DNA of 64,000 nt from Microcella indica (GTDB lineage: Bacteria > Actinomycetota > Actinomycetes > Actinomycetales > Microbacteriaceae). Positions 1-64,000 of the stretch are shown here, in pieces (position 1 is the stretch's first letter; every line of letters begins with the position of its first letter). The stretch spans positions 806,001-870,000 of the forward strand of contig NZ_CP058670.1 in NCBI RefSeq assembly GCF_013414345.1. The letters are read 5' to 3'. The notes below the pieces were generated by a model. The model made no database searches and was not told where the DNA came from. It worked only from the letters and a program-made list of their open reading frames with translations. The position numbers and the translations under genes were made by a program.

Positions 1-38
1 GCAGGGTGTCGCACCGCGGCGTCGCTGGGGCACCCGCA

Positions 39-44
39 TACTCT
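39..44 (+). promoter_or_regulatory. -10 box of leaderless ftsE promoter
   Basis: TACTCT lies 7 bases before the ftsE ATG at 52, and no Shine-Dalgarno sequence lies between. This TANNNT-N6/8-start geometry recurs in the window before guaB1, nnrD, the GT87-like gene and the SDR at 61774. It suggests leaderless transcription starting at or next to the start codon. No convincing -35 was found. Confidence 0.5.
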
Positions 45-51
45 GATCGCG

Positions 52-804
52 ATGATTCGCTTCGAAGAGGTCACCAAGGTGTACCGCGGGACGGCTCGAC
101 CGGCGCTCAACGGCGTCAGCCTCGAGATTCTCAGCGGTGAGTTCGTGTTCCTCGTCGGCGCCTCCGGCTCGGGCAAGTCGACCTTCCTGCGCCTCGTGCT
201 CAAGGAGGAGAAGCCGACGAGCGGGTCCATCCATGTGCTCGGGCAAGACCTCGGCGCGATCTCGAGCCGCAAGGTTCCGTACTTCCGCCGCAATCTCGGT
301 GTCGTCTTCCAAGACTTCCGGCTGCTGCCCAACAAGACGGTCTTCGCCAACGTCGCCTTCACCCTGCAGGTCATCGGCAAGAGCAAGGGATTCATCCACG
401 AGGCCGTGCCCGATGCCCTGCGCACGGTCGGCCTCGAGGGCAAGGAGGGGCGGTTTCCGCACGAGCTCTCCGGCGGAGAGCAGCAGCGCGTCGCCATCGC
501 ACGTGCGCTCGTCAACAAGCCCGCGATCATGCTCGCCGACGAGCCCACCGGCAACCTCGACCCGGCGACGAGCGCGGGCATCATGACCCTGCTCGAGCGC
601 ATCAACGCCAACGGCACGACCGTCATCATGGCGACGCACGACGCTGGCATCGTCGACCGCCTGCAACGTCGCGTCATCGAGGTCATCGGCGGCCGCATCG
701 TGCGCGACGAGCGCGGCGGCGGGTACCAGACGCAGGCGAACCCCGTGCTGTCGCACGCGGGCCAGTCGCAGTCGGGCGTGTCGCAGGCGGGTGAGCCGCG
801 ATGA
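52..804 (+). CDS. ftsE: Cell-division ABC ATPase FtsE
   Basis: Cytoplasmic ATPase of the FtsEX complex, which couples divisome activity to peptidoglycan hydrolase activation. The 250-residue protein has a Walker [10 protein letters not shown] at residues 36-44, the ABC signature LSGGEQQR near 139-146 and a Walker B ending in [10 protein letters not shown] near 161-170. The core ends around residue 225 and is followed by a Gln/Ser/Gly-rich tail of about 25 residues, which is variable in this family. The ATG start follows a TANNNT box with no leader. The stop overlaps the ftsX start by 4 bases (ATGA), so the two are translationally coupled. FtsX next door and SmpB downstream give the usual actinobacterial order and settle the identification against other small ABC ATPases. 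Confidence 0.97.
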
Positions 805-1715
805 GGCTCGGTCTCGTCCTCAGCGAGGTCGGCCAGGGGCTGCGCCGCAACCTCTCCATGGTCGTCTCCGTCGTGCTCGTGACGTTCATCTCCCTCACCT
901 TCGTGGGTGCCGCAATGCTGCTGCAGATGCAGATCACCGAGATGAAGTCGTACTGGTTCGACCGCGCTCAGGTCGCCGTGTACCTGTGCACGGAGTTCGC
1001 GACGATCGGCGGGTGCGAGCAGCAGGCCGCGACGCCCGAGCAGATCGCCCAGGTGGAGGCGCAGCTGGAGTCCGCGACACTCGCGCCGTTCATCGACACG
1101 TACTACTTCGAGACGCAGGAGGAGGCGTACGCGAACTTCCAGGACCAGTTCGCGGGCACCGCGGCCGCCGAGCTCGTCTCGCCCGAGTTCCTGCCTCCCG
1201 CCTTCTGGGTCGACCTCGTCGACGTCGACCAGAGCCAGATCCTCGTCGATGCGCTCGGCGGCCTCGCCGGCGTCGAGAGCATCGAGGATGAGCGGGCCTA
1301 CCTCGACGGCGTCTTCGACGTGCTCAACGCCTCGAGCATCACGGCGGTCGGCATCGCGGCGCTCATGCTCGTCGCCGCCGTGCTGCTCATCGCCACGACG
1401 ATCCGGCTCAGCGCGTTCTCGCGCCGCCGCGAGCTCGGCATCATGCGGCTCGTCGGCGCGTCCAACCGGTTCATCCAGACGCCGTTCATCCTCGAGGGCG
1501 TCGTCGCCGCGCTCATCGGCTCGGCCCTCGCGGGGGTCGCGATCATCGCGATCGTCGAGTTCTTCGTGCAGGGCTACCTGACGCAGGCGCTGCCTCTCAC
1601 GTCCCTCGTGGGGCTCGATGAGGCGCTGCTCGTCGCACCCGTGCTGCTCGTGGCGGGGGCGCTGCTCGCCGCAGTGTCGGCGAACGTCGCGATCACGCGC
1701 TACCTGCGCGTCTGA
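801..1715 (+). CDS. ftsX: Cell-division ABC permease-like protein FtsX
   Basis: Membrane partner of FtsE. The 304-residue protein has the FtsX layout: a short cytoplasmic N-terminus, a first membrane helix around residues 20-42, and an extracellular domain of about 125 residues. Three more helices follow around residues 170-195, 225-250 and 275-298. The extracellular domain carries two cysteines (Cys63 and Cys72) that could form a disulfide. In related actinobacteria this domain recruits a peptidoglycan hydrolase. The conserved stretch after helix 2 ([15 protein letters not shown]) is the FtsX signature. Its ATG overlaps the ftsE stop. Confidence 0.96.
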
Positions 1716-1804
1716 TCGAATCCGCATCGGCGCGGGTATGCTGGAGGGCTGCCGCGACACGCGCGGTGAGCATCCGCATCGGGCGTGAACGGGAGGTGAG
1801 CGAC

Positions 1805-2281
1805 GTGCCGAAGGAGCAGGGCAGGAAGGTCGTCGCGACCAACCGCAAGGCGCGCCACGACTACACGATCGAGGACACCTACGAGGCCGGTCTCGTGCTG
1901 AGCGGTACCGAGGTCAAGTCGTTGCGCATGGGGCGGGCGAGCCTCGTGGACGGCTACGGCTTCATCGACGGGGGTGAGGCATGGCTCGACGCCGTGCACA
2001 TTCCCGAGTACACGCAGGGCACGTGGACCAACCACCCGCCCCGCCGCAAGCGCAAGATGCTGCTGCACAAGGCCCAGATCATCAAGATCAGCCAGAAGAC
2101 TCAGGAGGGCGGCTACACGCTCGTGCCGCTGAGCATCTACTTCAGCGACGGTCGCGCCAAGGTCGAACTCGCCGTGGCGAAGGGCAAGCGCGAGTACGAC
2201 AAGCGTCACGCGCTGCGTGAGAAGCAGGACAAGCGCGAGGCCGAGCGCGCCATGCGACTGCGCAACATCCGCGGCGAGTAG
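1805..2281 (+). CDS. smpB: SsrA-binding protein SmpB
   Basis: RNA-binding partner of tmRNA in trans-translation. It contains the family motifs NRKARHDY near the N-terminus, [10 protein letters not shown], and the basic C-terminal tail that enters the ribosomal decoding centre. The GTG at 1805 gives 158 residues, the normal SmpB length, and is preceded by GGGAGG at 1791-1796. In-frame GTGs at 1766 and 1796 would add 13 or 3 residues with no family similarity. The tmRNA gene lies 1.7 kb downstream with one unrelated transporter gene between them. Confidence 0.95.
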
Positions 2282-2332
2282 CGCGCCTCTCTGGCGCCGC
2301 CTCCCAGTAGGGCGCGCGTAGCCTGGACCCTC

Positions 2333-3823
2333 GTGACGAACGATGCGCGCGCAGCAGAGCCAGAGATGGATGATCGCACCCGCTGGAGGGCCTTCGCCGT
2401 CGCCGTGTCGGTCGCCTCGCTCACGATCCTCGACCTGTCGAAGGTCAACGTGGGGGTGCCGGCGATCGAGGATGCCTTCGGCGCGGGCCCGACCGAGATC
2501 CAGATCATCATCGCCGGGTACATCCTCGCGTTCGGCGTCGTCCTCGTCCCAGCAGGCCGCTACGGCGATCAGCACTCGCGTCGCCGTATGTTCCTCTTCG
2601 GCCTCGTCGTCTTCCTCATCGCGAGCCTCCTGTGCGCGGTCGCGCCCACCGTGGAGGTGCTCGCGGGCTCGCGCATCCTGCAGGGCGTCGCCGCCGGTCT
2701 CCTCATGCCGCAGGTGCTCGGCCTCATCCAGCAGCTCTTCCAGGGGCCGGCGCGCGGGCGCGCCTTCGGCGTCTTCGGGGCCGTCATCGGGCTCTCGACG
2801 GCCTTCGGCCCGACCCTCGGCGGGCTCTTCGTCGACCTCGGCGGCGACGACCTCGGGTGGCGGCTCATCTTCTGGATGAACGTGCCGCTCGTCATCGGGC
2901 TCTTCCCGTTCGCCTACAAGCTCCTGCCGCGCACGCAGCCGGCGAGCAGCGGCTCGCGCGATCTCGACCTCGTCGGCACGGCCCTCCTCGGTGTCGCCGT
3001 GCTCAGCCTCATGCTGCCGTTCGTGCTCACGACCGGCGGCCCCGACGACGACCCCGCCCGGTGGGCATGGCTCGCCGTCTTCGCCCTCTCGGGCGCCGCC
3101 TTCGTGTGGTGGGAGCGGCGCTACGCGCGATCCGGCCGCTCGGCCATCGTCGATTTCGCCCTCTTCCGCGTGACGAGCTACCGCAACGGCACCCTCCTCG
3201 CTGTCGCGTACTTCGCTGCTATGCCGTCGATGTTCCTCACCCTGACCCTCTTCCTGCAGCTCGGGCAGGGTCTCGCCGCGGTCTTCGCGGGCATGGTGAC
3301 GATCCCCTTCGCGCTCATGATGGCGCTCAGCTCGTTCTACTCGGGCCGCGTCGTCGAGCGCTACGGCCGCGGGCTCGTCGTCACGGGTCTCGCCATCGTC
3401 TTCGTCGGCTTCGGCCTCGTGCTCGTCTCCGCTCTCGTCCTGCCCGCCGCCGCCGTACCGTGGGCGGTCGCGATCGCCATGGGCATCGCGGGCACGGGCG
3501 GCGGCGCCGTCATCGCGCCGAACCAGACACTGGCCCTCGCTGACATTCCGGTCACGTCGGGCGGTGTCGCGGGCTCGATTCAGCAGGTCGGGCAGAGGGT
3601 CGGCACGGCTGTCGGCCTCGCGGCGGCGACCGCGGCGTTCTACGTGACGGTCTACGCCGAGACGGGAACCGAGACCGAGATCGTCGTCTACCAGGACGCC
3701 TATCTGCACGCGGCTCTCGTCATCCTCGGCTTCATCGCCATTGCGCTCGGGTTCGCCCTGGCCGACCTGCGCGCGCGGAGCGTGGGTGCCATGAACACGC
3801 TCGAGGACGCGCGCACGACCTAG
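2333..3823 (+). CDS. DHA2-family MFS drug/H+ antiporter-like transporter
   Basis: A 496-residue multi-pass protein with about 14 predicted hydrophobic helices, the size and topology of the DHA2 branch of the major facilitator superfamily (EmrB/QacA type). The motif-A region GRYGDQHSRRRMF follows helix 2, and the motif-C-like stretch GLSTAFGPTLGG lies near residue 155. These place it among proton-driven exporters of hydrophobic compounds. The GTG start has no strong Shine-Dalgarno sequence, and a TAGCCT box lies 8 bases before it. It sits between smpB and tmRNA without functional relation. The substrate cannot be read from the sequence. Confidence 0.85.
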   Translation: MTNDARAAEPEMDDRTRWRAFAVAVSVASLTILDLSKVNVGVPAIEDAFGAGPTEIQIIIAGYILAFGVVLVPAGRYGDQHSRRRMFLFGLVVFLIASLLCAVAPTVEVLAGSRILQGVAAGLLMPQVLGLIQQLFQGPARGRAFGVFGAVIGLSTAFGPTLGGLFVDLGGDDLGWRLIFWMNVPLVIGLFPFAYKLLPRTQPASSGSRDLDLVGTALLGVAVLSLMLPFVLTTGGPDDDPARWAWLAVFALSGAAFVWWERRYARSGRSAIVDFALFRVTSYRNGTLLAVAYFAAMPSMFLTLTLFLQLGQGLAAVFAGMVTIPFALMMALSSFYSGRVVERYGRGLVVTGLAIVFVGFGLVLVSALVLPAAAVPWAVAIAMGIAGTGGGAVIAPNQTLALADIPVTSGGVAGSIQQVGQRVGTAVGLAAATAAFYVTVYAETGTETEIVVYQDAYLHAALVILGFIAIALGFALADLRARSVGAMNTLEDARTT

Positions 3824-3876
3824 CCGGCACAGGGCAGAGTCGACGCACCGGTCTGGCTCCTGCCCCGAGCATCCCG

Positions 3877-3882
3877 TATACT
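3877..3882 (+). promoter_or_regulatory. Probable -10 of the tmRNA promoter
   Basis: TATACT is the only strong -10 hexamer in the gap between the MFS gene and tmRNA. It would start transcription about 110 bases before the mature 5' end of tmRNA, leaving a leader for RNase P to remove. The -35 is not obvious. Confidence 0.45.
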
Positions 3883-4001
3883 GAAGGGCTACGTCGGCAA
3901 CGACGTTCGAGTGCGCTGGGTGACCGGCCGCACGTTCTCAACTCCACAGCGCGTGACAGCGACCCTCTCTCGGCACCCTCGGGTGCTCGGCAGTGACGCA
4001 T

Positions 4002-4373
4002 GGGGATGATCGGTTTCGACATTGCCTGCGAGACGAAGAGAAGCGGGTCGAGGATGCAGAGTTATCTCGTTAACGATCTCTGTAACCAACAGGTGCCGAT
4101 TCCAAGCGCACCGACTTCGCTCTCGCCGCCTAAGGCAGAGTAGATAGTCCGTCAGCCCGGGTACGTCTCCGCCCCGGTCGCTGGCGTCATTGAGGAGACT
4201 TGCTGCGTGCCTGCGTCTCAGGAGCACGTGGGACTTCAACTGAGGCTGGGCTCGTCGACCTAGGTGTCTGCGACAAAGGTCGGAGCCGAGTAGAACGCTT
4301 TCCGCAGACTACGCCCGTAGAAGACTTCGAATCACAGCAGTGGACGGGGGTTCAATTCCCCCCATCTCCACCA
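4002..4373 (+). ncRNA. ssrA: Transfer-messenger RNA (tmRNA)
   Basis: The 372-base RNA rescues stalled ribosomes together with SmpB. The 5' end GGGGATG pairs with CATCTCC before the terminal ACCA at 4370-4373, forming the tRNA-like acceptor stem. The T-arm GGGTTCAATTCCC precedes it at 4348-4360. The tag reading frame runs from GCC at 4095 to TAA at 4131-4133 and encodes ADSKRTDFALAA, ending in the ALAA degron recognised by ClpXP-type proteases. It is a one-piece, not permuted, tmRNA. The 3' CCA is encoded. Confidence 0.97.
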
Positions 4374-4433
4374 CCGGCCGCTGTCACGCGCTGAGGATGC
4401 TCCGCTCGCGCCGCGCGATGTCAGACTGTGCGC

Positions 4434-4808
4434 ATGCGCACCCTTCTCAACGTCATCTGGCTCGTGCTCTCCGGCTTCTGGCTGTTTCTCGGCTGGATGC
4501 TCGCAGCGGTCATCATGTTCGTGCTCATCGTGACGATCCCGTGGGGCATCGCCGCCGCTCGTATCGGCGTCTACTCGCTGTGGCCGTTCGGCAAGCGCGT
4601 GGTGGAGACGCCGACCTCGGGGTTCTGGGCCCTCATCGGCAACATCATCTGGGTCGTGCTGGCCGGCTGGTGGGTGGCGCTGAGCCACATCATCACGGCG
4701 ATTCCGCTCGCGATCACGATCATCGGCATCCCTTTCGCGATCGCGAACATCAAGATGGTGCCCGTGGCGCTGCTGCCGCTCGGCAAGCGCATCGTCGACA
4801 TCGGTTGA
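4434..4808 (+). CDS. YccF-family membrane protein
   Basis: Small integral membrane protein of about 124 residues with two copies of the YccF module. Each copy is a hydrophobic helix pair followed by a short basic motif (LWPFGKRVV near residue 55 and LLPLGKRIV near the end). Four hydrophobic segments are visible. The biochemical role of the family is unknown. An ATG at 4434 preceded by CAGACT six bases upstream fits a leaderless start. An in-frame GTG at 4428 would add two residues. Confidence 0.85.
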   Translation: MRTLLNVIWLVLSGFWLFLGWMLAAVIMFVLIVTIPWGIAAARIGVYSLWPFGKRVVETPTSGFWALIGNIIWVVLAGWWVALSHIITAIPLAITIIGIPFAIANIKMVPVALLPLGKRIVDIG

Positions 4809-4842
4809 CGCGTGCGCCGAGCCGGCCGGTGCCTCGCTGCGA

Positions 4843-5481
4843 TCAGGGCAGCGGTGTGAAGAAGACCGTGCCGAGCTCGAGGGTGATGAGGAGGTCTTCG
4901 CTGCCGCAGATGTACTCGACGTTCTCGAGCGAGGCCGAGTCGTCGGTTCCGGTCGCCGGAAGCGGGGTGCGACCGTTGACTGGGTCCTCGATGTATCCCT
5001 CGATCTGGGAGCCGAGCTCGTACTCGATGAGTTCGAGCGTGCCGAGCGAGGAGTCGTGGGCCCAGATTCCTGAGTCGACGCCGTTGCGCTCGATCACGGC
5101 ACTGCCCCCGTCGACCCTCGTCGTGACGGCCCAGTTGGTGTACGAGCTGCTGTACGTGCCGTCCTCGCTCAAATCAAGCACGAGCTCGCCCGTCACCGAC
5201 TCGAGCGTGCCTCCCGACTGCTGGGCGAGTGGTGCGAGCATGAGCCGCCACGACTCGTTGTCGAGCAACCAGCTGGAGGCGAGGCAGTCGGCATCGCCTT
5301 GCGGTGCGTCGCCGCTGTCCTCCTCGGGTGCCTCCTCGCCCGCCTCGTCGACGACCGAGTCCTCAGGGCCGTCCGCAGGCTCGTCTTCGGAGCCGGGATC
5401 GGGCGGCGCGCAGGCGGCGAGAGCGGCGACGAGCACCGAGGCCAAGAGGATGCCCGGTGCTGGGCGATCGCGCCGTTTCAT
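4843..5481 (-). CDS. Secreted lipoprotein of unknown function
   Basis: A 212-residue protein with a classic lipoprotein signal: basic MKRRDR, a hydrophobic core, then the lipobox LAAC with the acylated cysteine near residue 24. A strongly acidic, low-complexity Asp/Glu/Pro linker follows to about residue 62, and then a globular domain with two further cysteines. The domain begins with a Cys-x3-Trp pattern and is rich in beta-type sequence. I do not recognise the domain. It stands alone, convergent with the YccF gene. Confidence 0.7.
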   Translation of the reverse strand: MKRRDRPAPGILLASVLVAALAACAPPDPGSEDEPADGPEDSVVDEAGEEAPEEDSGDAPQGDADCLASSWLLDNESWRLMLAPLAQQSGGTLESVTGELVLDLSEDGTYSSSYTNWAVTTRVDGGSAVIERNGVDSGIWAHDSSLGTLELIEYELGSQIEGYIEDPVNGRTPLPATGTDDSASLENVEYICGSEDLLITLELGTVFFTPLP

Positions 5482-5601
5482 GGTCCACTCCGTTCGTCAC
5501 GGTGCGTGACCGTCGCGAAGACCACGAACCCGAGCTTGCCCCAGGAAAATACCATGAGCGCTCGATCCCCGACAACCGTGTCGCCCGGCCGAGACGCAGG
5601 A

Positions 5602-5705
5602 TCGCCACGGGATTTCTGTCAATAAAGATTTACACGATGTTGAGCATCCTTTACTGTCAGAGTGTCGAGAAAACCTGACATTCCCCCTCAGTGAAGGAGC
5701 GCCTC
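5602..5705 (+). promoter_or_regulatory. Promoter/leader module, left copy
   Basis: This stretch aligns almost without gaps to 32841-32946. Shared blocks are TCGCCACG at the upstream end, TTTACTGTCA in the middle and GACAT near the gene. The middle holds a TGTCAG...CTGACA inverted repeat (arms at 5654-5659 and 5675-5680), a plausible operator. A GAAGGAG ribosome site at 5693-5699 precedes the GTG at 5706. The copy drives a truncated gene here and an intact one at the other edge of the island. Confidence 0.5.
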
Positions 5706-5837
5706 GTGGCGTATGAAGAAAAGGGAGCGTGGGTCGGCCTCATCGTCGGCATCATCACGTTCATCGTGTACCTCTCGGTGCTGCTCGCTCGCGCCGCGGG
5801 CGGTCCGCTCGAGCAGGCCCCCTACGTCGACGCATTG
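5706..5837 (+). pseudogene. N-terminal fragment of a small membrane protein (DUF2178-like)
   Basis: The GTG at 5706 has a good ribosome site. About 44 residues (starting VAYEEKGAWVGL) form a first transmembrane helix at residues 9-30 and the linker ending PYVDALL. This is the first part of a four-helix protein type that in Microbacteriaceae usually precedes a small XRE regulator. From about 5830 the frame runs into antisense of the neighbouring metallo-beta-lactamase fragment. The open frame to 5972 is therefore a chimera. The missing C-terminal half and regulator were evidently lost when the island joined here. Confidence 0.6.
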
Positions 5838-5999
5838 CTTCTCACCGGGATCGATGAGGTGAACATCGCCCGCGGTGTCCTCGAGCACGTAGCAGTTGGT
5901 GAAGGCGACGTTCGATTCGCCGAGGTCGGCCTGCTCGATCACCCACATGCCGTCGCCGATCGCGGAAATTGACCCGATTGTGATCGGAACCCTTGACAT
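5838..5999 (-). pseudogene. N-terminal fragment of a metallo-beta-lactamase-fold hydrolase
   Basis: Read on the minus strand from the ATG at 5999, the first 52 or so residues match the start of MBL-fold enzymes. A strand pair is followed by TNCYVLED and LIDPG, the segment that normally precedes the zinc-binding HxHxDH loop. That loop and everything after it are absent; the frame continues into antisense of the membrane-protein fragment. The fragment probably belongs to the island side of the junction. Function is lost. Confidence 0.55.
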
Positions 6000-6022
6000 G
6001 GTTTACTCTTATCAGATTATGC
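5993..6022 (+). promoter_or_regulatory. Promoter with candidate GntR operator before the transporter operon
   Basis: TTGACA at 5993-5998 and ATTATG at 6016-6021 are separated by 17 bases, a good sigma-70-type promoter. Between them lies TTATCAGATT (6009-6018). It matches at 8 of 10 positions the element TTATCGGATC found, in reverse, in the promoter of the CoA-transferase operon at 18631-18640. Binding there would block polymerase. The assignment to the island's GntR protein is inference. Confidence 0.5.
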
Positions 6023-6073
6023 TGGACGGGCCGCGACGATGTTGTCTCGGCATCCCCTACAACCAGGAGTTCG

Positions 6074-7633
6074 ATGATGAATGACATGAGTCCGCGGCGA
6101 TTGCGCCGCTTTACATCGACGGCGACGGTGGCTCTTGCCGCCTTAGTGTTGACGGCTTGCGGCCCCGCGGCGACCGAGGGACCTGAGCAAGACATCGATC
6201 CGAATGGGAGCCTCACGTTCGGCTACTTCGAACCGGCAACCAGTCTCGACCCGCATGAGGGCACCTCGTCCCAGGACCTGCCCTGGCTGCTCCCTGTGTA
6301 CGCGAGCGTCTTGAGCTACAACGATGACGGCTCGGTGGCGCCCGGGCTCGCCGAGACGTGGGAGCTCACGGAGGATGCGTTGACTCTCACGTTGCGCGAA
6401 GGGTTGACATTCCACGACGGCACGACGTTGGACGCTGACGCTGTCGTTGCCAACCTGGAACGAGCCATGAACCTCGAGACCTCGAGCGTGAAGGGCGACC
6501 TGTCCACCGTGAGTGCGGTGGAGGCAACCGATGACCGAACTGTGGCGATCGAGCTGTCGGCGCCCGACGCTGCGTTGCCGGCGAAGCTCGCGGATCGTAG
6601 CGGCATGATCATCTCCCCGACGGCGTTCGACGACGGCACAAACCTCGCCATCGAGCCTGTCGGCGCGGGGCCGTGGAAGTCCGTCGATTACGCACCCGGA
6701 GACCACCTCACGGTCGAGCGGTTCGATGACTACTACGACCCCGACTCGGTGCTCCTTGCCTCGCTCACGATCCGGTTGATCGACGACGACGACACCCGCC
6801 TTAACGCGATCCGCGCGGGCGAGGTCGATGTCGCGCAGATCTCTGCCGCACAGGTCCAGCTCGCATCCGCGGACTCGAGTCTCGAAGTGCGCACCGACCC
6901 GGCGTTGGCGATCGACCACCTCGGGTTGAACATTTCAATCCCGCCCTTCGACGATCCGCGTGTCCGCGAGGCGATCAACTACGCGATCGATCGCGAGGCA
7001 CTTCTCGAGGGCATCTACCGCGGCACCGGCATCATTGCGTGGCAGCCCTTCCCGCCGGGATACTTCGCCAACGATCCTGAACTCGAGGAGATGTACCCCT
7101 ACGACCCGGACAAGGCTCGTGAGCTGCTGGCTGAGGCAGGCTATCCCGACGGCTTCTCATTCGACTTTCAGACGAACTCGCAGCCCTTCCGTGTTCAGGC
7201 AACTCAGGCGGTCGCCGGAATGCTCGCCGAGGTCGGAATTGAGACCAACATCATCACCATGGAGGGTCCGGCGCTACTCGACGCGTTCTACTACCAGAAC
7301 GCCGTTGCCGCCTACGTCACACCGTGGGGAGGTCGCGCCGACCCGTCGCAGACGCTAGACAACCTGTTCGGGCCGTCCGGTCTCAACAATCCTTCGAAGA
7401 TCACTGATCCGGAACTGGCCGACTTGCTCGACCAGGCGCGAGCTAGTGGCGACCAGGATGAGCGCGGGCAACTGTTCCGCGAGGCGTCGGAACTGATCAT
7501 GAAGGATTCTCGGATGATCCCGCTGATGTTCCCCGGCGTGACCACGGTCATCAGGGACAACGTCGTCGGATACTCGACGGACTTGACCGGCAAGGCCAAC
7601 TTCCTGAACGTAGGAGTGCTCGCCGCCGAGTGA
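6074..7633 (+). CDS. ABC transporter substrate-binding lipoprotein (DppA/OppA family)
   Basis: Extracellular receptor of the five-gene importer. It is a 519-residue lipoprotein: signal peptide with lipobox LTAC (Cys29), then a family 5 solute-binding domain. Family hallmarks are the opening YFEPATSLDPH, the LRLGLTFHDGT-type segment (here LREGLTFHDGT) and VREAINYAIDREALL near residue 300. Family members bind peptides but also nickel, sugars, glutathione or other amphipathic solutes, so the name does not fix the ligand. An AGGAG at 6065-6069 precedes adjacent ATGs at 6074 and 6077. The next gene begins 130 bases downstream, a spacing often seen when the receptor is made in excess. The catabolic genes around it suggest the ligand is their substrate. 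Confidence 0.9.
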   Translation: MMNDMSPRRLRRFTSTATVALAALVLTACGPAATEGPEQDIDPNGSLTFGYFEPATSLDPHEGTSSQDLPWLLPVYASVLSYNDDGSVAPGLAETWELTEDALTLTLREGLTFHDGTTLDADAVVANLERAMNLETSSVKGDLSTVSAVEATDDRTVAIELSAPDAALPAKLADRSGMIISPTAFDDGTNLAIEPVGAGPWKSVDYAPGDHLTVERFDDYYDPDSVLLASLTIRLIDDDDTRLNAIRAGEVDVAQISAAQVQLASADSSLEVRTDPALAIDHLGLNISIPPFDDPRVREAINYAIDREALLEGIYRGTGIIAWQPFPPGYFANDPELEEMYPYDPDKARELLAEAGYPDGFSFDFQTNSQPFRVQATQAVAGMLAEVGIETNIITMEGPALLDAFYYQNAVAAYVTPWGGRADPSQTLDNLFGPSGLNNPSKITDPELADLLDQARASGDQDERGQLFREASELIMKDSRMIPLMFPGVTTVIRDNVVGYSTDLTGKANFLNVGVLAAE

Positions 7634-7763
7634 TCTGATCAACGGCGCCGGCCGAGAACCACAGACTCTCCAGTGGAACATGGCCGTCCCATCGAGGGGG
7701 CGGTGGAATCGAGGAAACCGCAATGACGCGTAATACCGAAGGACTCTTCCGATCGGCAAGGTC

Positions 7764-8711
7764 ATGCTGAGTTTCATCATCCGCCGCCTCCTCGCACTCA
7801 TCCCGCAAATGCTCATTGCTGCACTCGTCGTCTTCGTGCTCACCTCGCTGCTCCCGGGTGACGCCGCGATCGCACGAGCGGGAGGCGAGTCGGCGACACC
7901 AGAGCTGATCGCCCAGTACCGCGAGCAGCTCGGGCTCGACAAACCCCTCGTGACACGGTTCTTCGACTTCGTCGTCAATGCCGCGACGGGCAACCTCGGG
8001 ATTTCGTTCAGCACGAACGAACCGGTCACCGACATCCTGATGCGCAAGGTGCCCGTCACCCTCAGTCTCGTCCTGCTCAGCTTCCTTGTCGCGCTTCTCA
8101 TCGCGCTTCCCCTCGGTATCGTCGCGGCACTGCACCCCAACGGTGTGGCTGACCGCGTTTCCCTCGCCATCGCGACGTCGGGTATAGCCATCCCCAACTT
8201 CTGGTTCGCCATCTTGTTGGTGCTCTTGTTTAGCCTGACGCTAGGATGGTTGCCCGCCACAGGCTATGTTTCGATCACTGAAAATCCTGGGCAGTGGTTC
8301 CTTCATTTGCTGCTGCCCGCCATCACCTTGGGCCACGCACTGGCGGCAGAGTTGACCCGCCAGTTGCGGGCGTCGCTCGGTGACCATCTTCGTCGCGATT
8401 ACGTGCGCACCATGCGCTCGGTTGGCCTGTCCGAAGTGAGCGTCGTCGGGAAGCACGCGCTGCGATCAGCGCTCGGTCCGGCAGTGACCACACTCGGGCT
8501 GCAGGTGCCGATCGCCATAGGTTCCGCAGTCGTGGTGGAAGCCGTCTTCGACCTACCGGGTATCGGCAGCCAGATGGTACAGGCCGTTTTCTCGCGTGAC
8601 ATTCAGGTTCTGCAGGGCGTGATTCTCTTCACCGTGCTGCTCGTGGTGGTGGCGAGCTTCTTGACCGATCTCGCCTATGCGTTGATCAACCCGAAGGTGA
8701 GAGTCCAATGA
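7764..8711 (+). CDS. ABC transporter permease (DppB/OppB family)
   Basis: A 315-residue membrane subunit with the N-terminal MLSFIIRRLLALIPQ signature of the DppB family, six hydrophobic segments, and the cytoplasmic EAA-type loop near residues 205-240 that docks to the ATPases. It pairs with the downstream DppC-type subunit. The stop overlaps the next start (ATGA at 8708), so the permeases are coupled. Confidence 0.93.
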   Translation: MLSFIIRRLLALIPQMLIAALVVFVLTSLLPGDAAIARAGGESATPELIAQYREQLGLDKPLVTRFFDFVVNAATGNLGISFSTNEPVTDILMRKVPVTLSLVLLSFLVALLIALPLGIVAALHPNGVADRVSLAIATSGIAIPNFWFAILLVLLFSLTLGWLPATGYVSITENPGQWFLHLLLPAITLGHALAAELTRQLRASLGDHLRRDYVRTMRSVGLSEVSVVGKHALRSALGPAVTTLGLQVPIAIGSAVVVEAVFDLPGIGSQMVQAVFSRDIQVLQGVILFTVLLVVVASFLTDLAYALINPKVRVQ

Positions 8712-9592
8712 CCCCCCCATCCCCGGCCACTGCGGTCATTCCCGTGGAGTCCTCTCGGCGTCGTCGAGGTCTCGCTCGCCGCATCATCGCGCGGCCCGCG
8801 GGATTGGCGAGCATCATCTTCCTCGTAGTTCTCGCGGTGATCTCGCTGCTGGGCCCATGGATCACGCCCTTCGATCCGAACCAGAACGACCTGCGCGGCG
8901 TCCTCCAGGCGCCGAACTTCGAGCACGTGCTCGGAACCGATGACTTGGGACGGGACGTGTTTTCACGGCTTCTCGTCGCCGGGCGGGTGTCGCTCTCAGC
9001 GACGTTCCAAGCGGTCGGGATCGGTTTAGTCTTCGGCGTGCTGCCGGGTGTCCTAGCGGGTTACCTCGGCGGCTGGTTCGACACGATCGTGACGCGCATC
9101 GCGGACGTGCTGCTGAGCTTCCCATCGCTCTTCCTCGCACTCGCCATCGTCGCCATCCTCGGCCCAGGTCTGGGTAATGCGATGCTCGCCGTCGGTATCG
9201 CTTATGCGCCTAGATTCCTGCGAATTGTGCGCGGGCAGATCCTCTTCGTTCGTAGCGAGACGTTTGTCGAAGCCGCCATATCGACCGGAATTCCGAGACA
9301 TCGCGTCATCTGGGCGCACATGCTCCCCAACGCCTGGCCGGCTCTCATCATCCAGATCTCCTTCATGCTCGGTCTCACTCTCATCATCGAGTCCAGCCTG
9401 AGCTATCTGGGTCTCGGCGTTCAGCCACCAGACGCGAGCTGGGGGTCGATGATCGGCGGTAGCAAGGCGTACATCGAGATTGCACCGTGGCTCGTGCTCG
9501 CGCCGGGACTCGTGATCTTCTTCACGTCTCTGGCGTTCAACACGCTCGGTGACGTGCTCCGTGATGAGGTAACAGGAGGTCGAGAAGGATGA
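8708..9592 (+). CDS. ABC transporter permease (DppC/OppC family)
   Basis: A 294-residue second membrane subunit. The N-terminal cytoplasmic segment is followed by the OppC_N-type helix, then the GTDDLGRDVFSRLL motif typical of DppC proteins near residue 78, and five further helices. The EAA loop (EAAISTGIPRHRVIWAHMLP) lies around residues 188-207. It is coupled by 4-base overlaps to both neighbours. Confidence 0.93.
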   Translation: MTPPSPATAVIPVESSRRRRGLARRIIARPAGLASIIFLVVLAVISLLGPWITPFDPNQNDLRGVLQAPNFEHVLGTDDLGRDVFSRLLVAGRVSLSATFQAVGIGLVFGVLPGVLAGYLGGWFDTIVTRIADVLLSFPSLFLALAIVAILGPGLGNAMLAVGIAYAPRFLRIVRGQILFVRSETFVEAAISTGIPRHRVIWAHMLPNAWPALIIQISFMLGLTLIIESSLSYLGLGVQPPDASWGSMIGGSKAYIEIAPWLVLAPGLVIFFTSLAFNTLGDVLRDEVTGGREG

Positions 9593-10623
9593 CGACGATG
9601 GAACGCACGGACGCGGCGACGAAAACCGGCGCGGCACCGCTACTGAGTGTCGAGGGATTCTCGCTCGACATCGCTCCTGGGCGTGAGTATCTACCGGTGC
9701 TCGACGACATCAGCCTGACGGTCGGTGCAGGAGAGGTCGTTGGACTGGTCGGCGAGTCGGGTTCGGGCAAATCGACGTTGGCGATGTCGCTCATCGGTCT
9801 CGTGCCGAAGCGCATCTCGCGTCAGCGCGGAGGTCGGATCTTGTTCAACGGGGTCGACGTCACCGCCCTGCCCGAGCGCGATCTGCGCGCGATCCGGGGC
9901 AGCCAGGTGGGGATGATCTTCCAGGAGCCGATGACGGCACTTGATCCCGCATACCGCGTCGGCGATCAAGTCGCTGAGGTTATCCGTCGGCACAACGGTG
10001 TCAGTCGGGCCGAGGCTCGCGCTCAGGTGATCGAGGACTTCCGCCTTGTCGAGATATCCGATCCCGAACGACGCGCCGATGCCTATCCGCATGAGCTTTC
10101 CGGAGGTCTGCGACAAAGAGTGTGCATCGCGATGGCAATCGCCTGCCGACCGAGTCTGCTCATCGCCGATGAGCCCACGACGGCACTCGACGTCACGACG
10201 CAGGCGCAGATCCTTGATCTGCTCCGACGGTTGCGTGCCGAAATGGACATGTCGATCGTGCTCATCAGCCACGATCTTGCGGTTATCGCTGAATTCTGCG
10301 ATCGGGTAATGGTCATGTATGCCGGGCAGATCGTCGAGCAGGCCCCCATAGACCCCTTCTTCGTCCGCCCGCGGCACCCCTACTCGTCGGCGCTTCTGCA
10401 GTCGCTACCGGAGAACCAGCCGCCACTTCAGCAGCTCTCAGTGCTTCGCGGATCTCCGCCAGCCCTCGGTCATGTCGCGTCGGGTTGTCGTTTCGCGGCC
10501 CGTTGTGATTTTGTTCAGCACGGACGGTGTGATGTGGAGCCGATACCTCTGCGTGGGCTCGACGGCGGTGCGGTGCGATGTGTTCGCGCTGAGGAGCTCG
10601 CTTTGCCGGGAGTAGGAGAATGA
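9589..10623 (+). CDS. ABC transporter ATPase (DppD/OppD family)
   Basis: A 344-residue ATPase with Walker [10 protein letters not shown] at residues 55-63, signature LSGGLRQRV, and Walker [13 protein letters not shown]. The C-terminal oligopeptide-transporter extension contains a cysteine cluster (GCRFAARC and GRC), a region that in some DppD/OppD proteins holds an iron-sulfur cluster. It forms a heterodimer with the following ATPase. Overlaps of 4 bases on both sides keep it in one transcript with the permeases. Confidence 0.93.
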
Positions 10624-11711
10624 CGGCCACGCAATCGTCCGCCGGCTCGGACGAGTTGGGCCCCGTAGTGCTCGAGGGTCTCAATCTCGTGAAGGACTTC
10701 GCCGGACGTTCTTCACTGTTCCGCCGCAGCCGCAGCCAGGTGCGTGCGGTCGACGAGGTGACCCTGAGCCTCCACGCGGGCCGCACCCTCGGATTGGTGG
10801 GTGAATCGGGTTCGGGCAAGTCGACGGTGGGTCGGTTGCTCCTGCGACTGGTGGGCACCACGAGTGGCGAGGTGCTGCTGGACGGTTCGGACGTGACGGC
10901 GATGCGTGGCAAGGCTTTGAGTCGTGCTCGCCGGTCCATGCAGATGGTGTTCCAGGACCCTTACTCCTCGCTCAACCCGACAATGCGCATCGGTGACATC
11001 ATCGGCGAGCCGGTCGCGTTCCACCGGAAGCTGAAGGGCGACGACCTGGATGCCGAGGTCGAACGGCTCCTGGTCAGCGTCGGTCTGTCGGCTACGCACG
11101 CTCGGCGGTTCCCTGACGAGCTGTCCGGGGGCCAGCGCCAGCGCGTGGCCATCGCACGCGCTCTGGCGCCGAACCCGAAGATCCTTGTCTGCGACGAGGC
11201 CGTGAGTGCCCTTGACATTTCGATTCAGTCGCAGATCCTCAACCTGCTGCTTGAGCTGCAACAGGAGTTCGGTGTCACCATCCTGTTCATCTCGCACGAC
11301 TTGTCGGTCGTGCGACATGTGAGTCGCGACATCGCCGTGATGTATCTCGGTCAGATCGTCGAGTTCGGGCCAGCAGATCGCGTCGTCGACAGCCCCGCAC
11401 ATCCGTACACAGCCGCTTTGCTCTCAGCCGTCCCGGAGGCGAAGCCTTCGCACGGTCGTGCCCGGGCGAAGGTGTTGCTGCAGGGCGATCCCCCCAGCCC
11501 GTCCCAGCGACCGGCGGGGTGTCCGTTCGTGTCTCGTTGCCCAGCTGCCTTCGAACCGTGCCACGTCATCCGGCCGGAGCACACCCCCGTCGACGGAGGT
11601 GGCACGGTCGCGTGTCACCTCCAGACGAGCGGACCCAAGCTTGCGGGCCGACCGGTCCCGTTGGAACTGATGCGCACTGCGCCTCGCGAGGCGCCAACGG
11701 AGAGCGCCTAG
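10620..11711 (+). CDS. ABC transporter ATPase (DppF/OppF family)
   Basis: A 363-residue second ATPase, with Walker [10 protein letters not shown] near residues 61-69, [15 protein letters not shown], and CDEAVSALD. The [15 protein letters not shown]-loop segment is typical of OppF. The C-terminal extension carries the cysteine motif GCPFVSRC, as in its partner. It is the last gene of the importer operon; the next gene has its own AT-rich promoter. Confidence 0.93.
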
Positions 11712-11729
11712 CAGTGTACTAGGCAATCC

Positions 11730-11776
11730 TTATTTTGTAGTATATTATAATAAGATATAATCGCCTCGAAGGAGAA
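11730..11776 (+). promoter_or_regulatory. AT-rich promoter of the beta-oxidation operon
   Basis: The most AT-rich stretch of the window separates the importer from the catabolic genes. It contains a perfect TATAAT at 11757-11762, and CTTATT/AATAAG inverted arms at 11730-11735 and 11750-11755 that could be an operator. AAGGAGA follows at 11770-11776 as the ribosome site for the ATG at 11780. The -35 is uncertain (TTGTAG at 11736-11741 is 15 bases away). Confidence 0.55.
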
Positions 11777-11779
11777 GAT

Positions 11780-12643
11780 ATGACATCCGTGAAGACACTG
11801 GCCGTCGTCGGCTCGGGCACGATGGGACACGGTATTGGACAACTCGCCGCCATGCAGGCCATTGACGTGCGCGTGTTCGACGTCGATTCCGCGGCCTTGG
11901 ACCGGGCACGTTCGGGAGTCCGCACGAGTCTTGACCGTTTCGTCAAGAAGGGCTCGATTAGCCAGGAGCAATCCGACAATATTCTCGGCCGGATGTCATT
12001 CGTCAACGACCTCGACAAGGCGGTCTCGGGCGCGGATGTCGTCGTGGAGGCCGTTCCTGAAGTGCTCGAGCTCAAGCAGAAGGTGTTCGCCGATCTCGAC
12101 AGTCGAGCCGACGAGTCGACGCTTCTCGCCACGAATACCAGCCAGCTCAGCATCACAGCCATCGCCTCGGTGACCAGCCACCCTGAGCGGGTGGTCGGGA
12201 TGCACTTCTTCAATCCACCTGTGATGATGCGCCTCGTCGAGATCATTCGCGGCACGCTCACGTCGGACGAGATGCTCGATCGCACGGTCGCGCTCGCTGA
12301 GCAGCTCGGCAAGGAGAGTGTCGTCTGCCAGCGTGATGCGCCAGGTTTCATCACCACCCGAGCGATCATGGCGTTGCGGCTGGAGTGCATTCGGATCTAT
12401 GAGGAGGGTATCGCCTCGATGGAGGACCTCGACAAGGCCATGCGTTTGGCCTTCAATCACCCGATGGGTCAGTTCGAGCTCAACGATTACAACGGCCTCG
12501 ACATCGCACTCCAGGGCTCGCGAAATTTGCGCGAGGCCTATGGCGAGCGTTTCGCGCCGCCGCCCAGCCTCGTTTCCCGAGTTGCGGCTGGCCGACTCGG
12601 TCGGAAGACCGGCGGCGGCTGGTACGACTACCCCACCGACTGA
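11780..12643 (+). CDS. 3-hydroxyacyl-CoA dehydrogenase
   Basis: NAD-dependent oxidation of a (3S)-hydroxyacyl-CoA to the 3-oxoacyl-CoA. The 287-residue single-function enzyme of the Hbd/PaaH type has a Rossmann nucleotide motif GSGTMGHGIG at residues 11-20, catalytic-dyad context GMHFFNPP (His142), TNTSQL before it, and the C-terminal helical domain ending GGGWYDY. It is the first gene of the operon running to the DUF35 gene and starts with a strong ribosome site. The substrate is not predictable beyond a short or medium hydroxyacyl-CoA. Confidence 0.9.
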   Translation: MTSVKTLAVVGSGTMGHGIGQLAAMQAIDVRVFDVDSAALDRARSGVRTSLDRFVKKGSISQEQSDNILGRMSFVNDLDKAVSGADVVVEAVPEVLELKQKVFADLDSRADESTLLATNTSQLSITAIASVTSHPERVVGMHFFNPPVMMRLVEIIRGTLTSDEMLDRTVALAEQLGKESVVCQRDAPGFITTRAIMALRLECIRIYEEGIASMEDLDKAMRLAFNHPMGQFELNDYNGLDIALQGSRNLREAYGERFAPPPSLVSRVAAGRLGRKTGGGWYDYPTD

Positions 12644-12686
12644 GCAAAGACCCCGAGACAACACCGATCCGAAGGAGAATCACGTC

Positions 12687-13508
12687 ATGGTTGCCACATC
12701 TGAATTCACCGACATCATCTACGAGAAAGCTGACCACGTCGCCCGGATTACGATCAACCGGCCCAAGTCCCTCAACGCCTACACCAACCACACCATGCGC
12801 GAGCTGGTGCTCGCTATCCAGGACGCGTCGTTCGACGGTGAGGTAGGCGTGGTCGTGATCACCGGGGCCGGTGACCGCGCGTTCTGCGCGGGCGGCGACG
12901 TCAAGTGGGAGGACGAGGGCGGCCTCGAAGCCACGTATGACTACTTCCCTGACATCCACAACGCCATCCGATGCTGCCTCAAGCCTGTGATCGCGCGAGT
13001 GAACGGCTACTCGATCGGCGGCGGCAACCACATGGCATATGCGTGCGACCTCACGATCGCCGCCGATCACGCCATCTTCGGTCAGAACGGTCCGTCGGTC
13101 GGCAGTCCAGCCGACGGCTTCACGGTCGCTCGCCTGTCGACCATCATTGGGCACAAGCGCGCTCGAGAGATGTGGTTCCTCAACCGCAAGTACACCGCCG
13201 CGCAAATGCTCGATTGGGGCCTCGTCAACGCGGTCGTGCCGTATGACAAGCTCGACGAAGAAGTCGACCAGTGGTGCCAGGAAATCCTGGCGAAGAGCCC
13301 CACGTGCTTGCGCGTGAACAAGGCGTCGTTTGAGGGTGCACTGGACAACCTGCGCAATCCCACCTTCTCTGTGCAGCGCATGCTCGCGCCGAACTACCTC
13401 GGTTCCGAGGAGCAGATGGAGGGCACAAAGGCATTCCTTGAGAAGCGCAAGCCCGACTTCAACAAGTTCCGGCGCGACGTCCCCGAGCTCTACACGAGCG
13501 CGAGCTAG
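12687..13508 (+). CDS. MenB/BadI-like crotonase (possible ring-opening acyl-CoA hydrolase)
   Basis: A 273-residue crotonase-fold protein. It follows the MenB/BadI branch rather than plain enoyl-CoA hydratases: GDRAFCAGGD at residues 62-71, PVIARVNGYSIGGGN, FGQNGPSVGS at 131-140, and the KRAREMWFL block at 157-165. The C-terminal EGTKAFLEKRKPDF is also characteristic. BadI opens 2-ketocyclohexanecarboxyl-CoA by hydrolysis; MenB closes a naphthoate ring. In this protein the residue aligning with the usual active-site Asp after VGS is Ala142, with an Asp one position later (Asp143), so neither activity can be assumed. Placed directly after the hydroxyacyl-CoA dehydrogenase, it could cleave a cyclic or branched 3-oxoacyl-CoA without a thiolase. 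It has AAGGAG before its ATG. Confidence 0.75.
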   Translation: MVATSEFTDIIYEKADHVARITINRPKSLNAYTNHTMRELVLAIQDASFDGEVGVVVITGAGDRAFCAGGDVKWEDEGGLEATYDYFPDIHNAIRCCLKPVIARVNGYSIGGGNHMAYACDLTIAADHAIFGQNGPSVGSPADGFTVARLSTIIGHKRAREMWFLNRKYTAAQMLDWGLVNAVVPYDKLDEEVDQWCQEILAKSPTCLRVNKASFEGALDNLRNPTFSVQRMLAPNYLGSEEQMEGTKAFLEKRKPDFNKFRRDVPELYTSAS

Positions 13509-13509
13509 C

Positions 13510-14280
13510 GTGTCCGTCCGAGTAGAGTCAGAGGGCTTTGTCCGGATCATCACCATCGATCGCCCTGAGGCCCGCAACGCGATCAACCGGGAGACGAGGG
13601 CAGGTCTCGAGGAGGCATTCACCGGATTCGCCTCGGACGACGGCGCGCGAGTCGCGGTGCTGACCGGGGCGGGAGACAGAGCGTTCAGCGCCGGTGCAGA
13701 CCTCAAAGAGATGGATCCAGCGGAGCGCGCCGACCCCGCATACACAGCGCCACCATTCGGTTTCATCACCCGGGACTTCTATACGGACAAGCCCATCGTC
13801 GCCGCTGTGAACGGCGCGGCGTATGGCGGTGGGCTGGAGATGGTCCTTGCGTGCGATCTGCGTATCGCGGCCGACAACTCCCAGCTCGGGTTGACGGAGG
13901 CGAAGTGGGGGTTGCTGCCCGGAGGTGGGGGGACCCAGCGTCTGGCTCGCGAGATTCCTCGTGCAATCGCGCTGGAAATGCTCATGACGGGCGTGCCGAT
14001 CTCGGCCGCGCGAGCCTACGAGCTCGGTCTGGTCAACGCAGTTGTACCGTCGGCGGATCTCATGTCGCGCGCCCTGCAGCTCGCCGAGGCGATCGCGGCC
14101 AATGGCCCGCTCGCGGTTCGAGCGGCGAAGAAGGCGGTCGACGAGGGAGCTGGCCTGCCGCTCGACGAAGCTCTCGCTCTTGAGCAGAAACTGAGCAAGA
14201 AACTGTTCGCGACGTCCGACGCAGCGGAGGGGCCGCGAGCCTTCGCCGAGAAGCGTCCGCCGCGGTTCGAAGCAAGGTGA
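13510..14280 (+). CDS. Enoyl-CoA hydratase/isomerase family protein
   Basis: A 256-residue crotonase. It shows the CoA-binding start DRPEARNAIN, the first oxyanion-hole segment AFSAGADLKEM and the second one AAYGGGLEMVLACD. Two glutamates in the catalytic positions (around GLTEAKWGLLPGGGG) fit hydration of a 2-enoyl-CoA. The C-terminus ends EKRPPRFEAR, as normal. The GTG start is 1 base after the stop of the preceding gene, so it depends on the upstream ribosome. It is one of three crotonase paralogues in the operon. Confidence 0.85.
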   Translation: MSVRVESEGFVRIITIDRPEARNAINRETRAGLEEAFTGFASDDGARVAVLTGAGDRAFSAGADLKEMDPAERADPAYTAPPFGFITRDFYTDKPIVAAVNGAAYGGGLEMVLACDLRIAADNSQLGLTEAKWGLLPGGGGTQRLAREIPRAIALEMLMTGVPISAARAYELGLVNAVVPSADLMSRALQLAEAIAANGPLAVRAAKKAVDEGAGLPLDEALALEQKLSKKLFATSDAAEGPRAFAEKRPPRFEAR

Positions 14281-14284
14281 TCCG

Positions 14285-15436
14285 ATGACTAGCAATGTAG
14301 GGGAGCTCTTCCAGCTCCCGGCCGAACTCGAAGAATTCCGATCGTCTGCGCGCTCGTTCGCGGAGCGGGAGGTCGCACCGCTCGTAGACGAGGCGGAGCG
14401 CACCTCCACCTTCCCGCTCGAGTTGTTCACGAAGGCCGGGTCCGCCGGCCTCCTGGGGTTACAGTTCGAGGAGCGCTGGGGCGGTTCCGATGCCGGTCTG
14501 CTTCCGGACATGATCTTCCGCGAGGAGGTCTCGCGAGTGTGTGCCGGAATCGCCGCTGGACTCGGCATTCAGGGCCAGATTGGCACCGCCTATCTCGCGC
14601 GATTCGGATCCGACGAGCAGAAAGAGCGATGGTTGCGTCCGGCGATTGCGGGCGAACTCATCACGGCCTGGGGCCTGACCGAGCCGGACGCGGGTTCGGA
14701 TGTGCGCGCCATCCGCACGACGGTTGAGGTCGCCGGGTCTAGTGCTGTGTTGCGCGGACGCAAGACCTTCATCACCAATGGGCCGATCGCAGGAGCCGTC
14801 GGCGTCGTCGCGAAGCAGGACAATGGCAAGTTCGCGGTGTACATGGTCGAGGCCGGCGACGAGGGCTACGCCGTCGAGCGCACGCTTGAGAAGCTGGGTT
14901 GCCGTTCCTCGCAAGTCGGCGAGCTCGTCTTCGATGACGTGCGCCTAGACGAATCGCGGCGCATCTCACCGGCCGAGGGTTCCGAGATTGAGGAGATCCT
15001 CGATGTGCTTATCCGCGGACGCATCCTGATCTCCGCCGCGTCGCTCGGCGTCGCCACCGCTGCGTTCGACCTCGGTCTGGCGTATGCCAAGGAGCGCACC
15101 GCCTTCGGCCGCAAGATCGGCGGGTTCCAAGAGATTTCGATGAAGTTCGCCGAGGCGGACGCTCGCATCGCTGCTGCCCGGCTCCTCACCTATCGCGCGG
15201 CCGTGCTGTGCGACTCTCGATCCGAAGTTCCCGTCCGGGAGGTCGCGCACGCGAAGCTCATGGCGAGCGAGACGGCTCTCTGGGTCGTCGACCAGATGAT
15301 GCGAGTGTTCGGCGGTATGGGTTTCATGCGCGAAGCCCCCATCGAGAGGTTGTACCGCGACGTCCGGTATTTCCAGATCGTCGAAGGCACCACGGAGATC
15401 CAGCATAGAATTCTCGCGAAGGCGCTCGGACTATGA
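14285..15436 (+). CDS. Acyl-CoA dehydrogenase
   Basis: FAD-dependent alpha,beta-dehydrogenation of an acyl-CoA, passing electrons to ETF. The 383-residue protein has the full fold: N-terminal helices, middle beta domain with AWGLTEPDAGSD (residues about 125-136) and KTFITNG, and C-terminal helices with ERTAFGRKIGGFQ. The catalytic-base segment is VEGTTEIQHR near the end. It begins 4 bases after the preceding stop and overlaps the next gene by 4 bases. Confidence 0.92.
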   Translation: MTSNVGELFQLPAELEEFRSSARSFAEREVAPLVDEAERTSTFPLELFTKAGSAGLLGLQFEERWGGSDAGLLPDMIFREEVSRVCAGIAAGLGIQGQIGTAYLARFGSDEQKERWLRPAIAGELITAWGLTEPDAGSDVRAIRTTVEVAGSSAVLRGRKTFITNGPIAGAVGVVAKQDNGKFAVYMVEAGDEGYAVERTLEKLGCRSSQVGELVFDDVRLDESRRISPAEGSEIEEILDVLIRGRILISAASLGVATAAFDLGLAYAKERTAFGRKIGGFQEISMKFAEADARIAAARLLTYRAAVLCDSRSEVPVREVAHAKLMASETALWVVDQMMRVFGGMGFMREAPIERLYRDVRYFQIVEGTTEIQHRILAKALGL

Positions 15437-16218
15437 CCGAGGGAAGCATTGCGGAGCTCCTTGTCGAACGCGAAGGCGCTGTCGGCATTCTGACCCTCAA
15501 CCGTCCCCATGCCCACAACAGCCTGAACTCCACGCTCATCGCGACGCTCGGCGAGGCACTCTCCGAGTTCCGAGAAGACCCCGCGATCGCGGTAATCGTC
15601 ATCACGGGTGCCGGTGATAAGTCATTCTGCTCGGGGATGGACCTCCGTGGCGCGCCCGACGTCACGGCGCTCGAGGACCAGTTCAGCCCGCCCCCGCAGC
15701 ACCTGTCGCGGGGTATGGAGGTGTGGAAGCCTCTGATCGCGGCGGTCAACGGCTACGCGCTTGGCGCCGGATTCGAACTTGCCCTCTCGTGTGATCTGCG
15801 GTATGCCTCATCAACAGCGACTTTCGGACTTCCGGAGGTACGCATCGGGTCGATGCCGGGGGCCGGCGGGACCCAGCGCATCATCCGGCAGGCACCGCAC
15901 GCGCTCGCGATGGAACTCCTGCTCACAGGTGATCGCTGGGACGCACAGCGAATTCGCGACGCCGGACTCATCAATGGAGTGGTCCCTCCAGAGGAGCTAC
16001 GTGGCACCGTGCTGGAGATCGCGCACCGTATCGGCGACAACGCTCCCCTCGCCATCCAGGCCGTCAAGCAGGCCGTCGCTCGCGGTCGCCACCTGCCTCT
16101 CGCCGAGGGGTTGATCCTCGAGCGCACCTTGTTCAACCTGATCCGCGACACGGAAGACAGGGCGGAGGGCCGCGCAGCCTTCGCCGAGAAGCGGCCTCCC
16201 GTGTTCCGCGGTCGATGA
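15433..16218 (+). CDS. Enoyl-CoA hydratase/isomerase family protein
   Basis: A 261-residue third crotonase of the operon, with NRPHAHNSLN, the oxyanion loop SFCSGMDLRG, GYALGAGFELALSCDLR, and GLPEVRIGSMPGAGGTQR containing the usual catalytic glutamate. It ends EKRPPVFRGR. ATG overlaps the stop of the acyl-CoA dehydrogenase gene, suggesting that the two act in sequence (dehydrogenate, then hydrate). Confidence 0.87.
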   Translation: MTEGSIAELLVEREGAVGILTLNRPHAHNSLNSTLIATLGEALSEFREDPAIAVIVITGAGDKSFCSGMDLRGAPDVTALEDQFSPPPQHLSRGMEVWKPLIAAVNGYALGAGFELALSCDLRYASSTATFGLPEVRIGSMPGAGGTQRIIRQAPHALAMELLLTGDRWDAQRIRDAGLINGVVPPEELRGTVLEIAHRIGDNAPLAIQAVKQAVARGRHLPLAEGLILERTLFNLIRDTEDRAEGRAAFAEKRPPVFRGR

Positions 16219-16244
16219 TTAGCCGTTCGACAAAGGAGACAGAG

Positions 16245-17408
16245 ATGGACAGCACAGCACACCGTGGTCTCAGCGGACGCGGCGCGATCGTCGGGGTGGG
16301 ACGCACCCGGATGGGCAAGATGCCGGGATCGACGGCGCTCGGGCTCGGTCTTGAGGCCCTCAAGCTAGCGATCGACGACGCTGGGATCGACAAGTCGGAG
16401 ATTGACGGAATTCTCACCCACCCCGGCACCACCTCTCGCGAAGGTGCTAATCACTATCTGCGCCTCGCCGAGGCGGCTGGCATCGATCCGCGCTACGCGG
16501 GGTCGAAGTCGATGGGAGGCGCGACCGCCGGAGCCCTCGTGCAGGAAGCGATCATGGCCATCGACGCCGGGCTTGCGACGACGGTTGCCTGCGTCTTCGG
16601 CGACGCGGCGCTGACCGGCGGGCAGAGGTTTAACTCTCCCAACGGTGACCCGGGGTTGAGCTGGGGAATTTGGGGCATGTTCGGCCCCCAGGCCAACAGC
16701 GCGCTCGGCGCGCGCCGCCACATGTCCTTGTACGGGACGACAAGCGAGCAGCTTGGTGCCGTCTCGGTGACTTTCCGTGAGCACGCTCAGAACAACCCGG
16801 ACGCAGTAATGCACGGCAAGCCGATAACCCTCGAGGACCATCAGGCGTCGCGCTGGGTCGTCGAACCCTTCCATCTGCTCGACTGCTGCCTCATTTCTGA
16901 CGGCGGCGTGGCGATCATCGTCAGCTCGGCGGAGCGAGCGCGAGATCTCGCGAAGCCACCCGTGCGCATTGCTGGAATGGGGCAGGGGTACACCGCTCGC
17001 AAGAGCGAAGCCGACGACTGGTGGTACCTGCCTCATCAGAAGGCTGTACTCGACGAGGCGTGGGCAACCTCGGGTCTCGGCCCGGGAGACATCGATGTCG
17101 CGGAGCTGTACGACAACTTCACGTTCTCTGTTCTGCTCTGGCTCGAGCACGGCGGATTCGTGAAGCGCGGCGAGAGCGGTGCCTTTGTGGCCGACGGCAA
17201 CCTGAAGATGGGTTCCACGCTCCCCACTAATACCCACGGGGGCAGTCTCTCCGACGCGTACATGCAGGGTTGGACGCACATCGTCGAAGGCGTGCGACAA
17301 ATCCGAGGCGAAGCCGGTCCTCGACAGGTGCCGGATGCCGAGACCTGCCTAGTCACGGGCCGTGGCATGGCCCTCAACACTGCGACTGCATTGGTGCTGA
17401 CAAAATGA
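16245..17408 (+). CDS. Thiolase-fold protein lacking the nucleophilic cysteine (Ltp2/SCP2-like, probable aldolase)
   Basis: A 387-residue thiolase-superfamily protein of the lipid-transfer/SCP2-thiolase branch. Where thiolases carry the acyl-accepting cysteine, this protein reads SMGGATAG (residues 89-96), and the C-terminal cysteine position reads TGRGMALN. Instead it keeps Tyr289 in ELYDNFTF and a GG-rich loop NTHGGS at 329-334. Loss of the cysteines with retained tyrosines is known from Ltp2, which with a DUF35 partner cleaves steroid side chains by retro-aldol reaction. The gene for a DUF35 protein overlaps it by 4 bases. I infer a C-C lyase rather than a thiolase. The ATG at 16245 follows AAAGGAG; an in-frame ATG at 16215 lacks such a site. 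Confidence 0.8.
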   Translation: MDSTAHRGLSGRGAIVGVGRTRMGKMPGSTALGLGLEALKLAIDDAGIDKSEIDGILTHPGTTSREGANHYLRLAEAAGIDPRYAGSKSMGGATAGALVQEAIMAIDAGLATTVACVFGDAALTGGQRFNSPNGDPGLSWGIWGMFGPQANSALGARRHMSLYGTTSEQLGAVSVTFREHAQNNPDAVMHGKPITLEDHQASRWVVEPFHLLDCCLISDGGVAIIVSSAERARDLAKPPVRIAGMGQGYTARKSEADDWWYLPHQKAVLDEAWATSGLGPGDIDVAELYDNFTFSVLLWLEHGGFVKRGESGAFVADGNLKMGSTLPTNTHGGSLSDAYMQGWTHIVEGVRQIRGEAGPRQVPDAETCLVTGRGMALNTATALVLTK

Positions 17409-17812
17409 CGTATGACAAACCCCTTCCGGTTCCCACCGATGGCAGCGGTCCGTTCTGGGAAGCCTGCAAGCGGCACGAACTCACGATCCAGGAGTGCACG
17501 GCGTGCGGTCATCGACGCTGGCCTATCGGCCCAGTGTGCACAAACTGCCTGTCGCCCGAGCACGTTTGGGTGGTGCTACCGGGCACGGGCGAGGTGTTGT
17601 CCTGGATCGTCTACCACCAGTCGTTCAATCAGGCATGGACTCCGGACCTTCCGTACAACGTCGCTCTTATCCGCGTCGATGGCGCGCACACCATGATCTC
17701 GAACGTGGTCAAGGCCGATCTAGACGCGATCGAGATCGGGCAACGGGTCGAAGTCGTCTTTGACGACGTCACCGCAGAGTTTGCAATCCCGAAGTTCCGC
17801 CCAGTGGCCTGA
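17405..17812 (+). CDS. DUF35 zinc-ribbon/OB-fold protein
   Basis: A 135-residue acyl-CoA-binding accessory protein. The N-terminal rubredoxin-like ribbon has Cys31, Cys34, Cys45 and Cys48 (CTAC and CTNC), and an OB-fold domain follows from about residue 58. Members of this family form complexes with thiolase-fold enzymes, as in the ChsH2 DUF35 domain with Ltp2, or BbsA with BbsB in benzylsuccinate degradation. Its start overlaps the thiolase-fold gene, supporting a two-protein enzyme. It is the last gene of its strand here and converges with the GntR gene 18 bases away. Confidence 0.87.
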   Translation: MTYDKPLPVPTDGSGPFWEACKRHELTIQECTACGHRRWPIGPVCTNCLSPEHVWVVLPGTGEVLSWIVYHQSFNQAWTPDLPYNVALIRVDGAHTMISNVVKADLDAIEIGQRVEVVFDDVTAEFAIPKFRPVA

Positions 17813-17830
17813 GGTATCCTGATGTCCAGG

Positions 17831-18556
17831 TCAGCCCTCGCCCCCGAGCTCGATCGACCGGGGTGCATCGAGCACATCTCGGAATGCGTCAACATGGCGC
17901 ACCATACGGCGAACTGCGGCTTCGGGGTCGCGGGCCTGCATGGCGTCGAGGATGCGCCGGTGGGCGCGGAGAGTCGCTGCTGTCTCGGTGCCAAACTCCA
18001 GGAAGGCGCGGCTGTAGATCAGCTGCTGAGTCGTCGCCGTGAGCGCGGAGACTACGCCGTTGTGGGTGGATTCGGCGACGAGCACATGGAAGCGCGCGGC
18101 CTCCTCAGCGACGATCTCGCTCGAGCCGAGGTGCTTCTCGGCCCGCTCGATCGATGCTCGTATGCGCTCGAAGTCGCTCTCGGTCGCGCGGGTGGTGGCG
18201 AGACGCACCGCGAGCGGCTCCATGAGCGAGCGCGCCTCAAGGAGCTGTTCGGTGGTTGTCTGCTCAACTGCCAGGATGACATCGAGGATCGTCGCGAGCC
18301 GTTCGATCTTCGGGCTCGTCACATAGGCGCCTCCGTGGCGACCCGCGCGCATCTGAATGAAACCGTCGGCTTCGAGAAGCATGAGCGCCTCGCGCACTGT
18401 CGCCCGACTGACTCCGAGCTGCTCGATGAGTTCGCGCTCTGGGGGGAGGCGATCGCCGAGGGCGAGAGCACCACTGCGGATTTCGCCGCGGATCTGCGCC
18501 GCGATGATCTCGGCAAGCTTTCCTTGCTTGATCTTGTCGAAGACTACTTCAGGCAT
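17831..18556 (-). CDS. FadR-subfamily GntR transcriptional regulator
   Basis: A 241-residue regulator. The winged-helix DNA-binding domain at residues 10-75 (RLPPERELIEQLGVSRATVREAL) is followed by an all-helical FCD effector domain with the spaced histidines that bind a metal or carboxylate ligand. Such proteins usually repress catabolic operons and are released by the substrate or its CoA ester. It is divergent from the CoA-transferase operon. A candidate operator lies 10 bases before its start codon, so it is probably autoregulated. It is the only regulator inside the island. Confidence 0.9.
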   Translation of the reverse strand: MPEVVFDKIKQGKLAEIIAAQIRGEIRSGALALGDRLPPERELIEQLGVSRATVREALMLLEADGFIQMRAGRHGGAYVTSPKIERLATILDVILAVEQTTTEQLLEARSLMEPLAVRLATTRATESDFERIRASIERAEKHLGSSEIVAEEAARFHVLVAESTHNGVVSALTATTQQLIYSRAFLEFGTETAATLRAHRRILDAMQARDPEAAVRRMVRHVDAFRDVLDAPRSIELGGEG

Positions 18557-18565
18557 TACTGGAAC

Positions 18566-18660
18566 CTATCGGATCGCGCCGCTACGAGGCCGCGCGACGG
18601 TTAAGTGAGACACCGACCGGATTCAATTGTGATCCGATAACTACGCTAATCTTATCCTAT
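18566..18660. promoter_or_regulatory. Divergent promoter region with two candidate GntR operators
   Basis: CTATCGGATC at 18566-18575 and its inverted form GATCCGATAA at 18631-18640 share a 9-base core in opposite orientation. The second lies between a TTGTGA-like -35 (18628-18633) and a TATCCT-like -10 (18653-18658) of the CoA-transferase operon. The first overlaps the leader of the regulator gene. A related element occurs in the promoter of the importer operon at 6009-6018. Confidence 0.5.
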
Positions 18661-18683
18661 TTGCTTTCGGAAGTGAGGCCTCG

Positions 18684-19898
18684 ATGGTGATTGCTGATCA
18701 CATTGATCCCCCTTTGTCGGGTGTGCGCGTGCTCGCCTTGGAGAACTTTGTCGCGGGCCCGACGGCGAGCATGTTGCTCGCCGACTGGGGTGCCGAGGTG
18801 CTTAAACTCGAACCCGCGGGGGGAGACAGTTACCGAGGCTTCCCCCCGGTCGAACGATCCGACGCCGGCGAGTCGAGTGTCTGGTTCGCGCGACTCAATC
18901 GCGGCAAGAAGAGCGCCGTGCTGGACATTGGCAAGGAGGAGGGTCGCGCCCGGTTCCTCGAGCTGATCGGAGCCGTGGATGTGGTCGTGCAGAATCTCCG
19001 ACCGGGAACCCTCGGTCGACTCGGGCTGGGATATGAGCGCTTGAGCGAGATCAATCCGCGGATTATCCTCATCTCCATTTCTGGATTCGGGCAGCCTGAC
19101 GTTCTTCCGGGCCCCTACACCTCGATGCCCGCGTTCGATCTCATCGGGCAGGCCATGTCGGGGATTGCCTTCACCTCCGGTCAGGACGGTGATCCCCCTG
19201 CCCCGGTGGGCTTCCCGCTCATCGACACCGCGGCCGGCGACTGGGCCGCGACCGCGACGCTTCTCGCCCTTTTCCAGCGCGAACGCACCGGCGTCGGTCA
19301 GCACGTCGACGTCTCGATGTTCGATGTGGGCCTGCATCTCAATGAGTACGCGATCGGAGCGTTTGGCTGGACGGGCAAAACGCCCGTTCGCGGCCGACTC
19401 GCCAGCTCGGCCCCGTTTGAACTCCTGCAAGCGCGGGACGGGTACGTCGCCGTCGCCGTCTCGGGCGAGCCGATTTTCGCCCGGTTCTGCGAGGTCATTG
19501 GCCGACCCGATCTGATCGGAGACGCTCGACTGGCTAACGGCACTCTGCGGTCGCAGGCGATGGACGAGCTCCTCCTTCCGATCATCGAGGAGTGGATGTC
19601 CATACGTGACGTCGAAGAGGTGCTCGCCGTGCTCGGCGCAGCCGGAGTCCCGAGCTCGCGTGTCCAGACCGTCGAAGATCTGTTCTCGGACCCGCATGTG
19701 GCGGCTCGGAGGATGATCATCGACGTGCCGGACCCGGTGCTCGGTCGCGTGCGCGTGGCGGGAAACCCTCTCACGTCCACCGCGATACCACCGCTCGCCC
19801 CCACAGCAGCACCACAGCTCGGCGCCGACAACGACGTCATAGATGAGTGGCTCCGCGACGCAGAGCCGAGACGCAACCAGAGGGGACAGAGCGCATGA
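18684..19898 (+). CDS. Family III CoA-transferase (CaiB/BaiF type), Asp-containing
   Basis: A 404-residue CoA-transferase of the interlocked-dimer family. The start GVRVLALENFVAGP, the CoA-binding VVVQNLRPGTLGRLGLGY near residue 103, and VDVSMFD with the Asp expected to carry the acyl group are all present. It is most similar to the gene at 25500 (both have DVLPxxPY.S.PAFD). The family moves CoA from succinyl-CoA or another ester to a free acid, so this gene may activate the imported substrate without ATP. It is first in an operon of overlapping genes reaching at least 26708. Confidence 0.87.
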   Translation: MVIADHIDPPLSGVRVLALENFVAGPTASMLLADWGAEVLKLEPAGGDSYRGFPPVERSDAGESSVWFARLNRGKKSAVLDIGKEEGRARFLELIGAVDVVVQNLRPGTLGRLGLGYERLSEINPRIILISISGFGQPDVLPGPYTSMPAFDLIGQAMSGIAFTSGQDGDPPAPVGFPLIDTAAGDWAATATLLALFQRERTGVGQHVDVSMFDVGLHLNEYAIGAFGWTGKTPVRGRLASSAPFELLQARDGYVAVAVSGEPIFARFCEVIGRPDLIGDARLANGTLRSQAMDELLLPIIEEWMSIRDVEEVLAVLGAAGVPSSRVQTVEDLFSDPHVAARRMIIDVPDPVLGRVRVAGNPLTSTAIPPLAPTAAPQLGADNDVIDEWLRDAEPRRNQRGQSA

Positions 19899-21076
19899 CC
19901 AATCTCACAGAAGAGCTCGAGGCCATTCAGCAGGTGGCGCGGGATTTCACCCGCCGGTCGCTCATGCCGTTGGAGAGTTCCGTGATCCAGCGTGAGAGCA
20001 CTCGGGGGCTCGACCCGATTCCGGTCATCGACCCGGCGGACGAGGAACGACTCACCCGGGAAGTTCGCGAGCTCGGACTGTGGGGCATCGAAGTGCCCGA
20101 GGAGCTCGGCGGTGCTGGGCTCGGTCTGCTCGCGAAGGCTGTGGCCGTCGAGGAGATCAATTACTCCATCACGCCGTATCGACTTCCGCCTGAGAGTCCC
20201 AATATCTCCTACCTCGACGCGGTTGCGACGCCCGCTCAGCGCGAGCTCTACCTCGACCCGCTGTGTCGCGGCGACAAGTCCTCGGCGCTCGCACTCACCG
20301 AGCCTGAGGCAGGTGCCGATGCCGGGGGTATCCAGACCTCGGCCGTCCCCGACGGTGATGGTTGGAAGATCAACGGCAGCAAGCTGTGGATCTCTTGGGC
20401 CGACGCGGTCGACTTCTTCATTGTCATTGCCGTGACCGACCCTGAGAAGCGCAACCGGGGCGGGATGACTGCGTTTCTCGTCGACCGGGACGCCGAAGGA
20501 CTCGAGATTTCGAAACCGATCCCCACCATGGGGGAGCAGCGGCCGTTCGCCCTGTTCTTCGACGACGTGCGCGTTTCCGCTGATGCCGTGCTCGGTGAGG
20601 TCGGTGAGGCGTTTCCGCCTCTGACAAACCGGCTCGGTGTGCGTCGGGTCGAGATCGGAGCCCGCTGCGTCGGGCAGGCCCAGCGCATGATTGACATGAT
20701 GTGTAGCTACAGCGAGGAGCGGCACACATTCGGCGCACCGCTCTCGGAGCGCCAAGCCATCCAGTTCATGATCGCCGATTCGGTGATGGAGGTGCACGCC
20801 GCGCGGCTCATGGTGAGAGACGCGGCCGCACGGCTCGACACCGGCCAGCGCGACATCCGTCTCGAAGCGAGCATCGTCAAGGTGCAGGCGACCGAGATGC
20901 TGAGCCGGGTCGTCGATCGCGCTCTGCAGGTGCATGGGGCGATGGGCTACTCGAAGGAGCTCCCGATCGAGTTCGTCTACCGCAACAGCAGGGTGCTACG
21001 CATCCTCGAGGGTCCGTCCGAAATCCATCGCGGCCAGATCGCACGACTCTCAATCAAGCGGCGGAACCGGGCATGA
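19895..21076 (+). CDS. Acyl-CoA dehydrogenase
   Basis: Second acyl-CoA dehydrogenase of the island, 393 residues. Key segments are ALTEPEAGADAGG in the FAD-binding beta domain, SEERHTFGAPLSERQAIQF, and the catalytic segment LEGPSEIHRGQ at the C-terminus. The N-terminal region is longer and more polar than in the enzyme at 14285, so it likely acts on a different intermediate. It is translationally coupled to CoA-transferase-like genes on both sides through 4-base overlaps. Confidence 0.9.
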   Translation: MTNLTEELEAIQQVARDFTRRSLMPLESSVIQRESTRGLDPIPVIDPADEERLTREVRELGLWGIEVPEELGGAGLGLLAKAVAVEEINYSITPYRLPPESPNISYLDAVATPAQRELYLDPLCRGDKSSALALTEPEAGADAGGIQTSAVPDGDGWKINGSKLWISWADAVDFFIVIAVTDPEKRNRGGMTAFLVDRDAEGLEISKPIPTMGEQRPFALFFDDVRVSADAVLGEVGEAFPPLTNRLGVRRVEIGARCVGQAQRMIDMMCSYSEERHTFGAPLSERQAIQFMIADSVMEVHAARLMVRDAAARLDTGQRDIRLEASIVKVQATEMLSRVVDRALQVHGAMGYSKELPIEFVYRNSRVLRILEGPSEIHRGQIARLSIKRRNRA

Positions 21077-22179
21077 CCGCGGCACTTGCCCACCTTCGAG
21101 TGGTGGAGATCGGCGATGACAGTGGTGCCTACGCGGGTCGCCTCCTCGCCGGGCTGGGAGCCGAAGTGGTGCGTGCGCGCGTCCCCCAATCGGCGGCGCC
21201 CGACTCGTGGAGCGTGGATCCTGATCCGGTCGTGCAAGACTTCCTACACCGGGGCAAGGCCGAGGTGATGCTTCCGGCTGAGGAGTCCAACCGATCGGCC
21301 GCGATCGCCGAGCTCTTGCGCGGCGCTGACATCACGATCGAGTCCGGCTCGACGGATGTGCTCGCGACGCTCGGCCTCGACCTCGACCATCCGGCACTGG
21401 CCGACCCGGAGCTGATTCGCACGCGGATCAGCCCGTGGGGCATCCAGAGCGAACGAGCCGGGACACCCGCCACTGACCTGATCAGCAGCGCAGCTGGTGG
21501 CTTTCTGGCCCTCGGCGGATGGCCGGATCGTGCGCCGACGCGCGCATACGGCGATCAGAGTCTTCGGATGGCGAGCCTTTATGCAGCCGTCGGAGCATTG
21601 CTCGCCGTGCGGGCCCGCGCGATTTCGGGCTCGGGACAGCAGGTTGAGGTAAGCGTCCAGGAGTCGGTCGCCACGGCACTCGAGAACGCTCTGCAGTACA
21701 GCGATCTCGAAGGTGTGGTTCGGCGTCGGGTCGGCGCTGGCTATCAGGAGGCTGGCACGGGCGTGTACGCGTGTAGCGACGGATTCGTCTATGTCATGGT
21801 TGGACGACTGAGTACAGCCCAAGGGTGGGTGAATCTGCTGGACTGGCTCGACGAGGCTGGGGTGCCGGGCACTGCCGGCCTACGCACAACGGAGTGGACC
21901 GACCACGAGTATCGCAAGTCTGCAGCGGCTCAGGCTGAGTTCCGCAGAATCTTCGAGTCGTTCGCAGCAGACAGATCGAAGGCCGACCTGTACGTCGAGG
22001 CGCAGCGTCGCAACATCGCTGTGTGTCCCGTCAATAGTCCGCAGGACCTTCTCGCAAGCGAGCACCTGAACGCGCGCGACTTCTTCGTCACCGCCGATCG
22101 ACGCCGGTCAGTCGGAGCGCCGTTTCGGCTCTCCGCGACGCCGTGGTCGTTGCCAGTCCCGACCAGAGTGCCGGCGTGA
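21073..22179 (+). CDS. CaiB/BaiF-family protein, diverged (Glu at the catalytic Asp)
   Basis: A 368-residue, shorter member of the family III CoA-transferase fold. The N-terminal nucleotide-binding segment is altered (VVEIGDDSGAYAGRLLAGLGAEVV), and the position of the acyl-carrying Asp holds Glu (VSVQES). The segment after it (GAGYQEAGTGVYACSDGFVYV) remains family-like. It overlaps the next family member by 4 bases. This may be a two-subunit enzyme such as BbsEF, in which the subunits are unequal. It may also catalyse a CoA-ester reaction other than transfer. Confidence 0.75.
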   Translation: MTAALAHLRVVEIGDDSGAYAGRLLAGLGAEVVRARVPQSAAPDSWSVDPDPVVQDFLHRGKAEVMLPAEESNRSAAIAELLRGADITIESGSTDVLATLGLDLDHPALADPELIRTRISPWGIQSERAGTPATDLISSAAGGFLALGGWPDRAPTRAYGDQSLRMASLYAAVGALLAVRARAISGSGQQVEVSVQESVATALENALQYSDLEGVVRRRVGAGYQEAGTGVYACSDGFVYVMVGRLSTAQGWVNLLDWLDEAGVPGTAGLRTTEWTDHEYRKSAAAQAEFRRIFESFAADRSKADLYVEAQRRNIAVCPVNSPQDLLASEHLNARDFFVTADRRRSVGAPFRLSATPWSLPVPTRVPA

Positions 22180-23393
22180 GCGCGATTGCGCCGCTGAACG
22201 GCATCCGCGTGCTCGACTTCACCTGGGTCGGGGCGGGACCGATCGGCACGAAATTGTTGGCTGAGTTCGGTGCCGACGTCATCAAGATCGAGTCGCGCAG
22301 GCGACCCGATCCGTTGCGAAGGACCGGACCGTTCGCTTCGGGCGATGATCCTCTCGAGCGCTCCGGCTACTTCGCTGACAGGAACGCCGGTAAACGGAGC
22401 ATCGCGCTCGACATGACGCATCCCCGTGCGCGAGAGGTTGTCCTTCGCCTCACCGCTGCGACGGATGTCTGCGCGCAGAGTTTCCGTCCGGGAACGCTCG
22501 AGAAGTGGAACCTCGGCTATGAGGAGTTGATCGCGGTGCGACCCGATCTGATCTACCTTGCGATGCCCATGCAAGGGGAATGGGGACCGCACGCGACGTT
22601 CTCCGGGTTCGGGGCGACCCTCGTAGCGCTCTGCGGACTCCACGAACTGTGCGGCTACCCCGACCGGGAACCGGTCGGGACGGGCACGAACTACCCCGAC
22701 CATGTACCGAACCCGATGCATGCGGTCGTTGCGGTGCTGGCCGCCCTGCTCCATCGGGATGCGACAGGGGAGGGCCAGCGCATCGAACTGTCGCAACTCG
22801 AATCGACCCTCAACGTGATCGGCCCTGCCATCGAGCACGCGGACCTCGGGGAAAGCCCTACGCGTGCGGGAAATCGCATTCCGCACGCGGCACCCCACGG
22901 TGTCTTCCCGACTCGTGGTGATGACCGGTGGATTGCCATCGCGGTCGTCGACGATCGTCGATGGCAGGCCCTCGCGGAGCTGGCGGGGATTCCGAAATTT
23001 GCCGATCAGGAATTGCTTCATCTCGAAGGACGTAAGGTGCGCGAGGACGAGATCGAAATGTTGCTCGCAGACTGGACGGCATCGCAGGACGCCGACGAGC
23101 TCGCGGCAGCCCTCGCATCCGTGGGCATCGCCGCTTCCCCCGTCCGTACCGCGGACGAGCTTCTCGCCGGTGTCGGCGGATTGCGCGAGCGTGGCGCATT
23201 CGAATGGCTCGAGCATCCTGTGATGGGTCGGACCGTCTATTCTGCACCGACGCCGCGGCTGTCGATGACTCCGGGCATTCTCGCGTCGCCCGCGCCCCTA
23301 CTCGGCGCCGATACTGACGAGGTTCTCGGTGCGATCGCGGGCTACTCACCCGGGGAGATTGCGGAGCTCCGGGCCGAAGGAGTCCTCACATGA
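22176..23393 (+). CDS. CaiB/BaiF-family CoA-transferase-like protein
   Basis: A 405-residue protein with a normal N-terminus (GIRVLDFTWVGAGPIGTKLLAEFGADVIKIE), NAGKRSIALDM, and FRPGTLEKWNLGY. The catalytic position reads ELSQLEST, again Glu rather than Asp, a variant common in uncharacterised members. A GTG at 22176 overlaps the preceding stop, in keeping with the other genes of the operon; an in-frame GTG at 22143 would overlap by 37 bases. It is a likely partner of the shorter protein encoded just upstream. Confidence 0.8.
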   Translation: MSAIAPLNGIRVLDFTWVGAGPIGTKLLAEFGADVIKIESRRRPDPLRRTGPFASGDDPLERSGYFADRNAGKRSIALDMTHPRAREVVLRLTAATDVCAQSFRPGTLEKWNLGYEELIAVRPDLIYLAMPMQGEWGPHATFSGFGATLVALCGLHELCGYPDREPVGTGTNYPDHVPNPMHAVVAVLAALLHRDATGEGQRIELSQLESTLNVIGPAIEHADLGESPTRAGNRIPHAAPHGVFPTRGDDRWIAIAVVDDRRWQALAELAGIPKFADQELLHLEGRKVREDEIEMLLADWTASQDADELAAALASVGIAASPVRTADELLAGVGGLRERGAFEWLEHPVMGRTVYSAPTPRLSMTPGILASPAPLLGADTDEVLGAIAGYSPGEIAELRAEGVLT

Positions 23394-24583
23394 TGAGAAC
23401 GGAGACGCCCATGATGCACGCCACGCCACCTCTCGCGGGAATCCGGGTCCTGGACCTGACCCGCATCCTTCCCGGACCATTCGCGACGATGATCTTCGCT
23501 GATCTTGGCGCGGAGGTCGTGAAGATCGAGCATCCTCGCGGCGGTGATCCGGAGCGTTCGAGCGCCCCCCTGGGAGAGAACGGGGACGCATATCGCTTCG
23601 GCATGCTCAATCGAGGCAAGCGATCAATCGCGATCGACCTCAAGTCGACGCAGGGGCAGGAAGTAGTCCTCGAGCTTGCCCGCTCGTTCGACGTCGTGCT
23701 CGAGGGGTTCCGTCCCGGAGTCGTCGACGAACTCGGTATCGGCCCCGCGGCCCTGCGCTCGGTGAATCCTGGACTCGTCTACGCATCGATCTCGGGTTAC
23801 GGCCAGACTGGGCCGTACGCCGACCTACCCGGACACGACATCAACTACCAAGCGCTTGCCGGCATCCTGCGCTACTTCGGCGGTCGCGACGCGCCGCGCA
23901 TCCCCTGGCTCCCGATCGCCGACATCGGCGGTGGTGCGATGCTCGCGGTTTCCGGCATTCTCGCTGCCCTCGTGCGTCGGGCGGCGACGGGCCGCGGCGA
24001 CTACCTCGACCTGAGCATGGCAGAGGGCGCGCTCTATTGGCAGCAGACACGAGCTCAGTGGTATCTCGCGACCGGGAACGACCCGACGCCTGACGGGTTG
24101 CCGGTTACCGGGGCCGTACCGGGGTACGGGATCTACGAGGGCGCCGACGGCGAGTGGCTCAGCCTCGGGTGCCTCGAGCCGATATTCTGGGAGCGGCTGT
24201 GCGGCGTGCTCGATCTGCCCAACGACGTCGGCCGACAACGTGACTCGAAGGCCTTCGACGAGTTGGACGCCCGGCTTCGGGCAATCATCGCGACACGCTC
24301 TGTCAAGGAATGGTTCGCGGTCTTTCGGGACAGCGGCGTGCCAGCCGCACCCTGCCACACCATCGCCGATGCGCTCGACGACGAGCACTTCCGCAGCCGC
24401 GGGCGCCTTGGCGGTTCTGAGCCGCACGATCGGATACGCTCTCCGTTCGTCTACGCTGATTCGCCCGAGGTAGCCGGATCTGCGGCTCCAACACTCGGCG
24501 CGGACACCGATGCGGTTCTGCGCGAGGCGGGCTACGACGAGCCTCGCATCTCGGGTTTGAGGGCCGTTGGGGCGATCCGGTGA
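23390..24583 (+). CDS. Alpha-methylacyl-CoA racemase-like protein
   Basis: A 397-residue CaiB-fold protein on the racemase branch. It has the characteristic GHDINYQALAG (His in the acid/base position), then DLSMAEGALYW at the second catalytic carboxylate, and GYGIYEGADGEWLSLGCLEPIFWERL near residues 243-268. AMACR and bacterial MCR show the corresponding GHDINY and LEPxF motifs. These enzymes interconvert R and S 2-methylacyl-CoA esters, which is needed because acyl-CoA dehydrogenases accept one epimer. Its presence points to a methyl-branched substrate. An ATG at 23390 overlaps the previous stop; a second ATG lies at 23411. Confidence 0.8.
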   Translation: MMRTETPMMHATPPLAGIRVLDLTRILPGPFATMIFADLGAEVVKIEHPRGGDPERSSAPLGENGDAYRFGMLNRGKRSIAIDLKSTQGQEVVLELARSFDVVLEGFRPGVVDELGIGPAALRSVNPGLVYASISGYGQTGPYADLPGHDINYQALAGILRYFGGRDAPRIPWLPIADIGGGAMLAVSGILAALVRRAATGRGDYLDLSMAEGALYWQQTRAQWYLATGNDPTPDGLPVTGAVPGYGIYEGADGEWLSLGCLEPIFWERLCGVLDLPNDVGRQRDSKAFDELDARLRAIIATRSVKEWFAVFRDSGVPAAPCHTIADALDDEHFRSRGRLGGSEPHDRIRSPFVYADSPEVAGSAAPTLGADTDAVLREAGYDEPRISGLRAVGAIR

Positions 24584-25503
24584 CGGGGGCTTCCACCCTA
24601 GGAATTGGCTTCGGACCGGGCACGCTGGGGTTCCCGTCCGGGGCCGGGGTCTTGCGATTCGCTGAGCGGGCGGAAGAGCTCGGATTCGACCACTTCTGGG
24701 TCAATGACCACGTCTCCTGGCAACATCCGCTCATCGACCCGGTGGTGTTGCTCTCGGCGGTCGCCGCACGTACCACGACCATTCGCCTGGCGACGGGGGT
24801 TTACTTGCTTCCGCTGCGGTCTCCGGCTGCCACGGCACGCTCCTTCGCTGGCCTGGACTACATCAGCGGCGGACGTACGATCGTCGGCGTGGGGGTAGGC
24901 GGTGAGTTCGAGGCGGACTTCGCGGCGGCGGGGGTGGCAATGCGACGTCGTGGTCCACGGACTGACACGTCCATTCGCCTCCTTCGTGCATTTTGGCGAG
25001 GGGAGGCAGTCAGCTGGCATGACGCCGACTTCGATTTCGAGGACGCCCTGGTGCTGCCAGCGCCCGTTCAGGAAAACATCCCGATCATCGTGGGCGGCCG
25101 GTCTGATGCGGCCCTGAGGAGGGCCGCGACGCTCGGCGACGGGTGGATGCCGTACCTCATGAGTCCCGATCGCGTTGCGGAAGGGGCTCGACGCATCGAC
25201 GAGCTTGCACCGGATCGGCACAAGCGGATTATCGCGCACGTCTTCGTGTATTTCGACGCCGACGCCGACGTCGCCCGTCGCAAGGCGACCGACTACCTCA
25301 CCGCGCAGTACCACCAGGATATGACGCGAACGGTCGAGCGGTGCGTACCGTGCGGGTCGGCGGACGTCGTCGCGGAGAAGCTCAGGGCTTATGTTGACGC
25401 AGGAGCCACAGATATCGTCGTCCGGCCGCTGGCTTCACCTGAAGCCCTATTCAGCTCTCTCGAAGAAGCCGGCGCCGTGTCGGCAGGATGGACGCGCGGA
25501 TGA
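24580..25503 (+). CDS. LLM-class (luciferase-like) oxidoreductase, probably F420-dependent
   Basis: A 307-residue TIM-barrel protein of the bacterial luciferase superfamily. It has AERAEELGFDHFWVNDH near residues 28-44, TTTIRLATGVYLLPLRSP, GRTIVGVGVGGEFEADFAAAG, and IPIIVGGRSDAALRRAA. In actinobacteria most such proteins use coenzyme F420 as a hydride carrier, but FMN-dependent monooxygenases share the fold, so the cofactor is inferred. It could catalyse a reduction, a dehydrogenation or an oxygenation of the ring or side chain. GTGA and ATGA overlaps fix it in the CoA-transferase operon. Confidence 0.8.
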   Translation: MTGASTLGIGFGPGTLGFPSGAGVLRFAERAEELGFDHFWVNDHVSWQHPLIDPVVLLSAVAARTTTIRLATGVYLLPLRSPAATARSFAGLDYISGGRTIVGVGVGGEFEADFAAAGVAMRRRGPRTDTSIRLLRAFWRGEAVSWHDADFDFEDALVLPAPVQENIPIIVGGRSDAALRRAATLGDGWMPYLMSPDRVAEGARRIDELAPDRHKRIIAHVFVYFDADADVARRKATDYLTAQYHQDMTRTVERCVPCGSADVVAEKLRAYVDAGATDIVVRPLASPEALFSSLEEAGAVSAGWTRG

Positions 25504-26708
25504 AAGGGTTCGGGATGGCAGACGAGGACAAGGGGGGCCCGCTTTCCGGAGTGAGGGTTCTCGCGATTGAGAATTTCCTCTCCGGTCCCTACGGGAGCAT
25601 GATGCTGGCCGATTTCGGCGCTGAAGTGGTCAAGGTGGAGCCTCGCGAAGGCGATGGCTATCGTCGGGCGACGCCCAACTACCACACGAAGGACGGGCGA
25701 ATGAGCTATTCCTTCCTTCGCGTCAACAGGAACAAGAGGAGTGTCGTTCTCGATTTGAAGACCGAGGAAGGGCGAGAGGACTTTCTCGCGCTCGCGGATG
25801 AGGCGGACGTCGTGTGGGAGAACTTGCGTCCCGGGGCGATGGAACGGCTCGGTCTCGGTTGGGAGGACTTGAAGGCACGCAATCCGCGTCTCGTATACGC
25901 CACGATCTCTGGCTTTGGACATGGAGACGTACTTCCGGCCGGACCGTATATGAGTCTTCCCGCTTTCGACATCGTTGCTCAGGCGATGAGCGGCGCGATG
26001 CTGCGCATCGGCAAGGAAGGTGATCCACCGATGTACCTCGGTTCGCCTATCGCCGATCAGCTGGCGGGAATGATGGCTGCTTTCGGGGTTGTACTAGCGT
26101 TGCGGGGCGTCGATGAGAAGGGTGGTGGCCAGCACGTCGATATCGCCATGTACGACGTCATGGTGGCGTTGAACGAGCAGCTGATCGGCCACGTGTCGCA
26201 CTTCGGCGAGATGCCTAAGCGAGGATTGAGCCCAACTTCGGCGCCGTATGGCGCTTTCCGGACCAAGGACGGCTGGGTCGCAATCGGGATCGCGAGCGAC
26301 GAAATCTGGGCGAGGTTTTGCGCCGCCATCGGTCGGCCCGACTTGGCGACGGCACCCGATCTCTCGACGGGTATCAAACGTGCAGCGAATCAGGAGTCCA
26401 TCCTGCGCCCCGCGATCGAGGATTGGGCATCGGGTCGGACGTCCCTGGAGATCACGATGTTGCTGTCCAAAGCTGGTGTACCGTCCGGTCCGGTACAGGA
26501 TGTCGCACAGCTCTTCGACGATCCCCAGGTGGCTGTGCGGGAGATGCTCATCGATGTGGACGACCCCGTGATCGGTCGCCTCACCGTCGCTGGCAACCCC
26601 ATCAAGCTGAGCGGGTCACCGCATGCTCCACGACGGACCGCTCCGCAGCTCGGTGCTGATCAGCAGCTGCTCGGGGAATGGGCGACGACCGGAAGACGTC
26701 GGCGTTGA
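25500..26708 (+). CDS. Family III CoA-transferase (CaiB/BaiF type), Asp-containing
   Basis: A 402-residue paralogue of the protein encoded at 18684: both start GVRVLA.ENF..GP and share PAFD...QAMSG. The catalytic Asp is present in VDIAMYD. Together they form the pair most likely to be true CoA-transferases in this island, perhaps one for entry of the substrate and one for a later free acid or dicarboxylate. ATG at 25500 overlaps the preceding stop; an in-frame ATG at 25515 is a possible alternative start. Confidence 0.85.
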   Translation: MKGFGMADEDKGGPLSGVRVLAIENFLSGPYGSMMLADFGAEVVKVEPREGDGYRRATPNYHTKDGRMSYSFLRVNRNKRSVVLDLKTEEGREDFLALADEADVVWENLRPGAMERLGLGWEDLKARNPRLVYATISGFGHGDVLPAGPYMSLPAFDIVAQAMSGAMLRIGKEGDPPMYLGSPIADQLAGMMAAFGVVLALRGVDEKGGGQHVDIAMYDVMVALNEQLIGHVSHFGEMPKRGLSPTSAPYGAFRTKDGWVAIGIASDEIWARFCAAIGRPDLATAPDLSTGIKRAANQESILRPAIEDWASGRTSLEITMLLSKAGVPSGPVQDVAQLFDDPQVAVREMLIDVDDPVIGRLTVAGNPIKLSGSPHAPRRTAPQLGADQQLLGEWATTGRRRR

Positions 26709-26748
26709 AGCCTCGGAGCCACGCGCTTGCGGTCCGCCGGAGGCCCTG

Positions 26749-27969
26749 ATGGCGTCGAAACCCGGGGCGGCGAAAGGGGGCGCTTTGCTGATCGCGTCAC
26801 TGACCCTCGCAATGGCGACAGGCGCGACGGGGACCTACTCTTATGCCACGCTCTCCCCATTCCTACTGCCGAGTCTTGGGATGACGCCGGGCGGGATGGG
26901 CCTTCTCTTCGGCGGTCTGTATACAGTCGCCGCGGCGTCGAGCGGTGTGATCGGCAGGATCACGGATCGCGTTGACCCGACGCTCGTCGTTCTCGTCGGT
27001 TCGGCGTGCTCCCTGGTCGGAACCTTATTGCTCGCGGCTAGCTTCTCGATCATAGGACTGGCCGCCTCGGCCCTTTTCGCCGGGCTTGCCATGGCGGCGT
27101 CGAACCCAGGAAGCAATGGCATGATCGCTCACCGGATCCCGCCCGGATCGCGCGCATTCGCGACTGGAATCAAGCAGTCGGGAGCCACCGGCGCCGGTCT
27201 CTACCTGGCCGTGGTGCTTCCCGGTCTCGCCGTGGCCGTCGGCTGGCGGTGGGCGTCGCTCGCCGCGGTGATCATTCCCATCCTCGCGGTGATTACAGTG
27301 CTGATCGGTCGGCGATCTTCTCAGGCCGCTATGGAACCCGAGGTGACCACGGACCCGCACGAACCGCGAAGACTGACGTGGCTTTCCTGGCTTGCAGGCT
27401 ATGCCCTCCTGCTCGGCGTGGCCACTGGGATCTGCAATGGCTTCTACGTGCTGTACGCCCACAGCCTGGGATTTGGTGTTGTCGAGGCGGGCCTGGTCTT
27501 CGCCGTCTTTGCCGTCTTGTCCGTCATCGCCCGGATCGTCTGGGCGAGATTGAGCGAAACCACATGGTCGCCCGCTCAGCTGTTGGGTGCGGTCGCGGTC
27601 ATTGGAGCAATCTCGGCGCTCTTGTGCCTGGTCGCGCCGGCCGTCGGGGACTGGGCCGTGTGGTTCGCCGCAGGAATGGGCGGCCTGTCGATCGTCGGAT
27701 GGAACGCCCTCGGAATGGTCACGATCATGCAGAATGTCAAACGAGATGCGGTGGGTGTCTCGGCCTCTCGCATGCTGCGCGGGTTCTTTGTCGGCCTTGC
27801 GATCGGACCGCTCACATTCGGTGCGCTCGTCGAGTTCGGCGGCTACTCAGTGGGCTGGCTCTTTCAGTTCGTCGTTCTCCTTCTTGCGATCGGCGTCGCC
27901 TACTTCTTCGGTCGTTCTCTAGCCATGCATACGCCGCCGGGGTCCCATCTGCCTCGCGAGGCGCTCTAG
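26749..27969 (+). CDS. MFS transporter
   Basis: A 406-residue major facilitator with about 12 hydrophobic helices in two halves, separated by a polar loop near residue 200. The segment GRITDRVDPT after helix 2 matches motif A. It has AGGCC/GGAGG context before the ATG at 26749 and lies 40 bases after the CoA-transferase gene. It may import the substrate or export an intermediate. Similar single-component permeases of organic acids occur in many catabolic clusters. Direction and ligand are not readable. Confidence 0.82.
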   Translation: MASKPGAAKGGALLIASLTLAMATGATGTYSYATLSPFLLPSLGMTPGGMGLLFGGLYTVAAASSGVIGRITDRVDPTLVVLVGSACSLVGTLLLAASFSIIGLAASALFAGLAMAASNPGSNGMIAHRIPPGSRAFATGIKQSGATGAGLYLAVVLPGLAVAVGWRWASLAAVIIPILAVITVLIGRRSSQAAMEPEVTTDPHEPRRLTWLSWLAGYALLLGVATGICNGFYVLYAHSLGFGVVEAGLVFAVFAVLSVIARIVWARLSETTWSPAQLLGAVAVIGAISALLCLVAPAVGDWAVWFAAGMGGLSIVGWNALGMVTIMQNVKRDAVGVSASRMLRGFFVGLAIGPLTFGALVEFGGYSVGWLFQFVVLLLAIGVAYFFGRSLAMHTPPGSHLPREAL

Positions 27970-28808
27970 TGCCGGGCTGGGTGGCGCCCGTCTATGCGCC
28001 GCTCGCGTGGCAATGGTCTCCGGCAGAGGTCAGACGATACGCCCTCGCGGTCGGAGCGCCGTATTCGGTGATTGATAGGCGCGATCTCCGGTTGGTCACC
28101 ACCAACGAGCCGGACGTTCTGCCGACCTTCGCGAGCTTGCTCGCGGACGGCCACAGTCTGCGGAACGTTCCGCTTCGCGGCTTAACCTTCGATCCGCTCG
28201 ACGTGATCTACGCTGGTCACGAAGTCGAGCTGACCGGTCCGTTGCGTCCGACGACCGCGGGGACGAGCACATCCCGGATCTTGGACGTCGGAGACGTCCG
28301 AAGCGGCGTGCTCGTTCGGCGGGAGACGGTGAGCCGCGACGGTGACGATCGGGTCATCGCGCGGAATGTAGTGACGAGCGTGATTCGCCGCGCTTCGGTG
28401 GGCCGGACTGCAGATGTCGGCGTCGCAGTGCCGGAGCAGCTCTCTGGCGACATCGCTACGCTCGTCGTGCCAACCCTCGACCGGCAAGCGCTTTTCTACG
28501 CCGAGACCGGCGACCATAATCCACTCCATGTCGATCCGGAGGCTGCGCGGCGCGCAGGATTCGAGCGTCCGATCCTGCACGGGCTGTGTGCGTTCGGAAT
28601 GGTCGTGCACCGGGTCGTCCGAGATCTCGCGGATCAGGGCTGGCAGGGCGTTCGCGCCACAGGGGTTCGCTTCACTGCGCCAATCGTGCCCGGCGAGGAG
28701 ATCATCGTGCGCGCGGCCCGATCGGGAGACATCATCCGCTTTGAATCCTTTGTTGGCGACCGAAGGGTGCAGTCCCACGGTCACGTCGATCTGGAATCAA
28801 TGCACTAG
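27969..28808 (+). CDS. Two-domain MaoC-like (R)-specific enoyl-CoA hydratase
   Basis: A 279-residue double hot-dog protein. The N-terminal half is a degenerate hot-dog. The C-terminal half carries the hydratase 2 motif AETGDHNPLHVDPEAARRAG (residues about 178-197), with Asp and His as the catalytic pair, then PILHGLC. This is the layout of peroxisomal hydratase 2 and of actinobacterial steroid/fatty-acid hydratases. It forms or dehydrates (3R)-hydroxyacyl-CoA, in contrast to the crotonases in the cluster. GTG shares its first base with the stop of the MFS gene. Confidence 0.85.
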   Translation: MPGWVAPVYAPLAWQWSPAEVRRYALAVGAPYSVIDRRDLRLVTTNEPDVLPTFASLLADGHSLRNVPLRGLTFDPLDVIYAGHEVELTGPLRPTTAGTSTSRILDVGDVRSGVLVRRETVSRDGDDRVIARNVVTSVIRRASVGRTADVGVAVPEQLSGDIATLVVPTLDRQALFYAETGDHNPLHVDPEAARRAGFERPILHGLCAFGMVVHRVVRDLADQGWQGVRATGVRFTAPIVPGEEIIVRAARSGDIIRFESFVGDRRVQSHGHVDLESMH

Positions 28809-28843
28809 GACTCGTTTCGTCGTCGCTCGAAAGGACAGTCATT

Positions 28844-29602
28844 GTGGAGCAGCTTCCAGCCGCACCGTCGTTCCGCCTCGACGGCAGCACGGCGCTCATC
28901 ACCGGCGCTAGCCGCAATATAGGCCGCGCAATCGCGTCGGCGTTCGCTCACGCTGGATCGGACTTGGTGATAGTCGCACGGGACCCCGTGAGGCTCGGAC
29001 TCGTCGCGGAGTCGATTCGGGGAGAGACCGGAGTCGTGGTCCGCGAGGTCGCTACTGACATCGCCTCGACCGAGGGACTCGACTCGGTGATGCGGGAGCT
29101 CGACGCCGGTCCGGTCGACATTCTGGTGAACAACGCGCACATCACCGGCGGCACGACATCGATCGTGTCGGCAGACGACGAACTCTGGAACACGGTGTTC
29201 TCGACAAATCTCTGGGCGCCCCTTCGGCTCGCGCGGCGGCTACTCCCGCAGATGACGGCAGCCGGTTCGGGCTGCATCATCAATCTCATGTCTGGCTCTG
29301 GCCTGCAACCGACGCCGGAATTGGCCCCCTACGGGGTGAGTAAGGCCGCCTTGTGGATGCTCACCCGCTATCTCGCTGTTGAGGCTGCTCCCACCGTCCG
29401 AGTCAACGCGTTGTGCCCGGGCCTCGTAAGCGAGGACGGTACACCGCGCAACGAATCCCACCGCGCGATCATCGGAACCGTTCCGATGGGTCGGGTAGGT
29501 CGGCCTGAAGAGATCGCGGGCGCCGCGGTCTATCTCGCCAGTAGCGCGGCGAGTTATGTAACGGGCGAACTTCTCATCGTCAATGGCGGGCGGCCATGGT
29601 GA
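28844..29602 (+). CDS. Short-chain dehydrogenase/reductase
   Basis: A 252-residue classical SDR. It shows the nucleotide motif TGASRNIG at residues 20-27, the NNAH motif (NNAG variant) near 94, a catalytic Ser in NLMSGSG, and YGVSKAALW with Tyr and Lys. The C-terminal MGRVGRPEEIAGAAVYLAS and VNGGRPW are typical. With the MaoC-type hydratase immediately upstream, a (3R)-hydroxyacyl-CoA or ring-hydroxyl dehydrogenase role is plausible. GTG at 28844 is preceded by AAAGGACA. Confidence 0.87.
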   Translation: MEQLPAAPSFRLDGSTALITGASRNIGRAIASAFAHAGSDLVIVARDPVRLGLVAESIRGETGVVVREVATDIASTEGLDSVMRELDAGPVDILVNNAHITGGTTSIVSADDELWNTVFSTNLWAPLRLARRLLPQMTAAGSGCIINLMSGSGLQPTPELAPYGVSKAALWMLTRYLAVEAAPTVRVNALCPGLVSEDGTPRNESHRAIIGTVPMGRVGRPEEIAGAAVYLASSAASYVTGELLIVNGGRPW

Positions 29603-29843
29603 TGGACAAAAGCGGCTCATCGCAAACGAGAGTGTAGGTAGTCGGGAGCGCGTCGAGATCGCGGCCCGCACGGGGTCGCCTGACCCGGGAACTTCGGTCC
29701 ATCAGCGATGGGAGTCATCTTGTTACCTCGCCCTATGACGAGCGACTACGCCGAGACTGCAACTGTCGAGCTGCTCGAGAGCTCGTCGTCGAGGAGCCTA
29801 GCCGTCGAGGCTGCGTGCGACGTCATCGACCGAAGGACGAGAT

Positions 29844-30752
29844 TCAGCCGCGCGTCACCGAGCCGGTACGTGCGGCGAGAGTTCTGGTGATGGTCGGCCC
29901 AGTCAGGAACCATGCGGCAATCATCGCGGCGGTGCCGATCGCGAACACGAGCGCTCCCCACCAGGACACGTCGTCGCGTGAAGCGTACATGTGGTTGAGG
30001 TTGCGCAGCAGCCCCGTCGTAGCAACCAGCGTGACGTGCACAATGACGAACGCGACGAACGCGAGCATCGTCGGATAGTGCACCGCTCGTGCGATCTCGA
30101 TCGGATAGACGCGGCTGAGACGCACGGCCGACGAGGGCCACAGTGGCGACATTCGAAGTCCGGTCACGATCGCGAGCGGAGCGAGAATGAATACGACGCC
30201 GAAGTAGCTGAGAACCTGGAGTGCGTTGTACGCGATCCAACCGTTCTCGGTCGGCCAGTCAAGAGACGCATACTGCAGGAAGACCGAGAGTGCGTTGGGT
30301 ACGACTTCCCACGTGGTCGGGACGATCCGGGCCCAGTGGCCGGTGGCGAAGATGAGTATCACGAACACGACGCCATTGAGGACCCAGAGCACGTCCAACG
30401 CAAGATGCAACCACAATGTGACGCTGATCTTTGTGCCGGTGAAGCGGCTGGTGCGCGGCGCCCAGTAAGCGCGTGGCCGCTGCGTTGTGCGGACCTCCCA
30501 GCCAGTCTTGACGATGAGAAGGAGGAAGAACGCGTTGAGGTAGTGCTGCCAGGCGAGCCACACCGGCACCCCCTCCGGCGTCCCGGGGAGCGGCTCGAGC
30601 ACGCCAGGATAGTCCGCGATGAAGGACGAGACCGGCTCGAGTGTGCGCATCCCGCGGGCAACGAATATCCCGACGACGACCACGATGACCGCAACAATCG
30701 TTGTCGCGATCCAGCGCGCCCGGCGAGAAGCCAGAATGTCTGAGCGAATCAT
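29844..30752 (-). CDS. Membrane cytochrome b-like protein linked to ETF
   Basis: A 302-residue membrane protein with six or so helices resembling the cytochrome b/b6 or b561 fold. Histidines suitable as heme ligands lie in helices: His70 ([12 protein letters not shown]), His116 (LWLHLALD), and His225 and His239, 14 residues apart in one helix. Its ATG overlaps the etfA stop by 4 bases. I infer that it accepts electrons from ETF, directly or through another dehydrogenase, and passes them to quinone. No ETF-quinone oxidoreductase is encoded in the window. Heme binding is inferred from residue pattern only. Confidence 0.7.
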
Positions 30753-31714
30753 CGGCGGCGGTCGAGTTCGTCGATCAGTTGCGGCACGATCGTGAAGACG
30801 TCGCCCACAATGCCGAAGTCGGCGATCTCCAGGATCGGTGCCTTCGAATCCTTGTTGATCGCGACGATGACTTTCGACGTCTGCATGCCCGCGCGGTGCT
30901 GGATGGCACCGGAGATCCCGAGCGCCACGTAGAGCTGGGGTGCAACCGTCACTCCCGTCTGGCCCACTTGGAGTGATTGCGAGGCGTATCCGGCGTCGAC
31001 CGCGGCGCGCGAAGCGCCCACGGCGGCACCGAGGGCGTCGGCCAAGCGGCCAGCAAGTTCGAAGCCCTCTGCCGAGCCGAGCCCGCGTCCTCCGGAGACG
31101 ACGCGCTGCGCAGTGCGGAGGTCGGGACGCTCCTCGTTCGCCTCGATCTCCTCGACACTCTCCACTGTGACTGCCTCGGCATCGGCGAGATTGTCGAGCC
31201 GACTCACTTCAGGCGTCGTCGCATCGCCCGCCGCCGCCGCCGCCCCCTCCCGGATGGTCACGACCAGGGGTCCCGCGTCGGCGCGCGACTCCACGGTGAA
31301 TGACCCGCCCAACACCGAGTGCTCGGCGAGCGGAGCGCCATCGACTGTTCGCACGGCGACGGCATCGGTGGCGAGCGCGGCACCAATGCGGACAGCCAAT
31401 CGGGCAGCGACCTCGCGTGCACCGACGGCATTGATTGCGAGTACTGCGATCGGATTGACCGCCGCGTACGCCGCGGTAGCCGCCTCAAGCTCCGCGTTTT
31501 CTCGCCATTCGCCCGTGCCAGTGATCTCGGCGATGAGAACTTTGCTGGCCCCAGCCGCAGTCACTGTTTCGACGGCGTCGTCGACCTCGTCCGCACGGGC
31601 TGCCACCACGGTGACCGGGTCGCCAAGGCGGCGCGCCATACTCAGCAGCGTGCCCACTGACTCGCGGATCCGACCCTTCCGGTCCGTGCTCGCCAGCACG
31701 AGTACTGTACCCAT
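30749..31714 (-). CDS. etfA: Electron transfer flavoprotein alpha subunit
   Basis: A 321-residue FAD-binding subunit. The C-terminal domain is diagnostic: GGRGLGS, then [20 protein letters not shown], then [21 protein letters not shown] around residues 250-285. ATG at 31714 follows AAGGAG by 7 bases; an in-frame ATG five codons upstream lies before that ribosome site and is less likely. It collects electrons from the island's two acyl-CoA dehydrogenases. This is a dedicated copy; the organism probably has another ETF elsewhere. Confidence 0.95.
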
Positions 31715-31725
31715 GGTGTTCTCCT

Positions 31726-32490
31726 TCAAACCAATCGTTGCGAGGTAAGGAAGTCCGCGAGTTGCACGGCCGCGTCGCCCGAATCGACGATGGTGGTGCC
31801 CGCGGTACGAATCGGTGCCTGCTCTACAGTGGTCACGATGGAGCGTCTGGCAGGAAGTTCCGCAGAAATATCGGCAAGACTGAAGCGTTCGAGCGGCTTC
31901 TTCTTCGCTTGCATGATCCCTCGGAAACCGGCTATGCGGGCCTCCGGCGAGCGTTCGGTAACCGAGATGATCGCAGGCAGCGCGGCCCGAACGGTTACGC
32001 GCTCCGATCCGACAACCCGAACGCCGCGAACGCTCTCCTCGTCGATAACGACTTCATCGAGACCTGTGAGGTGGTGGACGCCGAGGTGTTCGGCGACCAT
32101 AGCGGGGAGGACTCCGCCGCGCCCGTCGCTGGATTCATTTCCTGCGACGACGACATCGAATCCAGCGTGCCTGATGGCGGCCGCGAGTACTGTGGCTGTC
32201 GTCATCATGTCAGCGCCCTCGAGTGCAGGATCGACGACGTGGATGGCGCGATCGACGCCCATCGCGAGCACTCGGCGTAGCATGTCAGTTGCGGATTCGG
32301 GACCCATTGTGAGTACGACGACCTCGGCCTCCGAACCATCGCGATATCTCAGTGCGACCTCGACGGCGCGCTCCCCGATCTCGTCAATCACTGGCTCAGG
32401 CTCGTGGCGATCGATGCGTCCGCTGGCCGGATCGAGGCGTCGATCCCCCCAGGTGTCAGGAACCTGCTTAATGAGAACAAGGATGCGCAC
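31726..32490 (-). CDS. etfB: Electron transfer flavoprotein beta subunit
   Basis: A 254-residue AMP-binding subunit. It begins [14 protein letters not shown] and contains the family stretch [24 protein letters not shown] (residues about 115-138) and the recognition-loop region [13 protein letters not shown] near residue 190, which contacts dehydrogenases. GTG start after AAGGAGG. It is first in the etfB-etfA-cytochrome operon, which converges on the rest of the island. Confidence 0.95.
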
Positions 32491-32840
32491 GAAGTCTTCC
32501 TCCTTGGAAAGTGTTATTTGGGTCGTTCACTCTCCATAAAGAGTATACTAGTCGAAGAAGCGCAAGGGATCAGCTATGGCAACGCCGTGCATTCAGGGAT
32601 CAGCGCTTCCTGCTTATGGGAGAGGATGCGCCTGGTCGCCCGCATAGAGTGTGGCTCCTTCAGGATCTCATCGACGCCGTCGCCGAGTTCGTTCTTGGAA
32701 TCGGAGCCGGACACCTTGAACTCGCCGCACCGGGCCGGTGCGATCCTGCACCGTTCGGCGACGACAGCTGTCAACACCATCGGATGGCGCCGGTGTTGCG
32801 CCGGTCGCCCGGCAACTGCATCGTCGACATATTTTGATCG
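32491..32840. other. Gene-free right edge of the island
   Basis: The first part is the etfB leader and promoter on the minus strand: ribosome site at 32501-32509 and a TATACT-type -10 (plus-strand AGTATA at 32542-32547). From about 32560 to 32840 no open frame resembles a known protein on either strand. A minus-strand frame covering 32574-32921 has protein-like composition in its last third but no start signal. It may be a remnant of a gene destroyed at the junction. Confidence 0.4.
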
Positions 32841-32946
32841 TCGCCACGTCGATCTATGCAAAGAAAGTTTGACACTGTGTCGAGAACCCTTTACTGTCAT
32901 CGTGTAAAGAAAATCAGACATATCTCACAGCGGAGGAGCAACCGAC
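32841..32946 (+). promoter_or_regulatory. Promoter/leader module, right copy
   Basis: Diverged copy of 5602-5705. TTGACA at 32870-32875 acts as -35, and the shared CTTTACTGTCA block contains the probable -10. TGTCA...AGACA arms repeat the operator seen in the left copy, and GGAGGAG at 32932-32938 serves the GTG at 32947. The shared dyad suggests control by the small XRE regulator encoded two genes on, or by its lost relative. Confidence 0.5.
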
Positions 32947-33153
32947 GTGCGCGACAAACAGATCAGCGCCCGAGCAGAGTTCACCTCGCGCGGCCTCCTC
33001 ATCCTGGGCGCGCTCACGGCGCTCGTGCTCGCGATGCTCGAGGCCGACCACTTCTGGATCGCCCACGCGATCGTCCTGGGCTTCATCCTCGTCGGCATCC
33101 TCGAAGGCGTCACAAAGATCGCTCTCTACCGCGGAGGTGTGCCCGCATGGTGA
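32947..33153 (+). CDS. Small membrane protein (DUF2178-like)
   Basis: A 68-residue protein with two transmembrane helices (about residues 16-34 and 39-58), joined by the short turn LEADHFWIA. It corresponds to the second half of the longer membrane protein whose first half remains at 5706. It nevertheless has its own promoter, ribosome site and start, so it looks like a genuine short paralogue. It precedes and overlaps the XRE gene by 7 bases, the usual pairing for this family. The family function is unknown. Confidence 0.65.
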   Translation: MRDKQISARAEFTSRGLLILGALTALVLAMLEADHFWIAHAIVLGFILVGILEGVTKIALYRGGVPAW

Positions 33154-33389
33154 AGCCCACGAAGGTCACCAACGCGATCCGCACGCTGCGCTTCGCGCAC
33201 GGCGAGCTCACGCAGGCGCAGCTCGCCGAAGCCGTCGGCGTCACGCGGCAGACGATCATCGCGATCGAGCAGGGCAAACACTCGCCCTCGCTCGAGCTCG
33301 CCTTCCAGATCGCGCGCGTGTTCGACGTGCCCCTCGACGAGGTCTTCCAGTACCCCGGCCCCGACTCCAAGCGGGCGGGTGCACGATGA
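33147..33389 (+). CDS. Small XRE-family transcriptional regulator
   Basis: An 80-residue Cro/CI-type helix-turn-helix protein. It contains LTQAQLAEAVGVTRQTIIAIEQGKHSPSLELAFQIA at residues 20-55 and the tail FDVPLDEVFQY, typical of the small regulators paired with DUF2178-type membrane proteins. It is a plausible ligand of the TGTC..GACA dyad in its own promoter. GGAGG at 33133-33137 serves the ATG. The next, broken gene overlaps its stop. Confidence 0.88.
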   Translation: MVKPTKVTNAIRTLRFAHGELTQAQLAEAVGVTRQTIIAIEQGKHSPSLELAFQIARVFDVPLDEVFQYPGPDSKRAGAR

Positions 33390-34363
33390 GGGCGGTCGTG
33401 CAGCACGGCTACGGCGGCCCCGAGTGCCTGAGCATCGAGCAGCGCCCCGAGCCGACGCCCGGCCGCGGTCAGGTGCGGGTGCGCGTCGATGCGGTGAGCC
33501 CCGACTCGGGCACCCTGCACCTCCTGACGGGAGAGCCGCGGGTGCTGCGTCTCTTCTTGGGCTGTCGCACTCTGCGGCAGGCGGTCATCGGGCTCGCCTT
33601 CGCGTGAGTGGTCGAGCAGCTCGGTGACGGCGTCGGAGGGCTCGCTGTCGGCGACCGCGTGGCGGGTTCGGCTCCGGCGGCCTTCGCCGACCTCGTCGTC
33701 GCGCGGGCCGACCGCGTGGCCCGCATCCCCGACGCCGTCTCGAGCGTCGATGCCGTGACTCTGCCGATCTCGGCGAGTACCGCGCTGCAGACGGTGCGGG
33801 ACGCCGCGCGGGTCGTGGCCGGTCAGCGCGTGCTCGTGATCGGTGCTGGCGGGGGAGTGGGTTCGTTCCTCACCTAGCTCGCCGTGGCGACTGGGGCTCA
33901 CGTGACGGGCGTCGTGAGCGCCGCGAAGTCCGCCTTCGTGCGTGACCTGGGGGCCGAGCGCACCATCGACTACCGCGTGACGCCCGATCCGGCGCAGTGG
34001 GGGCCGCACGACGTCGTCATCGACACGGCAGACGGGCGGCCCCTCGCGGTGCTGCGCCGGGCCCTGACGCCGCGGGGCACGCTCGTGATCGTGGGGGCCG
34101 ACGGGGTCGGGGGGGCCGTTTCTCGGCGGCCTCGAGCGGGAGATGCTCGCGTCGCTGCAGAGCCCCTGGGTGCCGCACCGGCTCACGAGCGCGATGCAGC
34201 GCGAGAACGGGGCAGACATCGGCGTGCTGCTCGACGACCTCGCGAGCGGTCGCCTGCGCGCGCCCGTAGACGCCGTCCTGCCTCTCGAGGATGCGCCCGA
34301 GGCCTTGCGCCGCATGGCTGAGCGCGCGGTCGCGGGCAAGCTCGTGCTCACCCTGAAGCGGGC
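33386..34363 (+). pseudogene. Broken zinc-free alcohol dehydrogenase/quinone reductase (MDR family)
   Basis: Reading through the breaks gives a protein of about 320 residues of the NADPH:quinone reductase type. It starts MRAVVQHGYGGPECL, has the nucleotide site VLVIGAGGGVGSFLT, and ends EDAPEALRRMAERAVAGKLVLTL. Three lesions interrupt it. The first is TGA at 33605-33607 where Gly is expected after GLAFA. The second is TAG at 33875-33877 where Gln is expected before LAVATGAHV. The third is a +1 shift in the run of seven G at 34109-34115. ATG overlaps the XRE stop. Codon use matches the core genome, so it decayed in place. The exact 3' end is uncertain, as no stop occurs in the restored frame before the converging gene. 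Confidence 0.85.
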
Positions 34364-34370
34364 GCTGGCA

Positions 34371-34895
34371 CTATTCCTGGATGCCCTCGAGCGTGTCGGT
34401 GATCAGCTCGCCCGCCGGGTCGTAGATCAAGCACAGGATCTCGCGGTCGCCGCCCTGCCAGCTGCTCTCGGTCGGGTGGTAGTAGCTGAAGTCGAAGCGA
34501 GACTCGAGGTAGTCGACGCCGACGAACTCGGCGTAGTCGGCGAGGCACGCGGCGTCGGCCTCCTCGAGGATCGTGTCGATGCCGGGAAAGTCGGTGTCGC
34601 CGAGGATGAAGGACGCGTAGATCTCGCTGTCGTGGGGCTCGTCGCACGGCACGGTGGGCACGGCAGTGACGGTCTCGCCGATCTCGCCGTCGTTGAGGCA
34701 GTCGCCCACTTGGAGGGTAAAGACGTCGGTCTCGTCGTTGCCTCTGACGACCTGGCCTTCCTCGTCACGCACGGCCTGGTCGGCGCCGGTCAGCGAGTCG
34801 AGCGCGCTGCATCCGCTCAGGGCGAGACCGGCGACCAGCGCGGCGGCGACGACCGCGACGCGGTGGCGGGAGCGCGGGAGGCGGGAGGCGGTCAT
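34371..34895 (-). CDS. Lipoprotein with septum-formation-like domain
   Basis: A 174-residue lipoprotein: a basic start, hydrophobic core and lipobox LSGC (Cys29). The following domain has TLQVGDCLND, VPCDEPHDSEIYASF, and two further cysteines in DAACLADY and EILCLIYD. These match the cysteine pattern of the actinobacterial Septum_form family of secreted proteins. The family role is poorly defined. It lies just upstream of, and apart from, the hisN-rsgA-aroA group on the same strand. Confidence 0.75.
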   Translation of the reverse strand: MTASRLPRSRHRVAVVAAALVAGLALSGCSALDSLTGADQAVRDEEGQVVRGNDETDVFTLQVGDCLNDGEIGETVTAVPTVPCDEPHDSEIYASFILGDTDFPGIDTILEEADAACLADYAEFVGVDYLESRFDFSYYHPTESSWQGGDREILCLIYDPAGELITDTLEGIQE

Positions 34896-34904
34896 GCCAG
34901 GATC

Positions 34905-35747
34905 CTACCGAGCACTAGCGCGAGGATCCTGCCGGGCGCTCGCGCGCCGCAGCACCGCGTCGTGCAGCACGCCGTTCGTCGCGAGGGCGCTGCCGTGCCA
35001 CGGCCCTGCCTCACCGTCCAGCGAGCTGAAGCGCCCGCCCGCCTCCTCGACGATGGGCTGCAGCGCGGCCATGTCGTAGGGCTGCAGGTCGAACTCGCCT
35101 GCGATGTCGATCGCGCCCTCGGCGACGAGCATGTACGACCACATGTCGCCGATCGCGCTCGCCCGCCACACGGTGCGCGTGAGGTCGAGCAGCTGCTCGA
35201 GGCGCCCCGCGTCGTCCCAGCCGAGCAGGCTGTTGTAGCTGAAGCGCGCATCGGCGAGCTCGCTCACTCCGCTCACGCGCAAGCGACGGGACTCGTCGTC
35301 CCGGGCGTCGCGAGCCCACGCGCCCTCGCCGCGCGCGGCCCACCAGCGTCGGTCGAGCGCGGGCGCGCTCACGACGCCGACGACGGGAACGCCGTCAACA
35401 GCGAGACCGATCAGGGTACCCCAGATGGGCACGCCGCGCAGGAAGTTCGCGGTGCCGTCGATGGGGTCGATGATCCACTGCCGCTGGGCTCCGTCGCCGG
35501 ATCCGGTGTGCGTTCCGTACTCCTCGCCCAGGATCCCATCGTCGGGGCGCTCGGAGGCGAGCCCCTCGCGAATGGCGCGCTCGACAGCCTGGTCAGCGTC
35601 GGTGACGGGCGTGCGATCGGGTTTGGTGGTCACGATGAGGTCGAGCGAGCGGAACCGCGGGAGGGCGATCACGTCGGCGGCATCGGCGAGCCTCAGGGCG
35701 AGGGCGAGATCGTCGGAGAAGGAGGCGGGAGCGGTGCTGTCGGTCAC
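34905..35747 (-). CDS. hisN: Histidinol-phosphatase of the inositol monophosphatase family
   Basis: A 280-residue Mg-dependent phosphatase. Metal-binding motifs are GEEYG (Glu75-Glu76), DPIDGTANF (Asp94, Asp97) and the C-terminal FDLQPYDMAALQPIVEEAGG. The variant WIIDPIDGTANFLRGVPIWGTLIGL and the location beside rsgA and aroA match the HisN branch, which removes phosphate from histidinol phosphate in actinobacteria. Other inositol-phosphatase activities cannot be excluded. GTG overlaps the rsgA stop by 4 bases. Confidence 0.85.
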   Translation of the reverse strand: MTDSTAPASFSDDLALALRLADAADVIALPRFRSLDLIVTTKPDRTPVTDADQAVERAIREGLASERPDDGILGEEYGTHTGSGDGAQRQWIIDPIDGTANFLRGVPIWGTLIGLAVDGVPVVGVVSAPALDRRWWAARGEGAWARDARDDESRRLRVSGVSELADARFSYNSLLGWDDAGRLEQLLDLTRTVWRASAIGDMWSYMLVAEGAIDIAGEFDLQPYDMAALQPIVEEAGGRFSSLDGEAGPWHGSALATNGVLHDAVLRRASARQDPRASAR

Positions 35748-36811
35748 TCGTCCAGGCTATCGGCGGTGCTGCGCCCGCGGGGAGAGCGCAGGGTGGTCAG
35801 GAGTCGTTGCAGCGAGTCCAGTCGCTGCGGGCCCAGCGGGCCGAGCTCGCTCCGCTGCGCCCGTTCGACCAGTTCGCAGTCCGGGGCATCCGTCAGGTGA
35901 GTGCACCCCCGGGGGCACTGAGCGGCGACGTCGGCGAGGTCGCCGAATGCCCGCAGGATGTTCTCCGGGTCGACGTGCCCGAGGCCGAAGGAACGCACGC
36001 CGGGGGTGTCGATGATCCAACCTCCCTCGGGAAGACGCAGCGAGACGGTGGAGGACGAGGTGTGCCGCCCGCGACCCGTGACGGCGTTGACGACTCCGAC
36101 GGCCCGGTCGGCGCCCGGCACGAGGGCGTTGACGAGCGTCGATTTGCCGACGCCCGAATGTCCGACGGCGACGGTCGTGCGCCCGCGCAGTCGCTCGAGC
36201 AGGGCATCGACGGGGGGATGCTCGGGCGAGCTCGTGACGACCTGCAGGTCGAGGCCCGTGAAGTGGGCGAGGAAGGCGCTCGGGTCGGCGAGGTCGGTCT
36301 TGGTCATGACGAGCAGGGGAGTGATGCCCGCGTCGAACGCCGCGACGAGGTAGCGGTCGACGAGCCGGGGCCGCGGTTCGGGGTCGGCCGCGGCGACGAC
36401 GATGAGCAGCTGGTCGGCGTTGGCGACGATGATGCGCTCGACGGCGTCGGTGTCGTCCGCGCTGCGGCGCAGGAGGGTTCGGCGCTCGTGCACGCGCACG
36501 ATGCGCGAGAGCGAGCCCTCGTCACCGCTCACATCGCCGACGAGATCGACGCGATCTCCCGTGACGATCGACTGCTTCCGCAGCTCGCGGGCACGCGTCG
36601 CCGTGACCGTGCGCTCCTCGGGAGCGCCCTCGTCGACGAGCACGGTGTAGCGGCCGCGGTCGACCGTCGTGACGCGTGCGACGACCGCGTCGTCGTGGGC
36701 GGGCCGCTGCTTCGAGCGCGGACGGTTCGCCTTCGGGTTCGGCCGTGCGCGGTAGTCGGCCTCGTCGTATTCGTCGTACGGCTCGACCGAGTCGGGCGGC
36801 AGCCAGCTCAC
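35744..36811 (-). CDS. rsgA: Ribosome small subunit GTPase RsgA
   Basis: A circularly permuted GTPase that checks late 30S assembly. The motif order is diagnostic: TKTD (G4) at residues 170-173 comes before the P-loop GHSGVGKST at 217-225 and DTPG at 268-271. An N-terminal OB domain (about 40-110) and a C-terminal zinc knuckle (Cys299, Cys303, His305, Cys312) complete it. The GTG at 36811 gives 355 residues and overlaps the aroA stop; the longer open frame upstream is aroA shadow. It is co-transcribed with aroA and hisN. Confidence 0.96.
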
Positions 36812-38223
36812 GGCGCGGCGACCTCGGAGCCAGCGCCGAGCATGCCGAGCCACAGCTCGGGGAACTGGGGGAGGGTCTTGGCGGTCGTGCCGATGTCGTC
36901 GATCTCGACGCCGTCGACGGCGAGGCCAATGATGGCGCCTGCCATCGCCATGCGGTGGTCCTCGTACGTCGACCACAGCCCGCCGTGCAGCGCTCCAGGA
37001 GTGAGCGCGAGCCCGTCGTCGAGCTCGTGGGCGCCGCCGCCGAGCGCGGTGATCTCCGCGACGAGAGCGGCGAGCCGATCCGTCTCGTGGCCGCGCAAGT
37101 GGCCGATGCCGTCGATCGTGCTCGGGGCGTCGGCGAGGGCCGCAAGTGCCACGAGTGCGGGCGCGAGCTCGCCTCCCGTCGTGAGGTCGAGGTCGACGCC
37201 CGGGACTGCGCGCCCTCCGCACAGGCCGAGGCCGCCGTCGACGACGAGCGCCCCCGCCTCGCGATGCACGCGAGCGCCGAAGCGCGGCAGCAGGTGCTCG
37301 AGGTCGGCGCCGACCTGTGTGGTGGTCTCGGGCCAGTCCTCGATCGCGACGGTCCCGCCGGCGACGAGCGCGGCGACCAGGAAGGGCGCGGCGTTCGACA
37401 GGTCGGGCTCGATCACTGTCTCGGTCGCGGCGATCGGGCCGGGCTCGACGATCCACACGCCGGGTTCGGGGCTCGTGACCTCGACGCCCCGGCGCCGCAG
37501 CGATTCGATCGTCATCGCGATGTGCGGCATCGACGGCAAGCGCTCGCCCGTGTGCCGCAGCTGCAGGCCCTGCTCGAAACGCGGTGCCGCGAGCAGCAGG
37601 CCCGAGACGAACTGGCTCGACGCCGAAGCGTCGATGGAGAGCTCGCCGCCCCGCACCGAGCCCGCGCCCGCGCCCCACAGGCTGAAGGGCAGCGCGCCTC
37701 GGCCGTCGTCGTTGACGTCGACGCCGAGGGAGCGGAGCGCCTCGATCGTCGTGCGCATGGGCCGCCGCCGTGCCGACTCGTCGCCGTCGAAGGCGACGGG
37801 GCCCAGCGCGAGCGCCGCGAGGGGCGGGAGGAAGCGCATGACCGTGCCCGCGAGACCGCAGTCGATCGTCGTGCTGCCCGTCAGATCCGCCGGCGGCGTG
37901 ATGCGCAGGTCGGGTCCGAACGCGCCATCTCCATCCACTCGCTCGATCGAGACGCCGAGCGAGGCGAGCGCGTCGATCATGAGCATCGAGTCGCGCGAGA
38001 ACAGCGGTCGCCTGAGCACGGAGGTGCCGTCGGCGAGTGCGGCGAGGACGAGCTCGCGATTCGTCAGGCTCTTCGAGCCGGGCAGGTTCACGCGCGCGTC
38101 GAGAGGGCTCGTCGCGCGGGGCGCGCGCCAGCCACCGGGCTCGACGGGGGAGTCGGATGCCTCGGATCGATCCTCGTCGCCGTAGGGAGAGAATCGCGGG
38201 CTGGAATAGGTGAAGACCTGCAT
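36808..38223 (-). CDS. aroA: 3-phosphoshikimate 1-carboxyvinyltransferase (EPSP synthase)
   Basis: Condenses shikimate-3-phosphate with phosphoenolpyruvate in chorismate synthesis. It has the active-site [11 protein letters not shown] near residue 47, [12 protein letters not shown], the catalytic [11 protein letters not shown], and [10 protein letters not shown] near the end. From the ATG at 38223 the protein has 471 residues, including an extra N-terminal segment of about 40 polar residues before the catalytic domain. Starts further upstream would run through the sigH promoter. The residue after PGSKS is Leu rather than the Ile/Ala of classic classes; glyphosate sensitivity cannot be inferred. 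Confidence 0.93.
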
Positions 38224-38228
38224 CGGTT
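38203..38228 (+). promoter_or_regulatory. SigH/SigR-type autoregulatory promoter
   Basis: GGAAT at 38203-38207 and GTT at 38226-38228 are exactly 18 bases apart, the GGAAT-N18-GTT consensus of the actinobacterial thiol-stress sigma factor. It points towards the sigH gene 46 bases downstream and overlaps the first codons of the divergent aroA. Confidence 0.75.
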
Positions 38229-38274
38229 GTCTACAGTAACGGCACGCACGATCACTCACCGAAGGGAGCACGTG

Positions 38275-38940
38275 ATGGCCACGAGCCTTCTCGAGGCACC
38301 CGCACGGCGCTCGACAGTAGAGTGGGCACCGATGAGCGACGAGTTGAGCGAGAGACGACGGCTGTTTCACGACCAGGCTCTGCCTCTCATGGATCAGCTC
38401 TACGGTGCCGCGATGCGCATGACGCGCAACCCGGCAGACGCCGCCGACCTGGTGCAGGAGACCTTCGTGAAGGCGTTCGCCGCCTTCGGGCAGTTCGAGC
38501 AGGGCACGAACATCAAGGCGTGGCTCTACCGGATCCTCACCAACACCTACATCAACATCTATCGCAAGAAGCAGCGCGACCCCTATCAGGGCACGATCGA
38601 CGAGCTTGAGGACTGGCAGCTCGGTGGCGCCGAGTCGGCGACCACGACGGTCACGCGATCAGCGGAGGCCGAGGCGATCGACCGCATGCCGTCGAGCGCC
38701 GTCAAGGATGCTCTGCAATCGATCCCCGAAGATTTCCGCCTCGCGGTGTACCTCGCCGACGTGGAGGGGTTCGCGTACCAGGAGATCGCCGACATCATGA
38801 AAACGCCCGTCGGAACCGTCATGAGCCGCCTCCACCGCGGCCGACGGCTGCTGCGGGAGCTGCTGGCCGACTATGCCCGCGAGCGCGGCATGACCGCGTC
38901 GACGATTCCGGCGAGCACCGCGAGAAAGGGCACGACATGA
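38275..38940 (+). CDS. sigH: ECF sigma factor SigH/SigR (redox stress)
   Basis: A 221-residue group 4 sigma factor. Region 2 covers about residues 35-105 ([40 protein letters not shown]), and region 4 covers 150-205 ([23 protein letters not shown]). The sequence and the ZAS anti-sigma gene that overlaps its stop identify the SigH/SigR class, which controls thioredoxin and protein-repair genes under disulfide stress. The ATG at 38275 has GAAGGGAG before it; Met20 (38332) is an alternative shorter start, as used in some relatives. Confidence 0.95.
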
Positions 38941-39173
38941 CGGACTGCGGTTGCGACAAGGCCAAGGCAGAGCTCGAGGAGTTTCTGCACAACGAGTTGA
39001 GTGCCGCCGAGTGCGCCGACATTCGCGAGCACCTCGCGAACTGCGACGACTGCTCGGCCGAGCACCTCGTGGGGCTCACCCTCAGCAGCAAGGTCAAGGA
39101 GGCGTGTCAGGAGACCGCCCCCGACGACCTCAAGGCGATGATTATGGGCTCGATCGAACGCCTCGACGCCTGA
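38937..39173 (+). CDS. rsrA: Redox-sensing zinc anti-sigma factor RsrA
   Basis: A 78-residue ZAS-domain protein that holds SigH until thiol oxidation releases zinc. The core HLANCDDC gives His32, Cys36 and Cys39. Additional cysteines are Cys4, Cys6, Cys26 and Cys57. ATG overlaps the sigH stop by 4 bases, so both are made in step. Confidence 0.94.
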
Positions 39174-39237
39174 GTAACGCCGGGTCCCGGAGGCCGTGCA
39201 TGAGCGATTGCCGGTTGTGGCTTTATGTGCCGGTTCT

Positions 39238-39900
39238 TCAGCGTTGTAGTCGCGAGCGTGTTGCACTCTGACAGATCCGCACGCGTCCGAGGGCGCGGCG
39301 GATCAGGAGCGAGAAGCCTTTGGCCGACTCTCCCGCAGCTGGTGTGAGGAATTCCACTGAGTCGACCGAGTACGTGTGCTGAGACACCGTTGTCACCCCA
39401 AAAACCGCAGAGGCGGAGACTACGACCACGATGAGCCGCGCGTTCTTCTCTGATATGACTGACTCGAGCCGGTGCGGACGCAAGGGTGGAACGTTTCGAG
39501 TGAGGTGTCGCTTCCACTGCACCTCACCCAAGAAAAGTTGAGGCGCCGCTGCCCAGCGAGTGGCGTCTTTCGAGCGCTTGACATCCAACCATGTGTCGCG
39601 CGAGAGCGGAACCGGGACGCTCGTCTGGCGACCCTCGGGGCCCATAAGGAGATGCGCGCTCACCCGCATCTCCGTTAGCCTCAGATACCTGTTGCGGGGG
39701 CGAACGTGGATGCCGTATCGCATGCTGCCGCTAGAATTCTCGGAAGCGAAGACGTGGTCGGCGAACTCAATGTTCGGTCGAGCGATGATGTAGACGACGA
39801 GAATGCCCAGCAGTGTCGCGACAACGCCGATTCCCAGATCAGCGAGCTTGTCCGCGGCAACTATGACGCTCGCGGGGAGACCCCAGTCAGTCGCGGGCAA
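39238..39900 (-). CDS. Hypothetical membrane-anchored protein
   Basis: A 220-residue protein with one clear N-terminal transmembrane helix (about residues 20-42, GIGVVATLLGILVVYIIARP) followed by a soluble domain. A second hydrophobic stretch around 150-170 (LIVVVVSASAVFGV) may be another helix. The only long start is TTG at 39900, 12 bases after the odhA stop, and no ribosome site is evident. Base composition is clearly lower in GC than in flanking genes. I do not recognise a domain. It could be a recently acquired or eroding gene. Confidence 0.5.
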   Translation of the reverse strand: MPATDWGLPASVIVAADKLADLGIGVVATLLGILVVYIIARPNIEFADHVFASENSSGSMRYGIHVRPRNRYLRLTEMRVSAHLLMGPEGRQTSVPVPLSRDTWLDVKRSKDATRWAAAPQLFLGEVQWKRHLTRNVPPLRPHRLESVISEKNARLIVVVVSASAVFGVTTVSQHTYSVDSVEFLTPAAGESAKGFSLLIRRALGRVRICQSATRSRLQR

Positions 39901-39911
39901 TGATCAGTCGA

Positions 39912-42900
39912 TCAACTCAGCGCCGCGTCCATGATGTCGGCGTGCTCCTGCGCGCTGCGCTTGCTCGAGCCCGTCGCGGGTGACGCGGAAGCGTGCCGCG
40001 AGACGACGCGCACCGACTTCATGCCGCGCTTGGCGAGCTCGATCGTGAAGAACGGCCAGGCGCCCTGGTTCTCGGGCTCGTCCTGCACCCACACGAGCTC
40101 GGCGTTCGAGTAGCGCTCGATGACCGCGCGCAGGGCATCTTCGGGCAGCGGGTAGAACTGCTCGAGCCGCACGAGGGCGACGCCCTTCGTGCCGCGCTTC
40201 TCGATCTCGCCCTTGAGGTCGTAGTGGATCTTGCCCGCGTGCAGCAGCACGCGCCGCACCGAGCCGGGGTCGCTGATCGTCGCATCGTCGATCACGGGCT
40301 CGAAGCGACCGGAGGTGAAGTCGGAGACCTCGCTCGTCGCGCCACGCAGGCGCAGCATCGCCTTCGGCGTGAACACGATGAGCGGGCGGCGCGGGCGCGC
40401 GTAGGCCTGGCGGCGCAGCAGGTGGAAGTACGAGGCCGGCGTGGACGGCCGGGCGATGACCATGTTGTTCTCGGCGGCGAGCTGCAGGAACCGCTCGATG
40501 CGTGCCGAGGAGTGGTCGGGCCCCTGGCCCTCGTAGCCGTGCGGCAGGAGGAGCACGACGCTCGAGCGCTGTGCCCACTTCTGCTCGGCGGAGGAGATGA
40601 ACTCGTCGATGATGGTCTGCGCACCGTTGGCGAAGTCGCCGAACTGCGCCTCCCACAGCACGAGCGCGTCGGGGCGCTCGACGGAGTAGCCGTACTCGAA
40701 GCCCATCGCGGCGTATTCGCTCAGGAGCGAGTCGTAGATCCAGAACTTCGCCTGGTTCTCGCTGAGGTTGGCGAGCGGCAGCCACTCCTGCCCGTTGGCC
40801 CGGTCGTGCAGGACGGCGTGGCGCTGCACGAAAGTGCCGCGTCGGGCGTCCTGGCCCGAGAGCCGCACGGGCGTGCCCTCCATGAGCACCGACCCGAGGG
40901 CGAGCAGCTCGCCGAAGCCCCAGTCGATGCCGCCGTTGCGGCTCATGTCGACGCGCTTCTTGAGCATGGCCTGCAGCTTGGAGTGCACGGTGAAGCCCGC
41001 GGGCGGGTTGTCGTGCGCGTCGCCGATGTGGGCGATGACCGCGGCATCGACCCCGGTGGACTCGGGCTCGCCGGCGGGCGAGCCCGCATCCTCACGCCCC
41101 GCGGTGCCGCCCACGACGGGAATGGTGCCCGTCTGCGCGGCGTGCGTCTCGGCGAAGGCGACCTCGAGGCGCTCCTGGAAGTCTTTGTGCGCGTTCTCGA
41201 ACTCTTCCTCGGTGATGTCGCCGCGACCGACGAGGGCCTCCGTGTAGAGGGTGCGCACGCTGCGCTTGGCCTCGATGAGGTTGTACATGAGCGGCTGCGT
41301 CATCGACGGGTCGTCGCCCTCGTTGTGGCCGCGACGGCGGTAGCACACGAGGTCGATGACGATGTCGCGCTTGAACTCCTGCCGGTAGGCGAAGGCGAGA
41401 GCCGCGACACGCACGACGGCCTCCGGGTCGTCGCCGTTGACGTGCAGGATCGGGGCCTGGATGGTCTTCGCGACGTCGGTCGAGTAGATCGAGGAGCGGC
41501 CTTCGCCGGGGGGCGTCGTGAAGCCCACCTGGTTGTTGACGACGACGTGGATCGTGCCGCCCGTGCGGTAGCCGCGCAGCTGGCTGAGCTGCAGGGTCTC
41601 GAGCACGACGCCCTGGCCGGCCATGGCCGCGTCGCCGTGGATGAGCACGGGGAGGGTGCTGAAGGCGCCGTCGCCCTTGCGGTCCTGCTTGGCCCGCACG
41701 ATGCCCTCGAGCACGCCGTCGACGGCTTCGAGGTGGGAGGGGTTCGCGGCGAGGGAGACCTCGATCTGCTGGCCGCTCGCCGAGGTGAAGACGCCCTCGG
41801 TGCCGAGGTGGTACTTGACGTCGCCGGAGCCCTGCACCGACTTCGGGTCCTGCGTGCCCTCGAACTCGCGGAAGATCTGACCGTAGGTCTTGCCCGCGAT
41901 GTTGGCGAGAACGTTGAGACGGCCGCGGTGGGCCATGCCGATCGCGACCTCGTCGAGGCCCTGCTCGGCTGCCCCCTGGAGGATTTCGTCGAGGAGCGGG
42001 ATGACGCTCTCGCCACCCTCGAGGCTGAACCGCTTCTGGCCGACGAACTTCGTCTGCAGGAACGTCTCGAAGGCCTCGGCCTGGTTGAGCTTGCCGAGGA
42101 TGCGCATCTGCTCGTCGTGCGTCGGCTTCTCGTAGGGCTTCTCGAGGTGAGACTGGAACCAGCGGCGCTGCTGCGGCTCCTGGATGTGCATGTACTCGAC
42201 GCCCACGGTGCGGCAGTAGGTGTCGCGCAGCACGCCGAGAATCTCGCGAAGGAGCGCGTTGCGGCGGCCGCCGAAGCCGCCCGCGACGAATTCGCGGTCG
42301 AGATCCCAGAAGGTGAGCCCGTGGCTCGCGATGTCGAGGTCGGGGTGCGAGCGCTGGCGGTACTCGAGCGGGTCGACGTCGGCCATCATGTGGCCGCGCA
42401 CGCGGTACGAGTTGATGAGCTCCTGCACGCGAGCCGTCTTGTTGACGTCGTCGGCGAGGTCGACATGGATGTCCTGGGCCCAGTGGATCGGGTCGTAGGG
42501 GATTCTCAGGTCGGCGAAGATGCCCTCGTAGAAGTGGCGGTCGCCGATGAGCAGCTCGTGCACCTTCTTGAGGAACTCGCCGCTGCCCGCGCCCTGGATG
42601 ACGCGGTGGTCGTACGTGCTCGTGAGCGTGATGGTCTTGCCGACGCCGAGCTCGGCGAGGGTCGCGGCCGACATGCCTTGGAACTCGGCCGGGTACTCGA
42701 GCGCTCCCGCGCCGATGATGGCGCCCTGACCGCGCATGAGTCGCGGCACAGAGTGCACCGTTCCGATGCCGCCCGGGTTGGTGAGGGAGATCGTGTTGCC
42801 CTGGAAGTCGTCGGCGGCGAGCTTGTTGTCGCGGGCCCGCTTGACGACGTCTTCATAGGCGGTGAGGAACTCGTGGAAGGAGAGCGACTCGCACTTCTTG

Positions 42901-43649
42901 ATGCCGGGCACCATGAGGGCGCGCGTGCCGTCGGGCTTGGGCAGGTCGATCGCGATGCCGAGGTTGAGGTGCCCGGGAGTCACGACGACGGGCTTGCCGT
43001 CGACCTCGTCGTAGTAGACGTTCTGGCTCGGGAACTCCTTGAGCGCCTGGATCATGGCCCACGCGATGAGGTGCGTGAACGACACCTTGCCGCCGCGCGC
43101 GCGTTTGAGGTGGTTGTTGATGACGATGCGGTTGTCGATGAGGAGCTTCGCGGGGATGGTGCGCACGCTCGTCGCCGTGGGGACGGTGAGGCTCGCATCC
43201 ATGTTCGTCGCGAGGGCCTTCGCCATGCCCTTGAGCGGCGTCACGGTGTCTTCGGTGGGCGCCTCCTGGTCGTCCGAGGCGACGGGGACCGACGCCGTCG
43301 AGGGCGCCTGGGCGGGAATCGGCTGCGGCTGCGGAGCGATCGAGGTGGTGCGCGCGACCGGCTGGCTGCCCGTGACGGGCACAGAGGCCGCGGGCACAGA
43401 GGCGGGTGCGGCGGTGGGCGTCGAGGCGGGCACCGGCACGTCGGGGATCGTGACCGTCGTGGTCGGCGTCGGCGGGGAGTCAGAGGTCGCCGACTGGTGG
43501 TAGCGCTCCAGAATGGGCCACCAGGAGGGGTCTACTGCGTTCTTGTCGTCCTTGTACTGCTCGTACAGCTCGTCCACGAGCCATTCGTTGGCACCGAACT
43601 CGCCCGAGGCTGTGCCGTCGGAGCTCGATCCGGTCACTTGGCTTGACAC
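39912..43649 (-). CDS. odhA: Multifunctional 2-oxoglutarate dehydrogenase/decarboxylase (OdhA/KGD)
   Basis: TCA-cycle enzyme of the actinobacterial fused type, 1245 residues. A short N-terminal segment ([15 protein letters not shown]) is followed by a Pro/Ala/Thr linker. An acyltransferase (E2-like) domain lies around residues 110-345 and ends in [14 protein letters not shown], and a thiamine-diphosphate E1 domain follows from about residue 390. E1 landmarks are [13 protein letters not shown] and [10 protein letters not shown]. No lipoyl domain is present, so it needs a lipoylated E2 partner for full activity, as in corynebacteria and mycobacteria. The GTG at 43649 is chosen; GTG four codons later is possible. 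A very long antisense open frame here is a codon-bias shadow. Confidence 0.95.
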
Positions 43650-43690
43650 GGCCGACCGCCCACTTTCGCTTCGCTAGTTGTTGTCGCTGC

Positions 43691-43711
43691 GCGGTTCACC
43701 CGCTGAACCGC
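43691..43711. promoter_or_regulatory. Perfect inverted repeat between odhA and guaB1
   Basis: GCGGTTCA and TGAACCGC flank a 5-base spacer. It lies 42 bases before the odhA start and 70 before guaB1, in the divergent promoter region. It is either an operator or a hairpin in the odhA leader. No U-tract follows, so it is not a terminator. Confidence 0.5.
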
Positions 43712-43768
43712 CGTGGTGACTAGCTTAACCGCTCACAGGCGGCGTCAGAGCCGCGCAGGCCGTGCCGC

Positions 43769-43774
43769 TAGCGT
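43769..43774 (+). promoter_or_regulatory. -10 box of leaderless guaB1 promoter
   Basis: TAGCGT ends 6 bases before the GTG at 43781, and no ribosome site is present, matching the leaderless pattern of the window. Confidence 0.5.
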
Positions 43775-43780
43775 TAATAT

Positions 43781-45220
43781 GTGCGATTCCTTACCGAGCG
43801 TCCTTCCCACGACCTGACCTACTCCGACGTCTTCCTCGTGCCTCAGCGCTCGAGCGTCGGCAGCAGGCTCTCCGTCGATCTCACGGGCGAGGATGCGTGC
43901 GGCCTGCGCATGCCGCTCGTCGCCGCCAACATGACCTCGGTCACGGGGCCGCGGCTCGCGGCCGCGATGGCGCGTCGCGGCGGGCTCGGCGTGCTGCCGC
44001 AGGATCTCGCTCTGCAGGATCTCGATGCGGCGGTCCAGCACGTGAAGAGCGCCCCCACCGTGTACGACCCGCTCGTGCCGGTCTCCGCCGAGGCGACGGT
44101 CGGGCAGGCCCTCGCGCGCGCCTACGACTCCCCGGGGGCGGTCGTGACGATTCTCGACGCCGAGGGGCGCCCCTCGCGGTGCCTCCCGGTGTCGGCCCTG
44201 CGCCACTGGCTGCCCGATGCGCCGATCAGCGACGTGGTGGCCGACGCGATCCCGGCGATCGACGATGAGGATGTCACCGACTCCCGCGCGGCGTTCGCCC
44301 TCATCGAGGCCGCGGGCGTCGAGGCGGTCGCGGTGCGGCACCACGGCGAGATCGTGGCGACGCTGAGCGCCCGCAGCGCCGTGCGGTCGACGATCTACCC
44401 TCCTGCGCTGGATGCTCACGGCAGGCTGCGCGTCGCCGCAGCGGTCGGCATCGCGCGTGACCCCGCCGAGCGGGCCGCGGCCCTCGTCGAGGCGGGTGTC
44501 GACGTGCTCGTGCTCGATACGGCGCACGGCCACCAGGAGCAGATGGTGCAGGCCATTCGCGAGGTGAGTGCGCGCTCGCTCGGCGTGCCGATCGTCGCGG
44601 GCAACGTCGTCACCGCCGAGGCGGCCGTCGAGCTCGCGCAAGCGGGGGCAGACGTCCTGAAGGTCGGCGTGGGGCCGGGGGCGATGTGCACGACGCGCAT
44701 GATGACGGCGGTCGGGCGCCCGCAGTTCTCGGCGGTGCTCGAGACGGCGGAGGCGGCCCGTGAGCACGGCGCCCGGGTGTGGGCTGACGGGGGAGTGCGG
44801 TACCCGCGCGACGTAGCCCTGGCGCTCGCGGCCGGCGCCTCGGCCGTCATGATCGGCTCGTGGTTCGCCGGCACTCTCGAGTCGCCCGGCGACATCGAGC
44901 TCGACGACTCGGGGCGGGCTTTCAAGAGCAGCTGGGGCATGGCGTCGACGAAGGCGGTCGAGCAGAGGTTCCGGCGACTGGACGCCTTCGAGCGCGCCCG
45001 CAAGACCCTCTTCGCGGAGGGCATCTCGAGCTCGCGCATCTACCTCGACCCCGAGCGCCCCTCGCTCGACGACCTGCTCGACATGATCACGTCGGGCCTG
45101 CGCAGCTCGATGACGTATGCGGGGGCGTCGACCCTCGAGCAGTTCCGCGACCGCGCTGTCGTCGGCACGCAGTCGGCGGCAGGGTACGACGAGGGCAAGG
45201 CCCTGCCGGTCTCCTGGTAG
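43781..45220 (+). CDS. guaB1: GuaB1-family IMP dehydrogenase-related protein (probable GMP reductase)
   Basis: A 479-residue IMPDH/GMPR-family TIM barrel with an inserted CBS pair (about residues 95-205). The catalytic loop GVGPGAMCTTR carries Cys303. DTAHGHQEQM and GGVRYPRDVALALAAGASAVMIGSWFAGT complete the nucleotide and phosphate sites. GuaB1 proteins are actinobacterial relatives of IMPDH, and work on a mycobacterial homologue assigned GMP reductase activity. This would place it in purine salvage, returning GMP to IMP. Family starts (RFL...DLTYNDVF-type) support the GTG chosen. Confidence 0.9.
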   Translation: MRFLTERPSHDLTYSDVFLVPQRSSVGSRLSVDLTGEDACGLRMPLVAANMTSVTGPRLAAAMARRGGLGVLPQDLALQDLDAAVQHVKSAPTVYDPLVPVSAEATVGQALARAYDSPGAVVTILDAEGRPSRCLPVSALRHWLPDAPISDVVADAIPAIDDEDVTDSRAAFALIEAAGVEAVAVRHHGEIVATLSARSAVRSTIYPPALDAHGRLRVAAAVGIARDPAERAAALVEAGVDVLVLDTAHGHQEQMVQAIREVSARSLGVPIVAGNVVTAEAAVELAQAGADVLKVGVGPGAMCTTRMMTAVGRPQFSAVLETAEAAREHGARVWADGGVRYPRDVALALAAGASAVMIGSWFAGTLESPGDIELDDSGRAFKSSWGMASTKAVEQRFRRLDAFERARKTLFAEGISSSRIYLDPERPSLDDLLDMITSGLRSSMTYAGASTLEQFRDRAVVGTQSAAGYDEGKALPVSW

Positions 45221-45270
45221 GCGAACGTGCAGGGAGGCAGACTCGCAGGGGGCGAGCCCGTGCGTGGCCC

Positions 45271-45378
45271 TATACTGGCGCGATAATGGAACCCCCGTCA
45301 GCCCCTGCGGAGCCTCCTCATAGTCCGCACTCCCTGATCTCTGCCCGATGCGCGATGGGCCCCGCCCGTGGGCGCTGA
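45271..45378 (+). promoter_or_regulatory. Promoter and possible 30-codon leader frame before the CNNM operon
   Basis: TATACT at 45271-45276 is a near-perfect -10. Nine bases later an ATG (45286) opens a 30-codon frame, rich in Pro, Ser and Ala, ending TGA at 45376-45378. That end lies 11 bases inside the next gene, whose own GTG at 45368 lacks a ribosome site. It may be a leader peptide coupling translation, or chance. Confidence 0.35.
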
Positions 45379-46747
45379 GGTCTTCGGCGCCGCCCTCGCT
45401 GGCGGTGCGCTCCCGGGGGGCGAGTGGCTACTGCTCGGCATCGGCGTGCTGCTGACGATCGGCACCGGCCTGTTCGTCGCGAGCGAGTTCGCGCTCGTCA
45501 ACCTCGACCGCTCCGAGCTCGAAGCCCGCCAGGCGCGGGGGGAGAAGCGGCTCGGGCCGACCATCTCGGCGCTCAAGATCACGTCGACGCACCTCTCGAG
45601 CGCGCAGTTGGGCATCACGCTCACGACGCTCCTCACGGGCTACACGATGGAGCCCGCGATCTCGAGCCTGCTCGCCGGGCCCCTCACGGCGATCGGCCTG
45701 CCCGAGGCCGCCGTGCGTCCGGTCGGCTCGGTGACGGCGATCGTCGCCGCGACGCTTCTGTCGATGATCGTCGGCGAGCTCGTGCCGAAGAACTTCGCGC
45801 TCTCACTGCCCCGGCAGACCGCCAAGCTCGTCATCCCGTTCCAGTGGGCCTTCACGACCGTGTTCCGGCCCGCGATCGTCTTCCTCAACAACTCGGCGAA
45901 CACGCTCCTGCGGGCGATGGGCGTCGACCCGAAGGAGGAGCTGAGCGGGGCGCGCACGGCCGAGGAGCTCGCCTCGCTCGTGCGCCGCTCAGCGAGCGAG
46001 GGCAGCCTCGAGGCGGGCACGGCGACTCTGCTCTCCCGCACTCTCGCGTTCTCGCAGCACTCGGCGCAAGACGTCATGACGCCCCGCCCCCGCGTCGCGG
46101 CCGTCGAACGCGGCGACTCCGCGCAGGACGTCATCGATCTCGCGCGGCGCACGGGGCACTCGCGGTTCCCCGTCGTCGACGACTCCATCGACGACATCGT
46201 CGGCATCGTGCACGTCAAGCAGGCTGTCGCTGTGCCGCGAGAGCGGCGCGCGGATGTTCCCGCGAGCGCGCTGCAATCGGATGCTCTGCGCGTGCCCGAG
46301 ACCATGAAGCTCGACACCCTGCTCGGTGAGCTGCGCGCCCAGGGCTACCAGATGGCGATCGTCGTCGACGAGTACGGCGGCACGGCGGGCGTCGCGACGC
46401 TCGAAGATCTCGTGGAGGAGCTCGTGGGCGAAGTGAGCGACGAGCACGATCGCGCGATCGTCGACGTCGTGCGCTCGCGCGACTGGCTGACCTTCCCCGG
46501 CATCCTGCGGCCCGACGAGCTGCGCGACCGCGCCGGGGTGACGGTGCCCGACGACGGGCCATGGGAGACCGTGGGCGGCTACCTCATGGCCGAGCTCGGG
46601 CGTCTCCCGCGCGTGGCCGACACGATCGAGATCCCGGAGGGGACCTTCCGCATCGAGCGGCTCGACGGGCGGCGCATCGACCGCGTGCGCTTCACACCGC
46701 GAGCCCGTGACGAGGCCGAGACCGTCGAGGCAGGTGAGGTGCGATGA
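45368..46747 (+). CDS. CNNM/hemolysin-C-type membrane protein with CBS domains
   Basis: A 459-residue protein. A DUF21/CNNM transmembrane domain covers residues about 18-200, with [21 protein letters not shown] at its start and [10 protein letters not shown] near 138. A CBS pair covers about 215-345 ([38 protein letters not shown]), and a C-terminal CorC_HlyC domain ends the protein. Relatives act in magnesium or cobalt efflux; the old name hemolysin is misleading. It is coupled by a 4-base overlap to a second, shorter member. Confidence 0.9.
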
Positions 46748-47787
46748 GCGAATCAGACTGGTGGGGCATCGCGTGGCTCGTGATCCTGCTCGCGGGCAAC
46801 GCCTTCTTCGTCGGCGCCGAGTTCGCCGTCATCTCCGCGAAGCGCTCCCAGATCGAGCCGCGCGCCGAGAAGGGCTCCCGGGCGGCGAAGACGGCGCTCT
46901 GGGCCATGGAGCACGCGACGCTCATGCTCGCGACGAGCCAGTTGGGCATCACGGTGTGCTCGCTCCTCATCCTCAACGTCTCCGAGCCCGCCATCAAGCA
47001 CCTCCTCGAGGTGCCGCTCGAGCTCACAGGGCTGGGCCCGGAGTGGATCGCGGGCATCGCCTTCACGATCGCGCTGCTCTTCGTCTCCTACCTGCACGTC
47101 GTGCTCGGCGAGATGGTGCCCAAGAACCTCTCCTTCTCGCTGCCGACGCGCGCAGTGCTCATCCTCGCGCCGCCGCTCGTGACCGTCGCGCGCATCTTCG
47201 CCCCCATCATCTGGAGCCTCAACGGCATCGCCAACGGCGTGCTGCGGCTGTTCGGGGTCGAGCCGAAGGACGAGGCCACGAGCGCATTCACGCTCGAGGA
47301 GGTCGAGACGATCGTGCAGCAGTCCACGCGGGAGGGACTGCTCATGGACACCTCGGGGGCGCTCACGGCGGCGTTCGAGTTCACGACGAAGATCGTCGAC
47401 GATGTCGCTCTGCCGCTCGACACGCTCGTGGCCCTGCCGGAGGACGCCTCGGCGATCGATCTGGAGCGCGCGGTCGCCCAGCGCGGCTTCAGCCGGTACC
47501 CGCTCGTGGACGAGCGCGGCGAGCCGACCGGCTACCTGCACCTCAAGGACGTCATCGATCTGCCCGAGGACGAGCAGGACGACCCGGTGCCGCCCAAGCG
47601 CATCCGTCGCCTCGTCTCGATCCTCGCGACGGCAGACCTCGAGGATGCCCTCGCGATCATGCGGCGCTCGGGTGCCCACCTCGCGCGCGCCGTCGACGCG
47701 GAAGGCCGCACGAGCGGCGTCCTCTTCCTCGAGGACATCATCGAGGAGCTCGTCGGCGAGGTGCAGGACGCCACGAGGCGTCGTTAG
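46744..47787 (+). CDS. CNNM/hemolysin-C-type membrane protein, short form
   Basis: A 347-residue partner of the preceding protein. The DUF21 domain (GNAFFVGAEFAVISAKRSQIE at the start, GEMVPKNLSFSLP near residue 122) is followed by CBS repeats (ALPLDTLVALPEDASAID, GVLFLEDIIEELVGEVQD at the end). The CorC_HlyC tail domain is absent. Paired long and short genes of this kind are common in actinobacteria and suggest a heteromeric complex. Confidence 0.9.
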   Translation: MSESDWWGIAWLVILLAGNAFFVGAEFAVISAKRSQIEPRAEKGSRAAKTALWAMEHATLMLATSQLGITVCSLLILNVSEPAIKHLLEVPLELTGLGPEWIAGIAFTIALLFVSYLHVVLGEMVPKNLSFSLPTRAVLILAPPLVTVARIFAPIIWSLNGIANGVLRLFGVEPKDEATSAFTLEEVETIVQQSTREGLLMDTSGALTAAFEFTTKIVDDVALPLDTLVALPEDASAIDLERAVAQRGFSRYPLVDERGEPTGYLHLKDVIDLPEDEQDDPVPPKRIRRLVSILATADLEDALAIMRRSGAHLARAVDAEGRTSGVLFLEDIIEELVGEVQDATRRR

Positions 47788-47827
47788 GGCACTGCTCGCT
47801 CCGCGTCGTCGTGAGGTCGCGGCGCAG

Positions 47828-48967
47828 CTAGGCCGGGTAGGGCCGCGCGCGCTCGTACTGCGGCGGCCAGGGCGCCAGGGCATCCTCGACGCCGAGCTGC
47901 TGCGCGAAGCGCATGCCCGCGTGCGGGTCGCGCATCCATTCGCGCCCCATCATGACCGCGTCCGCCTGGCCGCTTGCGACGATGTGCTCGGCCTGCTCGG
48001 CGCCGGTGATGAGCCCCACGGCGTTCACGAGTACTCCGCCCGCGGTGCGCACGTGCTCGGCGAGGGGAACCTGGTATCCGGGGCCGACGGGAATGCGGGC
48101 CCGCACGAGGCCGCCGCTCGAGATGTCGAACAGGTCGGCGCCCGCCTCGAGGGCCCACGCCGCGACCGTTGCTGTCTGCTGCTCGTCCCAGCCGCCCTCC
48201 GTCCAGTCGGTGCCGGAGAAGCGCACGAGCACGGGCAGGTCGGGGCCGACCTCGGCGCGCACGCCGCGCACGATGTCGAGCAGCAGCCGTGCACGGTTCT
48301 CGAGGCTGCCGCCCCACTCGTCGGTGCGCTCGTTGGAGAGGGGGGAGAGGAACTGGTGCAGGAGGTACCCGTGGGCGGCGTGCACCTCGACGAGGTCGAA
48401 GCCCGCGTCGGCGGCGCGGCGGGCGGCCGCGATGAAGGCGAGCCGAACATCCTCGATGCCCTGCACGTCGAGGGCGACGGGTGGCGCGTATCCTTCGAAG
48501 GCGATCGGCGAGGCCGAGACGGTCTGCCACCCGCCCTGCTCGATCGGCATCGTGCCGCTGCCGGAGTGCCCCGCGGCGGTCTGACCCCACTCGGGGTAGA
48601 CGGAGGCCTTGCGCCCCGCGTGCGCGAGCTGCAGGCCCGCGGCGGCGCCCTGCGAGTGCACGAACTGCACGATGCGGCGCCAGGCGTCGCGCTGGTCGTC
48701 GGTCCAGATGCCCGTGTCGTGTGGGCTGATGCGGCCCTCGGGCGTCACGGCCGTGGCCTCCGCCATGACGAGGCCCGCGCCGCCGCGCGCGAAGGAGCCC
48801 AGGTGGGCGAGGTGCCAGTCGGTCGGCACGCCATCGGCCTCGGTGACGGAGTACTGGCACAGCGGGGCGACCCAGAGCCGGTTGCGGATCGTGAGCGAGC
48901 GGAGGGTCATGGGGCTGAAGAGAGCGGAGGTCACACTCTCATCCAAGCGCACGGAGACGGGGTGCAT
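47828..48967 (-). CDS. Old yellow enzyme, YqjM-like NADPH:flavin oxidoreductase
   Basis: A 379-residue FMN TIM barrel that reduces activated C=C bonds using NADPH. YqjM-class features are Cys37 and Tyr39 in APLCQYS, the HAGRKAS strand, and the substrate-binding His pair in VHAAHGYLLHQFLSPLSNER. GGSLENRARLL follows them. FMN phosphate ligands are near AVGLITGAEQ and VMMGREWMRDP. An in-frame GTG at 48934 just before SALFSPMTL is an alternative start nearer the family norm. It stands alone. The physiological substrate is usually unknown in this family. Confidence 0.9.
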   Translation of the reverse strand: MHPVSVRLDESVTSALFSPMTLRSLTIRNRLWVAPLCQYSVTEADGVPTDWHLAHLGSFARGGAGLVMAEATAVTPEGRISPHDTGIWTDDQRDAWRRIVQFVHSQGAAAGLQLAHAGRKASVYPEWGQTAAGHSGSGTMPIEQGGWQTVSASPIAFEGYAPPVALDVQGIEDVRLAFIAAARRAADAGFDLVEVHAAHGYLLHQFLSPLSNERTDEWGGSLENRARLLLDIVRGVRAEVGPDLPVLVRFSGTDWTEGGWDEQQTATVAAWALEAGADLFDISSGGLVRARIPVGPGYQVPLAEHVRTAGGVLVNAVGLITGAEQAEHIVASGQADAVMMGREWMRDPHAGMRFAQQLGVEDALAPWPPQYERARPYPA

Positions 48968-49007
48968 TCCCGATCGGCGACGCGCACCTGCTCGATAGGG
49001 TGGCCCG

Positions 49008-49874
49008 ATGGAGCCGGAGGAGCAGAGCGCGACGAGCGACGACAGCGTCGAGTTCGGGTTGCGCGAGGCGGCCGATCACCTCGCCGAGCCGGGGCCGACC
49101 GACGACAAGTACTCCCGCGGCGTGCTCGGCGTCGTGAGCGGCAGCGCCGTGTACCCCGGTGCCGCTGTGCTCACCGTCGAGGCTGCGTTGCGCACGGGAG
49201 TCGGCATGCTGCGCTACCTGGGCCCGTCCCGGGCGGCCGAGTTCGTGCTGCATCGCCGGCCCGAGGTCGTCACCGCTCCCGGTCGCGTGCAGGCGTGGCT
49301 GCTCGGGTCGGGCATGCCGAGGCCCGACGAGGAGGGCGGGGCTGACTCCGAGGTGACCGAGCACGTGGATCGGGCTCTCAGCAGTGGACTGCCGATCGTT
49401 CTCGACGCGGGAGCGCTCGCACGCGCGGAGGGCCGCGTCGGCCCCATGGTGCTCACGCCGCACGCGGGCGAGCTCGCACGGCTGCTCGGGGTGGAGCGGG
49501 CGAGCGTCGAGGCCGACCCGGTCACGAGTGCGCGCACGGCCGCGCAGCGCTACGGCGCGACGGTGCTGCTCAAGGGCCACCGCACGACGGTCGTGGGGCC
49601 GACGGGCGCGCCGCTGCACGTGGAGCAAGCCCCCGCGTGGCTCGCGACCGCGGGGGCGGGGGACGCTCTCGCGGGCATCCTCGGGGCGCTCGTCGCGACC
49701 CACTCCCAGGCGGTGCTCGACGAGCCGGGCTTGCTGGGTCCGCTCGCGGCGACGGCCGCGGTCGTGCACGGTCGCGCTGCGCGAGCCGCCTCGGGCGGTG
49801 GCCCCTTCACGGTGCTCGATCTGTGCGGCCGGGTGGGCCCGGTGATCGCCGAGCTTCTCGTGCTGCGAGCGTGA
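49008..49874 (+). CDS. nnrD: ADP-dependent NAD(P)H-hydrate dehydratase
   Basis: A 288-residue ribokinase-like repair enzyme that restores hydrated NAD(P)H. Family motifs are YSRGVLGVVSGSAVYPGAAVL near residue 35, MVLTPHAGELARLLG, VLLKGHRT and the nucleotide-binding ATAGAGDALAGILGAL. The NnrE epimerase domain fused to it in some bacteria is absent. TAGGGT lies 6 bases before the ATG, suggesting a leaderless transcript. The N-terminal 20 residues are acidic and not conserved. Confidence 0.92.
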   Translation: MEPEEQSATSDDSVEFGLREAADHLAEPGPTDDKYSRGVLGVVSGSAVYPGAAVLTVEAALRTGVGMLRYLGPSRAAEFVLHRRPEVVTAPGRVQAWLLGSGMPRPDEEGGADSEVTEHVDRALSSGLPIVLDAGALARAEGRVGPMVLTPHAGELARLLGVERASVEADPVTSARTAAQRYGATVLLKGHRTTVVGPTGAPLHVEQAPAWLATAGAGDALAGILGALVATHSQAVLDEPGLLGPLAATAAVVHGRAARAASGGGPFTVLDLCGRVGPVIAELLVLRA

Positions 49875-49980
49875 GCATCCGGGGGCGAGGAGCTGAGGGG
49901 CTGAAGGGCTGAGCGCCTGAACCCTGCGGGCCTCAGCAGCTGAGCACGGTCGCTCCGGGAGCGGCACTACGCTGACGAGC

Positions 49981-51261
49981 ATGCCGGCCGTCGCACGATT
50001 CCTCACGCTCGGGCGGCGCGCTCTCGTGCTGTGGGTGCTGTTCGCCCTCGTGCATGCCTGGCTGGGCATCCTGAATCTGATCGGGCCTGGCCAGCCGTTC
50101 GGCGACGTCCTGTACGTCTACCCGTTCTGGGTGGAGCGGGGACTTCTCGACGGCCAGTGGGTCGGCATCACCACCTCGTGGGTGTACCCGCTGCTCGCCC
50201 TCGTGCCGATGCTCGCCGCGTACGCTGCGGGGCCCGAGTGGTACGGCGCGGTGTGGCTCGGCATGGTGACGGCCCTCCACGCCGCCGCCTACCTCGCCCT
50301 TCTGGGCGCTCGGGCGCGTGTGCCGGCGTCGCGTGCCGCGATCGCCGCGGGCTGGATGCTCTTCCTCCTGCTCCTCGGTCCCGTCGCACTCGGGCGCATC
50401 GACGCCGTGACGGTCGCGCTCGCGATCGTGGCCATCGCGCTGCTGCCCGACCACCCCCGGTGGGCGGGCGCCCTGCTCGCGGTCGGTGCCTGGGTCAAGG
50501 TGTGGCCGGCGGCGGTGATCGTCGCTGCGCTCATCGCCGTGAAGCGCCGGGCAGCGGTGCTCGTGGGGGCGCTCGTCGTGAGTCTCGCCGTCGTCGGGGT
50601 CGGGCTCGCGCTGGGCGCGGGTGCCGCGCTGTTCAGCGCGGTCACCGAGCAGAGCGCACGCGGTCTGCAGGTCGAGTCTCCGGTCGCGACGCCGTGGCTG
50701 TGGGCAGCCCTCGCTGATCGGGGCGCGGCGCAGGTGTCGTACGATTCGGCGCTGCTGACCTTCCAGGTCCTGGGTGCGGGCACCGATCTCGCCGCGGCGC
50801 TCACGACGCCCGCCCTCGCACTCGTCGTCATCGCCGTCGCCGGTCTCGGAGTGCTCGCGGTGCGTCGCGGCGTCGCCGAGGCGCGGCTGCTGCCCGTGCT
50901 CGCCCTCGCCCTCGTGATGTCGCTCGTGCTCGTCAACAAGGTCGGGTCGCCGCAGCTCGCCTCGTGGGTCGTGGTGCCCGTCGTTCTCGGTCTCCTGCTG
51001 CAGCGTCGTGGGGGCGAGCCGTTCGTGGTGCCCTCGATCCTCGCGCTCGCGATCGCCGCCTCGACCCAGGTCGTCTACCCGGTGCTCTACGAGCGCCTGC
51101 TCGCGCTCGACCCGGCGCTCGTGCTCGTCCTCACCGTGCGCAACCTGCTCTATGTGGCCTTGTGGGCGTGGGCCGTCTCGCGTCTGGCGGGCCTGCTGCG
51201 CGACCCGCGCCGGTCGGGCGCGTACGATTCCCGCAAGCTCACGGAAGGAGCATCCTCATGA
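49981..51261 (+). CDS. GT87-like polyprenyl-phosphate-dependent mannosyltransferase
   Basis: A 426-residue membrane protein with about 10-12 helices. An early acidic loop (GPGQPFGDVLYVYPFW) contains the Asp typical of GT-C transferases, and GAWVKVWPAAVI and NKVGSPQLASWVV match DUF2029/GT87 proteins. These add mannose from polyprenyl-phosphate-mannose to cell-envelope glycolipids in actinobacteria. The acceptor here is unknown. TACGCT stands 7 bases before the ATG. It overlaps the next gene by 4 bases. Confidence 0.75.
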   Translation: MPAVARFLTLGRRALVLWVLFALVHAWLGILNLIGPGQPFGDVLYVYPFWVERGLLDGQWVGITTSWVYPLLALVPMLAAYAAGPEWYGAVWLGMVTALHAAAYLALLGARARVPASRAAIAAGWMLFLLLLGPVALGRIDAVTVALAIVAIALLPDHPRWAGALLAVGAWVKVWPAAVIVAALIAVKRRAAVLVGALVVSLAVVGVGLALGAGAALFSAVTEQSARGLQVESPVATPWLWAALADRGAAQVSYDSALLTFQVLGAGTDLAAALTTPALALVVIAVAGLGVLAVRRGVAEARLLPVLALALVMSLVLVNKVGSPQLASWVVVPVVLGLLLQRRGGEPFVVPSILALAIAASTQVVYPVLYERLLALDPALVLVLTVRNLLYVALWAWAVSRLAGLLRDPRRSGAYDSRKLTEGASS

Positions 51262-51569
51262 TCGTGGCGTTCTCGGTCGCCCCCTCGGGCGGCACGCCGT
51301 CGGATTCCGTGCACGACGCCGTCGCGGCGGCCGTGCGCATCGTGCGCGAGTCGGGCCTGCCCAACCGCACCTCCTCGATGTTCACCGAGATCGAGGGGGA
51401 GTGGGACGAGGTCATGGAGGTCGTCAAGCGCGCGACCCTCGCCGTCGCGGAGCACGGCACGCGGGTCTCGCTCGTGCTCAAGGCCGACTACCGGCCCGGG
51501 CACACCGGCGAGCTCGACGGCAAGGTGAAGCGGCTCGAGGCTGCGCTCGATTCGCAGGGGAAGGGCTAG
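51258..51569 (+). CDS. Thiamine-binding protein of the MTH1187/YkoF family
   Basis: A 103-residue ferredoxin-like protein. It begins MIVAFSVAPSG and contains the family stretch NRTSSMFTEIEGEWDEVMEVV, followed by GTRVSLVLKADYRPG. Relatives bind thiamine or its precursors and often form homotetramers. The ribosome site GGAAGGAG lies inside the end of the preceding gene. Its 3' end is part of a tandem duplication that continues past the stop. Confidence 0.85.
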   Translation: MIVAFSVAPSGGTPSDSVHDAVAAAVRIVRESGLPNRTSSMFTEIEGEWDEVMEVVKRATLAVAEHGTRVSLVLKADYRPGHTGELDGKVKRLEAALDSQGKG

Positions 51570-51626
51570 AGCCCGCTGCCTCGAGGCCGCACTCGATTCG
51601 CAGCGGAACGGCGAGAGCACGCTGCC
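51535..51626. repeat. 46-bp imperfect tandem duplication
   Basis: 51535-51580 and 51581-51626 are adjacent copies identical at 40 of 46 positions by eye. The first copy includes the last codons and TAG stop of the thiamine-binding protein gene. In the second copy the TAG has become GAG and lies outside any gene. Confidence 0.85.
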
Positions 51627-51682
51627 TACGCCGGTCACTTTGTCGACTGAAGAATGTCGGTGGTCGATGGTGTGATTGCCTC

Positions 51683-53071
51683 ATGAACGCACTCGGGCTC
51701 TCGCTTACTGAGCGCCCGCGCCCGTCGACGGTGCTCGACGATTCGCTCGCCGACCTTCTGCAGGCGGCCGCCACTCTGGAGAGTGTCATGGCGAGGGCGC
51801 AGGCGATGCGCGCCGAGGTGATCGACCGCGCGCGTCAACTCGCCGAGCTGACTGCCGCCGCAGAGTCTGCTGAGCTGCAGCGTGACGACTCGCCGTCGGC
51901 GCGTCGGCAGCTCGCGCACCGAGTCCTCGCGAGTGAGGTGGCGTGCGCGCTGCGCGTGCCTGAGCGCTCGGCCGAGCGGTTGATCGACGAGAGCGACAAG
52001 CTCGTTCGTCACCTGAGCGCGACCCACCGTGCTCTGGCCGAGGGCTCGATCAGCTATCGGCACGCCCAGGTGATCATTGACGAGGCTCGGTCCTTGCCTG
52101 AGGCGGCTCTCCCCGGCTTCGAGTCCGCCGTGCTGCCGGTGGCCGCGCGACTCACCGCCGCCCGTCTTCGCCCCCGTGCGCGCATCGAACGCGAGCGCTG
52201 CCACCCCGAGAGCATCGAGCAGCGTGTGAAGGCGGGTGAGGCGGAGCGGAACGTGAGTCTCGAGCCCGCGCACGACGGCATGGCCTGGTTGAGCGCCTTC
52301 TTGCCGGCAGCACGAGCTAGCGCCATCTACGAGCGACTCACGACGGTGGCGCTCGACGTCAAGCGCACGGCGTCGGGCAGCGACGACGATTCGCGCACTC
52401 TCTCGCAGCTGCGCGCCGACGTGTTCACCGACCTCCTCGTCGACGGGGTTGTCGATGCGACGGGATGCGGCACGGGGGTTCGCGCGACGGTGCACGTCAC
52501 CGTGCCGGTCGAACGCCTGCTCGGCGCGGCGGCGACGAACACGTCGCCCGCGCCCACAACCTCAGCGCCCACAACCTCAGCGCCCACAACCTCAGTGCCC
52601 ATCACCGCCGCGTTCATCCCGCAAGCGGAGCTCGAGGGTTACGGCCCGCTCGACGACGACACGGCTCGAGAACTGGCTGCGCGTGCGCCCTCCTTCACTC
52701 GACTGCTCAGGCATCCAGAGTCGGGCGCGGTGCTCTCGGTCGGGCGTGATCGCTATGCGGTGCCCGCTGACCTGACGGCGGCCCTGCGCATTCGCGATCG
52801 CACGTGCAGGTTTCCGGGGTGCGGTCGATCAGCACGTCGCAGCGACATCGATCACACGATCGACTGGCAGTTCGGCGGCACCACGTCGATCGACAATCTG
52901 GCGCACCTGTGCCCGGCGCACCATCAGTTGAAGCATCGCAGTGCGTGGCAGGTGTCGCAGCAGGGCGGCGGCGTCCTGCGCTGGCGATCACCGAGCGGGT
53001 CCACCTACGTGACCCATCCCGAGGGCGGCCCGGCACCGCCGAGAGCGCGAGAAAGCACCGACACCAGTTGA
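51683..53071 (+). CDS. DUF222 protein with C-terminal HNH endonuclease domain
   Basis: A 462-residue protein of a family hugely amplified in actinobacterial genomes. The DUF222 helical region spans about residues 15-330 (ALRVPERSAERLIDES, ALAEGSISYRHAQVI). An HNH nuclease domain ends the protein, with CRFPGCGR, DIDHTIDWQFGGTTSIDNLAHLCPAHHQLKH providing the metal and catalytic residues. A Pro/Thr/Ser linker between them contains three identical five-residue repeats. Some members are linked to mobile elements, but no mobility genes are near. The ATG at 51683 lacks a strong ribosome site. Confidence 0.88.
   Translation: MNALGLSLTERPRPSTVLDDSLADLLQAAATLESVMARAQAMRAEVIDRARQLAELTAAAESAELQRDDSPSARRQLAHRVLASEVACALRVPERSAERLIDESDKLVRHLSATHRALAEGSISYRHAQVIIDEARSLPEAALPGFESAVLPVAARLTAARLRPRARIERERCHPESIEQRVKAGEAERNVSLEPAHDGMAWLSAFLPAARASAIYERLTTVALDVKRTASGSDDDSRTLSQLRADVFTDLLVDGVVDATGCGTGVRATVHVTVPVERLLGAAATNTSPAPTTSAPTTSAPTTSVPITAAFIPQAELEGYGPLDDDTARELAARAPSFTRLLRHPESGAVLSVGRDRYAVPADLTAALRIRDRTCRFPGCGRSARRSDIDHTIDWQFGGTTSIDNLAHLCPAHHQLKHRSAWQVSQQGGGVLRWRSPSGSTYVTHPEGGPAPPRARESTDTS
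52550..52594 (+). repeat. Three 15-bp tandem repeats in the HNH gene
   Basis: GCGCCCACAACCTCA occurs three times head to tail with no mismatch, followed by a degenerate fourth copy. Each unit encodes APTTS, lengthening the linker between the DUF222 and HNH domains. Exact identity suggests recent slippage, and copy number may vary between strains. Confidence 0.9.
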
Positions 53072-53125
53072 GTGCGCGGTGCTGCGCCCTGGCCTGGTGC
53101 ATGCCGTTCGCAGCTGGGGTGACGG

Positions 53126-53800
53126 CTAGAGCCCGCCGCCTCCGCCCGGGGCGTCGACGAGAATGCCGTCGTTGATCGCCTGCTTGCGCAAGCCCACCTT
53201 GGTGCCGACGTCGATGCCCGCGATGCGGTACTTCTCGCGGATGCGCTTGAGGTAGCTCTTCGCCGTCTCTTCCGAGATGCCGAGCTGGTACGCGACCGAC
53301 TTGACCGGTTCCCCGGCGCCGTACAGGGCCATCACACGGCGTTCCTGCGCGCTCAGGCGCGGAGACCCGCCGACGTCGGCGGCGTTGAGCGCGAGGTCGA
53401 GCTCGGCGGAGATGAACGACTCGCCCGCATGCGCGGCGCGGATCGCCTCGACGATCATGCCCGCGTCCTCGCTCTTGACGAGGTAGCCGAGCGCACCGGC
53501 ATTGAGGGCCTCGCGCACGACGTTGGGCTCGCTGTAGGTGCTCATGAGCACGACGCGCACGCCCGTCGACTTGAGGGTCTGAATCTTCAGCGAGACGGGG
53601 ATATTGTCTTTGAGGTCGAGGTCGAGCAGCACGACGTCGACGGGGAAGGCCGGGTGCGAGAGCAGGTCAGGCCATGTGGCGACCGCGGCGACCATGTCGA
53701 TGTCGTCGGCTGCCTGGCGAATCCACTCGGTGAGTGCCCCGAGCAGCATGCGGTGGTCGTCGACCAGAGCCAGTCGAATGGGGGTGTCCGTCGCTGCCAT
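53126..53800 (-). CDS. LuxR/FixJ-family response regulator
   Basis: A 224-residue two-domain regulator. The receiver domain has the acidic pair Asp14-Asp15, phospho-acceptor Asp60 (VVLLDLDLKD), Ser/Thr in LMSTYS and Lys in GYLVKSED. The output is a LuxR-type HTH at about 150-210 (LSAQERRVMALYGAGEPVKSVAYQLGISEETAKSYLKRI). ATG at 53800 has GGAGGA before it; the in-frame ATG at 53815 precedes that site. It is third in an operon after a histidine kinase and a kinase-like membrane protein. Confidence 0.92.
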   Translation of the reverse strand: MAATDTPIRLALVDDHRMLLGALTEWIRQAADDIDMVAAVATWPDLLSHPAFPVDVVLLDLDLKDNIPVSLKIQTLKSTGVRVVLMSTYSEPNVVREALNAGALGYLVKSEDAGMIVEAIRAAHAGESFISAELDLALNAADVGGSPRLSAQERRVMALYGAGEPVKSVAYQLGISEETAKSYLKRIREKYRIAGIDVGTKVGLRKQAINDGILVDAPGGGGGL

Positions 53801-53818
53801 CGGTTCCTCCTGCATAGC

Positions 53819-55081
53819 TCAGCTGGGTCGCGCTGCGTCGACCGGGTTCTCGACCGAGCAGTCCAGCTCGATGCGAAACCTGCCGTTCGCTGTGCTGTCA
53901 CTGTATCGCCCGACCCGGTCGAGGGCCTCCCACACACCGGGGTCGACACGATTTCGCTTCACGCCCGCCACCGACAGCACGAGCGGGATGATCGTCTCCT
54001 GCTGCTCGGAGGCGCTATCCGGGTCGGGAGAGGAGAGCGGGCCGAGGGCCACATCGATGAGTCTCGGAGGCGCACCTGAGGCGGGGTCGGAGGCGAGCAG
54101 CCAGATCGCGGCGAGCAGGGCATCCCGCTGGGTGCTGTCGAGCAGTCCGGCGAGCGCGGCGGGGTCGCTCACGGTGACGCGGGGGCCGAGGTGCTCAGAC
54201 TCGGTGACAGCGTGGAAGAGCCACGTCTCGCGTCGCCCTTCGATGAGGTGCAGCCGCAGCTCGGTGGCGAGCCCGGAGGCGCGTGCGGCGAGAGCCGGCG
54301 GCAGCGGCAGGGGGGCGGTGCCCGTCGCGACCGACTCGAGCAGCTCCTCGGCATCCTGGTCGAGTCGGGCGAGCTCTTCGGAGGCGAGCATGCCCACGGC
54401 GAGGCGCGGTGCGGTGACCGTCGACTGGACGAGCACGCGGTCGAGCTCGCGCTTGAGCATCCTCTCGAATCCGCTCACGAGCAGGACGCCCGTGAGGCCG
54501 GGGCCGACCGCGAGCGCGACGACGACCATCTGGGCGGGGAGCGTCGTGGGGGTGAGGGGCGTCGTGGTGAGGATCGCGACGATGAAGGCGACCGCGAGTG
54601 CGCCGGTGGCGAGCAGCACCTCCCACTGGGCGCGCAGCGTGACGATGATGAGCAGCACGAAGCCCGCCGAGATGGAGGCTGTCGCATAGGTGCCCACGTT
54701 CTGGAGCGGCGCAATCGCGACGAAGTCGAGCCAGACGACGGCGCCGAGTGCGGCGAGGAAGAAGAAGTAGAGCCAATCGGGCAGCCGCTCACCGGTCGCG
54801 GAGATCGTGATGGTGAGGCCGAGGAACGTGACCATGAGCAGCAGCCAGGCTCCGACGACCGGCAGCAGGGTCGGGTAGTCGCCGGCACGCGACATGAACA
54901 GGGCGATGCCGAGCATCGACTGCAGGGCGGCAATGATGGCGACGCCGATGCCGAGGAAGCCGGAGCCGAGCGCGGAGGCGTGCGTCGAGGTGGGGGAGCC
55001 GCGGCGGTTGGAGGAGCGCGCGCCAGCGGGGCGCACCGACCCGCCGAGAGTGGATTCTTCGGGCAGCTGGTGAGTGCTCAT
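53819..55081 (-). CDS. Membrane protein between kinase and response regulator (kinase-like, no catalytic motifs)
   Basis: A 420-residue protein with about six transmembrane helices between residues 41 and 203, then a coiled or helical linker. The C-terminal domain (about 265-415) has the general look of a histidine-kinase ATPase module. It lacks the phospho-accepting His, the N-box and the glycine-rich G motifs. ATG overlaps the stop of the true kinase by 4 bases, and the response regulator starts 18 bases after its end. It may be a sensor or regulator of the kinase. I recognise no named family. Confidence 0.65.
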   Translation of the reverse strand: MSTHQLPEESTLGGSVRPAGARSSNRRGSPTSTHASALGSGFLGIGVAIIAALQSMLGIALFMSRAGDYPTLLPVVGAWLLLMVTFLGLTITISATGERLPDWLYFFFLAALGAVVWLDFVAIAPLQNVGTYATASISAGFVLLIIVTLRAQWEVLLATGALAVAFIVAILTTTPLTPTTLPAQMVVVALAVGPGLTGVLLVSGFERMLKRELDRVLVQSTVTAPRLAVGMLASEELARLDQDAEELLESVATGTAPLPLPPALAARASGLATELRLHLIEGRRETWLFHAVTESEHLGPRVTVSDPAALAGLLDSTQRDALLAAIWLLASDPASGAPPRLIDVALGPLSSPDPDSASEQQETIIPLVLSVAGVKRNRVDPGVWEALDRVGRYSDSTANGRFRIELDCSVENPVDAARPS

Positions 55082-56235
55082 CGCGGCACCTCCAGAATCA
55101 CGGTCGTGCCGGCGCCCGGGGTGGAGAACACGCGTGCGGAGCCGCCGACGTCGCGCAGGCGGGCGACGATCGACTCGGTGAAGCCGAGGCTGGAGGCGGC
55201 GATCTCTTCGGGCGAGAAGCCGACCCCGGCGTCGGTGATGACGGCGCGCAGGGAGTCGTCGGTCTGCGTAATGGTGACGTCGGCGTGCTCGACGCCGGCG
55301 TGACGGCGCACGTTCTCGAGCGACTCGGAGAGGGCGAGCAGGAAGGCGTCGAGCACGTCGCTCGGCAGCAGCACTTGGCCGGTGCCGTGCCAGCGCACAT
55401 CGAGCCCCATGCGACCGAAGCGGTTCTTGACAGACTCGAGGGTCGTGCCGAGCGGCGTCTCGGCGACAGGTTCGAGGCTGTAGGAGCCCGAGAATCGCGG
55501 CATGGGGGTCGAGCCGAGCCGCAGCTGGCGCAGCAGCCGTGCGTCTTCCGCTGCCTGCTCGCGCATGGCCTCCTCGGTGACGCCGACGCCCGAGTGGGCG
55601 AGCAGGGTGAGGGTGGCGAGCACGGTGTCGTGCAGCAGTCGCGCGCTCTGCCGCCGCTGCGCTTCCGTCTCGCTCGCCTGCCGTTCGACGGTGTGCGCGC
55701 GGCCGATGCCGTCGATGCGGCGCAGTGCTCGCTCCACTCCCACGGTGACCCAGGTGCCGATGATGAGCATGATGACCCACGAGGCGAGCGTCGCGATGGC
55801 CGGGGTCGAGATGAGTCCGCCCGTTGGGCCCGCGGTTGCGACGAGCAGGCTGCTGCCGAGGGTTCCCGCGGCCCACACGAGCCAGCGCACCGTGCCCTCG
55901 CTGAGCACCATGCCGACGCCCGCGAGCCCCGCGGCGCCGAGCGGCGCGAGGGAGAGCGGGAGGGCGAGGGAGGAGCCCTGCCCCCAGGGCAGCTGCGCGA
56001 GGGCGAGCGCGCCGAAGCCGAGCAGGATCGTGAGTACGACCCAGCCGAGGTGAGAGCTGCGCCCCACCATGACGAGGGCGCCCGCCTGAGCGATGAGCAG
56101 AATGAGCACGCTCGGCAGCACGTCGGCGTCGACGACCCCCGGCAACGAGAGGCTCAACCCTGCGAGCAGCACGCCGCACAGCCCGAAGGCGCGTGCCGCG
56201 CGCTGCAGCAGCAGCTTGCGCTCGCGCTCGATCAT
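55078..56235 (-). CDS. Sensor histidine kinase (NarL-system type)
   Basis: A 385-residue kinase. Several transmembrane helices fill residues 15-165; the dimerisation helix follows with His202 in RLLHDTVLATLTLL. The ATPase domain has Asn308 in SESLENVRRHAG, DAGVGFSPEEI at 335-345, and STPGAGTTVILEVP at the end. This is the HisKA_3/LiaS-like class that partners LuxR-type regulators, as seen downstream. The start at 56235 is chosen because longer reading gives no conserved sequence. The signal sensed is unknown, though membrane sensing is likely as there is no extracellular domain. Confidence 0.88.
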   Translation of the reverse strand: MIERERKLLLQRAARAFGLCGVLLAGLSLSLPGVVDADVLPSVLILLIAQAGALVMVGRSSHLGWVVLTILLGFGALALAQLPWGQGSSLALPLSLAPLGAAGLAGVGMVLSEGTVRWLVWAAGTLGSSLLVATAGPTGGLISTPAIATLASWVIMLIIGTWVTVGVERALRRIDGIGRAHTVERQASETEAQRRQSARLLHDTVLATLTLLAHSGVGVTEEAMREQAAEDARLLRQLRLGSTPMPRFSGSYSLEPVAETPLGTTLESVKNRFGRMGLDVRWHGTGQVLLPSDVLDAFLLALSESLENVRRHAGVEHADVTITQTDDSLRAVITDAGVGFSPEEIAASSLGFTESIVARLRDVGGSARVFSTPGAGTTVILEVPR

Positions 56236-56408
56236 CGCGGCGTCGCCCTGGTGACATACCTCATCGCGCTCAGTCTGGCACCAGCGTGGCCTGCGAACCG
56301 GGAGGCCGCACCGGGCAGGGCAGTGTCCGCGGAATGCTCGGGTCAGATAGGTCGCGATAACCTGGCTGCCATCCGGTCGTAGGTGGCGACAGGTGGACGG
56401 GAGTGCTG

Positions 56409-56873
56409 ATGCTTCGGCCTCTCGCCGCGCTCGGGCTCGTGTTGGGCGCGGCTTCACTCTTCACCTCGTGCGGCGGAGTGCCCGCAGATCGAGGCCCGTT
56501 CGCTCTTGGCGAGGGAGACGAGGGTCTGGTGGTCGTTGCTTGCGAGGATCTCGAGTTGTCCGAGATGCTGATCTCGCAGGCGGTGGTCGTCGAGGGCGAC
56601 AGGAAGTACCCAGAAACGATCGCCGAGTGGGACCCTTCGCAGAAGCTAAGCACCGGAGACCCTCTCGCGTACAACGCTGTCTCTCCCGGCAGTGGCTTCG
56701 GCGGGGTGGGTTCGATGGAGCCCGACGCAACATACTTTGTCGATTCCTTGGGGTCCGACGGCAACGGAGTCACCGCAACTTTCTACGTGCCCAGTGGCGG
56801 CCTTCCGCCCGGAATGTGGCTAGGTTCGGATCAGTCGATCAACGTTGCGCCGTGCGACTACTGGAGGCGTTGA
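56409..56873 (+). CDS. Small secreted lipoprotein, hypothetical
   Basis: A 154-residue protein with a lipoprotein signal ending FTSC (Cys near residue 21), and a soluble domain with two cysteines (VVVACEDLEL and VAPCDYWRR) that could bridge. No family recognised. GC content is lower than in neighbours. ATG at 56409 is preferred; GTG at 56403 is two codons upstream. It lies divergent from the kinase operon. Confidence 0.6.
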   Translation: MLRPLAALGLVLGAASLFTSCGGVPADRGPFALGEGDEGLVVVACEDLELSEMLISQAVVVEGDRKYPETIAEWDPSQKLSTGDPLAYNAVSPGSGFGGVGSMEPDATYFVDSLGSDGNGVTATFYVPSGGLPPGMWLGSDQSINVAPCDYWRR

Positions 56874-56970
56874 CGGGAGGGCCGTCTCCACTCCAGTAAC
56901 CTCTGACGCACTTGGCCTGGGTCTGGTGCCGTCCTCCGATCCAGGAGGGTAGACCACTCCCAAGGCCTCG

Positions 56971-57897
56971 TCAGCCCGGGAGGCCGCATGCACGACGGAC
57001 TGCGTCGTACAGCCCCGAGCGCACATCGTCATCCGCGGCGACGATCACGGTGATCGCGGGCCCGGCGCCACTGTCGAGCCGCACGGTGGCGGGGAACCGC
57101 GTGCCCTGCTTGTCCTCCGCGATCGCGTGCGGGTCGCATCGTGCGGGCGTCAGGTTCACGGGCACCACGGTGCGCTCGCCGGGCGAGACGCGCGCATCGA
57201 TCGGGATGCTCGACCCCCGCAGCCCGTTGCCGTCGACGACGCTCAGCAGCACGGTGCCGCCGATCGACTCGATGATCACGGCATCGTCGGCGGTCTCCGT
57301 ACCGACGACGATGAGATCGAGCCCGATCACGCTGCTCGCCCCTGCGTCGAGCACGTCGCGCTCGGGGGCACGACGCAGGGTGAGCTCCACGACGGCGTCG
57401 ACGGCCGCTGCCTCGCACGCCGCTGCGAGCCACGCGGCCCACTGCCCGAGGCGGTCGATGGTCGGCTCGTCGACGACAGCGGTGGAGCCATCGGTGAGCA
57501 GAACTTCGAGCCGGGCATCCGGCGCCGCGGTTGTCGGGGCGGGGCAGCGGGCGCCCGCGAGCAGCAACGGCAGATCGCGTGTCGCTCCGGCGGGGATCGT
57601 CGTCTCGTCGTCGCGCGTGAGCGGGCCAGTGAGCGCGGGGGAGTCGAGGCTCGCACTCACGACCGTGACGGGCGTCGCACCGGCGTTGCGCACCGCGATC
57701 TGCATCGTGCCGCGCTCGGGGTCGAAGCGCGTGCGGTAGACCTCCACCACGAGATCGACCTCGTCACTCGACGCAGGCCCGACAGGGGGAGGCGGCGATT
57801 CGGGCGGGTCGGCACCCCGGGAGGTAGCGCACGAGGTGAGAAGGGCGACGAGCAGCACGAGCGCGGAGACGCGCAGGAAGCCCGCCCGGCCGCGCAC
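56971..57897 (-). CDS. Secreted lipoprotein, hypothetical
   Basis: A 308-residue lipoprotein: lipobox LTSC (Cys23), a Pro-rich linker, and a beta-rich domain resembling two immunoglobulin-like modules. It has paired cysteines, such as GARCPAP and AAACEAA in the middle and PARCDPH and RRACGLPG near the end. No enzymatic motif is visible. GTG lies one base after the metX stop, so it is transcribed with metX, though a functional link is not evident. Confidence 0.65.
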   Translation of the reverse strand: MRGRAGFLRVSALVLLVALLTSCATSRGADPPESPPPPVGPASSDEVDLVVEVYRTRFDPERGTMQIAVRNAGATPVTVVSASLDSPALTGPLTRDDETTIPAGATRDLPLLLAGARCPAPTTAAPDARLEVLLTDGSTAVVDEPTIDRLGQWAAWLAAACEAAAVDAVVELTLRRAPERDVLDAGASSVIGLDLIVVGTETADDAVIIESIGGTVLLSVVDGNGLRGSSIPIDARVSPGERTVVPVNLTPARCDPHAIAEDKQGTRFPATVRLDSGAGPAITVIVAADDDVRSGLYDAVRRACGLPG

Positions 57898-57898
57898 G

Positions 57899-59098
57899 TC
57901 AGCTCGCGAGCAGCTCGGCGAGGTGGGGGCTCACGAGGTCGTCTTCGATGAGGAAGGAGTCGTGCCCGAACGGCGAGCTGATGACGACCGCCTCGGAGCC
58001 GTGGATCGTGCGCGGCAGGTGCGCCGAGAGCAGGTGCTGCGTCTCGACCGGGAACAGTCGGTCGCTGTCGATACCGAGCACGAGGCAGGTCGCGGTCACG
58101 CGCGCGAGCGTCTCGGCGAGCGGCCCGCGCCCGCGTGTCACGTCGTGCGAGTTCATGGCCTCCACGAGCGCGATGTAGCTGTTGGCGTCGAACCGGCGCG
58201 TGAACTTGTTGCCGTGGAAGTCGAGGTAGCTCTCCACGGCGAAGCGCCCGCCGTGGCCGAGCGGGTCGAGCGTGCCCTGCCAGCTGCGCTCGAAGCGCGC
58301 GTTGAGCTCGTCGGGCGAGCGGTAGTTGAGCAGCGCCATGCGCCGCGCGAGAGCCAGGCCGCGGTATGGCCCCTCCGGCTCGTCGTAATAGTCGCCCTCG
58401 CGAAAGAGCGGATCCATGCGAATCGCCTCGATCTGCACCGAGTTCAAGGCCAGCTGGTCGGCATTCGAGAACGCGGGCGCCGCGAGCACACCGACGCGAG
58501 CGACGCGATCAGGATGCTCCACCGCCCACTCGAGCGCGTGCATGCCCCCCATCGACCCGCCGATGACCGCCGCGAACCGCTCGATGCCGAGGGCATCGGC
58601 GAGCATGCGCTGCGCGGCCACCTGGTCACGGATGGTGAGGTACGGGAAGCGCGAGCCCCACTCGGAGCCGTCGGGGCTGAACGACGCCGGGCCGGTCGAG
58701 CCCTGGCAGCCACCGAGCACGTTCGGGGCGAGCACGAACCAGCGGTCGGTGTCGATCGCGAGCCCGGGGCCGACGATGCCGCCCCACCAGCCCGCCGTCG
58801 CGTGGCCGGGGCCGGGAGGCCCCATGAGGTGACTGTCGCCCGTGAGCGCGTGCGGCACGAGCACGACGTTGGAGTGGTCGGGGGCGAGCTCGCCCCAGCT
58901 CTCGTAGGCGAGGCGCACGTGCGGCAGCGAGCGACCCGACTCGAGTTCGAGCGGCCCGAGGTCGACGAAGCGGCGCTCGCCGGGGTCGTCCCCCTCGCGC
59001 CACGCGCCCGTCGTGGGAGGTGTGCCGCGCAGCGCGCGGCGGCTCGCCTCGGTGATGAACGCCGAGGGCACCGTGTCTTCGCTCGTCTGCCAGTCCAT
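57899..59098 (-). CDS. metX: Homoserine O-acetyltransferase
   Basis: A 399-residue alpha/beta hydrolase-fold enzyme that acetylates homoserine in methionine synthesis. It has VPHALTGDSH and GWWGGIVGPG typical of MetX, the nucleophile elbow GGSMGGMHA (Ser182), the acid in GIDSDRLFP, and the catalytic His in SPFGHDSFL. It follows metY on the same strand after an 83-base gap that holds a nested hairpin. Confidence 0.95.
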   Translation of the reverse strand: MDWQTSEDTVPSAFITEASRRALRGTPPTTGAWREGDDPGERRFVDLGPLELESGRSLPHVRLAYESWGELAPDHSNVVLVPHALTGDSHLMGPPGPGHATAGWWGGIVGPGLAIDTDRWFVLAPNVLGGCQGSTGPASFSPDGSEWGSRFPYLTIRDQVAAQRMLADALGIERFAAVIGGSMGGMHALEWAVEHPDRVARVGVLAAPAFSNADQLALNSVQIEAIRMDPLFREGDYYDEPEGPYRGLALARRMALLNYRSPDELNARFERSWQGTLDPLGHGGRFAVESYLDFHGNKFTRRFDANSYIALVEAMNSHDVTRGRGPLAETLARVTATCLVLGIDSDRLFPVETQHLLSAHLPRTIHGSEAVVISSPFGHDSFLIEDDLVSPHLAELLAS

Positions 59099-59120
59099 GC
59101 TCAGACCATTCTGTCGCAGT

Positions 59121-59163
59121 CGCGCCCGGCCACCCGTCGTATGACGACGTGAGACCGGGCGCG
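59121..59163. other. Nested hairpin between metY and metX
   Basis: CGCGCCCGG at 59121-59129 pairs with CCGGGCGCG at 59155-59163. Inside the loop, CGTCGT at 59135-59140 pairs with ACGACG at 59144-59149 around a 3-base loop. There is no T-tract. It may limit readthrough from metY, stabilise mRNA ends or act as a control element for metX. Confidence 0.6.
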
Positions 59164-59181
59164 GTGCGAAACGGGGTGCTG

Positions 59182-60498
59182 CTAGCGGGCGCTCGCCGCC
59201 GAGACGGCGCGGGCGGCCGCGAATCCCGACTCGAGGTCGGCGATGATGTCGTCCAGGTTCTCGAGCCCCACGGAGAGGCGTACGAGGCCCGGAGTGACGC
59301 CCGCGGAGAGCTGCTGCTCGGGCGTGAGCTGCGAGTGCGTCGTCGAGGCCGGGTGAATGATGAGGCTGCGCACGTCGCCGATGTTGGCGACGTGGCTGAA
59401 CAGGCTCACGCTGTCGACGAGCGCGCGGCCCGCGTCAACGCCGCCCTTGAGCTCGAAGGAGAGCACCGCGCCGACGCCCTTCGGGGCGTACTTCTGGCCG
59501 GCCTCGTACCAGGGGCTCGACGCGAGGCCCGAGTAGTCGACCGTCGCAACATCGTCGTGCTTCTCGAGCCATTCGGCCACCGCCTGAGCGTTCTGCACGT
59601 GGCGCTCGATGCGCAGGCTGAGCGTCTCGATGCCCTGAATGAGCTGCCAGGCGTTGTCGGGGGAGATGGCCGACCCGATGTCGCGCAGCAGCTGCACGCG
59701 CGCCTTGATGATGTACGCGATGCCGTCTCCGAGCACGCCCGTGTAGCTCGCACCGTGGTACGAGGGGTCGGGCTCGGTCAGACCGGGGAACCTCTCGACG
59801 TTTTTCGACCACGCGAACTTGCCGCCGTCGACGATGAACCCGCCGATGACGGTGCCGTGACCGCCGAGGAACTTCGTCGCCGAGTGCACGACGATGTCGG
59901 CGCCGTGCTCGAGGGGGCGAATGAGGTACGGGGTCGCGATGGTGTTGTCGACGATGAGCGGCAAGCCGGCCTCGTGGGCGACGCCGGCGACCTTCTCGAT
60001 GTCGAGGATGTTGACCTTGGGGTTGCCGACCGTCTCGCCGAAGAGAAGCTTCGTGTTCGGGCGGATCGCCGCGCGCCATGCCTCCGCGTCGTCCTGGTCC
60101 TCCACGAAGGTGACCTCGATGCCGAGCTTCGCGAGCGTGTACGTGAAGAGGTTGTAGGTGCCGCCGTAGACGCTCGAGGAGGAGACGATGTGGTCGCCGG
60201 CGTTCGCGATGTTGAGCACCGCGTAGGTGGTCGCGGACTGGCCGGAGGACAGCAGGAGCGCCGCGGTGCCGCCCTCGAGGGCGGCGATGCGCTGCTCGGC
60301 GACATCCTGCGTGGGGTTCTGGATGCGCGTGTAGATGTTGCCGAACTCGGCGAGTGCGAAGAGGTTCTTGGCGTGCTCGGCGTCGTTGAAGACGTACGCC
60401 GTCGTGCGGTAGACCGGGGTCGCTCGCGCGTTCGTCACCGGGTCGGGCTGCGCCCCCGCGTGAATCTGCTGCGTTTCGAACTTCCAGGTGTCGGACAT
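59182..60498 (-). CDS. metY: O-acetylhomoserine sulfhydrylase
   Basis: PLP enzyme that turns O-acetylhomoserine and sulfide into homocysteine. The 438-residue protein has the cofactor Lys209 in HSATKFLGGHG, the Cys/Met-metabolism pattern VDNTIATPYLIRPLEHGAD, FGNIYTRIQNPTQDV at the N-terminus and SVGLENLDDIIADLE at the C-terminus. ATG at 60498 has GAGGGAG before it; upstream codons show no conservation. Its promoter region overlaps the end of the acyltransferase gene and contains 13-bp direct repeats. Confidence 0.95.
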   Translation of the reverse strand: MSDTWKFETQQIHAGAQPDPVTNARATPVYRTTAYVFNDAEHAKNLFALAEFGNIYTRIQNPTQDVAEQRIAALEGGTAALLLSSGQSATTYAVLNIANAGDHIVSSSSVYGGTYNLFTYTLAKLGIEVTFVEDQDDAEAWRAAIRPNTKLLFGETVGNPKVNILDIEKVAGVAHEAGLPLIVDNTIATPYLIRPLEHGADIVVHSATKFLGGHGTVIGGFIVDGGKFAWSKNVERFPGLTEPDPSYHGASYTGVLGDGIAYIIKARVQLLRDIGSAISPDNAWQLIQGIETLSLRIERHVQNAQAVAEWLEKHDDVATVDYSGLASSPWYEAGQKYAPKGVGAVLSFELKGGVDAGRALVDSVSLFSHVANIGDVRSLIIHPASTTHSQLTPEQQLSAGVTPGLVRLSVGLENLDDIIADLESGFAAARAVSAASAR

Positions 60499-60532
60499 GG
60501 TGGAGCTCCCTCGGGTCTGCGGTACGTGCCGA

Positions 60533-60558
60533 CGCGACGTGTCAGCGCTACGTGTCAG
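60533..60558. repeat. 13-bp tandem direct repeat upstream of metY
   Basis: CGCGACGTGTCAG and CGCTACGTGTCAG lie head to tail, 35 bases before the metY start. They could be a regulator site for methionine genes. A related TACGTGCC lies just downstream at 60523-60530. Confidence 0.6.
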
Positions 60559-61730
60559 TGACGGTACGGCCACGCGCGCCCGCGGTCAACGGGCCCCGAC
60601 ACACGCCGTAACCTGCGGTGCGCTCGGCCCCGTCGCGACCCGGTGGGGTCGGTGCGCGAAGGACCGAGCCGCATGGGGCCCGTCGTCGTGTCGATCTCCC
60701 GGTGGAGCAGCCAGCGCGGGCGCGGCTCGACGAGGGGGCGTGTCGCCCACCGCACCCAAGGGCTCGCGAGGGCGAAGGAGATGCCGACGGAGATCACGGT
60801 CATGACGAGCAGCCACGGCCAGCCGGTGATCTCGTCGCCGATGATGCCCGACTCCCGGATCGGGTAGAGCGCGAAGGAGTGCAGCAGGTAGACGTACATG
60901 GTCGCCTGTCCGAGCGGCGTGATGACGAGGCGACGGCGCGGCACGAGAACGAAGACGCACGCCGAGAGCAGCACCGCGAGCGCGAGCAGGCTCAGGCGCA
61001 CAGCACCCGCCCACCACTGGTTCTCGCCGAGCCCGTCGTAGGAGTCGTCGTAGAAGAACCAGAAGCGCAGGTCGGTCGCGCGCCACACGTCGATGAAGGC
61101 CCACAGGACGGCCGCCCAGATGGCGAGCACGGCGAGGGCGCCCATGCGCACGAGCGCGGCAGGAGCCTCGGCGAACCGCCATCTCTCGACGACGTCCCAC
61201 TCACGCAGCTTCCAGCCGAGCACGAAGAAGGGAAGGATGCCGATGGCGCGGGAGAGCGAGAACGTCGAGTCGACGTTCGAGAAGTAGCCGACCCCGATCG
61301 AGGCGATCACGGCCCACAGGAGGGGCCAGCGCAGCAGCGCGAGGTAGGGCAGGATCAACCGGAAGATGCCGAGCGCGAGCAGGAACCACAGCGTCCACGA
61401 CGGCGTCGTCGGGTTGACCGCGACGCGCCCCTCGACGACGTAGTGCAGGAGAGTCCAGATCGACTCGAAGATGACGTACGGCACGATGATGTCCGTGATG
61501 ACGCGCCGCATCTGGCGAGCCGTCGGCGGCCCCGACTTCGAGAAGTAGCCGCTGATGATCGCGAAGAGCGGCATGTGGAACGCGTAGATGAACAGGTACG
61601 CGACGAGCCCGGCATCGGAGTCGTAGGTGAACCTCTGAATGCCGTGCCCGACGACGACGAACGTGATGGCGACGAACCGCGCGTTGTCCCAGACGGGCAC
61701 GCGCGAGGTCGCGGTCGATGAAGCCCCCAT
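60555..61730 (-). CDS. Acyltransferase 3-family membrane protein
   Basis: A 391-residue protein with about ten hydrophobic helices. The family start WDNARFVAITFVVVGHGIQRF contains the catalytic-type His, and YLFIYAFHMPLFAIISGYFSKSG and YVYLLHSFALYPIRE are also typical. Members transfer acyl groups to extracellular carbohydrates or peptidoglycan; the acceptor is not evident. ATG at 61730 is 8 bases after a TACCCT box; longer readings overlap the divergent SDR promoter. The C-terminal 35 residues are basic and low complexity. Confidence 0.85.
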   Translation of the reverse strand: MGASSTATSRVPVWDNARFVAITFVVVGHGIQRFTYDSDAGLVAYLFIYAFHMPLFAIISGYFSKSGPPTARQMRRVITDIIVPYVIFESIWTLLHYVVEGRVAVNPTTPSWTLWFLLALGIFRLILPYLALLRWPLLWAVIASIGVGYFSNVDSTFSLSRAIGILPFFVLGWKLREWDVVERWRFAEAPAALVRMGALAVLAIWAAVLWAFIDVWRATDLRFWFFYDDSYDGLGENQWWAGAVRLSLLALAVLLSACVFVLVPRRRLVITPLGQATMYVYLLHSFALYPIRESGIIGDEITGWPWLLVMTVISVGISFALASPWVRWATRPLVEPRPRWLLHREIDTTTGPMRLGPSRTDPTGSRRGRAHRRLRRVSGPVDRGRAWPYRH

Positions 61731-61773
61731 GGGCAGGAAGGGTACGCCGCCCCGCTCGGAGTACCGTAGGCGC

Positions 61774-62577
61774 ATGCACAGCAGACGCGCAGTCATCACG
61801 GGGGCGAGCTCGGGCATCGGCGCCGCGACGGTGCGCCGCCTGCGCGACGCGGGCTGGTCGGTGCTCGCCGTGGCCCGCCGAGAGGACCGCCTCGCGGCGC
61901 TCGCGGAGGAGACCGGATGCTCGGTGCGGGTCGTCGACGTCACGCGCGAGGACGACGTGGTCGCACTGCGGGCCGCGCTCGCGGACGACATCGCGGCGAC
62001 GGGTCAGCCGCTCGACGCGCTCGTGCTCAACGCCGGCCTCGCGATCGGCGTCGACCCCGTCGAGGAGGCGGACCCCGCGGACTGGGCGCGCATGTTCGAG
62101 GTCAACGTGCTCGGAGCCCAGCGCGTCGCCGCCGCCCTGCTGCCGCTGCTGCGCGAGGGAGCCCTCGAGCGAGGGTTCGCCGATGTGATCGCCGTGACCT
62201 CCACGGCCGGTCGGCGCGCCTACGAGGGCGGCGGAGGCTACGCGGCCTCGAAGTTCGGCCTGCGGGCGCTCATGGACACCCTGCGTCTCGAGCTCGCGGG
62301 CGAGCCGATCCGGGTCATGCAGGTGGCCCCGGGCATGGTGCGCACCGACGAGTTCACTCTGCACCGACTCGGCGGCGACGCCGAGCGTGCTGCGGCGCTC
62401 TACGAGGGGGTCGAGCATCCCCTGACGGCCGACGATGTCGCCCTCGTCATCGCGCAGTCCCTCGCCCTGCCCGGCCACATCAATCTCGACGAGATCACGA
62501 TGCGCCCGGTCGCGCAGGCCGCGCAGCACAAGCTCATTCGGGGTCCGCTGCGGCCGCGCGAGGCGCCGCGGGAGTGA
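61774..62577 (+). CDS. Short-chain dehydrogenase/reductase
   Basis: A 267-residue classical SDR of the YdfG-like type: TGASSGIG at residues 9-16, LNAGLA near 86, Ser in VTSTAG, and YAASKFGLRALMDTLR. The C-terminus GHINLDEITMRPVAQ is typical of NADP-dependent SDRs acting on small hydroxy acids or serine-like substrates. TACCGT is 6 bases before the ATG. Its 3' end overlaps the convergent MFS gene by 44 bases. Confidence 0.88.
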   Translation: MHSRRAVITGASSGIGAATVRRLRDAGWSVLAVARREDRLAALAEETGCSVRVVDVTREDDVVALRAALADDIAATGQPLDALVLNAGLAIGVDPVEEADPADWARMFEVNVLGAQRVAAALLPLLREGALERGFADVIAVTSTAGRRAYEGGGGYAASKFGLRALMDTLRLELAGEPIRVMQVAPGMVRTDEFTLHRLGGDAERAAALYEGVEHPLTADDVALVIAQSLALPGHINLDEITMRPVAQAAQHKLIRGPLRPREAPRE

Positions 62578-64000
62578 CCGGCGCTGCCTCGCCCGCGACG
62601 ACCTCGTCGCTGAAGGCGAGCTTCGGCACGGCGAGAAGCAGGATCGCGCTCACGAGCGCCGTGCCGCCGCAGATGGCGAACACCGTGAGGTAGCCCGCGT
62701 AGGTTCCCACGGTCTCGAGAGCAGCCTGGCCGCCCGCGTAGATGAGCACGACGGCGAAGATCGCGGAGGCGAAGGAACCGCCGATCGTCTTCGTCGTGTT
62801 GGTGAGGCCCGCGGCGATGCCGGTCTGGCCGAGCGGCGCGGCGGCGGAGGCGGCTGCGGGGAGAGCGGCGACGAGCGCACCCGACCCGATGCCGGCGACG
62901 ACCATGTTGAGGGTCACCTGCAGGGGCGTCGCGTTGAAGGGCAGGAACATGAGGTAGCCGACGGCGATGAAGGTCGTGCCCACGATGAGCGCGATGCGCG
63001 GGGTCGTGCGGTTCGACAGCACGGGGAAGAGCAGCGCCCCGACGATCATGGCGATGAGATACGCGCCGATGATGTTCGAGATCGCCGAGGAAGACAGCCC
63101 CAGGCCGTATCCGACGACGGGGTCAGTGCCCGCGTACAGGCTCAGAGGGGCCTGGGCGCCGAGGATGCTGATGCCGAGCAGCCCCGCGACGAGCTGGATG
63201 GGCCACATCGACGGCTGGCGCAGCACGCGCAGGTCGATCGCCGGGTCGGGGTGGCGCAGCACCCAGCGGCCGAAGGGGAGGAGCAGCAGGACCCCGACGG
63301 CCATGAGGAGGTAGACCCACCAGGCCTCCGGCCCGTTGATGCGCAGGAAGGTCAGGCCGCTCGTGATGGTCAGCAGCGCGATCGTGAGCAGCACGAAGCC
63401 GACGGTGTCGAGGCGTCGACCGGGGATGGGCGTCGACTCGGGCACGCCGAAGAGGATCGCGAAGAACGCGACCGTCGTCGCCGCGGCGGGCACCGACAGC
63501 GCGAGCGGGACGTTGCCGCCGACCGCTTCGAAGAAGCGACCGCCGCCGAGGGCTCCCGCGATGGCGCCCGCCTCGAGGGCGACGACGAGGAACCCGGCAG
63601 CGCGACGGGTCTGCGAGGCGCCACGCTTCTCGCTGCGGCCACGGTCGAAGATGAGGGCGACCTCGAGCGGTAGCCACACGACATAGAAGCCCTGCAGCGC
63701 CCACGCGAAGAGGAAGCTCCAGAAGTCGGCCGCGAACACGAGCCACCAGCTGGCTCCCGCCGTGAGCACGGTCGAGAGCAGCAGCACCTTCTTGTGCCCG
63801 ATCATGTCGCCGAGCTTGGCGAGGATCGGCACGACGAGGGCGCTCAGCAGCAGCTGCGCGGCCTCGAACCAGTTGAAGTCGGGGTCGCGGATGCCCAGAT
63901 ACTCGACGATGTCGGGGATGAGCGGAATGTAGTACCCCTGCAGCACTCCACTCACGAACTCGACGAAGAACAGGTATCCCACGAGCCCGAGAGTGATCGC
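62534..64000 (-). CDS. MFS transporter, 5' end beyond the window
   Basis: At least 488 residues with about 13-14 hydrophobic helices, a DHA2-size major facilitator. AKLGDMIGHKKVLL (motif A) appears near the visible N-terminus. The frame stays open through the window edge (codons for AITLGL precede the Val at 63982), so that Val is internal and the true start lies outside. The substrate is not predictable. The last 15 codons are antisense to the end of the SDR gene. Confidence 0.83.
   Translation of the reverse strand, partial: AITLGLVGYLFFVEFVSGVLQGYYIPLIPDIVEYLGIRDPDFNWFEAAQLLLSALVVPILAKLGDMIGHKKVLLLSTVLTAGASWWLVFAADFWSFLFAWALQGFYVVWLPLEVALIFDRGRSEKRGASQTRRAAGFLVVALEAGAIAGALGGGRFFEAVGGNVPLALSVPAAATTVAFFAILFGVPESTPIPGRRLDTVGFVLLTIALLTITSGLTFLRINGPEAWWVYLLMAVGVLLLLPFGRWVLRHPDPAIDLRVLRQPSMWPIQLVAGLLGISILGAQAPLSLYAGTDPVVGYGLGLSSSAISNIIGAYLIAMIVGALLFPVLSNRTTPRIALIVGTTFIAVGYLMFLPFNATPLQVTLNMVVAGIGSGALVAALPAAASAAAPLGQTGIAAGLTNTTKTIGGSFASAIFAVVLIYAGGQAALETVGTYAGYLTVFAICGGTALVSAILLLAVPKLAFSDEVVAGEAAPVTPAAPRAAAADPE

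Follow-up and report, generated by a model that had tools for sequence, protein, structure and literature searches.

A 64,000-nucleotide stretch of DNA (the window) from Microcella indica, a bacterium whose genome is small, carries a horizontally acquired island of 27,101 bp (5840–32940) with 26 intact genes. These probably encode a catabolic pathway in which a branched acid would be activated at the expense of succinyl-CoA, oxidised, hydrated and cleaved by a retro-aldol reaction; a 2-substituted succinate or a similar branched di-acid is our best guess for the substrate. The insertion, the synteny, the homologies and aligned residues, the gene co-occurrence and the single EtfA were computed; what the enzymes catalyse, the kind of substrate and what the cytochrome does are all inferred.

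Borders and gene content of the island

The borders were defined by comparison with a close relative that has an empty site (genome G001, locus L121), whose left and right flanks are 95% and 83% identical to those of the island and which matches the host DNA up to 5839, resuming at 32941. The insertion splits a host membrane-protein gene that is whole in the relative (142 residues), leaving its N-terminal 44 codons at 5706–5837 and its C-terminal 68 codons at 32947–33153 (plus strand, here and below, unless marked minus), the latter followed by an XRE regulator ending at 33389. The start given in the earlier note, 5838, is right to within two bases, while its right end, 32530, has to be moved to 32940. 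The host promoter region recurs at 32841–32921, where an 81-bp second copy is 75% identical to the one preceding the left junction. The left junction truncates an MBL-fold hydrolase, of which the first 54 residues remain (5838–5999, minus); the homologue in the MAG island has 320 residues, and the remnant is 50% identical to it over 44. The GC fraction is 0.640 in the island, 0.673 in the left flank and 0.702 in the right. Pfam or NCBIfam scans of 23 island proteins found no integrase or transposase; transposase genes are located upstream of the PHSC20C1 copy of the island. The tmRNA gene (4002–4373) was rejected as an attachment site: its distance to the junction is 1.5 kb, and the island-free relative has it too.

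Two other genera of the family carry the island with conserved synteny (26 of 26 and 25 of 26 genes in order); counting the window, it is known in its entirety from three genera. Because of this synteny, we conclude that it is a travelling pathway and not a chance cluster, the above-chance support being the empty site in the relative and the ordered gene set in the two genera. The earlier proposal of a self-contained island for the catabolism of an unknown acid stands: outside the strain the genes are conserved together, and the database searches made found no characterised pathway matching the whole cluster.

All the gene classes listed in that proposal were recovered, 23 of the 26 proteins by family scan and one permease and two ATPases from sequence and synteny. 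The single regulator is of the GntR/FCD family (17831–18556, minus), and the 23 scanned proteins include no AMP-dependent ligase and no ring oxygenase. A family-5 ABC importer is encoded by five genes: an SBP_bac_5 solute-binding lipoprotein (6074–7633), permeases B (7764–8711) and C (8708–9592; sequence and synteny), and ATPases D (9589–10623) and F (10620–11711), both named in the latter way. An MFS permease lies at 26749–27969. Family scans also identified the 3-hydroxyacyl-CoA dehydrogenase HCDH (11780–12643), the crotonases ECH2 (13510–14280) and ECH3 (15433–16218, in the conserved module), the acyl-CoA dehydrogenases ACAD1 (14285–15436) and ACAD2 (19895–21076), a double-hotdog MaoC/MFE-2 hydratase-like protein (27969–28808) and an SDR dehydrogenase (28844–29602). 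In alignments, ECH3 retains both hydratase glutamates and ACAD2 the usual glutamate. The LLM-class oxidoreductase (24580–25503) scores above the cut-off of TIGR03619 and is of the F420 type; cofD is present in the genome.

CoA-transferase family proteins

Five CaiB proteins are encoded on the island, one of them with a racemase signature. Among solved proteins, CaiB3 (22143–23393) matches chain B of benzylsuccinate CoA-transferase (9fn0_B) with 354.5 bits, the next entry scoring 173.1, and CaiB2 (21073–22179) matches chain A (9fn0_A) with 181.8 bits, the next scoring 63.5. The motif PDHxPNPxH, which aligns with 9fn0_B, is present in CaiB3 of the window and in 20 of 20 homologues. From these PDB matches and alignments we infer that CaiB2 and CaiB3 are BbsE- and BbsF-like subunits of a heterodimeric CoA-transferase, BbsEF being the closest among solved proteins; the 9fn0 matches to the activating pair make the resemblance to Bbs, noted earlier, a firmer one. 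One alignment suggests that CaiB2 is non-catalytic, but the window protein, like 6 of 19 homologues, has an aspartate three residues from the aligned site.

Alignment of CaiB4 (23390–24583) to 1x74 and 8rmw reveals the alpha-methylacyl-CoA racemase signature, with a GHDINY motif and an aligned aspartate that we take to be the racemase catalytic residues; its best PDB match is a formyl-CoA transferase. CaiB1 (18684–19898) and CaiB5 (25488–26708) were assigned to the class III CoA-transferase family by family scan and score 282 and 323 bits against the succinyl-CoA:mesaconate CoA-transferase model, whose cut-off is 700.

The Ltp-like protein and its gene neighbourhood

The Ltp-like thiolase-fold protein (16215–17408), a putative retro-aldolase, is followed by a stand-alone DUF35 protein (17405–17812; zinc ribbon and OB fold, by family scan), its likely partner. 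The best PDB match of the former is Ltp2 (6ok1), with which Tyr294 and Tyr344 align; these are the catalytic tyrosines of Ltp2 according to PMC12329534. In a multiple alignment, the column of the thiolase cysteine is glycine in all 23 YDN rows, the window protein reading SMGGATAG at this site, and both aldolase tyrosines are present in 20 of the 23. Since the second tyrosine is phenylalanine in the other three and the position of the Ltp2 oxyanion-hole residue His296 is asparagine in the Ltp-like protein, the chemistry may differ from that of Ltp2. The YDN rows form one group in the tree (support 98/97), apart from the steroid-type YDH clade. The Chelativorans lyase and the Rhodococcus thiolase have long branches in this tree; the former is partly misplaced in the multiple alignment, its YDNF motif having been confirmed by pairwise tblastn.

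A BbsF-like neighbour (at least 40% identity, E ≤ 1e-20) occurs in 20/20 YDN, 0/46 YDH, 1/8 YDC and 0/5 YDA loci. A single seed protein was used to gather these loci, which are not independent of each other phylogenetically. The YDN loci with BbsF-like genes come from three phyla, and all but that of Jiangella also have a BbsE-like gene. ACAD2-like genes (at least 40%) are found in 8 of the 20, with the usual glutamate missing in 3 of these 8.

Comparison with known systems

The Bbs system of anaerobic toluene degraders (bbsABCDEFGH) resembles the island in its predicted two-subunit class III CoA-transferase, the presence of an acyl-CoA dehydrogenase and a hydratase (those of the island keep the usual glutamates), its thiolase-fold protein with stand-alone DUF35, and its ETF. 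It differs in that the island lyase has aldolase residues and no thiolase cysteine, in that no tandem SDR pair like BbsCD is present, a single SDR gene lying 11 kb away from that of the lyase, and in that the island has its own importer, a racemase-like protein, five CaiB proteins, the LLM oxidoreductase and a MenB-like crotonase. No glycyl-radical benzylsuccinate synthase was found among the 23 scanned island proteins. The steroid side-chain aldolases Ltp2–ChsH2 and Sal–Shy share with the island the thiolase fold, the DUF35 partner and the tyrosines of Ltp2. However, the island motif is YDNF rather than YDHF (Ltp2) or YDCY (Sal), in a separate clade, its DUF35 is not fused to a hydratase, and BbsEF-like CoA-transferases are encoded nearby. 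On plasmid pLP414 of Rhodococcus opacus 3D, relatives of CaiB3 (47%) and CaiB2 (42–43%) lie 8.5 kb apart, with DUF35 and enoyl-CoA hydratase pieces; unlike the island, that cluster has a cysteine-bearing BbsB-like thiolase and two tandem SDRs, and it looks like a thiolytic counterpart of the island module.

Proposed pathway and alternatives

In the pathway that we favour, a branched organic acid would be imported by the ABC and MFS transporters, activated by CaiB2/CaiB3 with succinyl-CoA as CoA donor and, where needed, epimerised by CaiB4. Dehydrogenation by ACAD2 and hydration by ECH3 would give a 3-hydroxyacyl-CoA, which the Ltp/DUF35 retro-aldolase would cut directly, releasing an acyl-CoA together with a carbonyl fragment (aldehyde, ketone or oxo-acid). 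Were the substrate, like that of BbsEF, a 2-substituted succinate, the acyl-CoA set free would be succinyl-CoA, which would prime the next round; neither ligase nor thiolase would then be required. HCDH, the MenB-like crotonase, ECH2, ACAD1, MaoC, SDR, LLM and CaiB1/CaiB5 would handle the precursor or the carbonyl fragment. Since the island has both an SDR and an HCDH, a classical route through a 3-oxo intermediate may operate instead. The absence of ligase and thiolase pointed out earlier would be explained by CoA transfer and the proposed cleavage; three thiolase genes lie elsewhere in the genome. The literature searched on cyclohexaneacetic and naphthenic acids, and on alkylsuccinates with retro-aldol cleavage and CoA-transferase, yielded nothing on this arrangement.

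If correct, this pathway would combine, in a single module present in three phyla, the activating steps of an anaerobic route with the cleaving steps of steroid breakdown; the module could be recognised by YDNF next to a BbsEF-like pair. It would also suggest a reaction for proteins currently annotated as thiolases or lipid-transfer proteins.

An alicyclic acid of the cyclohexanecarboxylate type seems an unlikely but arguable substrate. ACAD1, ECH2, HCDH and the MenB/BadI-like crotonase (12687–13508), whose genes are contiguous, would then be analogues of AliB, BadK, BadH and BadI, with ring opening central and the Bbs-like module finishing the di-acid. The MenB-like protein scores 265.8 bits against badI (TIGR03210) and 277.7 against MenB (PRK07396), three plasmid relatives among the matches listed (50–53%) are annotated badI, and in Pseudacidovorax (L023) a gene 59% identical adjoins the YDNF module. 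Both scores nevertheless fall under the curated cut-offs (467.6 for TIGR03210), and one of the three islands, that of the MAG, does not have the gene, the best match in that genome (38%) lying elsewhere; the earlier label of BadI-like is accordingly a weak one. The Pseudacidovorax locus, moreover, is without ECH3, so that the MenB-like protein may serve another step there. This crotonase was discarded as an island marker, given its absence from the MAG island and that, of 149 relatives, only four reach E ≤ 1e-60, its own and three at 46–55% that sit in other clusters. G031, with the best relative, was likewise set aside as a carrier of the same pathway: its CaiB/ABC/ETF cluster differs, being mostly 25–47% identical and related in style only.

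We also regard as improbable a module for di- and tricarboxylic acids that are branched or carry hydroxyl groups, such as those related to aconitate, itaconate or 3-substituted glutarates, with retro-aldol cleavage to acetyl-CoA and an oxo-acid. Some related loci have MmgE/PrpD, PrpF, tricarboxylate-transporter (TctA/TctC), citrate-synthase-like, TPP-enzyme and aldehyde-dehydrogenase neighbours (30 of the 326 neighbouring ORFs of the 20 YDN loci were scanned), which suggests several module substrates, some polycarboxylic, and CaiB1 and CaiB5 resemble the mesaconate enzyme at the sub-threshold scores given above. These neighbour families are, however, absent from the 26 genes common to the complete islands, and CaiB2/CaiB3 are closest to a substituted-succinate transferase.

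Ordinary beta-oxidation by a Bbs-type pathway, with the Ltp-like protein as thiolase, is very doubtful: the fold is right, SDR and HCDH are present, and 5 of 23 YDN rows have a cysteine three columns from that of thiolases, but glycine is invariant in the thiolase column, the aldolase tyrosines are largely kept and the BbsB model gives 107.5 bits against a cut-off of 750. Steroid or bile-acid side-chain degradation is hardly credible despite the Ltp2/DUF35 homology, the lyase falling outside the YDH clade, DUF35 not being fused to a MaoC domain and no ring-degrading family occurring among the 23 scanned proteins; the steroid comparison made earlier survives for the type of C–C lyase and fails for its clade.

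Electron transfer

EtfB (31726–32490, minus) and EtfA (30749–31729, minus), both from family scans, precede a gene for a cytochrome b561-like membrane protein of 302 residues (29844–30752, minus; Pfam match of 28 bits, cut-off 30.1) with five histidines invariant across four homologues. The island EtfA is the sole EtfA found in the genome. Searches of the genome with profiles for ETF-QO (PF05187) and for the CCG/EtfD domain gave no match; of 14 genomes, the controls were positive in 3 for the former and in 12 for the latter. Electrons would pass from the island ETF, probably through the cytochrome, to menaquinone, making this protein a candidate ETF:menaquinone oxidoreductase. PMC13083937 describes mycobacterial EtfD as such an enzyme, a b-haem membrane protein to which ETF passes its electrons; the likeness would lie in these features, whereas the island cytochrome has no CCG or 4Fe–4S part. 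More tentatively, and with less confidence than for the pathway as a whole, the YDNF proteins may make up a third class of thiolase-fold aldolases, one not tied to steroids, in a ligase-free, self-priming cycle with a BbsEF-type CoA-transferase, with the cytochrome as an ETF:menaquinone oxidoreductase devoid of iron–sulfur clusters. Alkyl- and arylsuccinates, among them those that anaerobes release while degrading hydrocarbons, would through such a cycle become substrates for aerobes. An AlphaFold2 model of the cytochrome from four sequences has a mean pLDDT of 50. If its proposed role is right, the protein offers a compact route from ETF to quinone in a genome with neither EtfD nor ETF-QO.

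Organisation and insertion of the island

ORF calls, with Pfam and NCBIfam scans of 23 of the 26 proteins, revealed an island of 26 intact genes spanning positions 6074–32,490. A five-gene ABC importer of the SBP_bac_5 type is followed by genes for HCDH, a MenB/BadI-like crotonase, the crotonase ECH2, the acyl-CoA dehydrogenase ACAD1, the crotonase ECH3, an Ltp-like thiolase-fold protein with the motif YDNF (16,215–17,408; the putative lyase) and a DUF35 protein. After DUF35 comes a GntR/FCD regulator and then CaiB1, ACAD2, CaiB2, CaiB3, CaiB4, an LLM protein, CaiB5, an MFS protein, a MaoC-type double hotdog protein and an SDR; cytochrome b, EtfA and EtfB occupy the right end. All are on the + strand except the regulator gene and these last three, and many have ends that overlap or almost abut. 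We regard the long antisense ORFs as the shadows commonly seen in high-GC DNA. Of the six CaiB-family matches in the whole genome (2.585 Mb, one contig), five lie inside the island. The LLM protein could use F420, because cofD is present in the genome. LLM-class oxidoreductases 28–35% identical to it also occur near the YDNF lyase and its conserved neighbours in four loci from Actinomycetota and Chloroflexota (L020, Jiangella L030, L034 and Protaetiibacter L035), a hint that such proteins do take part in the pathway.

The island is an insertion. In G001, a relative of the same genus whose left and right flanks are 95% and 83% identical to the window, 82 bases separate the equivalents of positions 5839 and 32,941, and the host gene is a single gene of 142 codons. 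In the window this gene is split, its first 44 codons ending at 5837 and its last 68 starting at 32,947, and ahead of the C-terminal part lies a duplicate of the gene's promoter region, 81 bp long and 75% identical by blastn. GC content is lower in the island (0.640) than in the left (0.673) and right (0.702) flanks. No integrase was seen among the scanned proteins of the island; the copy in the marine actinobacterium PHSC20C1 has transposase genes upstream. A tmRNA gene (4002–4373), 1.5 kb to the left of the insertion, is also found in the island-free relative. The left junction cuts an MBL-fold gene (5838–5999) after 54 codons, and a 320-residue homologue sits at the same place in the island of an Actinomycetales MAG. 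MBL-fold genes recur near such clusters (also L097, L099 and L107), two of them annotated 'N-acyl homoserine lactonase family'; the substrate may have a lactone form.

Conservation of the island and of a smaller module

The island recurs in the same order, at 51–92% identity, in PHSC20C1 (L018) and the Actinomycetales MAG (L037), which share 26 and 25 of the 26 genes. Each has one extra crotonase and one extra acyl-CoA dehydrogenase, and in both the EtfB–EtfA–cytochrome block, inverted in the window, lies on the main strand. The gene absent from the MAG is the MenB-like one, which is not essential to the set; relatives of this crotonase (56–60%) occur on Leisingera and Celeribacter plasmids (L098 and L099), in catabolic clusters that also contain genes for TRAP transporters and members of the xanthine-dehydrogenase family. 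At E ≤ 1e-100, the lyase was found in four of 398 genomes sampled from the host's family: its own, two from other genera whose coordinates match L018 and L037, and a fourth (65%) matching Protaetiibacter L035, which has the module only. In a class-wide sample it was found in two of 394 genomes, its own included. We conclude that these genes move together as one unit.

When a species-genome collection was pattern-scanned with the island's Ltp-like protein as query, 167 stretches were confirmed; the best 80 of them gave the 79 loci kept here. Among these, 20 (12 Pseudomonadota, 6 Actinomycetota and 2 Chloroflexota, counting both complete islands) carry a lyase 60–92% identical to that of the window; the next reach at most 48%. 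Neighbours were counted at E ≤ 1e-20 over half the length, with at least 40% identity for CaiB3, ECH3 and ACAD2. Around these 20 YDN-type lyases, CaiB3-like and DUF35 genes are present in all, CaiB2-like and ECH3-like genes in 19 each and ACAD2-like genes in eight. The other 59 loci include one with a CaiB3-like and one with a CaiB2-like gene, both being L039; by motif class, CaiB3-like genes were found in 0 of 46 YDH, 1 of 8 YDC and 0 of 5 YDA loci, the 32% match in L053 (YDC) lying under the identity limit. YDH loci have DUF35 in 4 of 46 and an ACAD2-like match in 2 of 46. These co-occurrences are given without a P value, because some loci are cut by contig ends and members of a single clade do not count as independent cases. 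L039, possibly an intermediate form, has a YDCF lyase and is alone among the non-YDNF loci in having BbsE-like as well as BbsF-like matches nearby. Among 30 of 326 neighbouring ORFs scanned, some related loci showed MmgE/PrpD, PrpF, tricarboxylate transporters, aldehyde dehydrogenase, TPP enzymes and a citrate-synthase-like gene; the module therefore probably serves several acids.

The predicted CoA-transferase pair and lyase

Comparison with PDB sequences pairs CaiB3 and CaiB2 with the two chains of benzylsuccinate CoA-transferase, 9fn0_B (354.5 bits; next 173.1) and 9fn0_A (181.8 bits; next 63.5), respectively. CaiB3 and 9fn0_B have GTGTNYxDHV in common, and PDHxPNPxH is kept in CaiB3 and in 20/20 homologues. 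When the five CaiB proteins of the window are aligned, the column of this Asp, presumably the CoA-carrying residue of the family, holds Leu in CaiB2 and Asp in the other four; in all 19 CaiB2 homologues the column lacks Asp. Three residues ahead of that column, Asp is present in CaiB2 and 6 of the 19 homologues, and Asn in 9fn0_A. CaiB4 has GHDINY and the Asp after it in common with mycobacterial α-methylacyl-CoA racemase; its best PDB match is a formyl-CoA transferase (209 versus 193 bits).

The best PDB match of the lyase is 6ok1, listed as a lipid-transfer protein (E 5.9e-75), as against 3.7e-28 for BbsB (7pxp). We take 6ok1 to be Ltp2 of T. curvata, which fits the residue numbering in passages of PMC12329534. 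According to those passages, Tyr294 of the YDHF motif of Ltp2 is the base, Tyr344 the acid and His296 the oxyanion-hole residue (PMC12329534). Equivalents of both tyrosines are present in the island lyase, and His296 is replaced by Asn. Across 23 YDN sequences (the window, the 20 loci and two plasmids), the thiolase Cys column is invariably Gly, with Cys three columns further on in five. They form one group in the tree (support 98/97; 99% of bootstrap trees), separate from that of the 46 YDH sequences. The second Tyr is Phe in three of the 23 (L024, L025 and Variovorax) and so falls short of invariance within the clade, which counts against the aldolase reading. The zinc cysteines of DUF35 are kept in 20/20 homologues. 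Three contigs titled as Bifidobacterium breve MAGs (L048, L079 and L088) carry a YDHF-type Ltp2 that falls, on very short branches, among those of uncultured actinobacteria; they are possibly mislabelled bins.

Plasmid-borne relatives

Four plasmid records have CaiB3-like genes (E ≤ 1e-80), and the same four have CaiB2-like genes (E ≤ 1e-30). Two are from Rhodococcus opacus, of which pLP414 was inspected. There the genes after the BbsF-like one encode hydratase pieces, DUF35, a thiolase that has the Cys, and a tandem pair of SDRs; the BbsE-like gene lies at a distance of 8.5 kb. The match of this thiolase to the BbsB model, its second best, extends over almost the entire length and reaches 300.3 bits (cut-off 750); the lyase of the window scores 107.5 bits. 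YDNF lyases are carried on plasmids of Variovorax SRS16 and Chelativorans AA-79. The latter is the nearest counterpart outside the family among the loci inspected, its HCDH, ACAD2 and CaiB5 being 59%, 62% and 52% identical to those of the island. With the island's SDR as the sole SDR query, a match was found in 4 of the 18 YDN loci that have the module only, adjoining the lyase in one. This contrast with pLP414 would be expected of lyases that bypass the 3-oxo step, without proving that YDNF lyases do so.

Proposed pathway and electron transfer

The reactions of the pathway are all inferred. CoA transfer by CaiB2/CaiB3 would be followed by epimerisation by CaiB4, dehydrogenation by ACAD2, hydration by ECH3 and retro-aldol cleavage by the Ltp-like lyase with DUF35. 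In the passages of PMC10818641 that bear on the benzylsuccinate route, the donor for BbsEF is succinyl-CoA, which BbsAB releases (PMC10818641). Both Glu of ECH3 are kept in 19/20 loci; in the Pseudacidovorax locus (L023), the best ECH3 match is a MenB-like protein without them. Among the open-licence papers listed as matches, no title or abstract opening describes an Ltp-type aldolase paired with a transferase of the BbsEF type.

The single EtfA match in the genome is that of the island. Neither PF05187 (ETF-QO; control positive in 3/14 genomes) nor PF02754 (CCG, as in EtfD; control positive in 12/14) has a match in the genome. Mycobacterial EtfD is described, in the part of the source consulted, as a b-haem membrane protein with four Fe–S clusters (PMC13083937). 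The 302-residue cytochrome b adjoins EtfAB in all three islands, and its His70, 116, 225, 239 and 254 are invariant in 4/4 homologues. We infer that it reduces menaquinone, other acceptors being possible. In G031, a relative with another CaiB/ABC catabolic cluster, an EtfB–EtfA–cytochrome b cassette adjoins that cluster in two inverted copies (contig L135, 6909–10,331 and 12,228–15,650) with equal BLAST identities to the genes of the window, and these may hint at how the block in the window became inverted.
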